DNA from: Clostridia bacterium
Lineage (GTDB): Bacteria > Bacillota > Clostridia > TANB77 > CAG-508
DNA: 41,606 nucleotides
Direction: 5' to 3'
NCBI GenBank assembly: GCA_017404025.1
Contig: JAFRDD010000051.1
Location: forward strand, 1-41,606
Positions 1-41,606 of the stretch are shown here, piece after piece. The position numbers and the translations under genes are program-made. Under the pieces are notes generated by a model. That model had not been told where the DNA came from and searched no databases. It was given only the letters and a program-made list of their open reading frames with translations. Numbering within the stretch: position 1 is the stretch's first letter; each line of letters opens with the position of its first letter.

Positions 1-3000
1 GTTATACAAATGACAAGCAGTTATTTCACTTTCTTTATAATTGTTATAATAAAGCTCATCATTAGCACATCTTAATATTGATTCAAGCTTATCTGTTTGA
101 ATTGTTGTTGTTATTCCACCACCATTACCTTCTTCTCCACCTTCTCCTGAATTAGCACCAGCAACATTATCACCTGAATCAAATTCCCAAACAGATGTTT
201 TCCAAGTAGGATTAATTATTGGTGTTCCATTAAGATACTCATAACCATTATCAAATGTAATGAATTCTGAATCTATTTCATCTTCTAATTTAGTATTGAA
301 TATCAATCCATAAAATGAATTGTTCATCTTGATTATAAGTGGATTATTATCATCATCCAATGCTTGTGTATCATCAAGACCATCATATTCAATTATTGCT
401 TCCTGAAGTACTTTAGTATATAATGTATATGTTGAATCATTTATATAATATGTAGGTGGTTCGGAATTTGGATTTAATTTTTCAAGAACAGGATTACCAC
501 TAGCATTATTATATTGAATGTAATATTTTGAATAATCATATACAGATTGTTTTTCTTTTTGGAATGTATCTAAATCAACACTTACTAAACCATATTCTGA
601 TTTCTTATAATTATACTTATCAATATTTATGATATGGTTGTTCAAATATATTTTCTTAGATGTCTTACCAAGTTCACTATCAAATCCCATTACATTGGTA
701 AAGTATGCACCATTTGCATCAACATGAATTCCATCATTAAATGTATATGATGGATAGAAGAACTTTGTTTTTAAGAATATGTCTTCTGTATATGTTGATC
801 CACTTGGTAATGATGATACTGTTGTTACTGCAGATGATAATGAATAATCTGTTACACCTTCTTTAAATAATGCAAGTGTATCATATTTTACAGAGCCAAA
901 TAATGTACTATATTTTATATATTCAGCATTATTTCTATCACCAGCATTTATTAATGATATATATGTATTATAATTTGAATTATTAAGTACATTTATAAGT
1001 TTAGTTTTTATAACATCATTTCCATTATAATCTTCTGCACTGTTTCCAGTAAAATAACATGTTGAATGATATGTATCAATATATATTCCATTCTTATCTC
1101 CAATAATTTTACCATTATATGTCTTATTGCTTGAAGAATTGAAATAGTCTTTATTTATTGACATATGAATATCATATGTTATTTCATAAATATTATTTAT
1201 ATTTGTTCCTTTACAATAAAATGGATAATAATTATCTTTAGATGGATTTGATTTAGAATGCACTTCACAATCTTTTTGAATAAAACCAACTAAACGATTA
1301 TATGATGTTGATGATGAACCAGAAATCATCTTTACAGATTCATTATCTTCAACAGCAACAAATCCATCATTTGTCTTATAAAAATATCTAAAGCCTGGAT
1401 TATTTTCAGTACTATTTATTGCTTTAATAGTTCCAATGTTTGCTGTTGCTAAATCATCTGCTGTAAGTCTGCTAAATAAATTAGTAAATAAAATATTTTC
1501 TGTGTTATAATCTTTAAGAGCAGTTTGAACACCTTTTATCTTATCAGTATAATCTTTAGAAGGCCAAGTTAATGCTTCTGCTTTAATACAGATACTTTCA
1601 TCTTTAGATATCCATTCTCCATCAGTATACTTATTAGTTTCATCTTTAACTATTTCCATATTGCTATATGGGACATAAGTATAAATACCACTAAAAGAAA
1701 TTATATATTTTATTTTTTCACCATTGACAGAGAATTGTGTTATACGATACCTATAATTAGTTTCTCCTTCTTTAGAACGAAGAATTTCTGATTCTGTTGG
1801 ATATACTGCATCAGAAATTGATTCTAATGCATTCTTAATTGCATTTAATGGAATTATTTTTGAAATATCTGCATCAGATGCATATATTGTGTTACCAGTT
1901 ACATCAATATCATATATTGTCTTAATTGTTTCAGAATCATCTAATGCAATATAATCAATGTAATCAGTTCTTCTATATAATTTTTCACCTCTAGCTTTTA
2001 AGTCATAAATTGATTTTATTGAATTTGAAAGCTTTATATATTGATTTACTGGTGTATATTGTTGCTTTACATAGATTTCATTATAATCAGTAAATTGTTT
2101 ATCTAATGAATTTAATGGTAATTTTCCACTTGATAAAGAAATTTCACCTTTCATTTCTTTCCAAGGACGTACCTTGAATCCATAGTATTCCATACTACCA
2201 TTTCTAACAAGACCATCATATTTTACATATTCATCATCTATTAACTGATAGTATGCTACACCACTATCTAAATCAGATCTTGATGGTAATGATTCACATA
2301 CAACATATGTGGCTGTTGAACTAGCATTTTTCTTATATCTAAATGGTTTGTCAGAACCAAATTCTACAGTATTCTTTTGCTCAGATGTTTTTACATAATA
2401 TACATATTTTACATAAAGATTCAATGGAACAGATGAATAACCTTTTATATCATCATATTTATATGGAGAATATGTTTTTCTTTCTGATGAATATTTATAA
2501 TATACATCTTCTCCATAAGGAGCAGGATTACCTGAATTTGTTCTTTCTTCAGATGCCTTTATTACATTCTTAAATATTTCAAGTGTAATATTACCAGAAG
2601 GAATCTGTACATATTCTTCTACTCTTTCATATATATTATTTTCTTCTATTTCATTTCTAGTATTATACTTAGTAAATGCATATGTATACACTGTTGAACC
2701 AAGTTCAATAGGAACATTAGGAGAAATATTTACAATATGATTATATGTTGAAGTAGTTTCTGTTACAATATATGAATATTCAATACTAAATGTATCAAAT
2801 CCGGTATTTGTATATGCATATGTATTTAATATTACATCCCCTGAGTTTGTATAAAGTCTTGAATACTTTGGCATTTGCTCAGTACCGTCAATCTTAAATT
2901 CATAAGACAATTTCAATTGTCCATTAAGAATGTCTTTACCAGTTACAGCTCCATTTCCTGTAACATCAATCTTTGTTGATGCTTTATTTAATAAAACATA

Positions 3001-5082
3001 TTCTTCACCATTTGCAAATGAATATATGTTCTGCTGTTCAGTTCTTGGTATAAGTTGAACAATTTCAGCATCAACATTATATGTAAGATTGTTGATACCT
3101 AAATTATATATTGTGTTATCAAAATATTTTATATCTACACCTTCTCCAGAAGGTTTCTTAGCATATGCTCTAACTCCATAGTAAGCAAATGAATTGCCTA
3201 TCTTTAATTTTGTATATGTAGTATAATGTCTTGTCTTTCCTGAGAATGATTCATCAATCAATACTAATGAATCTCCCTTTGATACTTGTGGTACACTTAC
3301 ATCAATATTATGTAATGTAACAGTATCTTGTGTTATATTATATGTATAATTTGTTGCTTTCTTGTATGTACCACCGCTATCATCACTTAATGAAATAGAA
3401 ACAAATTTATGAAGATAAAAATCACCATTATCTGATTTATTTACATATACATATAATGCATCACCAGATTTCTTTAATGAATAATATAATACAGTCTTTG
3501 TATATGGGTTGCCTTTTGGCGTTGACACATATGTTGTAACACCACTATTAACATCTTCAGATGTCTGGTATTTTTCATTATACATTATTTGATTTCCATA
3601 GAAAACGGATATGTTTCCTTGGAATTTAGTTTCACCTGAATTAAGTTTATAAATAGCAATTAGTTCAGGTTCTCCTTCTATCTGTGGAACAAATTTATTA
3701 TGCAATTTATAATTTGCATTTATATATTCTACATAACAGTGAGTATTTGCATATGCTTGAAATGCAGGAGCATCTGTAATTGCAGTTAATGAATATGCAC
3801 CTTCTGTAACAGCATTAGTTTCATATTTTAATATTACATTTAATGATACAAGTTCATCATATGATAATGGATCTTCATTACTGCTTATATTTCCAGTTCT
3901 TTTAGAATTTATATAATCTACTAAACCTGGTAAATATGCTTTTATTGTATGAGTAACTTTATTTAAGTTAGTTTCTTTATAATAATAGAATTCAGAATTT
4001 CTTTCAGAAAGATATGCACTATATATGTTCATTACAGTTGCTTTACTATCAACTTCTGAAAAACCATAACCTATTTCTCCAGCAAGCCATCTATAAGCTA
4101 ATGCAGCTTTATTATGTAATGCTTCATATTCTGTTCTAGACTTATTTAAAGTACAATCATATGCTAAAGGATTCTTTTCTTCTTCATTAACATCAGAATA
4201 AAGTAATATTTCATAACTTACTCCATTCTTATCTGTTAACATTACTGATGCTTCATTAAGTTTATAATATGCAGCAACATTAAACCATAAGAAATCTTTA
4301 ATATCAGCATAATTTATATCAAGAGATAATGGCTTATTTACAACAGTAAATCCAAGTTTTACAGAATTTTGAGATATTGTGTTGCCATTCTCATCTTTCT
4401 TAATTGATTTAAAATTCTGTAAATCATATGAGAAACCAGAACTTGCACTTTGACTTACTTTATTAAATTCATATGCTCTTTCAAATCTTACATCAAAATA
4501 ACAAAAACCACCATAACTAAATCTCCAGTCAAAACCAAAGTCATCATTTTTATGAGAAGTTATTGTAAAACTATCTGCATGATTAACAATATTAGTTGTA
4601 AATATAATATAATTTATCATTGTTATTACACTATCGCTATTTGCATGAACTGACTGTAAAAACAATTTTGCAGATTCTGTACTACCTAAATTAAATACTT
4701 CATTAAAAGCACTTGATAGACTATTAAGATAATCACTTGGAATATTATTCCAAGTATTATTAAAGTTTGTTACAGTTATACCACCAACAATAGAAGCTTT
4801 AAATGATGTACCGTTTTTATAATTTAAACTATTGTATGATAATGTGCCATAACTAATTCCACTTCCTGTATCAACAGTTACAGAACGTGATGATTGAGAA
4901 GTATTTCCTGTAGTAACAGATTCTGTTTGCTGCGAAGTAGATGAACTGCTACTAGTTCCACTACTAGTTCCACTACTAGTTCCACTACCAGTATTAAGTC
5001 TATCTTCTACCTCATAATCAATATTTATTGAACCAGTATTACTCCATCCTCCGCTCCCACTATAATCATTATATCTACTCAT
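1..5082 (-). CDS. Giant virion structural protein, N-terminal part (runs off the window)
   Basis: An open frame without any stop runs 1,694 codons from ATG at 5082 to the window edge, so the C-terminus is missing. The protein is rich in Tyr, Asn, Ser and Thr and looks like many beta-strand segments, as in large phage tail or baseplate proteins. After a short Gly/Ser N-terminus there is a flexible linker of three SGTS-type repeats (near residues 33-45). A late Gly-rich linker (GEGGEEGNGGG) lies near residue 1650. I recognise no named family. An ATG 12 bases upstream is followed by a stop after five codons, which fixes the start. A late-type AT box precedes it. The virion role is inferred from size, composition and promoter class. 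Confidence 0.75.
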   Translation of the reverse strand, partial: MSRYNDYSGSGGWSNTGSINIDYEVEDRLNTGSGTSSGTSSGTSSSSSTSQQTESVTTGNTSQSSRSVTVDTGSGISYGTLSYNSLNYKNGTSFKASIVGGITVTNFNNTWNNIPSDYLNSLSSAFNEVFNLGSTESAKLFLQSVHANSDSVITMINYIIFTTNIVNHADSFTITSHKNDDFGFDWRFSYGGFCYFDVRFERAYEFNKVSQSASSGFSYDLQNFKSIKKDENGNTISQNSVKLGFTVVNKPLSLDINYADIKDFLWFNVAAYYKLNEASVMLTDKNGVSYEILLYSDVNEEEKNPLAYDCTLNKSRTEYEALHNKAALAYRWLAGEIGYGFSEVDSKATVMNIYSAYLSERNSEFYYYKETNLNKVTHTIKAYLPGLVDYINSKRTGNISSNEDPLSYDELVSLNVILKYETNAVTEGAYSLTAITDAPAFQAYANTHCYVEYINANYKLHNKFVPQIEGEPELIAIYKLNSGETKFQGNISVFYGNQIMYNEKYQTSEDVNSGVTTYVSTPKGNPYTKTVLYYSLKKSGDALYVYVNKSDNGDFYLHKFVSISLSDDSGGTYKKATNYTYNITQDTVTLHNIDVSVPQVSKGDSLVLIDESFSGKTRHYTTYTKLKIGNSFAYYGVRAYAKKPSGEGVDIKYFDNTIYNLGINNLTYNVDAEIVQLIPRTEQQNIYSFANGEEYVLLNKASTKIDVTGNGAVTGKDILNGQLKLSYEFKIDGTEQMPKYSRLYTNSGDVILNTYAYTNTGFDTFSIEYSYIVTETTSTYNHIVNISPNVPIELGSTVYTYAFTKYNTRNEIEENNIYERVEEYVQIPSGNITLEIFKNVIKASEERTNSGNPAPYGEDVYYKYSSERKTYSPYKYDDIKGYSSVPLNLYVKYVYYVKTSEQKNTVEFGSDKPFRYKKNASSTATYVVCESLPSRSDLDSGVAYYQLIDDEYVKYDGLVRNGSMEYYGFKVRPWKEMKGEISLSSGKLPLNSLDKQFTDYNEIYVKQQYTPVNQYIKLSNSIKSIYDLKARGEKLYRRTDYIDYIALDDSETIKTIYDIDVTGNTIYASDADISKIIPLNAIKNALESISDAVYPTESEILRSKEGETNYRYRITQFSVNGEKIKYIISFSGIYTYVPYSNMEIVKDETNKYTDGEWISKDESICIKAEALTWPSKDYTDKIKGVQTALKDYNTENILFTNLFSRLTADDLATANIGTIKAINSTENNPGFRYFYKTNDGFVAVEDNESVKMISGSSSTSYNRLVGFIQKDCEVHSKSNPSKDNYYPFYCKGTNINNIYEITYDIHMSINKDYFNSSSNKTYNGKIIGDKNGIYIDTYHSTCYFTGNSAEDYNGNDVIKTKLINVLNNSNYNTYISLINAGDRNNAEYIKYSTLFGSVKYDTLALFKEGVTDYSLSSAVTTVSSLPSGSTYTEDIFLKTKFFYPSYTFNDGIHVDANGAYFTNVMGFDSELGKTSKKIYLNNHIINIDKYNYKKSEYGLVSVDLDTFQKEKQSVYDYSKYYIQYNNASGNPVLEKLNPNSEPPTYYINDSTYTLYTKVLQEAIIEYDGLDDTQALDDDNNPLIIKMNNSFYGLIFNTKLEDEIDSEFITFDNGYEYLNGTPIINPTWKTSVWEFDSGDNVAGANSGEGGEEGNGGGITTTIQTDKLESILRCANDELYYNNYKESEITACHLYN
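4949..4984 (-). repeat. Three tandem 12-base repeats coding a Ser/Gly/Thr linker
   Basis: The unit TGGAACTAGTAG (minus strand) occurs three times in perfect tandem and encodes a flexible SGTS linker near the N-terminus of the giant structural protein. Exact DNA identity makes it a candidate site for repeat-number change by slippage. Confidence 0.8.
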
Positions 5083-5101
5083 ATAATTGTTAACATATTT
5101 C

Positions 5102-5113
5102 TATATATAAAAA
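5102..5113 (-). promoter_or_regulatory. Late-type promoter box for the giant structural gene
   Basis: The 12-mer TTTTTATATATA reads on the minus strand and ends 19 bases before the ATG at 5082. The same 12-mer ends 16-18 bases before three other start codons in the window (at 11125, 23867 and 33439). It resembles the T4 late box TATAAATA. Promoter function is inferred. Confidence 0.45.
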
Positions 5114-5138
5114 TAATTTTTCATAATTATATAAACAT

Positions 5139-5166
5139 TAAAAAAGGAACCTATTCAGTAGGTTCC
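5139..5166 (-). terminator. Rho-independent terminator overlapping a stop codon
   Basis: On the minus strand an 8-bp stem (GGAACCTA / TAGGTTCC) with a short loop is followed by a run of T. The TAG stop of the upstream 186-residue gene lies inside the 3' arm. It separates that gene from the giant structural gene. Confidence 0.8.
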
Positions 5167-5711
5167 TCTATTATATTATGTACTTGTTCTATAAGCCAAT
5201 CTTTATTTTTATGTTCTAATTTATATCTTTCATCTAATTGAGAACGAACATAATTTATTATTGTTTCATTTGAAATTGGTCTTTGGATATGTTCTTTAAT
5301 TTTTTTAATTATATCAGATATTTCAAACTTAAGATTAAGATCATCTAAATCATTTCTTTTATATTCTTCTTTAAATACTTTATTATATAAATCAAATAAT
5401 ATTTCAGTAATATAACCATACATAAAATCATTATCTAATTCATCAAATGAAAATAATTCTTCAATGGAAATTCTTTTTTCACTATATACATTTACTGCTT
5501 CATGATTTATATATGAAAGATTTATAAATGAATCTGAATACATTCTAACATTAAGACATTTTTTATATATCATTTTTACAAATTTATCATTTGACTTAAT
5601 ATCATTGATTATATCTGATTCTCCATCCCAATAAAATATAATTGGATATGGGCTATCATTTAATAATGTATCATTATAAGTTACATTAATTGCAACGAAA
5701 CATTCTACCAT
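5151..5711 (-). CDS. Unknown protein, 186 aa
   Basis: Acidic, mostly helical-looking soluble protein with no signal peptide or membrane segment and no motif that I recognise. The N-terminal third is hydrophobic and beta-like (residues 1-30); the rest is charged, with many Asp/Glu/Lys/Asn residues. It stands alone between divergent transcription units and ends inside its own terminator. A CTATATT element lies about 30 bases upstream of its ATG on the minus strand, but the matching TTGAATTT box seen at other early-type promoters is not clear here. Probably an early or middle phage gene; function unknown. Confidence 0.75.
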   Translation of the reverse strand: MVECFVAINVTYNDTLLNDSPYPIIFYWDGESDIINDIKSNDKFVKMIYKKCLNVRMYSDSFINLSYINHEAVNVYSEKRISIEELFSFDELDNDFMYGYITEILFDLYNKVFKEEYKRNDLDDLNLKFEISDIIKKIKEHIQRPISNETIINYVRSQLDERYKLEHKNKDWLIEQVHNIIEEPTE

Positions 5712-5840
5712 ACTTTACTATTATCAATATATAATAAATATAGAAACTTTCATAAATTATTTTTTATTTGTAAAAGAATTGTATAGAATAGGCTCACATT
5801 TCTATTTTATTATAATAAGAAATATATTTCATGATAGTAG

Positions 5841-6872
5841 ATGAAGGAGTTGTTGATAGGAGATATGCATTTTGGTGTAAAAACAAATGCAACATACTGG
5901 CTTGAAACACAAATTGATTTATTTGAAAAACAGATATTTAAAATTATTGATGATAATCCTGATTTAGAAAGAATTGTATTTCTTGGGGATTTATTTGATA
6001 TTAGATATTCAATCAATCAGCAGATAGGAATTGAAGTAAAGAACATTATTCGTAAATTAGCAGAAAAATTTCAATATCCTTATGAAATAATTTTTCTTGC
6101 AGGTAATCATGATTATTATTCACCTCTTGAAGAGTTTGATAAGTATAATGCATATGAATTAGTATTTGGACCAGAATTTAGAAAATGTTATCCAAATGTA
6201 AGATTCGTTAATAAAGACCCATATTATGATGGACATGGTGGATTGTTTTTACCTTGGTATTGGACAGAAAATCCAGACCATTTTGATGACCTGCTTTATC
6301 AATATAAGTTCGGTACAGAAGTAAAAGCAATTTATTGTCATGCAGATTTAACTATATGGCCAGGCGGAAGAATTTCTTCTTTAAAAGGAATCCCAGTATA
6401 TTCAGGACATATTCATTATTTATATGATGATGAAATTGGAAATCTCCATAATCTTGGTGCTGCATTACAATTGACATTTGGAGATATAAATCAACCAAGA
6501 TATCTTTATCTTTTAGAAGACTTCAAAATAATTGACAAGATTGAAAATGTAACAACGCCTTCATTCAAAAGAATATTTAATGATGACATATTTACAGTTG
6601 CTGAAGAAGATTTTGTAAATTCATATATGCAGATATGTGTATCAGCAAGCAATATCAATAAAGCACAATATATTGATCAGTTGAAGTTACTTAAGACAAC
6701 ATATACATTTGCTAACATAAGAGTTCATGTATTAGATGATGAGGAAATTGAGAAGCCATTAGTTTCAGCATCAGGATTCAATACAAATATTAATGATTAT
6801 ATTGAAAGTAACATTCCTGAGCATTTGAATGATAAGTATAATATATTGAAACAAAGAATTCAAAATGATTAA
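5841..6872 (+). CDS. 47: SbcD/Mre11-type recombination nuclease subunit (T4 gp47-like)
   Basis: Calcineurin-type metallophosphoesterase, 343 residues, close to the length of T4 gp47. The metal-ligand motifs appear in order: GDMH (D8, H10), GDLFD (49-53), GNHD (88-91), CHAD (H167) and GHIH (189-192). With gp46 it forms the SMC-like nuclease complex that resects DNA ends for recombination-dependent replication and helps degrade host DNA in T4-type phages. Its gp46 partner lies one gene downstream, separated by a glycosyltransferase that overlaps the end of this gene by 8 bases. The start is the first ATG giving the conserved N-terminal strand and Asp-x-His motif. Confidence 0.93.
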   Translation: MKELLIGDMHFGVKTNATYWLETQIDLFEKQIFKIIDDNPDLERIVFLGDLFDIRYSINQQIGIEVKNIIRKLAEKFQYPYEIIFLAGNHDYYSPLEEFDKYNAYELVFGPEFRKCYPNVRFVNKDPYYDGHGGLFLPWYWTENPDHFDDLLYQYKFGTEVKAIYCHADLTIWPGGRISSLKGIPVYSGHIHYLYDDEIGNLHNLGAALQLTFGDINQPRYLYLLEDFKIIDKIENVTTPSFKRIFNDDIFTVAEEDFVNSYMQICVSASNINKAQYIDQLKLLKTTYTFANIRVHVLDDEEIEKPLVSASGFNTNINDYIESNIPEHLNDKYNILKQRIQND

Positions 6873-7677
6873 AGCAATTTTTACAAACATAAAAGATGAA
6901 CATCGTTATCTTGAGGAATGGCTTGAATATCATATTCGTATGGGATTTAATAAGTTCATATTGTTTGAGGATGCTGGTAGTCGCTCACATTTAGATATAA
7001 TAAATAAATATTCTAAAGTTACTAATATTGACTTTTATGATAATATTTTAAAAGCAGATTCAGTTGAACTTAAAGATATTACATGTTTTAATTATATTTT
7101 AGAGAATTATAATGATATAGACTGGATTATTAAATTAGACCCAGATGAATATCTTGTTCTTGATAATAATATGACTATTGATGATTTACTTTATAATGTG
7201 AATGATGATGTAAATCAAATAACATATTTATGGAAACTTTATAATGCATGTGGGTTAATTGAAGAACCAAGTCATGGAAAATATTCTGTAGTTGATACAT
7301 ATATTGGAGATATTGATATATCACAATTAGCAGATTATTTTACAACTAATACATCAAAAAATGAATATGAATTAGGTAAGTCATTTTTGAGATATAAATG
7401 GTTTTTAACAAATACAAATTTACATATATCAGATGGATTTCCTCATTATATTATTGATAGTGTAATATTTTTTGATAATGGACATATCAATCATTATATT
7501 ACTAAATCATTTGAAGAGTTCTATAATAGATTGAAAAATAAAGGAGAATACAATAAAGAATTTTATAGAAAGATTGGAGATTTTTTTGTATTGAATCCTG
7601 ATATGATTGAAAAGATACCAGAAATTGAATCAAAATTTGATGTTGATATATTTTCATTTGAAACAAAGATAAATTAA
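6865..7677 (+). CDS. Glycosyltransferase, family-2-like (Glyco_tranf_2_4 / GT92 type)
   Basis: The N-terminus shows the KDEHRYLEEW segment typical of this family (backbone nucleotide-sugar site), and DPDEY at 92-96 provides the Asp-x-Asp-type metal site. Near the C-terminus the NHYITKSFEEF segment matches the usual His-Tyr-x-x-Lys-Ser ending of the family. No signal peptide or membrane helix. It should transfer a sugar from a nucleotide sugar; the acceptor (DNA base, virion protein or host surface) cannot be told. Its ATG overlaps the end of the gp47-like gene by 8 bases and it ends 8 bases before the gp46-like ATG, so it is translated as part of the recombination operon, an unusual place for such an enzyme. 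Confidence 0.8.
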   Translation: MIKAIFTNIKDEHRYLEEWLEYHIRMGFNKFILFEDAGSRSHLDIINKYSKVTNIDFYDNILKADSVELKDITCFNYILENYNDIDWIIKLDPDEYLVLDNNMTIDDLLYNVNDDVNQITYLWKLYNACGLIEEPSHGKYSVVDTYIGDIDISQLADYFTTNTSKNEYELGKSFLRYKWFLTNTNLHISDGFPHYIIDSVIFFDNGHINHYITKSFEEFYNRLKNKGEYNKEFYRKIGDFFVLNPDMIEKIPEIESKFDVDIFSFETKIN

Positions 7678-7685
7678 GTTTGCTT

Positions 7686-9383
7686 ATGATAATTAAAGAT
7701 ATAAGAATACGAGATTTTAAATCTCTTTATGGAGAAACATATTTTAATTTTATGGATCTTGATGGCCTTATAAAGTTATCAGGCCCTATTGGTGCTGGTA
7801 AGACATCATTAGCAGAAGCAATTCTTTATGGTTTATATGGGGTAGTAAAAGGCCAAAATAACACAAGTCTTGTTGCTTGGAATACACAAGAATGCGAAGT
7901 TGAAATGAATATTGTTTCTAAGAATAAAGAAGTTCATATTAAAAGAAATATTAGAGAACCTCTTATTGTTGAAATAAACGGTAAGACTCTTTCTGCATCA
8001 AGTAAAAGAAATACACAAGAAATACTTGAGGAAGAAATATTTGATGTTCCTAAGTTAGCTGTAACAAGAATGTGTATCATTTCATTTAATGCATTCTCAA
8101 AATCATTAGCAAACATGAATCCTGCTGATACAAAACAATTCCTTGATGACATATTTGGCTTTAGACTATTTACTGATTATAATAATGAGATTGTAATTGA
8201 AAGGAAGAACCAAGTAAATGAATCAACTAAACTTAATGCTATTTATACAGAAACTGAAAATCAGATAGCAAGACTTAAAGAAAAGAAAGAACAACAAGAA
8301 AGAGAAATAAAACTTTCTATTGATACTAAGGCATTAGATTCTGAAAGAGAAGGATATGTAAATGAAGGAAAAGAATTGAAAACTAAAAGAAATGAACTTG
8401 AAGATGAGCAAGATGAAAAGATAAATGTAGTAAATAAAGAGATAAGAGAAATAGAAAGAAAAATTACCGAAGCATCAACTTTAGGTAAGCAAGAGAAATC
8501 ATATTATAATACTTTCAAATCTGGAATATGTCCTACATGCGGTAGTAAAATTGATGCATCTCATATAGAAAAACACAGGTTAGAGATGATGAAGTATGCT
8601 GAATTAGTAAACAATTATAATGATGAGAAAGCGAAGCTAAAAGAAAAGATTGAACAGATTGAAGAAGAATATGAGCCTAAGATTAATGAATTGAATCTTA
8701 AGATGAAAGATCTTGCAAATAAGATTAATAAAATTGATTCTGACATCAAGATATTTGAAAACAATCTTAGGGTTGTAAATTCAAATTATGATGATCTTAT
8801 TAAAGAGCAAGAAGAAAAATTAAAGACTGTTAAAGAAAAGATTGATAAGAATGATATTGAGATTGGTGAATGGAATGAAATGAATGAACTATTCACTAAA
8901 ACATTAAGATATAATTTATTAAATACACTTATCCCTCACATCAATAAAAGTATACAATATTATATACAAAAATTAGATCAACCATATAAAGTTGAATATG
9001 ACCAAGAATTCAAATGTCATATTTATGTAGATACTTATGGTAAGGAAATTAGTTACAGTAACTTAAGTACTGGACAAAAGAAAACACTTGATATTGCAAT
9101 CATATTTGGAATATTCCAAAATATTATTTCAAATGTTGATTTCAATGTAATCTTTCTTGATGAGCTGTTTAGTAATATGGATGCAGATTCCAGAAATACT
9201 ATGTTAAGTCTTATTAAAGAAAACTTTGAAGAAGACAAGTCAGTATTCATTATGAATCATGCTGAAATGAATGATGATTTCTTTAAGCATAAGATTAGAG
9301 TAAGTCTTGTTTCTAAAAAGATTAATGTAAAGAAATTAGGAGACATTGTTGTTAACGCCTCTAAATATGAACAGATTTTTTAA
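7686..9383 (+). CDS. 46: SbcC/Rad50-type ATPase subunit (T4 gp46-like)
   Basis: ABC-type ATPase of the SMC superfamily, 565 residues against about 560 for T4 gp46. It has a Walker A motif GPIGAGKT (33-40), two long coiled-coil arms, a zinc-hook CPTC (about 282-285) between them, the LSTGQKK signature (about 460) and Walker B VIFLDE (about 488-493). It partners the gp47-like nuclease two genes upstream. I prefer the ATG at 7686 over an in-frame TTG two codons earlier, because it directly begins the conserved first strand (MIIKDIRIRDFKSL). The arms are much shorter than in bacterial SbcC, as expected for a phage version. Confidence 0.93.
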   Translation: MIIKDIRIRDFKSLYGETYFNFMDLDGLIKLSGPIGAGKTSLAEAILYGLYGVVKGQNNTSLVAWNTQECEVEMNIVSKNKEVHIKRNIREPLIVEINGKTLSASSKRNTQEILEEEIFDVPKLAVTRMCIISFNAFSKSLANMNPADTKQFLDDIFGFRLFTDYNNEIVIERKNQVNESTKLNAIYTETENQIARLKEKKEQQEREIKLSIDTKALDSEREGYVNEGKELKTKRNELEDEQDEKINVVNKEIREIERKITEASTLGKQEKSYYNTFKSGICPTCGSKIDASHIEKHRLEMMKYAELVNNYNDEKAKLKEKIEQIEEEYEPKINELNLKMKDLANKINKIDSDIKIFENNLRVVNSNYDDLIKEQEEKLKTVKEKIDKNDIEIGEWNEMNELFTKTLRYNLLNTLIPHINKSIQYYIQKLDQPYKVEYDQEFKCHIYVDTYGKEISYSNLSTGQKKTLDIAIIFGIFQNIISNVDFNVIFLDELFSNMDADSRNTMLSLIKENFEEDKSVFIMNHAEMNDDFFKHKIRVSLVSKKINVKKLGDIVVNASKYEQIF

Positions 9384-9386
9384 GCT

Positions 9387-10121
9387 ATGAAAAAATTTTT
9401 ATTGATACTTATGCTGATGCTAACAGTGTTAGTATCATGCGGAACTACTAATTATGTTAGTAGGAGAACAGTAAATGAAATGGATGAAATTTCATATGTT
9501 CTTGCTAATTATTATCCACAACTTCATAATTATTATATGGAAGGTGTATTGGATGTAGATTCTATGAAAGAAATTGTTTTAGATGATGGTACTATTGATT
9601 ATAAAATTAAGTATCATTTTATGAGATATTATTACAGAAATTATTCTGATAAGATAGAAGCTCTTAAACTACATTTTCCTGAAATATATGAAATGTATGT
9701 TAGTGGTGTAGTTGATGTCAATAGTATATATAAATATGTTGATAAAAATACTGGTATAATAAGACATCATGTTTCATATAATAGAATATATGATTATTAC
9801 TATCATTATTATCCAAGATATAATGGTACACATATTTATTACTATAGACCACGAGTACAACCACCTCCACCAAGGAGACCACGAGTAGAATCAAGGCCTG
9901 AAGCAAAACCTCAACCTGGAAATAGACCACCTGAAACCAGACCTAATGACAGGCCAAGAGATAATGGAAATAATCCTGGAAGACAACCTAATGTAAATCA
10001 AAATAATCCACCAAGAACAGGCGGAGGAACTGTAAATAGAGGAAGTCAACCAAATAGAAGTACAGGCAGTTCAAACGGAAGTAGAAGCAGTGGAACTAAT
10101 AGTGGTGGAAGAAGAAGGTAG
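9387..10121 (+). CDS. Phage-encoded lipoprotein with duplicated domain and Pro/Arg/Gly tail
   Basis: The N-terminus is a lipoprotein signal peptide: MKK, a hydrophobic core, then lipobox LVSC, so the mature protein should begin at Cys18 and be membrane anchored. Two related segments follow (about residues 31-80 and 90-140); each has an FP or YP near its start, then a YxxGVxDVxS motif, a Gly-Thr/Ile turn and Tyr-rich ends (YYYRNY, YYYHYY). The last about 80 residues are low-complexity Pro/Arg/Asn/Gly/Ser, possibly able to reach through or bind cell-wall layers. It follows gp46 by 3 bases and is the last gene before a strong terminator. Envelope roles such as superinfection exclusion or lysis help are possible but unproven. 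Confidence 0.8.
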   Translation: MKKFLLILMLMLTVLVSCGTTNYVSRRTVNEMDEISYVLANYYPQLHNYYMEGVLDVDSMKEIVLDDGTIDYKIKYHFMRYYYRNYSDKIEALKLHFPEIYEMYVSGVVDVNSIYKYVDKNTGIIRHHVSYNRIYDYYYHYYPRYNGTHIYYYRPRVQPPPPRRPRVESRPEAKPQPGNRPPETRPNDRPRDNGNNPGRQPNVNQNNPPRTGGGTVNRGSQPNRSTGSSNGSRSSGTNSGGRRR

Positions 10122-10130
10122 ATAATAAAA

Positions 10131-10162
10131 AATGGAGGTATTTGATTACCTCCATTTTTTTT
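10131..10162. terminator. Bidirectional hairpin terminator
   Basis: Ten-bp stem AATGGAGGTA / TACCTCCATT with a 6-base loop, T-run on the plus strand and matching A-run on the other side. It sits between the convergent lipoprotein and protease genes and can end both transcripts. Confidence 0.9.
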
Positions 10163-10796
10163 AATCATATATTGTCCAAAGTTCTAAGAACTTGTTAGCT
10201 TCATCATAAGATATTGTTGAATATCCTCCTCTCCCGTAACTATTTCCCCAACTATTTCTAATTATGAATCCTTTTTCATCATATCCAACAATTGCTACAG
10301 CATGCCCTCCTAAAAAATCTTGTCCTTTAAAATCTCTATTCCAAAAATCTGTTTTGTTTTCATTATATACTCTTAATGCACCAATACAAGGTCCATTCAT
10401 AATTAATGCATATTTAAGGGCAATTGTTGAAGTTACTTTAGCATAGTTTCTTATTTTCATCAAACCATTTTTTGATTTTACTCCAAACTTTCTAAGATAA
10501 TCAAGTGCTTCTTTAATCTGCATTCCATCCTTCATCTTATCTTTTCTTACTTCATATATATCATTTAAGAGAATTTTATTTTCTTTAAATATTTTTCCAT
10601 TGTTATCAACATTATAATTCCAGTCTAAATGGGCAGATAATGCACAAGGAACGCAAATACTTCTTTCTCCCTGATTAAGTATAGGCGGTAAATATTTTTT
10701 ATATGAATATGAAAGAGGCAATGATAAATTTTTTGATACTTTAAATTCATATTCAGTACCATCTAATTTTGACATTTTAAAACCATAATTTCTCAT
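10161..10796 (-). CDS. Papain-like cysteine protease (C1A family)
   Basis: The papain catalytic set is present: oxyanion Gln42 in NQGERSICVPCA, nucleophile Cys48 exactly six residues later as in papain, His165 in GGHAVAIVGYD and Asn181 in RNSWGNSYGRGGY. There is no signal peptide and no long propeptide, so it looks like a cytoplasmic or membrane-associated enzyme made in active form. Its start codon shares one base with the stop of an upstream single-span membrane protein (TAATG), so the two are translationally coupled. The upstream box is late-type, so a role in virion maturation, lysis or attack on host proteins is plausible. The substrate is unknown. Confidence 0.88.
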   Translation of the reverse strand: MRNYGFKMSKLDGTEYEFKVSKNLSLPLSYSYKKYLPPILNQGERSICVPCALSAHLDWNYNVDNNGKIFKENKILLNDIYEVRKDKMKDGMQIKEALDYLRKFGVKSKNGLMKIRNYAKVTSTIALKYALIMNGPCIGALRVYNENKTDFWNRDFKGQDFLGGHAVAIVGYDEKGFIIRNSWGNSYGRGGYSTISYDEANKFLELWTIYD

Positions 10797-11125
10797 TATT
10801 TAATAGACATTCGTTTATTTATAAATATTGTAGAATCAGATGGAATAACTGAATATACAATCATAGTATCATTCTTTTCAATAACATACATATATTGATT
10901 TATTGGGGTTTTAGTTGAATCATCAATAAATACAACTGAATCCCATTCTTCTAAATCATTATGAATTCCATCAGCTATACATAATGAATCAAATTGCTCA
11001 TATGAACATACTTGTTCTATATATGTGCGCATAAATATTTCTTCTTTAGGTGTTTTTGGTATTAAAAAGAATACTCCTATTAAACATAAAAATACAATTC
11101 CTAAAATAATATATGTTTTCTTCAT
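10796..11125 (-). CDS. Small membrane-anchored protein, partner of the papain-like protease
   Basis: 109 residues: one N-terminal transmembrane helix or uncleaved signal anchor (about residues 4-23), then a soluble, acidic, beta-looking domain with Cys40 and Cys49 that could form a disulfide outside the inner membrane. No family recognised. The TAATG overlap with the protease gene and a shared late-type box suggest joint function, for example as an anchor or regulator of the protease; this is inference from context only. Confidence 0.72.
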   Translation of the reverse strand: MKKTYIILGIVFLCLIGVFFLIPKTPKEEIFMRTYIEQVCSYEQFDSLCIADGIHNDLEEWDSVVFIDDSTKTPINQYMYVIEKNDTMIVYSVIPSDSTIFINKRMSIK

Positions 11126-11142
11126 AATGTAGTAAATGTATT

Positions 11143-11154
11143 TATATATAAAAA
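11143..11154 (-). promoter_or_regulatory. Late-type promoter box upstream of the membrane protein/protease pair
   Basis: TTTTTATATATA on the minus strand ends 17 bases before the ATG at 11125. It lies just after a terminator hairpin, so it could start transcription of the pair independently of the upstream early-type promoter. Confidence 0.45.
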
Positions 11155-11176
11155 TAAAGACGCTTCCCAGCGTCCT
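11152..11176 (-). terminator. Terminator/attenuator hairpin between an early-type and a late-type promoter
   Basis: On the minus strand GACGC / GCGTC closes a 6-base loop and is followed by TTTATTTTT. The T-rich tail makes the minus strand the likely direction. It lies about 70 bases downstream of a strong early-type promoter and just before the late box of the membrane protein gene. Confidence 0.65.
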
Positions 11177-11236
11177 TATTTAAGTTAATGTTTAATAATT
11201 AAAAAATCAAATCATGAAAAAGTTTTTCCAAAACCC
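11152..11236 (-). ncRNA. Candidate short RNA or attenuated leader
   Basis: The interval from just after the early-type promoter to the terminator hairpin would give a transcript of about 80 bases. It holds no usable ORF: its only ATG is followed by a stop two codons later. It could be a small phage RNA, or an early leader whose termination keeps the downstream protease pair off until late infection. Confidence 0.35.
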
Positions 11237-11242
11237 AATTAT

Positions 11243-11270
11243 AATATAGAAAACTATTGTAAAAATTCAA
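11243..11270 (-). promoter_or_regulatory. Early-type promoter (TTGAATTT ... CTATATT)
   Basis: Minus-strand TTGAATTT and CTATATT start exactly 21 bases apart, as at four other sites in the window. No gene follows within 100 bases before the terminator. Confidence 0.6.
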
Positions 11271-11377
11271 AACAAAAAACTATATTTATATATAAAAGAT
11301 ATCATTTTATAGGTTTGAAGAGAAGTGTATGCTTCTTTTGACATTTGCTAAAGAATGGAATTCATCCCTATAGAGTT

Positions 11378-11389
11378 TATAAATATATC
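11378..11389 (+). promoter_or_regulatory. Late-type promoter box (TATAAATATATC)
   Basis: Contains the exact T4 late consensus TATAAATA, ending 17 bases before the ATG of the zinc-ribbon virion-type protein. The same 12-mer TATAAATATATC occurs on the minus strand before the gene starting at 34180. The rest of the 278-base gap upstream holds the candidate short RNA, its promoter and an A/T-rich stretch with a weak AGAAG/CTTCT hairpin near 11326-11338. Confidence 0.5.
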
Positions 11390-11402
11390 TTAATAAACTT
11401 TT

Positions 11403-12374
11403 ATGAATACTTTAAAATCAAAAAACAATGAAACAAATTTTGCTAAATTAGCTGTTTCAAAATCATTACTTAAAGAGTACAGAACTTCTGACTGTGCAAG
11501 AACCGTATATCTTAATGACGGTGATGAATTTCAAATTCAATTATTTAATCCAGAGACTACAGAAATTGGTGCAGAAATTTTAATTGATAATGAACCACTT
11601 TCTAATATTATCATTTTGCATCCTGGAGAAAGAATGTGGCTTGAAAGATATACTGACAAGGCCAAGAAATTCAAATTTACTGTTTATACTGTTGATGGTT
11701 CATCTTCAGTAGTTGAGAAAGCTATTGCTCATAATGGTGAAGTAGTAGTTAAATTCTATAGAAAACAGAAGCCTATTGAAATTAATCATTATCATTATCC
11801 TTCAACAATTCATAGAGATATATGGGTTAATCCAACACCTTGGTGGGATAACAACATCATATATTGTAATACTTCAATTTCATCAGATGCAAATTCAATT
11901 TCTAATTTAAGTGCTGAAAATACTTGTTTATATTCTTCAAGTATTACAACCGGAGATGTTGCTGAATTTTCAACACCAACTGCTTCAGTTAATATTTCTG
12001 CAGTATCATCTGCAAGTTCAAGCAAGTCTTGTTCAAGAAGTCTTTCAATTGAACCTGAACAAGTAAGTTTTTCACATGGTGAAAAAACACAAGCAGATGG
12101 CAGTACTATTTCTTGGGCATCTATTGATACATCAATAAATCCTGATTTAATTGAAACTGGTAGAGTAGCAGAAGGTAGTCATTCAGATCAAAGATTTACA
12201 ACTGTTGATATTGATTTAGAATATTTACCATTTAGAACTGAGACATTTAAGATTCTTCCGTTCTCAAGAAAACCTTATACATCAAAGGATGCAGCTAAAT
12301 TATATTGTTCAAGCTGTGGAAGAAAACTTAATAATAAGTTCAAGTATTGCCCATATTGTGGAGCTGAAATTTAA
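11403..12374 (+). CDS. Virion-type protein with C-terminal zinc ribbon
   Basis: 323 residues in three parts. Residues about 30-125 form a beta-rich domain (YLNDGDEFQIQLFNP ... HPGERMWLERY) like N-terminal domains I associate with virion-related proteins of large phages, though I cannot name the family. Residues about 140-260 are Ser/Thr/Asn-rich and low in complexity, with three Trp-containing motifs at the start. The C-terminus is a zinc ribbon, CSSCG and CPYCG separated by about 14 residues. A T4-type late box precedes it and virion genes follow on the same strand, so a late structural role is likely but not shown. Confidence 0.75.
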   Translation: MNTLKSKNNETNFAKLAVSKSLLKEYRTSDCARTVYLNDGDEFQIQLFNPETTEIGAEILIDNEPLSNIIILHPGERMWLERYTDKAKKFKFTVYTVDGSSSVVEKAIAHNGEVVVKFYRKQKPIEINHYHYPSTIHRDIWVNPTPWWDNNIIYCNTSISSDANSISNLSAENTCLYSSSITTGDVAEFSTPTASVNISAVSSASSSKSCSRSLSIEPEQVSFSHGEKTQADGSTISWASIDTSINPDLIETGRVAEGSHSDQRFTTVDIDLEYLPFRTETFKILPFSRKPYTSKDAAKLYCSSCGRKLNNKFKYCPYCGAEI

Positions 12375-12424
12375 ATAGAACTTTATTTTTAATTAAACAA
12401 CAAAAAATATATTAATATATAGAT

Positions 12425-13510
12425 ATGCGAGAAGTTGATGATAAAAATCTTGAAGGAATCCTTTCTGAACAGATAGATGATTCTGCTAACACAAAGGAAG
12501 CACCTCAGGAAGAGTCATCTTATAAGAACGAAGCATCTCAATATCTTGGTACAAAATTAACTCATAAGATTGGTGGTTATGCTGAATCTGATAAAGAGGA
12601 AGATGCTAAACTTGTTGAGGAAAAGAAACTTACTAAGGTAGGTGAAAAAATTGGACAAAGAGCTGAGATTAGAGATGGCTGGATGGATGTTGATAAGAGA
12701 CTTCTTGGTGATAGAGCAAAGTTTTATCCAGAAGATTGGGAGTTCAAGATTCGTCCTGCAACAGTAGAAGCAATCAGAAACTGGTCAACTATTGATGATG
12801 AAAATCCTAATTCAGTTGATGATGTATTTAATGAAATATTAAAATACTGTCTTACTATTGTTACTCCTATGGGTAATCTTCCTTGGGGCAATATTCGTTC
12901 TTGGGATAGATTCTTTTTTGTACTTCTTATTAGAGAATATACATTTATTAATGGTGAAAGTAAAGTAGAATTTACTGAAGAATGTCCTTCATGTGATAAT
13001 CTTGTTACATTTAGACTTACTTCACAGAGCCTTCTTTATGATTTACCAGACCCTGAAATTATGAAATATTATTCTCAGGAAGAACAGAATTGGATGATTG
13101 ATCCTTCAGAATATGATGTTGATTGGCCTGAAAATATTGTTCTTTATCTTCCTACTCTTGAGAAAGATGCAAATATCAAGGCTTGGCTGATTGATAGAGT
13201 TCAAAATAGAAAGAAAGTTGATAATGTATTTGTTAAGTTCTTACCTTGGCTTGCTCCAAAGATTTCAAAAGATTTGACAATTGCACAACGTCAGATTAGA
13301 GAATATGAAACAAGATTCAAGGAATGGGATACTGAAATGTTCTCATTTATGAATGAAGTAATTGATAATATTACAGTTGTTCCAAGTACTAAACTTATTG
13401 AAACTTGTCCTGTATGCGGTGAGGAGGTAACTGCCTCTATTTCCTTTCAAGATGGAATCCGTTCTTTATTCAATATGGCGAGTGGACGTAAGAAATTTGG
13501 TAAGAAATAA
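12425..13510 (+). CDS. 26: Baseplate hub/assembly protein, T4 gp26-like
   Basis: 361 residues with an acidic, charged first 90 residues that T4 gp26 (about 208 residues) lacks. The core has the pattern I associate with the T4 baseplate protein family: FFFVLLIREYTF, then a Cys pair CPSC followed by a beta-strand (VTFRL) and a helical region. A second Cys pair CPVCG near the C-terminus could complete a zinc site. In T4, gene 26 lies next to gene 51, both acting in hub assembly. Here the last 59 bases overlap a second ORF in the +1 frame. The assignment rests on motif memory, not a search. Confidence 0.6.
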   Translation: MREVDDKNLEGILSEQIDDSANTKEAPQEESSYKNEASQYLGTKLTHKIGGYAESDKEEDAKLVEEKKLTKVGEKIGQRAEIRDGWMDVDKRLLGDRAKFYPEDWEFKIRPATVEAIRNWSTIDDENPNSVDDVFNEILKYCLTIVTPMGNLPWGNIRSWDRFFFVLLIREYTFINGESKVEFTEECPSCDNLVTFRLTSQSLLYDLPDPEIMKYYSQEEQNWMIDPSEYDVDWPENIVLYLPTLEKDANIKAWLIDRVQNRKKVDNVFVKFLPWLAPKISKDLTIAQRQIREYETRFKEWDTEMFSFMNEVIDNITVVPSTKLIETCPVCGEEVTASISFQDGIRSLFNMASGRKKFGKK

Positions 13511-13748
13511 ACTTTATATTTGTAAAGAATATCATATTCAACCATCAGAGATAGATAATCTGGTATATTTTGAATATGAATATATGCTTGAAGATATAAA
13601 TAAAGAACAGAAAGAACAAGAAAAGAAAAATAAAGATGATGAAAAGAAATATGCAGGATTAGGTAGAACACCAAATTATAATTCAATGATGAATAATGTT
13701 GGTCGTTCAATGCCTAAACTACCAAGTTTTTCAATGCCTAAACTATAA
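13452..13748 (+). CDS. Small charged protein overlapping the gp26-like gene (possible frameshift product)
   Basis: Up to 98 residues: a helical, highly charged middle (EDINKEQKEQEKKNKDDEKK) and a Met/Pro/Ser-rich tail with a repeated (M/L)PKL motif. The frame opens inside the gp26-like gene and is shifted +1 (equivalently -2) relative to it. The only early ATG is 59 bases before the upstream stop, so it is either started internally or produced by frameshifting near AAG-AAA-TAA, giving a C-terminally extended gp26-like protein. This resembles tail-assembly-chaperone gene pairs in other phages and the T4 gene 26/51 order. Function inferred only from position. Confidence 0.6.
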   Translation: MESVLYSIWRVDVRNLVRNKLYICKEYHIQPSEIDNLVYFEYEYMLEDINKEQKEQEKKNKDDEKKYAGLGRTPNYNSMMNNVGRSMPKLPSFSMPKL

Positions 13749-13780
13749 AGGAACCTTAACAAAGGTTCCTTTGTTGTTTC
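13747..13780 (+). terminator. Rho-independent terminator after the gp26-like pair
   Basis: Eleven-bp stem AAAGGAACCTT / AAGGTTCCTTT with a 4-base loop and a T-rich tail, starting at the stop codon of the small charged protein. Confidence 0.88.
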
Positions 13781-13799
13781 TATAATTTTTATTTTTATT

Positions 13800-13807
13800 T
13801 ATAAAAT
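13800..13807 (+). promoter_or_regulatory. Weak late-type box before the fibre gene
   Basis: TATAAAAT ends 19 bases before the ATG of the fibre gene, the same distance as the better late-type boxes, and follows directly on a terminator. One base differs from TATAAATA. Confidence 0.3.
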
Positions 13808-13826
13808 TGTATCATATTAAACTATA

Positions 13827-16800
13827 ATGGGAAATCTCAATACTAACATTGCTAGTAAATTATTCACATATATAAGTCATGGTGTAGATATCAATGATGA
13901 GATGAAAGAAATTTATAAAAATTCATTGATATTCATTGGAGATGAAGGACAGATTTATCTTCCTGCATTTAATGCATATTTTGGTACTGGAAATTCACAG
14001 TATGCTGAAGTTGCAGGTAGTTCAGTTTGGGAAAGAGGCGAAGGAGAATTAAGTGTTCAAACAAAAGATACAAATGCTTATGCAAGAGGTGTATATTCAC
14101 TTGCAGCTGGAAATAATTCTACAGCTCTTGGTGGACATTCTGTAGCAATGGGATATAATAATATTGCAGAAAAAGATTATAGTAATGCATTTGGTACAGA
14201 AACAACAGCTGGTGCAATTGGTTCTCATACGGAAGGATGTAAAACAGTTACTGGTGGTAATTATGAAAGTAATACAATTGTAAGTACTGATGGTGTTGAT
14301 CCTGCAACCGGTGATCCATATCCTGGAGCATTTGCTCATGCAGAAGGTAGAGCAACAATTGCTTCTGGAGCATTTGCTCATTCAGAAGGTGATAAGACAT
14401 TAGCATCATGAATAACTTCACATGCTGAAGGAAATAAAACAATAGCAAATGCTAATTATGCACATGCAGAAGGTAATTCTGCATGTGCTTATGGTGAGTC
14501 ATCTCATTCAGAAGGTATATTTACTTATGGTATCGGAATAGGTTCTCATGCAGAAGGAAAATGTTCTAAATCATTTGGAGAAAATTCACATACAGAAGGA
14601 AGTTATACATATGCATCAGGAATTAGTTCTCATGCAGAAGGTAATAACTCTAATGCAACAAAAGATAATTCACATGCTGAAGGACAGAATACACATGCAC
14701 AAGGAGCTAATTCACATGCTGAAGGTGTAGGCACAATAGCAGTTGGTTCTCAATCACATGCAGAAGGTAATCAAACTATATCTAAAGCAAATAGAAGCCA
14801 TGCAGAAGGTTATCGTACATATGCTTCTGGAAACACATCACATGCTGAAGGTAGTTCTACATATGCAATTGGTATGGGTTCACATTCTGAAGGATGGCAT
14901 ACTTATGCATATGGAAATGATTCTCATGCTGAAGGTGTATCATCATATGCTATTGGTAATATTAGTCATGCTGAAGGCGAATGGACTTATACATATAATT
15001 CATATGAACATGCACAAGGTTTATATAATGTATCTCATTCTGAAGATAGTGTTTTTGGAAATTCATTAAACTCTATACATACTGTTGGTATTGGCACAGG
15101 TAATGATGATAGAAAGAATGCAGTAACCATTATGCAAAATGGTGATATGTATCTTTATGGTGTAGCAGAGTATGATGGTACAAATCCAGATTCTTCAAAA
15201 CCATTACAACAGTATTTTGAAGAAACTGAATATGTAATTTCATCTGCACTTAATGATTTACATGATAATATTAATTCACATGAATTATACATTACACAAA
15301 ACCAATTACAAGGCAATGCTAATTTTGCATATCTTTTAAATGGAATATCAATAACAAATGAAGGAACTTCATTAGAACATACAATATCATATAATGTAGT
15401 TGGAATACCTACAAAGGAATATGTTGATTCATTAATTGAAGCAAATGATGCATTAAGATATTGCGGTACAGTTACTCCAGCAGATGCAATAAATGGGAAC
15501 ATTACACTTGAACATTTCTATGACCCTAATGATGATCCTAATGTAATAGATGTGGCTCATCATGGAATTCCAGATACATCAAGAGGTGCAGTATATAAAG
15601 TTACATCAGAAGGTTATGTTGGAGATGAATATGTAAAAGCTGGTGATATGATTATATCATATCTTGATAATGCACAAGTTTCAACATATGTTGGTTGGAA
15701 TGTAATTAATGAAAATCTACATATAATTACTGAAGATCCAACTAATGCTAAGAATACTGAAGGAAATAAAGTTTTAACAAATGTTCATATAACAGATGAT
15801 GGAAGACTTAGTTATACAACATATTCTTTATCAGTTCAAGTAAATAGAGGCATATCATTCAATCAAGGGCAGATTAGTACAAATGGAAATGCAACTATAA
15901 ATCAATTTGATGTACTTAGAAATAATGGTATAATAAATATGGGTATTCCTGTTATCACTGATGTTACATTAACACAGACAGATTTGATGACAGAACTTAC
16001 ATATTCTTATACATATATATATGCAAATAGAGGTCACCATAGTACAGCAACACCAACAAATACTGTAGCAGGACAGACACCAACATATATATGCCTTGGA
16101 CAGACACCTACAAATGTTTTAACCGGTGTTGCAATTAGCGCTGATGGTGAACTTTCATATAGTTATACTCCAATTGTTGTACAAGATTCAGAACATTCTC
16201 ATCAGGCTGACCAAGGTACTTTATCATATGGACTTAATTATATAAAAGGAAGTACTGGAGATGAAAGCGGTGTAATAACTAGAGTATATCTTTCTTCTTA
16301 TGTAGATCCTGTTACTGGTGTAACACATGACAATACATTAACATATGCATACACTTCATTATCAGGCGGTGATGGACACGGCAGTTTAACAGATAATGGA
16401 ACTAAAGATTTTGTTAAAGCTTGGTCACAAACAACAGAAGGTAAATTCTCAGCTGAATTTGGTGCATTCACATATGACCCAACAACAGAAACTCATTATA
16501 TTTCTAATGGTACATATAATTTCATAACAAATGTAAATCTTGACCATGAAGGTAAACTTTCATATACAAGAACTGAAATAACTTTAACAGATTCTTATAC
16601 ATATAATTCTGTACAAGATATTACAGATGCTGGAAGAGTATTTATAAAGACTGGTGTATATCCTGAAAATAAGAACTTAAGATCATATTCATATCTTTAT
16701 AATGAAGATGTTCTTGGTTATACATATGTATATAAGAATAATTCAGGTATGTATAGATCATATGATTTTACATATGCTTCACAATACATAAATGGTAATC

Positions 16801-17198
16801 TTGAAACACTTACTATAAATGGACAAGGAAATATGACTTCAGGAGGTCCATTTACTGCTAAGAGTACTGCTGATGTAAAAGGAAATACAACATTAGAACT
16901 CCAGTTATTTGTTTATCAAGGTGTAACTGTAAATACTTTAGGCGGTTCATTTAATGCTAAACGAGATGTTAATTTAGCACAAGACATAGGAGATGTAACT
17001 GCATACGGTGTTACATATTTAGGTAAAGCAAGGGGTGCTAATGCAGCAAGTATGACATATGTATGTGGTGACACATATGTTGGCGGAGATATTTCAAATA
17101 CTATTTACTTGGTATCAAAGAATATTAAATTGAATGCAGATACTTCTACAAGTAAAGTTGAATTTACTGGACTTGATAGATTATGGGGCACAATATAA
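13827..17198 (+). CDS. YadA-head-like tail fibre/adhesin interrupted by one in-frame TGA
   Basis: A single frame of 1,124 codons runs through this region with only one internal stop, TGA at 14409-14411. The N-terminus (to about residue 60) probably attaches to the virion. Residues about 90-400 are about 17 repeats of 14 residues with the core SHAEG or HSEG plus TYAxG, the pattern of trimeric YadA/Hep-Hag beta-roll heads. Later come beta-rich segments with recurring DGxLSY(T)YT motifs. The TGA stands where other repeats have GGA (Gly), as in TYASG next to SHAEG. The first in-frame ATG after the TGA is at 14874, so normal termination would yield only 194 residues. Either mutation, assembly error or stop-codon readthrough is possible. 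Confidence 0.8.
14220..15020 (+). repeat. About 17 tandem 42-base units encoding SHAEG repeats
   Basis: Each unit codes 14 residues with the core S-H-A-E-G then a T-x-A-x-G segment. Units diverge in DNA but keep the protein pattern, so this is a protein repeat rather than a CRISPR or DNA satellite. Out-of-frame reading of the same repeats gives His/Met-rich shadow ORFs. Confidence 0.88.
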
Positions 17199-17203
17199 AA
17201 ATT

Positions 17204-17233
17204 AAAGAGGTTCTTAATGAACCTCTTTTTTTA
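17204..17233. terminator. Hairpin terminator after the fibre gene
   Basis: Ten-bp stem AAAGAGGTTC / GAACCTCTTT with loop TTAAT and a T-run on the plus strand. The A-run on the other side may also serve the convergent minus-strand operon that ends at 17272. Confidence 0.9.
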
Positions 17234-17271
17234 TTTAATATATTAATTATTATCATCTTTATTTTGTCATT

Positions 17272-17604
17272 TTATTTAATATATTGTTTAGTATCATCTT
17301 TCTTTTGACATTCTTTACATATTTTATTAAATATATCTTCTTTTACATCAATAATAAAGTTTCCGATATATATTATAAATAATTTCTTTTGACGTTTTTC
17401 ATTACGTTCTGCTTCATATTCTGGTGTTCCATATCGTGCTTCTACACCTTCCCAATAAGCAGAGTCAGTTTTGAATACACAATGTACTAAATTAGAATTA
17501 AAAAATCTATCTTCAAAACAACTAAAACTATAATCTTTTACATAATTATTTGAATAAGAATTAGTTGAATGTTTCCAAATGTTATTAGCTTTAAACCAGA
17601 ACAT
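17272..17604 (-). CDS. Unknown protein, 110 aa
   Basis: Last gene of the ligase operon. The N-terminal half is aromatic and Asn/Ser-rich, followed by a charged helix (EYEAERNEKRQKK) and a hydrophobic strand. A CysxxxCys near the C-terminus (CKEC) could bind metal. No family recognised. It starts 11 bases after the stop of the 172-residue gene. Confidence 0.65.
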   Translation of the reverse strand: MFWFKANNIWKHSTNSYSNNYVKDYSFSCFEDRFFNSNLVHCVFKTDSAYWEGVEARYGTPEYEAERNEKRQKKLFIIYIGNFIIDVKEDIFNKICKECQKKDDTKQYIK

Positions 17605-17615
17605 TGATAATTAAA

Positions 17616-18134
17616 TTACAAATTATAATTATATACTCTCTTTACTTTATTAGTTTCATACGGATTATATTTAGGAAAGCATTCCTCAGAATCATTATTA
17701 AATGTAATTTCTCTTAATGAATTAGTCAAGCATCCTAAATTATTTTCAGTAAACCATTTCTTTGTTCCTGTTAAGAAAAACACATATTCTCCATTATCTT
17801 TAACATAAAAATTCCAATTGAATGGAGGATATTGCTTAATGTAAGTTCCACTATTAACCCATGCTGTTAAAGTTTCTTTAAGAACCTTTACATTTTTAGA
17901 ATTTTCATCTGAAGTATAATTATCTTCAGGCTTTAGCTCTATAAAGATAATGTCATCATAATTTACATCAACATAAGTAAATTTAAATCCAAGAACCCAA
18001 ACATTCTTTTCATAATATGAATCAACTCCCTTATGTGGATTTGTTGACTTTATCTTAAGTAAATTATTTAGTGTCAGCTTATCAAATTCAACTGACCAAC
18101 ATTTATTACCATCTTTTGACCATTTAGTTATCAT
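17616..18134 (-). CDS. Unknown protein, 172 aa, paralogue of its upstream neighbour
   Basis: The middle region contains VLKETLTAW ... PPFNWNFYV ... FFLTG, which lines up with ILKACLNAW ... LKFDWIFVD ... FFIST in the 118-residue protein encoded just upstream. The two are therefore likely diverged duplicates. No catalytic motif or membrane segment is visible. It is translated in the ligase operon with a 17-base gap from its paralogue. Confidence 0.7.
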   Translation of the reverse strand: MITKWSKDGNKCWSVEFDKLTLNNLLKIKSTNPHKGVDSYYEKNVWVLGFKFTYVDVNYDDIIFIELKPEDNYTSDENSKNVKVLKETLTAWVNSGTYIKQYPPFNWNFYVKDNGEYVFFLTGTKKWFTENNLGCLTNSLREITFNNDSEECFPKYNPYETNKVKRVYNYNL

Positions 18135-18151
18135 AATAAATTCAATCTTTT

Positions 18152-18508
18152 TTATGCTGCAGCTTTACTACCCATAATATCATATACAGAAAATATTGCA
18201 GATGTAAATGCAGAATTCATATATGCAGTTGAAAGAATATCATTATTTTCTGCAATCTTTTCAAGTTTAAACTGTTTAAGTTCTTTAAGATTAGTTGAGA
18301 TGAAAAACATCTTTTCTTTTTGTTCAGGATCAACAAAAATCCAATCAAATTTGAGAGGAATATATTTTGCATCCTCTTTAGTCCAAGCATTCAGACAGGC
18401 CTTTAAAATATTAAGGTCATGATCTTTATAATCAAAATTAGAATTCAAGACAATTCTAATAGGCACCTTCTCAAGCTTGTGCATTTTGTACTTTTCAATA
18501 ATCTTCAT
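18152..18508 (-). CDS. Unknown protein, 118 aa, paralogue of its downstream neighbour
   Basis: Mixed alpha/beta soluble protein with a basic N-terminus and a small hydrophobic C-terminal region ending in Ala residues. It shares the Leu-Lys-x-x-Leu-x-Ala-Trp and Phe-x-Trp-x-Phe signatures with the 172-residue protein next to it but lacks about 50 N-terminal residues of that protein. It lies 24 bases after the ligase gene and should be cotranscribed with it. Function unknown. Confidence 0.7.
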   Translation of the reverse strand: MKIIEKYKMHKLEKVPIRIVLNSNFDYKDHDLNILKACLNAWTKEDAKYIPLKFDWIFVDPEQKEKMFFISTNLKELKQFKLEKIAENNDILSTAYMNSAFTSAIFSVYDIMGSKAAA

Positions 18509-18532
18509 TTTTTTGTAATATTTTAATAGTTA

Positions 18533-20437
18533 TTAATAAAGTCTGATTTCAATTCCCTTTTCACGGGCTTTCTTCATCTTTCCAGTATTGGAATCCAAAG
18601 AATTGGTAAATACAATCTGAACTTCTTTCCAAGAACCAGTCATTCTATATTCAGGATGCTTAGCAAGAAAATCTCCCTTGGAAAGATAATCATTAGGTTC
18701 ACCAGTAAGAATCACAGGAATTTGATCTCCAAGATTTTTCTTAGTTTCAATAGCAACCTGACGTTCCTGGTCAACAGTCTTTCCAATTGCATTCATAATC
18801 TTCTGAACCTTAATCATCTCAGGGGAATTATCATTGAAACACCAGTTATAAGAAACACCAGGGAGGGAAGTCCAATCCTCAGAACCAGGTTCAATCATAA
18901 ACTTGACAATCTGTTCTGCTGCCTTTTCTCCACACATGTTGAATGCACAGGAAATAATGATATCCTTGATGGTCATTTTAGTAAGGTAATCATTGAATGC
19001 CTTAGCAGCATTAACACCAGATTTACCACCCAGACCACGATTAATATCTACAGGCTGAATAAGAAGAATGTTATCAGGAACCTCCTTAGGTTCAATACCA
19101 AAGAATTCATCTCCCTGGCATTCAATCTTGACGAAATCAAAAATCTTTTCAGCAGCCGCAGGTCCAATTGAAGGAATTCCAAGTGAACGAGCAGATGCCA
19201 AGAACTTATTCTTTGTAATTTCTTCAGGAGAAAGATTCTTATAAAGGTGAACACCATCAATAGTACAATCAGTGGTATCAATACAGATATTCTTTTCATC
19301 AAAGGCAGAAGTATCTGTAATCTTGTAGATGAAAGGAATAATATCACCAGCCAAGGAAAGAATTACCTTGGTTCCCTTTGAAATTTTATTCTCAAGAACA
19401 TATCCATAATTGTGGGCAGAAGCCTTAGTAATTTGCTTACCATCCATAATCACAGGATTTACAATAATAACTGGAGTATATTCACCGGTCTTATTAGAAA
19501 GTTGCCACTTAATGTCAACAATCTCAGTTTCCTGAAGCATTGGGGCAAACTTAACAGCCACACAGTCCTTAGGACGATGTTCAATTATTCCGATGTTACT
19601 TTCACGGAATTCATCCTGAGGTTTGAAAACAATACCGTCAAGAGCAAACGGACAGTCCTCAGAACGATATTCATTAAAATCATTATAGAGTTTCTCAAAT
19701 TCCTCAGAAGTAATTTCAGAATTAATAGTAAAGAAATACTTAGGAGAATCAGGGAAATTGAATTCATTCCAATCAATATCAGCATAACCGCTTCCATCAT
19801 CAAGTTTGATTCTGATGTCATAAATGACAATTGAAAGGTCATTCAGCATTTCCTGATATTGGGCATCCTCAGTATAATCTCTGTTAAGAATTCCGCTAAC
19901 AAAAGAACGAGGATTAACAAACTCAGAATATTTCTGTTCAAAAATGAACTTGTCAATCAGAACCTCTCCGCGCAGAACATAACCAATATTTGAATTCTGG
20001 TCATTGATTGCCTTTACATTTGGCATAACCTTATTAATAAGGTGCTTGTAAAGGTCCTTGCCCAATTCTCCGTCTCCACGTGAGGAAATACTTTTTACTT
20101 TCTTTTCTTCAATGACAGCCTCAAATGAACAACCATCAAACTTAGGAGTAACAATAAACTTGTTAGCTCCATTCCTATTAATATATTTGTTAACTTCATT
20201 AAGATAATCAGCAAAATTAATGTTTCCGCTGTTATCTTCCTTTATCTGAACCTTAGCAAGAGAACCCATAAGGAACGGATGATTAACAGTGTAAGAAGGA
20301 TTTTTCTTAGCACCGATGTAGGACTTATTTTCAAGACCGAGTTTCTTTTCAAGCTCGTCAAATTCAAAGTCATCCATGATAGGCTCTCCGTTGTAGTAAG
20401 CTTCTTTTGCTTTGTTGTAGAGTTCTAAATCAGTCAT
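18533..20437 (-). CDS. ligA: NAD+-dependent DNA ligase
   Basis: 634 residues, slightly short for LigA (about 670). The adenylation domain shows the catalytic Lys99 in KFDG, SRGDGELGKD (motif around 119-128), RGEV, NPRSFVSGILN and DGIVFKPQD. A helix-hairpin-helix segment (SIGPAAAEKI) and a C-terminal BRCT-like part with GSWKEVQIVFT follow. The four-Cys zinc finger normally between the OB fold and HhH region appears missing: only two Cys remain in a shortened stretch. It seals nicks using NAD+ as AMP donor, so it ties phage replication to the NAD pool that other genes here appear to supply. Base composition is less AT-rich (about 40% GC in a sampled line against 22-30% nearby). An early-type promoter lies directly upstream. 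Confidence 0.93.
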   Translation of the reverse strand: MTDLELYNKAKEAYYNGEPIMDDFEFDELEKKLGLENKSYIGAKKNPSYTVNHPFLMGSLAKVQIKEDNSGNINFADYLNEVNKYINRNGANKFIVTPKFDGCSFEAVIEEKKVKSISSRGDGELGKDLYKHLINKVMPNVKAINDQNSNIGYVLRGEVLIDKFIFEQKYSEFVNPRSFVSGILNRDYTEDAQYQEMLNDLSIVIYDIRIKLDDGSGYADIDWNEFNFPDSPKYFFTINSEITSEEFEKLYNDFNEYRSEDCPFALDGIVFKPQDEFRESNIGIIEHRPKDCVAVKFAPMLQETEIVDIKWQLSNKTGEYTPVIIVNPVIMDGKQITKASAHNYGYVLENKISKGTKVILSLAGDIIPFIYKITDTSAFDEKNICIDTTDCTIDGVHLYKNLSPEEITKNKFLASARSLGIPSIGPAAAEKIFDFVKIECQGDEFFGIEPKEVPDNILLIQPVDINRGLGGKSGVNAAKAFNDYLTKMTIKDIIISCAFNMCGEKAAEQIVKFMIEPGSEDWTSLPGVSYNWCFNDNSPEMIKVQKIMNAIGKTVDQERQVAIETKKNLGDQIPVILTGEPNDYLSKGDFLAKHPEYRMTGSWKEVQIVFTNSLDSNTGKMKKAREKGIEIRLY

Positions 20438-20463
20438 AATTTCTTTAAAATTAATTACAAATT

Positions 20464-20491
20464 AATATAGAAAGAAATGTTATAAATTCAA
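20464..20491 (-). promoter_or_regulatory. Early-type promoter of the ligase operon
   Basis: Minus-strand TTGAATTT and CTATATT start 21 bases apart, with the CTATATT about 27 bases before the ligase ATG. The TTGAATTT box overlaps the TGA stop of the preceding gene. Confidence 0.65.
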
Positions 20492-20799
20492 ATATATCTG
20501 TAAAAAGTTATTGTATAATAGAAACTAGAACCTATTATAAAGGAAGATACAGATTGAACTTCCCAACCAGTGTAATAAGTGAATAATGTAAGTACTTTAC
20601 TAAAATTATCTACAACAGTAAATGTATCATTTGTTTTATTGACTTTATCAAGTTCTTCTTCAGATACACCAAAATCAGATCTTAGATATTCATAAAATAG
20701 TTGTTTTACTGTCATAGGTTTATGAATAAGATCTATAGGTGGCTTTGTAGTAACCACCTTATAGATCTTTGTTCTTGGTCTATTTGTCCTTATTTTCAT
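20488..20799 (-). CDS. Unknown protein, 103 aa
   Basis: Basic N-terminus (KIRTNRPRTKIYK), an acidic helix in the middle and a hydrophobic, aromatic C-terminus (YYTGWEVQSVSSFIIGSSFYYTITFY) that looks like paired beta-strands. Its ATG overlaps the stop of the DUF458 gene by 4 bases. Its stop codon lies inside the ligase promoter. No family recognised. Confidence 0.68.
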   Translation of the reverse strand: MKIRTNRPRTKIYKVVTTKPPIDLIHKPMTVKQLFYEYLRSDFGVSEEELDKVNKTNDTFTVVDNFSKVLTLFTYYTGWEVQSVSSFIIGSSFYYTITFYRYI

Positions 20800-21296
20800 T
20801 TTCTCTTAACTTCCCAGTCAGCATATGTAGTAAACAATGCACCAAGAGTTTTCCATCTACACTCAAATCCTTCTCCCTCAACCCAACCTCTTGCAGCATC
20901 AAATACTTCATTAGACTTATTCTTCTGCTTCTGACCAGGATTAGGATTAATGTCTATATCAACATATTTTATCTTTACTCCGTTTTCACGTAATGACTTT
21001 GCAATGTTTATAGACTCTTCAACTTCCTTAAGAAGTCTTTCAGCTCTCTGTTCCTTCTTATATCTTGGAACATTCCATTTGCTAGAAATACAGTGTGCAC
21101 CATGACCATGTTCTCCATCGCCTCTATCATACATAGCAATAACAGTGCAGAACTTTGTCTTTGAGCCTTTGCTTTGAGAGTCAGTTGCAACCATGACATC
21201 AATGTTGTCATGTGTCAAATAATAATCTCTAACGTAATCTATTACATTAGAAATCTTTTCCCCTCCGTACTTTCTAAAATCAAAAATCTCTACCAT
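20796..21296 (-). CDS. RNase-H-like DUF458 (YkuK family) protein
   Basis: 166 residues matching the DUF458 pattern as I know it: VMVATDSQSKG (first acidic residue at D39), a strand with TVIAMYDRGDGEHGHG, a charged helix AERLLKEVEESINIAKSL, then VDIDINPNPGQKQKNKS and a GWVEGEGFE motif near the C-terminus. The family has an RNase-H fold and is predicted to be a nuclease; its biology is poorly known. It is in an operon with small unknown genes downstream of an early-type promoter, overlapping the next gene by 4 bases. Confidence 0.8.
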   Translation of the reverse strand: MVEIFDFRKYGGEKISNVIDYVRDYYLTHDNIDVMVATDSQSKGSKTKFCTVIAMYDRGDGEHGHGAHCISSKWNVPRYKKEQRAERLLKEVEESINIAKSLRENGVKIKYVDIDINPNPGQKQKNKSNEVFDAARGWVEGEGFECRWKTLGALFTTYADWEVKRK

Positions 21297-21300
21297 TTCA

Positions 21301-21594
21301 TTAATTAATTATTTTAAGTTCAACCTCGTGAACTATTGTATTTATTTGTTTTGCCGTTGGATATGCTGTTCCATCTGGATTGTAATCCCAACCGTATGTA
21401 GTATATCCTTTATTATAAAAATCAACAATATGCTTCTCTAACATATCAGCAGCCTTTCTTGCAGCATTTTTTGTTGGATAAATTTTCGCTTTCCAAATGT
21501 CATCAGTCCACCCAGCATATTTACCGAATGTTTTAACATAACGAGGTTTCTCTTCAACTACCCCGTTAATCATTACTTCAATAATTGCATGCAT
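21301..21594 (-). CDS. Unknown protein, 97 aa
   Basis: Compact alpha/beta protein: beta-hairpin at the start, a WKAKIYPTKNAARKAADML helix typical of small phage proteins that read like a strand-helix unit, then a Tyr/Gly-rich region. No metal or catalytic motif is visible. Second gene of the operon behind the promoter at 21785-21812; 4 bases separate it from the DUF458 gene. Confidence 0.68.
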   Translation of the reverse strand: MHAIIEVMINGVVEEKPRYVKTFGKYAGWTDDIWKAKIYPTKNAARKAADMLEKHIVDFYNKGYTTYGWDYNPDGTAYPTAKQINTIVHEVELKIIN

Positions 21595-21596
21595 AA

Positions 21597-21755
21597 TTAA
21601 GCAAAAAATCCGAAAGTAACAATCAAACCAAAAAACATAATAGAGGTCTGCTTACAATTCTTATGATAACTTGTAAGCTTATGAATGCCTGATAGAATAA
21701 AATTCTTATCAAACTCTACAGAAATTGCTGAATTTCCATTGACAAATGTTTTCAT
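21597..21755 (-). CDS. Small membrane protein, 52 aa
   Basis: First gene after an early-type promoter. The soluble N-terminal part (MKTFVNGNSAISVEF) is followed by a hydrophobic C-terminal helix (IMFFGLIVTFGFFA) that should insert in a membrane. It ends 2 bases before the ATG of the 97-residue gene. Short size makes this less sure, but promoter position and tight spacing support it. Confidence 0.55.
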   Translation of the reverse strand: MKTFVNGNSAISVEFDKNFILSGIHKLTSYHKNCKQTSIMFFGLIVTFGFFA

Positions 21756-21784
21756 AATAAATGCTTTTAATGTTTTACAAAATC

Positions 21785-21812
21785 AATATAGTATTAAAAT
21801 AGTAAAATTCAA
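21785..21812 (-). promoter_or_regulatory. Early-type promoter of the DUF458 operon
   Basis: Minus-strand TTGAATTT and CTATATT start 21 bases apart, about 30 bases before the ATG of the 52-residue membrane protein. On the plus strand the next 60 bases (TTGAATATAT, then TTATATT) may form a weaker divergent promoter for the gene at 21879. Confidence 0.65.
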
Positions 21813-21878
21813 AATAAATTGAATATATATATGCATTTTTTCTATTATATTATATAAAATGTTAAACTAATTTCAGCT

Positions 21879-22094
21879 ATGACCGTGATAATTTTAATAA
21901 TATTAGCAACAATAATCATTTATTGGGTTAATGAATATATGAACATAGATGTATATAATACTATATACATTGGACCAAATGATGAGCAAGTAGTTGTTAT
22001 TCATAAGACATTATTCACAGTAACATTATCATATATTGCTGAAGACCCTGAAACAATTCTATTGATTGATTTTATAACAAGATATCATAAATAA
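21879..22094 (+). CDS. Small single-span membrane protein, 71 aa
   Basis: One N-terminal transmembrane helix (VIILIILATIIIYWV) followed by about 50 residues of beta-like soluble domain with acidic residues. First gene of a plus-strand group that continues with the nuclease gene 4 bases later. No family recognised. Confidence 0.65.
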   Translation: MTVIILIILATIIIYWVNEYMNIDVYNTIYIGPNDEQVVVIHKTLFTVTLSYIAEDPETILLIDFITRYHK

Positions 22095-22098
22095 AGAT

Positions 22099-22926
22099 AT
22101 GGCAGATATTACATTTTTTAAAGACATTGATAAAAGTTTGAAAACTTTATCTATTTCTGCAACTCTTGGATTGATTGCTAAACCAGTTGACCAAGAAAGA
22201 ATGCTTGAAAATACTTACAATAAGCATTATGATAATCCAGAATCTCAATATTATCATATGTCAAAGGAAGAAATAAAAGCAGTGTGGGAAGCGAAAGGTG
22301 CAGCATCAAGACAGTATGGTTCATTACTTGATGATTATATTGGAGCACGTTTAACTGGCACAGATGCAGATATGGAGATGTATAAACTTGATAATGACAT
22401 TGAAGGAGATGAAAGATTAAAAGGACTTGTTTCTTCATTTGATAATTTCTATTCATTATTGATGAAGTCAGGTGATATGGAATTTATAGCAAGAGAAAAG
22501 ACTATTTATTATAAAGTAGGTGACTATTATATTAAAGGCCGTTTTGATGCTTTATTTAGAAATAAAAGAACTGGTAAGTGGGTAATAATTGATTGGAAAT
22601 CAAGTAAGAGTATTGATTATTCAAATAAGTGGGAGAAATTACTTGGGCCTGCTAAGCAGTATGATAATTGTAATCATATAACCTATACTATGCAAGGTTA
22701 TTTTTATAAGACAGCATTAATTTATTCTGAATATCTTCCAGCAGGAACAACTGAAGATGATGTTGAATTTTTAATTGTACAGTTACCTGGATTTGAATTA
22801 GAAGAAGGAAGAAATTTCAAGATACATAAACCAGCATTCAAATATGATAAAGAATTTATGGATAAGATATTTGATTTTGCTATAAAGAAAAATATGCTGC
22901 TTGAAAGTAATGGACAGTCCAATTGA
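22099..22926 (+). CDS. PD-(D/E)XK nuclease (RecB/Cas4-like exonuclease)
   Basis: 275 residues. The core motifs read REKT (E133), GRFD (D150) and IDWKSSK (D165, K167), followed by a Gln-Tyr helix (TMQGYFYKTAL), the usual RecB-type motif order. The N-terminal helical part includes GAASRQYGSLLDDYI, which looks like the helix placed before the core in phage RecB-like exonucleases. Likely role: 5' or 3' DNA end processing in replication or recombination. A 28-residue ORF overlaps its last 17 bases. No Cys cluster of the Cas4 type is seen. Confidence 0.82.
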   Translation: MADITFFKDIDKSLKTLSISATLGLIAKPVDQERMLENTYNKHYDNPESQYYHMSKEEIKAVWEAKGAASRQYGSLLDDYIGARLTGTDADMEMYKLDNDIEGDERLKGLVSSFDNFYSLLMKSGDMEFIAREKTIYYKVGDYYIKGRFDALFRNKRTGKWVIIDWKSSKSIDYSNKWEKLLGPAKQYDNCNHITYTMQGYFYKTALIYSEYLPAGTTEDDVEFLIVQLPGFELEEGRNFKIHKPAFKYDKEFMDKIFDFAIKKNMLLESNGQSN

Positions 22927-22996
22927 TTATATTTATGGGGAATTAAAGAAAAAGAAAGAAGACGAAGAAAAATCTAAAGAAAAGAAAGATGAATAA
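22910..22996 (+). CDS. Possible 28-residue Lys/Glu microprotein
   Basis: ATG inside the end of the nuclease gene, stop overlapping the next ATG by 8 bases, so it fits exactly between the two. It encodes a short start (MDSPIDYIYGEL) followed by only Lys, Glu, Asp and one Ser. Gapless placement is the main support. It could be a real basic/acidic helix or only a coupling ORF. Confidence 0.35.
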   Translation: MDSPIDYIYGELKKKKEDEEKSKEKKDE

Positions 22997-23288
22997 ATAT
23001 ATTGAAATAAATCATTATACTAATGGATATTATAGTAATAAAGATCATGTCAAAAGTCCAGATATTATTACTAAAAGAATATATTTATGTAAAGCATTAG
23101 TAAATGTTGATAATGTTACATATATAGGTGCATATAATTTTCAATATAATGATGTTACTCTTGATTTAGAAAAAATTACTTCATATATTGTACAGTTTAT
23201 AGATGAACATGATTATATCATCACTGATGAAGAAGGATATAATATATTAAAGAATGCATTAATTGAAAATAGAGAGGAAAGTATATGA
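22989..23288 (+). CDS. Unknown protein, 99 aa
   Basis: Asn/Tyr-rich N-terminus, central beta-strands (KALVNVDNVTYIGAY) and an acidic C-terminal helix. No motif recognised. Its stop overlaps the ATG of the HAD phosphatase by 4 bases, so the two are coupled. Confidence 0.7.
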   Translation: MNKYIEINHYTNGYYSNKDHVKSPDIITKRIYLCKALVNVDNVTYIGAYNFQYNDVTLDLEKITSYIVQFIDEHDYIITDEEGYNILKNALIENREESI

Positions 23289-23800
23289 GAAAGTTTAAAG
23301 TATTATTTGCAGATTTAGATGATACATTAATTCAGACTCGTTCTGGAAAGACATTCCCACAAGGAATATGGGATATGGAACTTAAACTTGATGTATTGAA
23401 TAAAATTAAAGAACTTGAACCTGATTATGTATTTATTGTTACAAATCAAGGTGGCATTGGTAAGTTTGTAAATGAAGCAGAATTTATTAAGAAATTAGAA
23501 TATATTGAGGTTGCTATAAAGAGTTATATTAAACATCCTAATTTGAAAGAAGTACAGTCAATGTACTGTGATTCTATGGATAAGAAAGATCCATTTAGAA
23601 AGCCTAATCCTGGTATGATTAATTACTTTATTAAATCATATAAATTATTGAATGATTATACTAAAGGTGATATGGTTATGATTGGAGATGCATCTGGATA
23701 TGAGGGAGATTTTTCAGATAATGATTTAAAGACAGCAATAAATGCAGGTATTACTTATTTAGATGTAGGTGATTTTATACGAGCATCTTTCTTTGATTAA
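23285..23800 (+). CDS. HAD-family phosphatase, PNK 3'-phosphatase/HAD-IIIA type
   Basis: 171 residues with all four HAD motifs: DLDDT (10-14, nucleophile and acid/base Asp), TNQGG (53-57), Lys106 in RKPNPGM, and IGDASG (133-138) with further Asp after it. The TNQGGIGK and RKPNPGM pair is typical of the polynucleotide kinase 3'-phosphatase and histidinol-phosphatase branch. No kinase domain is attached. It may repair 3'-phosphate ends of nucleic acids, in line with the nuclease upstream, but small-molecule substrates are equally possible. Ends the operon before a terminator. Confidence 0.83.
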   Translation: MRKFKVLFADLDDTLIQTRSGKTFPQGIWDMELKLDVLNKIKELEPDYVFIVTNQGGIGKFVNEAEFIKKLEYIEVAIKSYIKHPNLKEVQSMYCDSMDKKDPFRKPNPGMINYFIKSYKLLNDYTKGDMVMIGDASGYEGDFSDNDLKTAINAGITYLDVGDFIRASFFD

Positions 23801-23804
23801 TATG

Positions 23805-23840
23805 AAATGTAGGTTCTTATGAATCTACATTTTTTATTTT
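23805..23840 (+). terminator. Rho-independent terminator after the HAD gene
   Basis: Twelve-bp stem from AAATGTAGGTTC to GAATCTACATTT (one G-T pair) with a 4-base loop and a long T-rich tail. The tail merges into the late-type box that follows. Confidence 0.85.
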
Positions 23841-23848
23841 TATATATA
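23837..23848 (+). promoter_or_regulatory. Late-type promoter box for the capsid-leader protein operon
   Basis: TTTTTATATATA ends 18 bases before the ATG at 23867. It overlaps the T-tract of the preceding terminator. Late timing fits proteins that would be packed into the head. Confidence 0.5.
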
Positions 23849-23866
23849 ATTTATTTTTATGATTAC

Positions 23867-24295
23867 ATGAAACCACTTAAAGAATATTTATTAAAAGAAA
23901 ATAAAAAGGATATACCTGATGTAGTATATCATGCAACAATAAAGCAAAGATTAAGTGATATAAAGAAATACGGATTAGGTGGTAAAATTCCTAAGAAAAG
24001 ATTCTGGGATTATGAAGGAACTGAATATGAACATATAAAACAAGGATTTTTTGTTGATGTTAATCCAGAAAATGCCTACTATTATGTTGAAAATTCAGAT
24101 GAAATTTGGGATGCATATGAAGATTTTGATTCTTCTGATATTATATTATTTAGTATAAAAACAAAAGATTTAGATTTGTCAAAATTTCATATTGATTCAA
24201 ATGATGATTCAAATGAAGATGACCCTCATTCATATTTTTATGATGGAGTAGTTCCATTTGAAAAATTAACAAAAGAAAGTACAAAAGAATATTAA
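23867..24295 (+). CDS. ADP-ribosyltransferase-like protein with capsid-targeting-like leader
   Basis: 142 residues from the ATG at 23867. I chose this start over an ATG 48 bases upstream that lies in the terminator, because it gives MKPLKEYLLKE, nearly the same N-terminus as the next gene. The leader resembles T4 internal-protein and Alt leaders, which are cut after [L/I]-x-E (here L-K-E). The body reads VVYHATIKQRLSDIKKYGL (19-37), FFVDVNPENAYYYV (61-74) and VVPFEKL (128-134): the order seen in small ADP-ribosyltransferase-fold proteins of phages and bacteria, where His of YHAT binds NAD+. If correct it would modify host targets using NAD+, like T4 Alt. Fold call is by eye only. Confidence 0.55.
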   Translation: MKPLKEYLLKENKKDIPDVVYHATIKQRLSDIKKYGLGGKIPKKRFWDYEGTEYEHIKQGFFVDVNPENAYYYVENSDEIWDAYEDFDSSDIILFSIKTKDLDLSKFHIDSNDDSNEDDPHSYFYDGVVPFEKLTKESTKEY

Positions 24296-24297
24296 TT

Positions 24298-24687
24298 ATG
24301 AAAACACTTAAAGAATATTTGTTAGAAGAAAAAGGAGATATCACTGCATCAACAAGTAGAGGTGATATTAAATTCACTATATGGAAAGCACCAGATAAGA
24401 AAGTAAAATGGCTTGATGATAATGAAGAATATCTTAAGATAGAATATAAACTTGAAGATAAGAAAGAAGGTTTATTTATTGATTTCTTATTAGGTTATCA
24501 AGAAGATAGTTGGAAATTATGGATTGGAAAAATTGGAAGCTGTTCATATGACGATGATCCTTATTGTTCTTTTGAAACAAAGAAATTTGCAGAGGGAATT
24601 GTTGCTGCTTTAGATAAAGTAGAAGAATTTGTTGCAAAAGTAAAAGAAGAACCAGAAAGTTATATACAATTTTATAAAACAATATAA
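24298..24687 (+). CDS. Unknown protein with capsid-targeting-like leader, 129 aa
   Basis: Starts MKTLKEYLLEE, matching the upstream gene in nine of the first eleven residues and fitting an [L/I]-x-E cut site (L-E-E). The body is a beta-rich region with several Trp (WKLWIGKIGSC), two Cys, and a C-terminal charged helix. No family recognised. Two bases separate it from the ADP-ribosyltransferase-like gene and its stop overlaps the next ATG by one base. Proposed to be a head-internal, injected protein by leader similarity. Confidence 0.65.
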   Translation: MKTLKEYLLEEKGDITASTSRGDIKFTIWKAPDKKVKWLDDNEEYLKIEYKLEDKKEGLFIDFLLGYQEDSWKLWIGKIGSCSYDDDPYCSFETKKFAEGIVAALDKVEEFVAKVKEEPESYIQFYKTI

Positions 24688-25193
24688 TGCAGCAAATTAA
24701 TCAATATATAATAGAAAAATTACATCTTAATCAAGATTTAGAACTTAGTGCATATTCAAATTATAATAAAGGAGATATTTGCCTTGAAATTGAATATGAC
24801 ACAAGAAATGATTATGCTTATTTTAATATCATAAAAATTGATGAATTAAATATTGAAAAGAAGAAACTCTCAATTATTGAATTACCATATACTAATCATA
24901 ATGGAGAAGGAAGAACAGACAAGTATAAATTAAAGATTCTAAAAAGAAATCCCCCATATTTAAGAATAGATGCACAAGCATTTAATCATTCACCAGAATT
25001 CAATATGATAATTATAAATCATGAAGAATCAATTGAATTATTAGAATATTTATTAGATAATAATATGTCATTTGATATTAGTAAGTATATTGGGGGAAAT
25101 GAAAATGTTATAAGAGCTGGATTTACAAACAAATGTTATGATAAGGAAGATATAGAAAAATTACTTAAAAAGGTAAATGATAAATTTAAATGA
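24687..25193 (+). CDS. Unknown protein with EKLHLN leader, 168 aa
   Basis: Leader MQQINQYIIEKLHLNQDLEL shares the Y-I-x-E-K-L-H-L-N core with three more genes here; I-I-E would be the cut site. The body has beta-strand segments (IIELPYTNHNGEG, PYLRIDAQAF) and an acidic, helical C-terminal third. No catalytic motif recognised. The next gene starts inside its last 17 bases, as expected for tightly coupled late genes. Confidence 0.68.
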   Translation: MQQINQYIIEKLHLNQDLELSAYSNYNKGDICLEIEYDTRNDYAYFNIIKIDELNIEKKKLSIIELPYTNHNGEGRTDKYKLKILKRNPPYLRIDAQAFNHSPEFNMIIINHEESIELLEYLLDNNMSFDISKYIGGNENVIRAGFTNKCYDKEDIEKLLKKVNDKFK

Positions 25194-25596
25194 TTATATA
25201 GTTGAAAAATTACATCTTAATAAAGACATTGATGTAACTTCTACACCAGAGGAAGGAGATAGAATTATGGCTATTGTCTTTTTAAGTGGTGAAAAGGATT
25301 GTGTTTTAAAGGTTGGTATTGTAAAGAGTTTATTTAGAAATACTATAATAGTTAAATATGACACTGAAAGTGTAGGTGTAAAAACAATGTTTGTCAATAC
25401 TCCAGGCGAAGATTATGTTGGTAAATCAGAAGATGGAGATTTATTGTTTGATAAAGAAACTGCACTTAAATTAGTAAATGACTGTTTAAAGAAAACAAAC
25501 AGAGAAATCTATAAGAATTGTAATGTAGTTGGTGGATTAGATGTCAATGAATATTTAAATCAAATAAAAGATTCCCTTGAAGAAGATGTTAATTAA
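25177..25596 (+). CDS. Unknown protein with EKLHLN leader, 139 aa
   Basis: Leader MINLNDYIVEKLHLNKDIDV fits the family pattern (I-V-E cut site). The body begins with TSTPEEGDRIMAIVFLSGEKD and looks like a small beta-barrel followed by helices (KLVNDCLKKTNREIYKNC). No family recognised. Overlaps the previous gene by 17 bases and the next by 11. Confidence 0.68.
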   Translation: MINLNDYIVEKLHLNKDIDVTSTPEEGDRIMAIVFLSGEKDCVLKVGIVKSLFRNTIIVKYDTESVGVKTMFVNTPGEDYVGKSEDGDLLFDKETALKLVNDCLKKTNREIYKNCNVVGGLDVNEYLNQIKDSLEEDVN

Positions 25597-25945
25597 TTTA
25601 AATGAATACATATATGAAAAACTTCATCTAAATAAAGACATTAAAATATCTGATTTATCTTTACTTGATAAAGTTGAAGATGTATTGATAAATTATCTTA
25701 AAAGAAATAATTGGTTTGATACAAATCATTATGATTGGGAAATAATAAAGAAAGAAGATACAGGCAATAAAAATTTATATGTATTTTTGAAATATCCTAA
25801 AGAATTACCAAATAAAATAGATTATAAATTTGATTCATTTAGGTTTAATCTTACTACTGAAATAAATAAAAAATTAAAAGTTGATTGGTATAGCGCTGTT
25901 CATAAAGATGATAATAAAATAGAATTTACAGATAACATTATATAA
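25586..25945 (+). CDS. Unknown protein with EKLHLN leader, 119 aa
   Basis: I chose ATG 25586 over a TTG three codons earlier because it puts MLINLNEYIYEKLHLNKDI at the N-terminus, in register with the other leaders (I-Y-E cut site). The body is helical, then a Trp/Tyr-rich beta region (HYDWEIIKKE, KVDWYSAVH). Function unknown. A gap of about 40 bases follows. Confidence 0.68.
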   Translation: MLINLNEYIYEKLHLNKDIKISDLSLLDKVEDVLINYLKRNNWFDTNHYDWEIIKKEDTGNKNLYVFLKYPKELPNKIDYKFDSFRFNLTTEINKKLKVDWYSAVHKDDNKIEFTDNII

Positions 25946-25984
25946 TGCGAGGTATAATTTATCAAATTTATTCATTATTTTATT

Positions 25985-26197
25985 TTGATTAAAGCCAAAC
26001 AAACAACACGTTCAGATTGTAATAAACACATTATTAAACGTGAACATTACACAAGAAAAAATGGTCTTTGGAAACCAAAGAAAAAATTTGAATCAAAAGA
26101 AGATGCTGATTCATGGATAAAAAAATATAAAATGTACAGATACAATTCATATGTTTGTAAAGAATGCGGATGCTGGCATATAGGAATGAAAAAATGA
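25985..26197 (+). CDS. Small basic protein with C-terminal Cys/His motif, 70 aa
   Basis: No ATG is available near the start; TTG at 25985 is the likely start codon. The protein is strongly basic (Lys/Arg) and ends with YVCKECGCWHIGMKK, a Cys-x-x-Cys-x-Cys-x-His cluster common in small phage zinc proteins; a Cys-Asn-Lys-His at 12-15 may add ligands. It may bind nucleic acid. Its stop overlaps the ATG of the following leader remnant by three bases. Confidence 0.6.
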   Translation: MIKAKQTTRSDCNKHIIKREHYTRKNGLWKPKKKFESKEDADSWIKKYKMYRYNSYVCKECGCWHIGMKK

Positions 26198-26355
26198 AAC
26201 AAATTAACAATTTCATATTAGAAAAACTTCATTTATATAAAGGCAGTTGTTCTTAGGGATTTAAATTTGTAGGAAATAATGTTAATGAAAAAATTGACTA
26301 TTTAAAAAAATGTATTTATTAACTTTAATAAGATATGACTATTTCACTTAGTTAA
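26194..26355 (+). pseudogene. Broken leader-family ORF in frame with the VTC-domain gene
   Basis: Begins MKQINNFILEKLHLYKG, a clear member of the leader family (I-L-E cut site), but stops at TAG after 20 codons. The same frame then reads a plausible protein segment (GFKFVGNNVNEKIDYLKKC) before further stops at 26320, 26326, 26329 and 26353. The frame then stays open through the VTC domain. It looks like the decayed 5' end of a once longer gene, or the remains of a separate small gene. Confidence 0.6.
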
Positions 26356-26994
26356 GCTAAAAAGATAAAATTATTTAATAGAGTTGAAAGAAAGTACAAA
26401 TGTACAAAAAATCAACTCTATTTATTATTAGGGTTACTTAAAGAAAATTATTATTTAGTAACTGACATAGATGATGACGACGACTTTGTATTTAAGTATC
26501 ATTCATTATACTTTGATACACCAGAAATGATTATGTTTAATGCTCATGAAAATTCAGAACAACATAGACAAAAAATAAGAATAAGAGAATATTCTGATGG
26601 TGAAAAGTTTTTAGAAATAAAAGATAAAGATGAAAACGGAATAACAAGAAAATCAAGAATACCTGTTGATTCATATGTTATTGATGGAGAAAAACAATGG
26701 ATTGATAAAAACTTAATGTATGATACTATTGTTCTTAATAAAACATTAGATATTACATATGATAGAATAACATTAGTAAGTAGAGATAAAACTGAAAGAA
26801 TTACAATAGACTTTAATATATGTTTTCATAATTTTATAAATGACATCTCAAGAACAATAGATGATGTAATAATTGAAGTAAAACAAGTAAATGAGTATGA
26901 TTCTTTCATAATTGAAGAATTAAATAAATTAAATATAGAACGAGTAAAATTTTCAAAATATCATATAGGTATAAAACTAACAAAGGAGGAATAA
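26356..26994 (+). CDS. VTC-domain (polyphosphate polymerase-like, CYTH-type) protein lacking a normal start
   Basis: The open frame begins after the TAA at 26353. The first ATG is only at 26527, but typical VTC sequence starts well before it: NRVERKYKC with the RxExKY substrate motif, then YHSLYFDTPEM, HRQKIRIREYSDG, FLEIKDKDENG, TYDRITLVSRD, RITIDFNICF, IIEVK and FSKYHIGIKL. This is a nearly complete VTC tunnel domain of about 210 residues, whose relatives make polyphosphate from ATP or act on other triphosphates. Starting at 26527 would drop essential motif residues. So it is translated from a non-standard start (ATA or ATT), from upstream by an unusual mechanism, or is a recent pseudogene. 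The stop codon forms the loop of a terminator. Confidence 0.65.
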   Translation, partial: AKKIKLFNRVERKYKCTKNQLYLLLGLLKENYYLVTDIDDDDDFVFKYHSLYFDTPEMIMFNAHENSEQHRQKIRIREYSDGEKFLEIKDKDENGITRKSRIPVDSYVIDGEKQWIDKNLMYDTIVLNKTLDITYDRITLVSRDKTERITIDFNICFHNFINDISRTIDDVIIEVKQVNEYDSFIIEELNKLNIERVKFSKYHIGIKLTKEE

Positions 26995-27010
26995 TTCCTC
27001 CTTTATTTAT
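26982..27010 (+). terminator. Terminator whose loop is the VTC gene stop codon
   Basis: Ten-bp stem AAAGGAGGAA / TTCCTCCTTT around the TAA stop, followed by ATTTAT. T-run is short but the stem is strong. It ends the plus-strand leader-protein operon; about 57 bases of featureless AT-rich DNA follow. Confidence 0.75.
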
Positions 27011-27067
27011 ATAATCATATAATCTATTATAAATTTTCTTCAACTTATGCTAAGGACATTCTAGCTA

Positions 27068-27697
27068 TTAAATTGAGGATGTATACTTACTACGTTTCAC
27101 TTGATTTTCAATAATACCTTTTACATTATTAAATGATATAGGAGTATAATGATTATTATCAATACCAACATCATATTGAAAAGGTAATAAATATGAAAGT
27201 CTGCTCAAATCAGGACTTGTTCCTGGATGCTCCTTATTTGAATGAACATGGCCAAATAACTGCCAACTTGGTTTATCTTTAAATATTCCATCAAACGTAA
27301 GCATAGGAAAATGATTTAAATAAATTTTTTGTCCGTCTACACAGATGTTAAGTTGTGCAATAATCATTTCAAATCCTTCCTCAATATTTCCTTCACACAT
27401 TAACTTATAATCATGATTTCCATGAATAAGATATATATGACCGTTTAATCTACTTCTAAATTCCCAGAATCTATTAATATTGCCAAACATAAAATCTCCC
27501 AGATGAAATACTATGTCATCAGGCTTTACAACAGAATTCCAGTTCTTTATAAGTGCCTCATTCATTTCATCAACATCAGCATACGGTCTCATTGCATACT
27601 TAATTATATTTGCATGATTAAAATGAGTATCACTTGTAAAGAATATGTTATTCTTTAAAGTAGTAAATTGCATTATATGTGTTTCACATTTAAACAT
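27068..27697 (-). CDS. Calcineurin-like metallophosphoesterase
   Basis: 209 residues with the complete metal motif series: SDTHF (D23, H25), LGDF (67-68), GNHD (93-96), LNHFP and FGHVHS. The SDTHFNHANIIKYAMRP start is the form common in phage and bacterial phosphoesterases of unknown substrate. An alternative start at Met9 (MQFTTLKNN) is possible. It is the last gene of the early-type operon that carries the NADAR protein, 3 bases after it, so nucleotide or cyclic-nucleotide products related to NAD/ADP-ribose turnover are conceivable substrates. That link is inference. Confidence 0.85.
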   Translation of the reverse strand: MFKCETHIMQFTTLKNNIFFTSDTHFNHANIIKYAMRPYADVDEMNEALIKNWNSVVKPDDIVFHLGDFMFGNINRFWEFRSRLNGHIYLIHGNHDYKLMCEGNIEEGFEMIIAQLNICVDGQKIYLNHFPMLTFDGIFKDKPSWQLFGHVHSNKEHPGTSPDLSRLSYLLPFQYDVGIDNNHYTPISFNNVKGIIENQVKRSKYTSSI

Positions 27698-27700
27698 AAT

Positions 27701-28246
27701 TTATTTTTCCTCTAATTCTAAATCATCAATTAATTTATCTAATTCAATGCATTTTATTCTTACTGCATCAAGAATTTTGCCAAGTGCATTTCTACCCCAT
27801 TCAGATTCATTATGTAGAAGTGCATCATTTTCATTAAATCCAATTCCCCAGATTCTATCATAATAAGCTGCTTCAACAAAATGTTTGCCATCATATTCAG
27901 GATTTATTAACTGCTTTCTTAAATCCTTATTTTGTAGGAATTTTGCTGTTACTGCTTTTGTCATATAATATACTCTTTCTCTATCCCAAGCAGAATCAGA
28001 ATAATTCTTTACTTGTCTTCCAAGCTTTCTTGCTTCTTCTGGTGTTTTAGCATCAAGTATCTTATTAGCTGTTTCTGTATCTAAGAAAAACTTTGCTTTA
28101 AACCACATAAACATCTGCTCAGAAGATGTAAAATAAATTTCTTCTCCTGGTCTTGAGTCTGGATATTCAAACTTTATCTTACATTTTGTAAAATTACAAA
28201 ATGGATTTTCTTTCCAGAAAAATATGTATTTATCAGTTATTATCAT
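27701..28246 (-). CDS. NADAR (YbiA-like) domain protein
   Basis: 181 residues showing the family landmarks in order: FFWKENPFCNF (9-19), YFTSSEQMFMWFKAKFF (38-54), ILDAKTPEEARKLGRQV (63-79), WDRERVYYM, AKFLQNKDLRKQL, EAAYYDRIWGIGF (125-137) and GRNALGKIL (151-159). NADAR proteins act on N-glycosidic bonds of ADP-ribose or related nucleotides; some are reported to remove ADP-ribose from guanine in DNA as antitoxins to DarT-type toxins. Here it may protect the phage from ADP-ribosylating defences or clean up products of its own transferase. Its ATG overlaps the previous stop by 4 bases. Confidence 0.88.
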   Translation of the reverse strand: MIITDKYIFFWKENPFCNFTKCKIKFEYPDSRPGEEIYFTSSEQMFMWFKAKFFLDTETANKILDAKTPEEARKLGRQVKNYSDSAWDRERVYYMTKAVTAKFLQNKDLRKQLINPEYDGKHFVEAAYYDRIWGIGFNENDALLHNESEWGRNALGKILDAVRIKCIELDKLIDDLELEEK

Positions 28247-29055
28247 ACTTTAATATTACTAAATATATCCGCTAATTCAGGAATTTCAACATCCCAAGTA
28301 CCATATTCAAAAATTCCTTGAATAATATTTATTATGTCTTGTGCAACTTCTTTAGCTGAAAAAATATGATTATCTAATTCAGTATCTAATGGCCTTGACA
28401 TTAATGCATTATCCAAATCAGAACATTTTTCATAAGGATCACACTCATCCCCAAAATAATAAAATTCTTCAACAGATTTGTTTTCAATTGCATGAACATT
28501 GATTGTATTTTCTTGAAGATCATAATCAATCATTATACCGTCAATTTCAAAATATCCATCTTTATTCTTGTGAATATTTTCAACATATACATATTGAGCG
28601 CCACTTTCATCTCCATTAAAGAACAAATACTTATGATAATATTTATCATTCAATTCTTTAATTGACATTGTGTCATTATCATCTGTATTTTCTTCTTCAA
28701 GACGCTTAATTATAACATCACAATCTTCAAGACACAGCTTAATATAATATGCATATCCTTGACCTCTGTCTGTATCTGGTTTGATATATGAAGAATTTCT
28801 TGCATGTATAAAATAATTATCCTCGTTCCATTGTTTACCAATAGGATGGTCATCTAAAACAAATTCCAAAATATTTTCAAATGCAGTATCTTGTACTTCT
28901 TTCTTCTTAGCATTTAAAATTGTACCAAGATTGAACTTAATAAAGTCAATATTATCTTTTGTATTCTTTCTTAATTCAGAATTTATAAATGGTTCATGGT
29001 ACATTCCACTAACCCAATTTTCCAAATCAAGTAATGCTTCATCTAATGTTTTCAT
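28243..29055 (-). CDS. Unknown protein, 270 aa
   Basis: I take the ATG giving MKTLDEALLDLENW, which overlaps the upstream gene by 17 bases; a longer frame starting 75 bases earlier would overlap it by 92. The N-terminal half is helical (DNIDFIKFNLGTILNAKKK). After residue 125 an acidic, beta-rich part follows with YHKYLFFNGDESGAQYVYV and FEIDGIMIDYD, then YYFGDECDPYEKC, where two Cys could bind metal. No family recognised. It sits between an unknown gene and NADAR in one operon. Confidence 0.7.
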   Translation of the reverse strand: MKTLDEALLDLENWVSGMYHEPFINSELRKNTKDNIDFIKFNLGTILNAKKKEVQDTAFENILEFVLDDHPIGKQWNEDNYFIHARNSSYIKPDTDRGQGYAYYIKLCLEDCDVIIKRLEEENTDDNDTMSIKELNDKYYHKYLFFNGDESGAQYVYVENIHKNKDGYFEIDGIMIDYDLQENTINVHAIENKSVEEFYYFGDECDPYEKCSDLDNALMSRPLDTELDNHIFSAKEVAQDIINIIQGIFEYGTWDVEIPELADIFSNIKV

Positions 29056-29419
29056 AGTATCTGTCAAGTATTTGTTTTTCTGATGCTGCCTTCTTAGTAA
29101 AGTTTTCATAACGTTTCTCTCTCCACGCAATCATATTCTTTATGTATTCATTAGCAGCTTCAATACATGCAAATCTATGAGTGCCATAATGATTGAAATC
29201 AGTACAATTAAGCCAATTAGTAGACCCAGAAATTTCTGTTCCTTTACCAGCCTTAATTATAAATTTCTTGTAAATGGTTTTATGACGAATTCCGCTCCAA
29301 TCTGTATATTCATTTACTATCTCATTTTCACCTGCATAAGTAACAAGCTGCTTACGCAACTTGCAATGATCAATATAGTAAATGTAATCTCCTTCTTTTA
29401 ATTCTGTAAATGTTTTCAT
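29039..29419 (-). CDS. Unknown protein, 126 aa, SH3-like start
   Basis: The ATG at 29419 gives MKTFTELKEGDYIYYID, a typical beginning of a small SH3-like barrel in phage proteins; a TTG two codons earlier is the alternative. The middle region is beta-rich with two Trp, followed by a C-terminal helix rich in Arg, Lys and Glu. It lies 2 bases after the previous stop. Function unknown. Confidence 0.7.
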   Translation of the reverse strand: MKTFTELKEGDYIYYIDHCKLRKQLVTYAGENEIVNEYTDWSGIRHKTIYKKFIIKAGKGTEISGSTNWLNCTDFNHYGTHRFACIEAANEYIKNMIAWREKRYENFTKKAASEKQILDRYYENIR

Positions 29420-29421
29420 AT

Positions 29422-29751
29422 TCAACTAAAAAAATGTATTCCTTTATTAAATGCTAGATAAATTTCAGCAGGATCAGCAGCTTCAAGAATTTCATCAGCA
29501 TATGCCAACAGCTGAAGTTCCTGCTCTTCTATTTCAGCCCATGAAGTTCCATTATAAATATCAATTCCATCATATAGAATCTTTTCCTCACCAGTATCCT
29601 TATCATAATATTTACTCCAATTTGTAATTCTGATAGTAGGCTCAACCATAGAATCAACCATTGAAGGCCAAAAAACAATGTCACCTTCATTATAACGATT
29701 TACAATAGTGAAATGATGACGGCCAAAAATAAGCTGAAAAATTTTTCTCAT
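29422..29751 (-). CDS. Unknown protein, 109 aa
   Basis: First gene of the operon leading to NADAR and the metallophosphoesterase, behind a clear early-type promoter. Basic, hydrophobic N-terminus (RKIFQLIFGRHHF), a beta-rich core with NEGDIVFWPS and several Trp, and an acidic C-terminal helix. No family recognised. Confidence 0.7.
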   Translation of the reverse strand: MRKIFQLIFGRHHFTIVNRYNEGDIVFWPSMVDSMVEPTIRITNWSKYYDKDTGEEKILYDGIDIYNGTSWAEIEEQELQLLAYADEILEAADPAEIYLAFNKGIHFFS

Positions 29752-29780
29752 AATATACTAATGTTTAAAAATTATATTAT

Positions 29781-29808
29781 AATATAGTTATGAAATTAAT
29801 AATTTCAA
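29781..29808 (-). promoter_or_regulatory. Early-type promoter of the NADAR operon
   Basis: Minus-strand TTGAAATT and CTATATT start 21 bases apart, about 30 bases before the ATG at 29751. It begins exactly where the terminator of the preceding gene ends. Confidence 0.65.
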
Positions 29809-29833
29809 AAGAGGAATTGTTTTTATTCCTCTT
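29805..29833 (-). terminator. Terminator after the ClpX operon, abutting the next promoter
   Basis: On the minus strand AGAGGAAT / ATTCCTCT closes a 7-base loop and is followed by TTTTG. The T-run is short and is shared with the promoter box TTGAAATT. Confidence 0.6.
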
Positions 29834-30041
29834 CTGTTAAATGTTTATATTTCCAATATTCAAGTAGTGCATTAAATACTCCAGCTCTACCATTGAAATA
29901 TGAGAATGATTCTTCATCTTTAAGTTCTTTTGCTCTATCTGCAGCAAATTTACATGTATCTAAATTATGTTCAATCCATTCTTTAGTAAATGTAATTGAT
30001 TCATCAGTTATATTTTCAATTCCATAAGGTAACTTTGACAT
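29823..30041 (-). CDS. Unknown protein, 72 aa
   Basis: Small acidic, mostly helical protein (EWIEHNLDTCKFAADRAKEL) with aromatic residues in the C-terminal half. It follows clpX by 13 bases and should be cotranscribed with it; whether it assists ClpX, for example as an adaptor, cannot be judged. Its last codons overlap the terminator stem. Confidence 0.65.
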   Translation of the reverse strand: MSKLPYGIENITDESITFTKEWIEHNLDTCKFAADRAKELKDEESFSYFNGRAGVFNALLEYWKYKHLTEEE

Positions 30042-30054
30042 AATTATTAATGAT

Positions 30055-31248
30055 TTATTTGTATGTTATAGGGTCCAAAATACTTTTTGCATATTTAAGT
30101 GTAACTTTATATTTAGTTACATTTTGTATAGGGAGTTCAAACATTGCTTTTGTCATTAAATCTTCAATTATCATCCTAAGGCCTCTTGCGCCAAGTTTGC
30201 TTTCTATAGCTCTATCAACAATATAATCATATACTTTAGGTTCAAACTTAAGATTAATTCCATCAAGTGATAATAATTTCTGATATTGTTTTATTACTGA
30301 ATTTTTTGGCTCAGTCAATATTTTTCTTAAAGCATCTTTATCTAATTCATTCATATATGTGATTACTGGTAAACGCCCAATAAGTTCAGGAATCAAACCA
30401 AATGATTTAAGATCTAATGGTGATACATGTTTAAGTGGATTTTCTTCATTAAAAGATTTTTCTTCTTTATTTGTATTGAATCCAATTGCATGAACATTAT
30501 AACGAGCTTCAATCTTCTTATCAATACCTTCAAATGCGCCACCGCAAATAAAAAGAATATTTTTTGTATTTACATATACAAGTGGCATATCAGGATGCTT
30601 TCTACCGCCAAGAGGGGGTACTCCTACAACACTACCTTCTATGATCTTAAGAAGAGCCTGTTGTACACCTTCACCAGAGACATCTCTTGTAATTGAAGGA
30701 TTAGCACTTTTACGACCAATCTTATCTATTTCATCAATAAATATAATGCCTTGTTCAGCTCTATCAACATCATAATCAGCTGCTTGAAGCAATCTTACAA
30801 GAATAGTTTCAACATCATCACCTACATAACCTGCTTGTGTCAATGAAGTACAGTCAACAATAGTAAATGGAACATCAAGCATTTTTGCAATTGTCTTTGC
30901 AATTAATGTCTTACCTGTTCCAGTATTACCTATCATGATACAGTTGGATTTTTCAATATCTACATCATCAATTACATTTTGACTAGAAATTCTCTTATAA
31001 TGATTATATACAGCAACAGATATTCTTTCTTTTGCTGCATCTTGTCCAATTACATATTGATCAAGGAATGCTTTTATTTCGGTTGGTTTTGGAATATCAG
31101 ATATACTTTTCTTAAATGCTTTAGATTTATTTTCTTCCAAATATTTCTTAGCAAGATTAGCACATTCTGGACAAATATACCCATTATCTCCTGATAACAT
31201 TAAAGAAGTTAATGTTTCAGGTTTTCCACAAAAACTACAATATCTCAT
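30055..31248 (-). CDS. clpX: ClpX ATP-dependent unfoldase, apparently complete
   Basis: 397 residues against about 410-420 for bacterial ClpX. The N-terminal zinc-binding domain has C4, C7, C26, C29. The AAA+ core has Walker A GNTGTGKT (107-114), pore loop GYVG (140-143), Walker B IIFIDE (168-173), the RKH loop (216-218), and sensor-2 GARGLR. The IGF tripeptide that docks into ClpP is present (255-257, HAIGFNT). So the protein could partner host ClpP and redirect proteolysis, or work alone as an unfoldase in virion assembly or takeover. A clpP gene is not seen in the window. Transcribed from its own early-type promoter, followed by a 72-residue gene. Confidence 0.95.
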
Positions 31249-31283
31249 ATATTAAATCTCATTATTAAACTATAATACTATTT

Positions 31284-31313
31284 AATATAGAAAATAAAAG
31301 TGGAATTTTGCAA
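31284..31313 (-). promoter_or_regulatory. Early-type promoter of clpX, overlapping a terminator
   Basis: CTATATT matches the other early-type promoters, but the upstream element TTGCAAAATT starts 23 rather than 21 bases before it and forms part of the preceding terminator stem. About 36 bases separate CTATATT from the clpX ATG. Confidence 0.5.
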
Positions 31314-31319
31314 TTCCAC
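31291..31319 (-). terminator. Terminator of the four-gene unit upstream of clpX
   Basis: On the minus strand an 8-bp stem GTGGAATT / AATTCCAC with loop GCAA and tail TTTTATTTT. It overlaps the clpX promoter. Confidence 0.8.
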
Positions 31320-31336
31320 CTGTTAATTAAAAAAAC

Positions 31337-31495
31337 TTATATCTCTATAACATTTTGTTCAGAAGTATCGTTAGAATTATTGTTTTGAACTTTAGCATAT
31401 TTTTTAAGTTTATTCATTACAAATGATGTATCATATCCCTCATCTTTTAATTCAAATAAACATTCAATAAAAACAATATCTTGTTCAGTAATCAT
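31337..31495 (-). CDS. Small acidic protein, 52 aa
   Basis: Starts MITEQDIVFIECLFELKDEG, a helical segment followed by a basic stretch and an Asn/Ser-rich C-terminus. Last gene of a four-gene unit, 8 bases after the previous stop and just before a terminator. Function unknown; too short to classify. Confidence 0.6.
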   Translation of the reverse strand: MITEQDIVFIECLFELKDEGYDTSFVMNKLKKYAKVQNNNSNDTSEQNVIEI

Positions 31496-31503
31496 AACAA
31501 TAT

Positions 31504-31692
31504 TTAATCATCAATTTGACTAGCTATCTGAAGTAACTCTAAATCAGATGCCTCATCAAGGTTAATATAATTAGCATAACCAATATGTGTTTCATCTAAA
31601 TAGATGTCAACCATTGGTGAAGGACCAGGATAATCAATATATGAGAAATGAAAGGTTCCATATTTAGAACCGATATTTCGTTGTGTTGTCAT
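31504..31692 (-). CDS. Unknown protein, 62 aa
   Basis: Small acidic protein with a Tyr/Pro/Gly N-terminal part (FHFSYIDYPGPSP), a short beta-hairpin and a Leu-rich C-terminal helix. Two bases separate it from the previous gene, which supports coupling. No family recognised. Confidence 0.6.
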   Translation of the reverse strand: MTTQRNIGSKYGTFHFSYIDYPGPSPMVDIYLDETHIGYANYINLDEASDLELLQIASQIDD

Positions 31693-31694
31693 CT

Positions 31695-31919
31695 TTAAAA
31701 ATTATAAGTAATTTTATAGTCATTAATACCTCCAGAAATTTGTAACAATTCTGTTTCAATTATTTCTTTCCCATCCTTTGAGGTATCTATTTTTTTATCA
31801 TATTGTTTATCTGGAAGATAAAATCCTCCTTTGAATATAGTAACACGTAAATTGTTATTGTATAAAACAAATACTATGAAAGTATCATCATATGATGCAG
31901 TTCCACTAATGTTATTCAT
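31695..31919 (-). CDS. Unknown protein, 74 aa
   Basis: I chose ATG 31919 (MNNISGTASYDDTF), one base after the preceding stop; a start 48 bases earlier would run deep into the upstream gene. Beta-rich sequence (TFIVFVLYNNNLRVTIFKGG) with a Lys/Asp loop. No family recognised. Confidence 0.6.
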   Translation of the reverse strand: MNNISGTASYDDTFIVFVLYNNNLRVTIFKGGFYLPDKQYDKKIDTSKDGKEIIETELLQISGGINDYKITYNF

Positions 31920-31920
31920 A

Positions 31921-32130
31921 TTAATCAAAATAATAAAGCATTTGTTTACCTTGAAATACCATAGCATAAGCAGTAGTACTTGGTATTAATGTTTTTTGAT
32001 GTTCAATGATTCTTTTTGCAGAATCCCTTGCTGCTTGAACTGAATCAAAATTATCACTTCCACAAATAAGTGTTAATCCATCATAAATCTTAACAGAAAT
32101 CTTTGAGGAAATAATGTTTGAATTTTTCAT
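31921..32130 (-). CDS. Unknown protein, 69 aa
   Basis: First gene behind an early-type promoter. Strand-helix-strand layout: KISVKIYDGLTLICG, helix QAARDSAKRIIEHQ, then AYAMVFQGKQM. It resembles a small alpha/beta domain but no family is recognised. Confidence 0.62.
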   Translation of the reverse strand: MKNSNIISSKISVKIYDGLTLICGSDNFDSVQAARDSAKRIIEHQKTLIPSTTAYAMVFQGKQMLYYFD

Positions 32131-32151
32131 CTTATTACATTTTTACAATTT

Positions 32152-32179
32152 AATATAGTAAAATTCTTTGAAAATTCAA
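32152..32179 (-). promoter_or_regulatory. Early-type promoter of the four-gene unit
   Basis: Minus-strand TTGAATTT and CTATATT start 21 bases apart, about 22 bases before the ATG at 32130. It reads away from the plus-strand gene starting at 32195. Confidence 0.65.
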
Positions 32180-32194
32180 TGTTATTTTTATAAT

Positions 32195-32425
32195 ATGGAA
32201 GCAGTAAAAAAATATACTATCAACATATTAAGATCTAAATTACTTGGTAAAAAAGTTCATTTTACAAGTGATTGTAAATTATTTCCAAATTTCAACATTA
32301 CTGGTAAAGTAATTGAAATAACTATGTCAGCAAATATTCCATTAATTAAAACTGTACTTCCTACTGGTAGAATTATACATGTTGATGGTGGTATGTCTAA
32401 TCTTCAGTTTGAGGTTTTAAAATAA
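32195..32425 (+). CDS. Small basic protein, 76 aa, antisense to its neighbours
   Basis: I take ATG 32195 (MEAVKKYTINILRSKLLGKK) over a TTG nine codons earlier that lies in the divergent promoter. Mostly beta-strands: VHFTSDCKLFPNF, ITGKVIEI, then GRIIHVDGG. It could be a small OB- or SH3-like barrel. It is the only plus-strand gene between 27 and 41.6 kb, and its end overlaps the convergent 199-residue gene by 29 bases. Confidence 0.6.
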   Translation: MEAVKKYTINILRSKLLGKKVHFTSDCKLFPNFNITGKVIEITMSANIPLIKTVLPTGRIIHVDGGMSNLQFEVLK

Positions 32426-32996
32426 TAACCTTATCTTTAATTGCAGGAATTAAACATTGGTCTATATGATAATATCTTGTTTTATTTGTATCAGGGTCAA
32501 TATCGGTTAAATAACAATTTTTATATGTTTTTATAATATCTTTTTTATAATCATATAAATAAGATACTATTGCTTCCCAATATAATCTATCTGCAGTTGA
32601 TTGTAATTCTGGTTTTATATTATCAAGAGGATATTCCATTCTTAAAGTAAACAGTACTTTACCTCTAAATACACATACTATTTCTGGAGAATGTGTATAT
32701 ACATAATATCCCCATTTATATTTCCACCCAAGTCTTGCTATATGAAACCCAAAAAACTTATTAGCAAAATCTTCTTGCCAATCATACATATAATATGTGA
32801 ATTCTCTTTCAGCTGAGTCCCCTTTATATAATCTTAATTTAGGTTTAATAAATACTTTTCTGCATTTCCACCAATCAATCCAAAGCCTATGAAATTTTAG
32901 ATTGATATAAATAGGATGATGGAATATTCTATATTCTTCACTAAAATGATATTTTAACTTATACCAAAACCAGTATAGCTTTTTCTTAATGTCCAT
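32397..32996 (-). CDS. Unknown aromatic protein, 199 aa
   Basis: Unusually rich in Trp, Tyr, Phe and basic residues, especially in the first 70 residues (KLYWFWYKLKYHF, LWIDWWKC). No clean transmembrane helix or signal peptide, but membrane or nucleic-acid surface contact is possible. The C-terminal third has a DIDPDTNK turn that might bind metal. No family recognised. It begins just after the terminator of the upstream Cys-tailed protein gene, and no promoter is obvious. Confidence 0.68.
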   Translation of the reverse strand: MDIKKKLYWFWYKLKYHFSEEYRIFHHPIYINLKFHRLWIDWWKCRKVFIKPKLRLYKGDSAEREFTYYMYDWQEDFANKFFGFHIARLGWKYKWGYYVYTHSPEIVCVFRGKVLFTLRMEYPLDNIKPELQSTADRLYWEAIVSYLYDYKKDIIKTYKNCYLTDIDPDTNKTRYYHIDQCLIPAIKDKVIILKPQTED

Positions 32997-33000
32997 AATA

Positions 33001-33033
33001 AAAAAAATGTTACTATAAATTATTTATAGTAAC
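33001..33033 (-). terminator. Terminator after the Cys-tailed protein genes
   Basis: On the minus strand an 11-bp stem GTTACTATAAA / TTTATAGTAAC with a 3-base loop is followed by a run of T. Strong and well placed after the stop at 33059. Confidence 0.85.
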
Positions 33034-33058
33034 ACTCTATATAAGTATTCAAATTTTA

Positions 33059-33439
33059 TTAACAACCGCCGCGACTAGGTGGTGAATAACAACCACCTGA
33101 AGAATATCTCCTGCTTGGACTGCAACTTGATGATGAAGTTCTGCTTCTGCTTGGTAATGATGGTGAACCTTTTGACTTTTTTTGATATTTATTTGCAATA
33201 TAATCACTTGTTTCAATAAAATCTTTTATCTTTCCAAGTAATGTTTTATCTTCTTTATCAAGTGCAATTAATATATCTTTCCAAGAAATATCACCAATAT
33301 CTACAGTAAGAGGTGGTCTTGTATTAATTTTTATATCATCATTAAGATGAAGTTTCTCTGATAAAAATATATTATTGTTATCTTTCTTAGCAATATTATT
33401 GCCTATAGATTCGGTTATTCTTGTTAATATATCTTTCAT
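33059..33439 (-). CDS. Leader-bearing protein with Ser/Arg/Gly/Cys tail, 126 aa
   Basis: Residues 1-22 (LTRITESIGNNIAKKDNN) resemble the start of the neighbouring 132-residue protein. Residues 23-37 then contain IFLSEKLHLNDDIKI, the same EKLHLN core as the leader proteins at 24.7-26.2 kb, with L-S-E as a possible cut site. The middle is helical. The last 35 residues are low-complexity Ser, Arg, Pro and Gly with Cys in SSCS, GGCY and the final RGGC. A late-type box lies upstream. It may be a head-internal protein, or a substrate of the radical SAM enzyme encoded upstream; both are inferences. Confidence 0.68.
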   Translation of the reverse strand: MKDILTRITESIGNNIAKKDNNNIFLSEKLHLNDDIKINTRPPLTVDIGDISWKDILIALDKEDKTLLGKIKDFIETSDYIANKYQKKSKGSPSLPSRSRTSSSSCSPSRRYSSGGCYSPPSRGGC

Positions 33440-33455
33440 ATATATTTTTCATAAA

Positions 33456-33467
33456 TATATATAAAAA
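33456..33467 (-). promoter_or_regulatory. Late-type promoter box
   Basis: TTTTTATATATA on the minus strand ends 16 bases before the ATG at 33439. Confidence 0.45.
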
Positions 33468-33470
33468 TAA

Positions 33471-33869
33471 TTAACACCCTCCACCATTAGATGAACCACA
33501 TCCACTATCATTTGACCAATTTGAAGAACCACATCCTCCACTATACATCCAACCTGATGTATTACCACAACCAGATTCTAATACATAACGAGGTTTTATT
33601 TTCTTCTTTTGTTTCTTTTGTTCTTCTAATTCTAAATTTTCTATTAATTCATCATATACTGATGATTGAACATTATTAGTTGAATATTTTTGTTCATACC
33701 ATAGCATAAGCATAGTTGCTAATACACTATTAGTTTTCTTTGCATCTTCAAGTATCTCTAAAAATGTTGGATTAGCATATTGCTTGTTAAGTTCATCAAT
33801 AAGTTGATTATTTTGTTTAAGACGAGCAATTGTATTGCCAATATTTTTTGTTATTGATGTAAGATCCAT
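33471..33869 (-). CDS. Cys/Gly/Ser-tailed protein, 132 aa
   Basis: The N-terminus (LTSITKNIGNTIARLKQNNQ) aligns with that of the 126-residue neighbour, so they are paralogues with different middles. Residues 20-95 are helical and charged. The last about 33 residues are almost only Gly, Ser, Asn and Cys, with Cys in SGCG, GGCG, SGCG and a final GGGC. Such a leader-plus-Cys-rich-tail layout recalls precursors of ribosomally made, modified peptides, and a radical SAM gene lies two genes upstream. It could instead be a disulfide-linked virion or envelope protein. Its ATG shares one base with the preceding stop. Confidence 0.68.
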   Translation of the reverse strand: MDLTSITKNIGNTIARLKQNNQLIDELNKQYANPTFLEILEDAKKTNSVLATMLMLWYEQKYSTNNVQSSVYDELIENLELEEQKKQKKKIKPRYVLESGCGNTSGWMYSGGCGSSNWSNDSGCGSSNGGGC

Positions 33870-34180
33870 TATTCCTCTAGTTTATATTTTTGCTCAAACT
33901 TTGTAATTGATTCTTTATGTTTATTATATAATTCATCACAAACATAATGACTTAATTGCAATGCATATAATGGAATATCAAAATTATTATTTTCTACATC
34001 CTCTTTATATTCTTTAATATAATCTGTATGTTCTTTATTTACAAACCAATCAAGGAAGGTTTTATGCCATTTTTGATAAGAAACTGGGAGATACTCACCA
34101 GTATAGCATGTAGTCCATTCATATAAATAAAATTCAACTTCTGCCATTACTTCAGCAACTTTGTCAATATTTACATTCAT
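33869..34180 (-). CDS. Unknown protein, 103 aa
   Basis: Helical, acidic protein with several Tyr and Trp (EFYLYEWTTCYTGEY, WHKTFLDWF). No family recognised. It lies between the radical SAM gene and the Cys-tailed genes, with a TAATG overlap to the latter and a T4-type late box before it. A partner role for either neighbour is possible. Confidence 0.65.
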   Translation of the reverse strand: MNVNIDKVAEVMAEVEFYLYEWTTCYTGEYLPVSYQKWHKTFLDWFVNKEHTDYIKEYKEDVENNNFDIPLYALQLSHYVCDELYNKHKESITKFEQKYKLEE

Positions 34181-34191
34181 TTTTATTATAT

Positions 34192-34204
34192 GATATATTT
34201 ATAT
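34192..34204 (-). promoter_or_regulatory. Late-type promoter box (TATAAATATATC)
   Basis: Exact T4 late consensus TATAAATA on the minus strand, ending 15 bases before the ATG at 34180. It overlaps the last codons of the radical SAM gene. Confidence 0.5.
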
Positions 34205-35086
34205 CCAATAAGGAGCAATTTCACCGTTTTCATGAAGTACTGCAAAGAAATATTTTTTAGCAAACATCCATCTTGTACACATTTTTATAAAATCCCAAAT
34301 ATTTGCTTTCTGATGATTTGTTCTATAGAAACAACTTCTTTTGATATAAAGATGTCCATCAAAAGGTTTTCCATTATATACCCAATCATATGTATTTGTA
34401 TATTCTGTCTTACATCCCCAAGAAAATGGATTATTCATTTTGATTTTTAACATCTTTGGAATATCAATATATACATCATCAGCATCAAACATTTCACATA
34501 TCTTAATATTCTTAAAACCAAGCTGATTGAACAAACATACATTTCTTATAATATCATACTTTGTTTTAAAGTAAGGTTTAATGATGTTTATGCTACCTAT
34601 AATTTTTTCACTTCCACAATGTTTAATTATCTCTTTATAGAAATCATTTCTAAAAAAGATAGTTTTAGAATTTCTTATTCTGTCACTTATTACTTCTGAA
34701 TAATGCTGAAGAGATATTTGAATTGAATCACATTTATCAAGTATATTAAAAAATTGTTCTTTCTTATCATAGCAAATATTAGGAACACTTGTAAATATTA
34801 AAATATTTAAAGAAGTATTTTCTTTAATCCAATTTACAAGAGTTTCTAATTCATCAATGAACACAAATGGTTCACCTCCAGATATAGAAATATTTTTTAC
34901 TTTATCTTTATAAATATTAAGAGTTTTTATTATGGCATCTATATCTGGTTTCTTTGTATTTACGCCAACATTCGTTTTATCAATACAAAATGAACATTTA
35001 TTTGGACACGCTTTAGTGAAATGAATTAAAATTTCATTTCCATTTGGATTATGATCACATGTATTTACTCCGTATCTTATCTTCAT
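34199..35086 (-). CDS. Radical SAM enzyme of unknown substrate
   Basis: 295 residues. The [4Fe-4S] motif is CPNKCSFC (C27, C31, C34) and the SAM-binding SGGEP is at 69-73, the standard order of the radical SAM barrel. Further Cys residues near the C-terminus (WGC, RSC, MC) might ligate a second cluster, but no clear SPASM pattern is seen. It does not look like QueE or NrdG, the usual phage radical SAM proteins. Downstream genes encode two Cys-tailed paralogues that could be its substrates. The enzyme would act in the cytoplasm. Activity class is secure; substrate is unknown. Confidence 0.88.
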   Translation of the reverse strand: MKIRYGVNTCDHNPNGNEILIHFTKACPNKCSFCIDKTNVGVNTKKPDIDAIIKTLNIYKDKVKNISISGGEPFVFIDELETLVNWIKENTSLNILIFTSVPNICYDKKEQFFNILDKCDSIQISLQHYSEVISDRIRNSKTIFFRNDFYKEIIKHCGSEKIIGSINIIKPYFKTKYDIIRNVCLFNQLGFKNIKICEMFDADDVYIDIPKMLKIKMNNPFSWGCKTEYTNTYDWVYNGKPFDGHLYIKRSCFYRTNHQKANIWDFIKMCTRWMFAKKYFFAVLHENGEIAPYWI

Positions 35087-35088
35087 AT

Positions 35089-35517
35089 TTATTTAAATAA
35101 ATGAAAATCAACATATTGTCCATAATACCATCTCAAAAATTTATATTCTTTATTACCCCAATATTTTGTACCTTCTGGAGTATTCATCCAACAGAATGCA
35201 TTTGAAATAGTATTCTTATCATATTTACCAGATATCCTTTCATCAACTTCTTTTATTAATTCATCAAAGTCAATTTTATCTCTATCTATTTCATCTTCAT
35301 CTTTTACTAATCCATACTTTTCAGCAAGTATTTCATCTAATATTCTATTTCTAAATCTTTTAAACCAAATTCTCCTTTTTAACCATAATTCTATTTCAAT
35401 TGGATCTCTACCATTTTCAGAAAAATATGCCATATTGTTTTTCTGAATCATATAAAGAACAGGAGGAATTATTAAAAGTATAAAAAGTAAAATTGTTAGA
35501 AATTTTGTTGAAAGCAT
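35089..35517 (-). CDS. Membrane-anchored unknown protein, 142 aa
   Basis: One N-terminal transmembrane helix (FLTILLFILLIIPPVLYMI) followed by a charged domain with an Arg/Trp-rich patch (WLKRRIWFKRFRNR), an acidic helix and an aromatic C-terminus (WMNTPEGTKYWGN). It could sit at the inner membrane with its body in either compartment. Two bases separate it from the radical SAM gene. No family recognised. Confidence 0.68.
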   Translation of the reverse strand: MLSTKFLTILLFILLIIPPVLYMIQKNNMAYFSENGRDPIEIELWLKRRIWFKRFRNRILDEILAEKYGLVKDEDEIDRDKIDFDELIKEVDERISGKYDKNTISNAFCWMNTPEGTKYWGNKEYKFLRWYYGQYVDFHLFK

Positions 35518-35518
35518 A

Positions 35519-35800
35519 TTACTTATCTATATATTGTTCTAAAATCATTTGTTCCCATTTATTTACAAAAATTTTAAGTACATCCTCAGGAAAATCATTA
35601 AGATTATCTTTCATTATTTCTCCTTCAATATACTCATATTTCTTATCTTCATTTTGTTTGCATGGTTTTGCTGTACAAAAATATCCATCAGCTTCTTTAG
35701 AAAATGTTATTTCTAAAAGTTGATTTTCTTCAGGAAGATTAATTATAAATGAAATTCCATCTGACTTATTAATGTAATTAATTAATTTTTCTTTATACAT
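35519..35800 (-). CDS. Unknown protein, 93 aa
   Basis: I choose the ATG giving MYKEKLINYINKSDG, one base after the pnuC stop; a start 27 bases earlier would overlap pnuC. Beta-strand segments (SFIINLP, LLEITFSKEADGYFC) and an acidic helical C-terminus. Function unknown. Confidence 0.65.
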   Translation of the reverse strand: MYKEKLINYINKSDGISFIINLPEENQLLEITFSKEADGYFCTAKPCKQNEDKKYEYIEGEIMKDNLNDFPEDVLKIFVNKWEQMILEQYIDK

Positions 35801-35801
35801 A

Positions 35802-36428
35802 TTATTTACTCCATTTAATAAACCCATATATACAATTCATAATCCAGAATATATATTGAGCTATCATAAATATATTTCCAATACTTATCCAAAGAATAAG
35901 AGTAGCAATATCAACAACTAACCACATTATCCATTGTTCTCTATATCTAAACATCAGCATAAATTGTGCAATAAATGCTGGTACTGTTGAAACAGAATCC
36001 AAAAATGGCTGAGGATCATTTGTTTTTAATAGTACTACATATAATAATATAGTACTTATAAAGAAAACAATACAACATAAGAATATTTGAAATGAAGTAA
36101 GTTTCCTTGCCTCAACTTCTTTATCATCTTTATTATAATGTTTAAGCCACATAAAAAGAGCTATAGTTGTTGTAACAACATAAAATATATTTTCAACTAA
36201 CTCTCCCCATAGATGCTGTTGAAAGATGATAACAATATATGTAAACATTTGAATGTAAGCAAAGAAATAGAATGACATTTTTCTTTGCGAACATAGGACA
36301 ACATTTATACACCCACTAAGTCCACAGATAAATGAAAGTAGACCATCTTTAGTGAACATATAGCAAACTATTTGAATCAATATACCAAATAGCATGAATA
36401 TCCAATCAAATGTTTTTAGTTTACTCAT
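35802..36428 (-). CDS. pnuC: PnuC nicotinamide riboside transporter
   Basis: 208 residues with about seven hydrophobic helices. The segments AYIQMFTYIVIIFQ, VTTTIALFMWLKH and the late EQWIMWLVVDIATLILWIS match the PnuC pattern, including the Trp-x-x-Trp helix and the cytoplasmic positive stretch between helices. PnuC lets nicotinamide riboside cross the inner membrane by facilitated diffusion, trapped by phosphorylation through an enzyme such as the NadR-like protein three-to-four genes upstream. Thiamine-type relatives (PnuT) are hard to exclude by eye, but the nearby NadR supports riboside. KVP40 and some other large phages also carry pnuC with NAD-salvage genes. Confidence 0.88.
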   Translation of the reverse strand: MSKLKTFDWIFMLFGILIQIVCYMFTKDGLLSFICGLSGCINVVLCSQRKMSFYFFAYIQMFTYIVIIFQQHLWGELVENIFYVVTTTIALFMWLKHYNKDDKEVEARKLTSFQIFLCCIVFFISTILLYVVLLKTNDPQPFLDSVSTVPAFIAQFMLMFRYREQWIMWLVVDIATLILWISIGNIFMIAQYIFWIMNCIYGFIKWSK

Positions 36429-36633
36429 AAATTATTTCAGTATTTATTGTATAAAGTTTTTCTGTATCGTATGTTTGTTTTATTCCTACTATAAAATCTT
36501 CTTTATCATCAAAAAATCTAACTTCATGGACACTAAGTCCATTTTTATATGATAAATCTGAAGTAGTAATAGAAATCTTATTATATTTAAACTTTTCTAA
36601 TATTTTAATTATATCATTATATGTTATTTCCAT
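36421..36633 (-). CDS. Unknown protein, 70 aa
   Basis: Small acidic alpha/beta protein: helix NDIIKILEKFK, then strands ending VHEVRFFDDKEDFIVGIKQ. It overlaps pnuC by 8 bases and the SLOG gene by 17, so it is translationally bound to both. No family recognised. Confidence 0.62.
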   Translation of the reverse strand: MEITYNDIIKILEKFKYNKISITTSDLSYKNGLSVHEVRFFDDKEDFIVGIKQTYDTEKLYTINTEIIYE

Positions 36634-37225
36634 ATCTTACAATTTTATAAGGTATTCCTTTTTCTTTACACAAATCAATAGTATGTTTAGTTCCTTTACT
36701 CTTTCCATCCCAGAAACAAATAGCTGCAGAAGCAATATCTACCATTTCTTTATTTCTCCTATATCCTGCACTTTTACCATACTTATCCCAGTCTGCTGGA
36801 TGAGAATCAATATTATATCCTCTTTCTTTACCATATTGTTCTCCTAAAGAATCAGCTCCTTTTGCAGCTCCTGAAATAATTACTATATCAACTCTGTTAT
36901 CAATATTAGAAAGATAATAGTCACACTTCTTCTTCAATAACTCGTAGTCATTAAAATCTCTACCGCCAGCAATTATGACTTTAAATTCAGGTGACCCAAT
37001 ATTTAATTCTTTAAGATACACTTTAGTAGTATGAGATTCAGTGAAACCTGGAAAAATCTTTCTGTCTATATCAATTAACTTAATAGACTTTAATACATTC
37101 TCAGCTTCTTCTTTATTTAGATATACTGTATCAGAATATAATCCATTTTCATAATTTCCACTTGTATTGCACCAGTCTTCATCATTAACTACATAAGCTG
37201 TGTACCATATTTGATATCCTTTCAT
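36617..37225 (-). CDS. SLOG-family (DUF2493/YspA-like) protein with N-terminal extension
   Basis: The C-terminal 120 residues carry the DUF2493 signature: FKVIIAGGRDFNDY (81-94), IISGAAKGADSLGEQYG (116-132), HPADWDKYGKSAGYRRN (142-158) and CFWDGKSKGTKHTI (170-183). This Rossmann-like SLOG group is predicted to bind nucleotide or ADP-ribose-type ligands. Residues 1-80 form an added domain starting KGYQIWYTAYVV that I cannot assign. Placed between pnuC and the NadR-like gene, it could sense or process a NAD-derived metabolite. Ligand unproven. Confidence 0.85.
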   Translation of the reverse strand: MKGYQIWYTAYVVNDEDWCNTSGNYENGLYSDTVYLNKEEAENVLKSIKLIDIDRKIFPGFTESHTTKVYLKELNIGSPEFKVIIAGGRDFNDYELLKKKCDYYLSNIDNRVDIVIISGAAKGADSLGEQYGKERGYNIDSHPADWDKYGKSAGYRRNKEMVDIASAAICFWDGKSKGTKHTIDLCKEKGIPYKIVRYGNNI

Positions 37226-37247
37226 AATTGTTAATAATTAAAATGGC

Positions 37248-37451
37248 TTATATTCCTATTGATTCATTATAAGGTACTTTATCTGCTTCCAATATATTAT
37301 TGCATTCTGGACAATTGACTGTCGGTGTATACATATTATTTTTAGAATTTAATTCTAAAGATACATCAACATGCTGATATATAAATTCACAATTACAATA
37401 TGGGCATACCTTTATATAAAACCTATTTCCATGTTTAAGCACATGTTTCAT
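37248..37451 (-). CDS. Small zinc-ribbon protein, 67 aa
   Basis: Two Cys pairs, CPYCNC and CPECN, about 30 residues apart make one zinc ribbon. The start is basic (KHVLKHGNRFYIK). Possibly binds nucleic acid or a protein partner. It sits 22 bases before the SLOG gene in the same orientation. Confidence 0.7.
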   Translation of the reverse strand: MKHVLKHGNRFYIKVCPYCNCEFIYQHVDVSLELNSKNNMYTPTVNCPECNNILEADKVPYNESIGI

Positions 37452-37465
37452 ATCTCATATTAATT

Positions 37466-37633
37466 TTATACACTAACTTGTCTTACTTCATAAGTGATAT
37501 AAGGCCTTTGATTTTTAAAGTTTAATTCATTAGCTAATTTTTTAGCTGATAATTCATCATCAAATTGTTTGATAACTCTATCACCACCATCAGGGTATGT
37601 ATCAAAATATCGTTCTACATTGTACTTAGTCAT
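37466..37633 (-). CDS. Small protein, 55 aa
   Basis: Reads MTKYNVERYFDTYPDGG, then a helix with DDELSAKKLANELN and a strand ending YEVRQVSV. This strand-helix-strand layout recurs in small phage proteins. It lies between the NadR-like and zinc-ribbon genes in the same orientation with 14- and 27-base gaps. Function unknown. Confidence 0.58.
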   Translation of the reverse strand: MTKYNVERYFDTYPDGGDRVIKQFDDELSAKKLANELNFKNQRPYITYEVRQVSV

Positions 37634-37660
37634 AATTAATCTTTTATTAAATGTTTTATA

Positions 37661-38773
37661 TTATCCTTCAATCAAACTATTAATATAATTTTTTACTTCA
37701 TTAAAATTATCAAGAAAACTTCCATTCAAATAAGTCTTGCTTACTTCAGGATAGAATTCATTAACAAGTTTTTGGAGTTTATCAAAATTCTTTTCTCTTT
37801 CACTCATACTTGATTGTTTCATATATCTACATCCATCATCAACAAAGTTTTTGGATGGTGGAAAGATAAAGATATGATCCCACTTGTATTCATAATTATC
37901 ATTATATTCCTTTGCAGTTTCATATAAGCATCTGTAATCATCTTCAAACAAATAGATGTCAGGATCTTCTACATATGCCTTCGCATACATTAAAGTAACT
38001 GTATTATCAGTATCTGAAATGAATATTCCATTCTTTGACTTTCTTCTTTCAGTATCACAATACTCTAACTGTCCAGAAAGAAATGCATCAAAATCAGCAT
38101 ATGTCAAATCCTTATCAGTTATTTTATCAGCTGCCATATAATCCCTGCCATATTCAGGAGCATAAGGAATATCAAAATAATGTGCAATATCTCTTACAAG
38201 AGTAGATTTTCCTTCAGATGCTGTGCCAAGTATAAGAATATTCTTACAAAGAAAAGGTTTGAAAGGTGCAGTAATCTTATTCCAATATTTGATTGGATTC
38301 TTTCTAATTTGTGTACCGGAAACAGGATTTGTTTTATCAATAAGAATTACATTTGCTGGATAATCATTATTAGGAATGTAAATATTTTCAAGACTCTTTT
38401 TATAAAATGCTTCAGCTACATACCAAGTAATCTTGTAGTCTTCAGTATTGATATAAATTTCGTCTTTTAAAATCTGTTTCATAACTTCACTACTCCATAC
38501 TTCCCAGTTATGATTACTCATACTTTCATCAAGACCAAGTTCAGTATCATTAATCTTTCTTACTCTAATTTGCTCATCTTCTCTGAAGAAATCATAAATC
38601 AAAGTATATCTTTCATCAAGATTAAGATTAATTTCCCATCCACGAGGCTCATTATCATAACCACAGACAATAACATAACAGATGTCATTTTCTTTCTTTG
38701 CTCTCATAATGACATCCATATGTCCTTGATGAAGTGGACAATAACCGCCAAAACAAATACCAATACTTTTCAT
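37661..38773 (-). CDS. nadR: NadR-like NMN adenylyltransferase / ribosylnicotinamide kinase
   Basis: 370 residues with two enzyme domains. The N-terminal nucleotidyltransferase has GGYCPLHQGH (9-18, the G-x-x-x-P-x-H-x-G-H type site) and SGTQIR (152-157). The C-terminal kinase has a P-loop GTASEGKST (183-191) and EYGRDY (207-212), typical of the NadR kinase. The N-terminal repressor domain of enterobacterial NadR is missing, so this is a pure enzyme: nicotinamide riboside to NMN to NAD+. Together with PnuC it completes a two-step salvage route. It is the first clearly enzymatic gene of the block reaching down to pnuC. Confidence 0.93.
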   Translation of the reverse strand: MKSIGICFGGYCPLHQGHMDVIMRAKKENDICYVIVCGYDNEPRGWEINLNLDERYTLIYDFFREDEQIRVRKINDTELGLDESMSNHNWEVWSSEVMKQILKDEIYINTEDYKITWYVAEAFYKKSLENIYIPNNDYPANVILIDKTNPVSGTQIRKNPIKYWNKITAPFKPFLCKNILILGTASEGKSTLVRDIAHYFDIPYAPEYGRDYMAADKITDKDLTYADFDAFLSGQLEYCDTERRKSKNGIFISDTDNTVTLMYAKAYVEDPDIYLFEDDYRCLYETAKEYNDNYEYKWDHIFIFPPSKNFVDDGCRYMKQSSMSEREKNFDKLQKLVNEFYPEVSKTYLNGSFLDNFNEVKNYINSLIEG

Positions 38774-38799
38774 ATTAACTAATATAATAATTTCTAATT

Positions 38800-39015
38800 T
38801 TATTTTGAACTAATTAAATTATCATAATAAAGATTCCAAGTTAATCTATTTATTTCGTTTGCAATTTCTTTGGATACAACTACAAAATTTGCTGTAGCAT
38901 TTAAATGTCTTTTATCTACATCTTTTAATGATTCAGAAATATCGAATGTAATATCAGATAATTCAACAAAATCAGGTTCTATAACAAATTCACTATCTTT
39001 TTGTAATCGTAGCAT
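38800..39015 (-). CDS. Unknown protein, 71 aa
   Basis: Acidic start (EFVIEPDFVELSDITFD) followed by a mixed helix with NATANFVVVSKEIANEINRL. No family recognised. It follows the 136-residue gene by 2 bases and precedes nadR by about 26. Confidence 0.62.
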   Translation of the reverse strand: MLRLQKDSEFVIEPDFVELSDITFDISESLKDVDKRHLNATANFVVVSKEIANEINRLTWNLYYDNLISSK

Positions 39016-39017
39016 AA

Positions 39018-39428
39018 TTAATATAAATCTTCACTCATTAACATATTAAACTTATGTTCATCCTTTAATTGCTTATGTGTAGGATTTCCATTTTCATCAA
39101 CAGTATTTAATGGAATATCCATCCAAGATTTATCTAAAGCAGTATATTCATCAACTTGTCCTGCATTATAAGCAATTTCCATCCCTTTCCATCTGTCAAC
39201 AAATCTACCCTTACTTGTATAAAATCCTTGAGCTTCTTGGCTCATATCTAATGGGCAATCTTCTAATGTATAACCAAATCTTACATATATGTCATGATGA
39301 CGATATCCAATTTCAATATTATGTATATCATTAAAATCAGATGTTGAATATGATTGCTCTGCGTAAGGACGTGGGGATTTCCTTTTTACAGCAGCACATA
39401 GAATATACTCTTTAGAATTATCAATCAT
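39018..39428 (-). CDS. Unknown protein, 136 aa, coupled to the TonB receptor gene
   Basis: Soluble alpha/beta protein with a conserved-looking core: YILCAAVKRKSPRPYA, GYRHHDIYVRFGYTLED and GFYTSKGRFVDRWKGMEIAY. The His-His-Asp and Arg/Lys clusters might be a functional site, but I recognise no family beyond small phage proteins of similar look. Its ATG shares one base with the stop of the TonB-dependent receptor (TAATG), which places that receptor firmly inside the phage-type gene array. Confidence 0.7.
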   Translation of the reverse strand: MIDNSKEYILCAAVKRKSPRPYAEQSYSTSDFNDIHNIEIGYRHHDIYVRFGYTLEDCPLDMSQEAQGFYTSKGRFVDRWKGMEIAYNAGQVDEYTALDKSWMDIPLNTVDENGNPTHKQLKDEHKFNMLMSEDLY

Positions 39429-41482
39429 TAGAAATAAAATTTTAAATCAATAAAGAAATTAGTTCCAGCATCTCTAAACCAAAGTAAATCAGTTGCACCA
39501 ACAGCACAGTTATAATAATTTACTTTATTAAGAAGATTATTTACTCTTGCCCCAAATTCAATATTTCTCCATCTATAATTTCCGTAAAGATTGAAAGTAA
39601 GATGGTAAGGAATTTCCATTTCATTATTCTGGTCAAGATACATTTTAGAATGATAAAGATTGTTTACACCAATCTTCATATTATTATTCTTATAATATAA
39701 ATCATTATTAAGTGTATATGCAGGAGTAAGAATATGATATTTATTTACAAAGTTTTCAGAATTAACAATATTCTTGCTTGCACTACCATTAAGTGCATAA
39801 TGGAAACCACCAGCAAAATTCCAATCAACAGAAACTTCAATACCAGTACGATAAGAATTATTTGCAGTATCATGAAGTGGAAGCCCATTCAATCCATATT
39901 CTCCAGTTAAGATACGCTCATTCTTAAAATACATATAATATAGATTGACATTTGCTTCAATCTTATTTGTTGCAATAACATAACCACCTTCAACATCATA
40001 TGAACGTTCTGCTTTAGTTGTTGTTAATTCTCCTGGATAAAATTCATTTCCACCAAACATATCAGTTCTTGTAGGTTCACGAGAAACCTCGGCATATCTT
40101 ACATAGAACTTATTAGCATTGTCAAGATTATAATCTACATTGAATCCATAATTTATAAAATTCCATACTGTACCGGCGTCATTCTTATTATAAATGACAT
40201 CACTGTTAAGATGGTCAACATAATTGAAATCAACATACCTGTACTGTACATTAGCACCAAAGTTAAACTTATTTAATTTATAATTAGCTGACAAGAATAC
40301 ATTTCCATCATTCTTGTAACCAGTATTATCATAATATTCAGACGGATCAACATTCTTAAAATGAGAAGCAACTATGTCATTCATATAATGTTCCCTCTGA
40401 TACTTATAAATATTGGTACCAGCAGTAAGAGTAAGATTATTCAAATAAAACTTAGCAGCAGCATTTGCTCCATAAAGATAATGAGTAAGTCCATAGGAAT
40501 ATACAATATTTGTCTTATCCCAAGTAGGATCTTCAAACTTAATCATATAATTGTCCAAGTCCATATTGTACCAACCAGTCTGGTACTGAATATATGCAGA
40601 ACTTGTAAACAAAATATTGTCCTTCAACCAACCCTTATATTGAATCTTATTGATAGACTGAAACCATTCATCAATATCATCTGGAGAATCACCATTTGCT
40701 CGAGGATTAATTGTAAGTTCATTTAGAGTATTTCCAATCCATCCCTGGCCATTCCTATGTCTTCCATTCAAAGACATAAAATCAATACTATGTTTGTTAT
40801 TAAAGAAATACCCATATTTAACAGTAAAAGCTTGTGAATTATTAAAACTCCAATCTCTATATCCATCAGTCTGTTGCTGAGTAGCCTTTATATGAATTGC
40901 ATTTTTTCCAAAAAGACCAGAATTATATACAATACTTGTTTTATAAGTATTAAAACTACCTGCACCTACATAACCATAACTTTCAGTATCTTTAAGCAAA
41001 TCAATACTTTCAAGATTAATACTTCCACCACTTGAAGCAGTTCCATTGTTAGTACTTGAAGTTCCACGTTCAACCTTTACAGTATGAATACTTGAAAGAA
41101 GGTCAGGAGAATTAGCAAAATATGTTCCATAGTCTTCAGCTTCATTCCAAGGCATACCATCGAGAGTAACATTAATACGAGTCTGGTCAAGTCCACGAAT
41201 TCTAAAATAACCATAACCAAATTCAGTACCATTATCATTCATACTGAAAATACCTGGCATCTTTCTGAAAAGATGAGAAGGTTCCTGACCATAATTTTCA
41301 GATACAAGGTCAGCATGGTTCATCAATGAACCAATGTTGACAGTATTACGATAAAATGAAACAACAGATACAGAATCCAATACATCATACTTTACTGAAT
41401 TAGTATCTGCATAATTAAATGTTTGTCCTATAGCAGACAATGAAATAAAAAGTAAAACAATAAAACTAATAATTTTTTTCAT
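39428..41482 (-). CDS. TonB-dependent outer-membrane receptor
   Basis: 684 residues. N-terminal signal peptide MKKIISFIVLLFISLSAIGQ, a possible TonB box near DSVSVVSF (36-43), and a plug domain with HLFRKMPGIFSM, FRIRGLDQTRINVTLDGMPWNE and VERGTSSTNNGTASSGGSINLES. The remaining about 500 residues are alternating aromatic beta-strands of a 22-strand barrel, ending in Phe (DLKFYF) as needed for outer-membrane insertion. No SusC-type N-terminal domain. Such receptors import scarce large or charged nutrients using TonB energy. Position upstream of nadR and pnuC suggests a NAD precursor as substrate, which is inference. A receptor of this type in a phage is highly unusual. Confidence 0.93.
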   Translation of the reverse strand: MKKIISFIVLLFISLSAIGQTFNYADTNSVKYDVLDSVSVVSFYRNTVNIGSLMNHADLVSENYGQEPSHLFRKMPGIFSMNDNGTEFGYGYFRIRGLDQTRINVTLDGMPWNEAEDYGTYFANSPDLLSSIHTVKVERGTSSTNNGTASSGGSINLESIDLLKDTESYGYVGAGSFNTYKTSIVYNSGLFGKNAIHIKATQQQTDGYRDWSFNNSQAFTVKYGYFFNNKHSIDFMSLNGRHRNGQGWIGNTLNELTINPRANGDSPDDIDEWFQSINKIQYKGWLKDNILFTSSAYIQYQTGWYNMDLDNYMIKFEDPTWDKTNIVYSYGLTHYLYGANAAAKFYLNNLTLTAGTNIYKYQREHYMNDIVASHFKNVDPSEYYDNTGYKNDGNVFLSANYKLNKFNFGANVQYRYVDFNYVDHLNSDVIYNKNDAGTVWNFINYGFNVDYNLDNANKFYVRYAEVSREPTRTDMFGGNEFYPGELTTTKAERSYDVEGGYVIATNKIEANVNLYYMYFKNERILTGEYGLNGLPLHDTANNSYRTGIEVSVDWNFAGGFHYALNGSASKNIVNSENFVNKYHILTPAYTLNNDLYYKNNNMKIGVNNLYHSKMYLDQNNEMEIPYHLTFNLYGNYRWRNIEFGARVNNLLNKVNYYNCAVGATDLLWFRDAGTNFFIDLKFYF

Positions 41483-41503
41483 CTTTAATTATTTTAAGTT
41501 AAA

Positions 41504-41606
41504 CTAATATAATGTCAATCCTAATGTAGATTCAGAAATCAATTTATCTCCCAAATATAAGCCAATCTTATATCTATCATTATCTTTCCTTACATAATCA
41601 ATTTTA
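41504..41606 (-). CDS. C-terminal end of a possible outer-membrane protein (runs off the window)
   Basis: Only the last 33 residues are inside the window (ending DKLISESTLGLTLY, stop TAG). Alternating hydrophobic and polar residues with a final aromatic Tyr fit a terminal barrel strand, as in outer-membrane proteins. It ends 21 bases before the TonB receptor ATG in the same direction and may belong to the same unit. The call rests on a short fragment. Confidence 0.4.
   Translation of the reverse strand, partial: KIDYVRKDNDRYKIGLYLGDKLISESTLGLTLY

Follow-up and report, generated by a model that had tools for sequence, protein, structure and literature searches.

Known NAD+ salvage systems and the megaphage locus

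Phage salvage of NAD+ precursors by NadR and PnuC, of the KVP40 type, is known as cited in the available text of PMC9723777 and PMC7824862. PnuC followed by NadR also makes up the nicotinamide riboside (NR) pathway of Haemophilus, in which, according to the accessible portion of PMC4081464, NR, NMN, and NAD reach the periplasm through porins. A TonB-dependent receptor (TBDR) is therefore not required everywhere for this step, for which the locus described here contains a candidate TBDR. Phage NAD+/ADP-ribose networks in the available text of PMC9503650 and PMC7824862 share with the present locus phage NADAR and NadR proteins and a jumbo-phage YAcAr SLOG protein, and a word search of that text found neither TonB nor PnuC. 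The marine megaphage LR745206 (locus L006) carries a TBDR of the same family as that described here. In the available text of PMC9723777, the Mar_Mega_1/LR745206 TBDR is read as SusC, for carbohydrate uptake, and a word search of that text found neither PnuC nor NadR. Neither a TBDR for NR nor a phage TBDR-NadR link was found among the open-licence papers listed: in their available text, the papers containing both terms (PMC4081464 and PMC9585305) deal with Haemophilus and offer only porins or reference entries, and a word search of PMC6784885, PMC7162821, and PMC8346664 for TonB, NAD, nicotinamide, and receptor returned one irrelevant reference-list match. Phage NadR/PnuC salvage and a megaphage TBDR are thus already known, and what is new is a receptor step tied to NAD, of which no earlier report was found. 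To our knowledge, a dedicated TonB-powered NR receptor has not been proposed before for any organism.

The window, which is the whole 41.6-kb stretch of DNA analysed, is a piece of a Lak-like megaphage genome, and its region 18533-41606 has no near DNA relative among the phage records searched. The minus strand carries genes for NAD-dependent DNA ligase (LigA), NADAR, PnuC, a YAcAr SLOG protein, a two-domain NadR, and a TBDR. The preliminary description had named these six together with an ADP-ribosyltransferase (ART)-like protein; the six identities were borne out by Pfam scores above the curated cut-offs, but the ART-like protein had no profile match. The TBDR is the final gene ahead of the contig end, and from it down to position 33059 there runs a single tight row of open reading frames in which no gap exceeds 31 bases and which includes NadR, the SLOG gene, and PnuC.

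The TBDR (39428..41482, minus strand, 684 residues) scored 60.1 bits against the Pfam barrel model and 44.6 bits against the plug model, both over cut-off. Inspection by eye suggested an N terminus resembling a signal peptide and an N-terminal stretch resembling a TonB box. The protein is predicted to be an outer-membrane receptor for NR or a near NAD precursor. That it might instead be a SusC-type carbohydrate importer, as put forward for Mar_Mega_1, would agree with the SusC-like naming in PMC9723777 (available text), but in LR745206 the TBDR adjoins PnuC and NadR, and no NCBIfam SusC/RagA model matched the window TBDR at E 0.001, a weak MxcH match being the only one obtained; this reading is regarded as barely credible. 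Immediately after the TBDR, a small protein (39018..39428, minus strand), the first base of which doubles as the final one of the TBDR stop codon, matches phrog_839 (E=1.4e-7) and has relatives in L007, L020, and L045.

NadR (37661..38773, minus strand, 370 residues) was identified by Pfam, PHROG, and NCBIfam as combining NMN adenylyltransferase and ribosylnicotinamide kinase domains, with Pfam scores of 77.9 for AAA_28 and 29.1 for CTP_transf_like, above the curated cut-offs. The HxGH, SxTxxR, and Walker A motifs are kept, and the best solved relative is Lactococcus lactis NadR (6gye, E=1.4e-47). The TIGR01526 score of 199.7 falls below the cut-off of 341.15, as do the scores of two cellular-operon NadRs that were tested. 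With both adenylyltransferase and kinase motifs present, the protein appears to be a two-domain NadR like that of the phage NadR-PnuC cassette. The PnuC-family inner-membrane transporter (35802..36428, minus strand, 208 residues; Pfam 133) scored 121.4 bits against TIGR01528 (cut-off 42.45) and matches the NR transporter 4qtn (E=2.2e-25). A WxxWxxxD motif is present, and these features point to a PnuC of the NR-transporter kind; against this, an Asp occupies the position of an Asn in 4qtn. The window set thus shares with KVP40-type salvage the NadR and PnuC families, motifs intact, and differs in adding an outer-membrane TBDR. Among 50,697 phage records, 355 matched the window NadR and 739 the window PnuC.

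Linkage and history of the TBDR, NadR, and PnuC genes

Cellular loci were found by TBDR sequence alone, and the best 80 of 298 relatives, nearly all from Bacteroidota, were analysed. NadR lay downstream of the TBDR in 68 of these best 80, with PnuC in between in 45; the TBDR stood alone in 12, and a PnuC match was missing in 23. The closest cellular TBDRs among them (L050-L054, 43-44%) have neither NadR nor PnuC adjacent, and the genomes concerned contain PnuC (5/5) and no full-length NadR (0/5).

In phages, 22 records matched the TBDR. Five named ones were examined as loci, all five with the trio together, and three others are contigs of 5-9 kb. Of 43 IMG/VR loci, 33 had all three genes, 32 of them in the order TBDR-PnuC-NadR or TBDR-NadR-PnuC and one (L038) with PnuC upstream; PnuC was missing from six. 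The three genes touch or overlap in L005 and L006, and in Lak phages 5-6 kb separate the TBDR from NadR-PnuC. Conversely, the TBDR was missing from the fetched flanks of 35 of 60 viral NadR loci, 33 of the 60 having PnuC without a TBDR, and the NadR cassette can therefore work without the receptor. The locus sets contain near-duplicates, and so these counts are not independent events.

Since the grouping is kept across phages and chromosomes, it is more than chance, and on this comparative evidence the TBDR, NadR, and PnuC can be taken to form one system. A supply arm with an outer-membrane step, which by the preliminary description would exceed known phage NAD-salvage sets, is accordingly upheld by the co-occurrence of the three genes in phages and Bacteroidota chromosomes. 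TBDRs are common phage receptors, and the window TBDR might act independently of NAD by altering the cell surface, either shielding or replacing the phage's own receptor or aiding the host in a carrier state. Such a role is highly improbable, as it would leave the repeated linkage to NadR and PnuC unexplained.

The genome bin containing the window contig (G000) has no TBDR other than that of the window and no match to the TonB_C domain, and other TBDRs were absent from all 20 of its relatives (threshold E 1e-10). The bin organism is therefore not accepted as the phage host, which we infer to be a member of the Bacteroidota. The same observations on the bin, the position of the TBDR last before the contig end, and the fragmentary TBDRs of some relatives (L020; L039, at a contig end; and L049, in a contig interior) could be explained by bacterial genes stitched onto a phage contig or by a non-functional passenger. 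This explanation is contradicted by relatives carrying the same genes, namely further phage contigs and 15 Lak records, and by dN/dS values of 0.17-0.26 across TBDR (∼0.26), NadR, and PnuC relative to L007, which show purifying selection on all three; it is considered extremely unlikely.

In a midpoint-rooted NadR tree (20 of 68 cellular rows, 33 of 38 from TBDR phages, and 23 of 35 from TBDR-less loci), the Lak-like NadRs cluster with NadRs of TBDR-less phage cassettes, and the NadRs of the remaining TBDR phages cluster with the cellular operon. One TBDR-less row, L218, is an exception on the cellular side. The trees were quick ones in which long branches were flagged and SH-aLRT was the only support measure. 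Some trees and alignments, the plug comparison among them, omit six near-duplicate phage rows, and one tree and alignment set omits short TBDR and NadR rows. These topologies suggest two assemblies, in which some phages carry a bacterial operon and Lak-like phages, the window phage included, added a related TBDR to an ordinary NadR-PnuC cassette. There is a slightly better than even chance that huge phages encode a dedicated TonB-powered NR receptor and have built the full trans-envelope line twice, once by capture of a Bacteroidota TBDR-PnuC-NadR operon and once by addition of a related TBDR to the phage NadR-PnuC cassette.

Proposed import route and its ligand

The trio probably constitutes a salvage line of three steps that spans both membranes and recovers an NAD precursor, most likely NR. 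The phage-made TBDR would be exported and placed in the host outer membrane, where the host TonB machinery would power entry of NR into the periplasm. PnuC would then pass NR over the inner membrane, and the two-domain NadR would phosphorylate it to NMN and adenylate this to NAD+, thereby trapping it. The resulting rise in NAD supply during a long infection could serve replication, including the NAD-dependent LigA, and could counter NAD-consuming defences of the kind described in the literature. What is presumed in this scheme is that NR is what the TBDR imports, that TonB drives the import, and that infection benefits from it. If it is correct, the phage builds its own nutrient route over both host membranes and gives the host a new outer-membrane importer, so that metabolic takeover reaches the cell surface. 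The scheme would also propose a ligand for this TBDR family of Bacteroidota, for which no earlier assignment was found, explain in testable form how such bacteria may take NAD precursors past their outer membrane, and link megaphage gene content to NAD-based immunity.

TBDR ligands are usually larger than NR. The receptor might accordingly serve the NadR/PnuC line by importing a bigger molecule derived from NAD (NMN, NAD+, or an ADP-ribose derivative) that lysed neighbouring cells release and that enzymes of the periplasm would cleave to NR ahead of PnuC. Haemophilus cuts NAD and NMN to NR in the periplasm ahead of PnuC (available text of PMC4081464), and Macro, Nudix, and PncB genes occur near the TBDR in other phages. 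In a raw tally (phmmer, Pfam-checked queries, E 1e-4, several of the matches being weak), 13 of 48 other phage loci, nearly all of them outside the window's own TBDR-phage group, and 11 of the best 80 cellular loci, with Nudix-only cells excluded, had further NAD/ADP-ribose genes close to the TBDR; this tally also speaks for the NR scheme. No periplasmic nucleotidase was identified next to the trio in the window, however, and a homologous TBDR-Pnu pair for thiamine suggests that a small vitamin is large enough to serve as ligand; import of a larger molecule is held to be rather unlikely.

This thiamine pair also bears on a second alternative, that the TBDR and a PnuT-like protein import thiamine or another vitamin and that NadR is present by chance. 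Thiamine transporters do belong to the Pnu family (PMC7749635, in its available text), and 2 of 12 Bacteroidota genomes examined carry a separate TBDR-Pnu pair (L150 and L151) immediately beneath a TPP (thiamine) riboswitch. The TBDRs of these pairs are homologous to the window family (378-379 bits against the model from A1), and, like the window TBDR, they stand beside a Pnu-family carrier. By contrast with the NadR-linked loci of the same genomes, however, both pairs are without NadR, and the plug signature of the window family is unlike that of the two thiamine TBDRs. TPP riboswitches were found neither in the window, an Rfam scan of which gave zero matches of any kind, nor in 22 NadR-linked cellular loci scanned at the gathering threshold (L093, L105, and L124 with less than 200 bases upstream). 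Given also the NadR linkage in 68 of the best 80 cellular loci and the closeness of the window PnuC to 4qtn, thiamine import is thought very unlikely, and NR is retained as the favoured ligand. L147, which has a pair of Pnu and kinase genes only, carries a third TPP riboswitch at its edge, on the downstream side of the pair.

Other NAD+/ADP-ribose genes and neighbours

The preliminary description had treated all seven NAD+/ADP-ribose genes as one system and had called for a neighbourhood co-occurrence check, which confirmed linkage for the TBDR, NadR, and PnuC but not for the SLOG, LigA, and ART candidate genes. A single seven-gene system consequently lacks support and was rejected. The YAcAr (YspA-type) SLOG gene (36617..37225, minus strand; Pfam PF10686, 59.9), between NadR and PnuC, has relatives in L007 and L020, but just 2 of the 19 TBDR-phage records contain its family, and it is optional to the trio. 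LigA (18533..20437, minus strand; Pfam adenylation domain 63.7 bits, OB 53.4; PHROG) is a replication gene with a relative in one of 48 other phage loci, as judged from fetched flanks only, and is not counted in the salvage set. The ART candidate, a small plus-strand protein first given as 23819-24295, likely starts at 23867 (23867..24295), to judge by a 97% identical relative (L161). The injection-type leader claimed for it is indeed shared, recurring in neighbouring genes, but ART identity found no profile support, with zero matches in Pfam, PHROGs, NCBIfam, and PADLOC. Relatives are present in 9 of the 15 Lak records and, in a search sensitive to close relatives only, on one IMG/VR contig.

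NADAR (27701..28246, minus strand; Pfam 141.6 bits; 8bau, E=8.4e-16) lies ∼7.5 kb past PnuC on the same strand. A motif search located residues matching E43/K50, R79/W89/R93, and E125/D130/W133 of the reference list for catalysis and ADP-ribose contacts (available text of PMC11543638), with equal spacing within each group. Catalytic and ADP-ribose-contact residues, including a Glu in the last strand, are thus apparently in place, consistent with the YbiA-type glutamate form. NADAR was present in 11 of 19 TBDR-phage records (those of the 48 phage records longer than 120 kb, less L017 and L036; the SLOG search used the same set) and in 5/5 named phages, a raw count without a size-matched background for a protein common in phages (700 records). 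The clean-up arm of the preliminary description is hence plausible from the kept residues and this co-occurrence, but its tie to the system is weaker than that of the trio; NADAR may supplement the salvage line by repairing nucleic acid that carries ADP-ribose. Membership is doubtful for the calcineurin-like phosphoesterase directly after NADAR (27068..27697, minus strand; Pfam, PHROG), which has a weaker relative (29.7%) within an L018 protein having a nucleoside 2-deoxyribosyltransferase-like domain. Downstream of PnuC, a radical SAM protein (34199..35086, minus strand; Pfam) is a recurrent neighbour, probably with a separate function; it or a relative is present at 20 of the 49 phage loci, the window counted.

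Phage origin, host and gene content

The window, 41,606 bases long, is contig C158 of the 176 contigs in bin G000. It encodes SbcC- and SbcD-like proteins and one protein with weak, below-cut-off T4-baseplate matches, and the closest named relatives of three of its proteins belong to Prevotella Lak megaphages: the TonB-dependent receptor (TBDR, 39428..41482; 42-44% identity), NadR (37661..38773; 50%) and PnuC (35802..36428; 48%). On this evidence, the DNA is that of a phage. The stop codons of 55 ORFs were TAA (43), TGA (9) and TAG (3). The G000 organism was not taken as the host, because the TBDR of the window is the only one in the bin, a search of relatives yielded none (0/20) and TonB_C had zero matches in G000. 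The bin is contaminated, with a phage contig among those of a bacterium having no other TBDR or TonB_C, and the phage relatives point to a host within the Bacteroidota. Also encoded on the minus strand are a ClpX-like phage protein combining a zinc finger with an AAA domain (30055-31248) and a small phage protein with a papain-family protease domain (10161-10796).

The preliminary description proposed a phage-scale set of NAD+ supply, use and ADP-ribose clean-up genes. Pfam confirmed LigA, NADAR (27701..28246), PnuC, the YAcAr SLOG protein (36617..37225), the two-domain NadR and the TBDR, all on the minus strand, but the ADP-ribosyltransferase-like protein had zero matches across four profile libraries, which leaves that label unproven. 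The ORFs from 41482 (TBDR) to 33059, including NadR, SLOG and PnuC, are consecutive with gaps of ≤31 bases, compatible with a single transcript; NADAR lies farther along, beyond larger gaps. Adjacent small proteins at 23867, 24298, 24687, 25177 and 25577 (plus strand) have a common N-terminal leader, also found in the relative L161, which resembles T4-type capsid-targeting leaders.

Linkage of TBDR, PnuC and NadR

Loci were sampled by TBDR alignment alone, giving 43 IMG/VR loci and 298 cellular relatives. The best 80 of the latter were kept and come almost exclusively from Bacteroidota according to their titles; NadR and PnuC were then called by local HMM search and counted. Several loci are near-duplicates (e.g. 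L009/L010, L035/L036 and L017/L019), so that the counts are not independent events. The trio was complete in 5/5 named phage loci. The IMG/VR loci had the order TBDR-PnuC-NadR (18/43), TBDR-NadR-PnuC (14/43) or TBDR-NadR (6/43), the remainder being TBDR-PnuC (1/43; L020, with a fragmentary TBDR), TBDR only (2/43; L039 at a contig end and the fragment L049) and other layouts (2/43; PnuC upstream of TBDR in L038 and on the opposite strand in L022). Three other huge phages (TBDR identity ∼31-33%) had the order TBDR-PnuC-NadR; in LR756502 and LR745206 the genes abut or overlap, and in LR756501 other ORFs lie between them. Co-occurrence over related phages was found for TBDR, PnuC and NadR, the core of the set, but not for YAcAr, which was present in 2/19 TBDR-phage records.

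Among the best 80 of 298 cellular loci, TBDR-PnuC-NadR accounted for 45 and TBDR-NadR for 23. The 12 with a lone TBDR count against reading the three genes as a unit, as do the many phages with NadR-PnuC and no TBDR and the fragmentary TBDRs of some loci. Moreover, full-length NadR was absent genome-wide, and PnuC present, in five genomes carrying the closest cellular TBDRs (43-44%). These are Bacteroidaceae MAGs (L050-L054), from ruminant gut according to their titles, and phage-host exchange is possible. Taken together, the counter-evidence would fit a receptor that is required solely where the host's outer membrane is tight. Within viral contigs, the TBDR copies of L020 and L049 are truncated, a sign of occasional receptor-gene loss.

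In the TBDR tree, the window fell among 14 phage rows (SH-aLRT 99) joined to five Bacteroidaceae TBDRs (100), and the starred branches require at least three phage/cell changes. A reciprocal search by NadR gave 60 viral loci, with PnuC nearby in 58, TBDR in 25 (two being fragments at contig starts) and neither in 2. In the NadR tree, the Lak-like NadRs lay within a 33-row set (100), 22 rows of which come from TBDR-less phages, whereas the NadRs of other TBDR phages grouped with the cellular operon. The best PDB match of the window NadR was L. lactis NadR (1.4e-47); one cellular-operon NadR matched other NadRs best and L. lactis NadR only at 2.8e-12. Gene order is consistent with this split, NadR-PnuC being found in the Lak-like set and in 27/32 new-contig loci with PnuC but no TBDR, and PnuC-NadR in cells and most other TBDR phages having both genes. 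Together, trees, PDB matches and gene order suggest that TBDR came together with NadR and PnuC repeatedly or that its partners were replaced; in either case the functional tie is stronger. Relative to L007 (protein identity 77-85%), dN/dS was ∼0.26 for TBDR and 0.17 for both NadR and PnuC, and ∼0.09 to 0.16 in four other pairs of phage TBDRs.

Predicted substrate

The predicted substrate is nicotinamide riboside (NR) rather than thiamine. Twelve Bacteroidota genomes, 11 with a NadR-linked locus and one with a TBDR-only locus, were chosen by TBDR locus and so provide a contrast, not a free sample. They hold at least 542 TBDR matches, at least 21 PnuC-family matches and one full-length NadR each; that NadR stood at the trio-family TBDR in 11/12, with PnuC adjoining in 9/12. 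Two of these genomes also contain a TBDR-Pnu pair without NadR (L150 and L151), each below a TPP riboswitch, a known mark of thiamine transporters (PMC7749635, PMC6281302). No TPP riboswitch was found in the 22 NadR-linked cellular loci scanned, of which L093, L105 and L124 had <200 upstream bases available. A second Bacteroidota pair, in which a PnuC-family gene lies next to one for a stand-alone NadR-type kinase domain, was observed in L143-L146, L148 and L147. The scan of these pair loci found no TPP riboswitch in L143, L144, L145, L146 or L148, and a third TPP match at the edge of L147, downstream of the pair. The plug signature of 16 trio-family TBDRs was NE.ED then YF.N (NDGED in L050) versus NNPESQ and YWVN in two thiamine TBDRs. 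The window PnuC matched the solved NR transporter 4qtn at 2.2e-25, compared with 9e-8 for a tested cellular-operon PnuC, and has Asp at the position of an Asn in 4qtn.

The literature describes NAD synthesis by phage-encoded NadV, NadM and NadR (PMC9503650), and in Haemophilus NR enters via porins, followed by PnuC and NadR (PMC4081464). An earlier study (PMC9723777) noted a megaphage TBDR and interpreted it as a SusC that takes up carbohydrates; in one of the two phages of that study, LR745206 (our L006), the TBDR abuts PnuC and NadR. TonB, NAD and nicotinamide are absent from the available main text of the Lak and huge-phage papers, and within the open-licence literature searched, no TBDR assigned to NR was found.

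NADAR and other neighboring genes

The clean-up half of the proposal fared less well. By motif search, the window NADAR retains the Phytophthora-enzyme residues E43/K50, R79/W89/R93 and E125/D130/W133 with identical intra-group spacing, and has Glu where phage gp30.3 NADARs have His (PMC11125620). NADAR was present in 11 of the 19 TBDR-phage records, which are of at least 126 kb, including 5/5 named ones, although fragments may miss it. However, among phage records in general there are 700 matches to the window NADAR, and its tie to the trio is accordingly rated as possible only.

Neighbor genes were Pfam-checked and tallied by phmmer as raw counts. Extra NAD/ADP-ribose genes occurred near TBDR in 13/48 phage loci. 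L004 and L024 are large phage NAD islands that hold, in ∼9 kb, TBDR, PnuC and NadR together with PncB, NadE and a protein of the isochorismatase family whose context makes it PncA-like. PncB also occurred in L025, L026, L031, L033 and L046, NadE- or PncA-like genes, some weak, in L022, L023, L026, L038 and L046, and macro domains in L020, L026, L032, L033 and L038; L005 had Nudix, plus NadV-NadM at 17-18 kb distance. These loci fall outside the TBDR group of the window, except that the L020 PnuC belongs to it; within that group, the only extras found were SLOG in L007 and, in L018, a nucleoside-deoxyribosyltransferase-like gene. Extras were likewise found at 11 of the best 80 of 298 cellular loci. 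NadM/Nudix, NadV, NADAR and ADP-ribosylglycohydrolase surround TBDR-NadR in L062, L066 and L071, with KptA in L066 and L071; Chryseobacterium L095, L110 and L127 have NADAR, SIR2, ADP-ribosylglycohydrolase and KptA, with a macro domain in L095. All six are bacterial chromosomal islands combining TBDR-NadR with NADAR and ADP-ribosylglycohydrolase. Fewer such genes were seen in L073, L091, L098, L100 and L122.

A radical SAM enzyme is encoded at 34199-35086 (minus strand), with relatives in 20/49 phage loci. Near the gene, 14 of these 20 loci encode small proteins whose Cys/Gly/Ser-rich tails end in Cys, as at 33471-33869 and 33059-33439 (minus strand) in the window; the other loci are L005, L006, L007, L009-L014, L018, L027, L029 and L037. 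Among the NCBIfam matches listed, no model exceeded its cut-off. The arrangement looks like that of a radical SAM maturase and its RiPP-type precursors and occurs in more than one group of TBDR phages.
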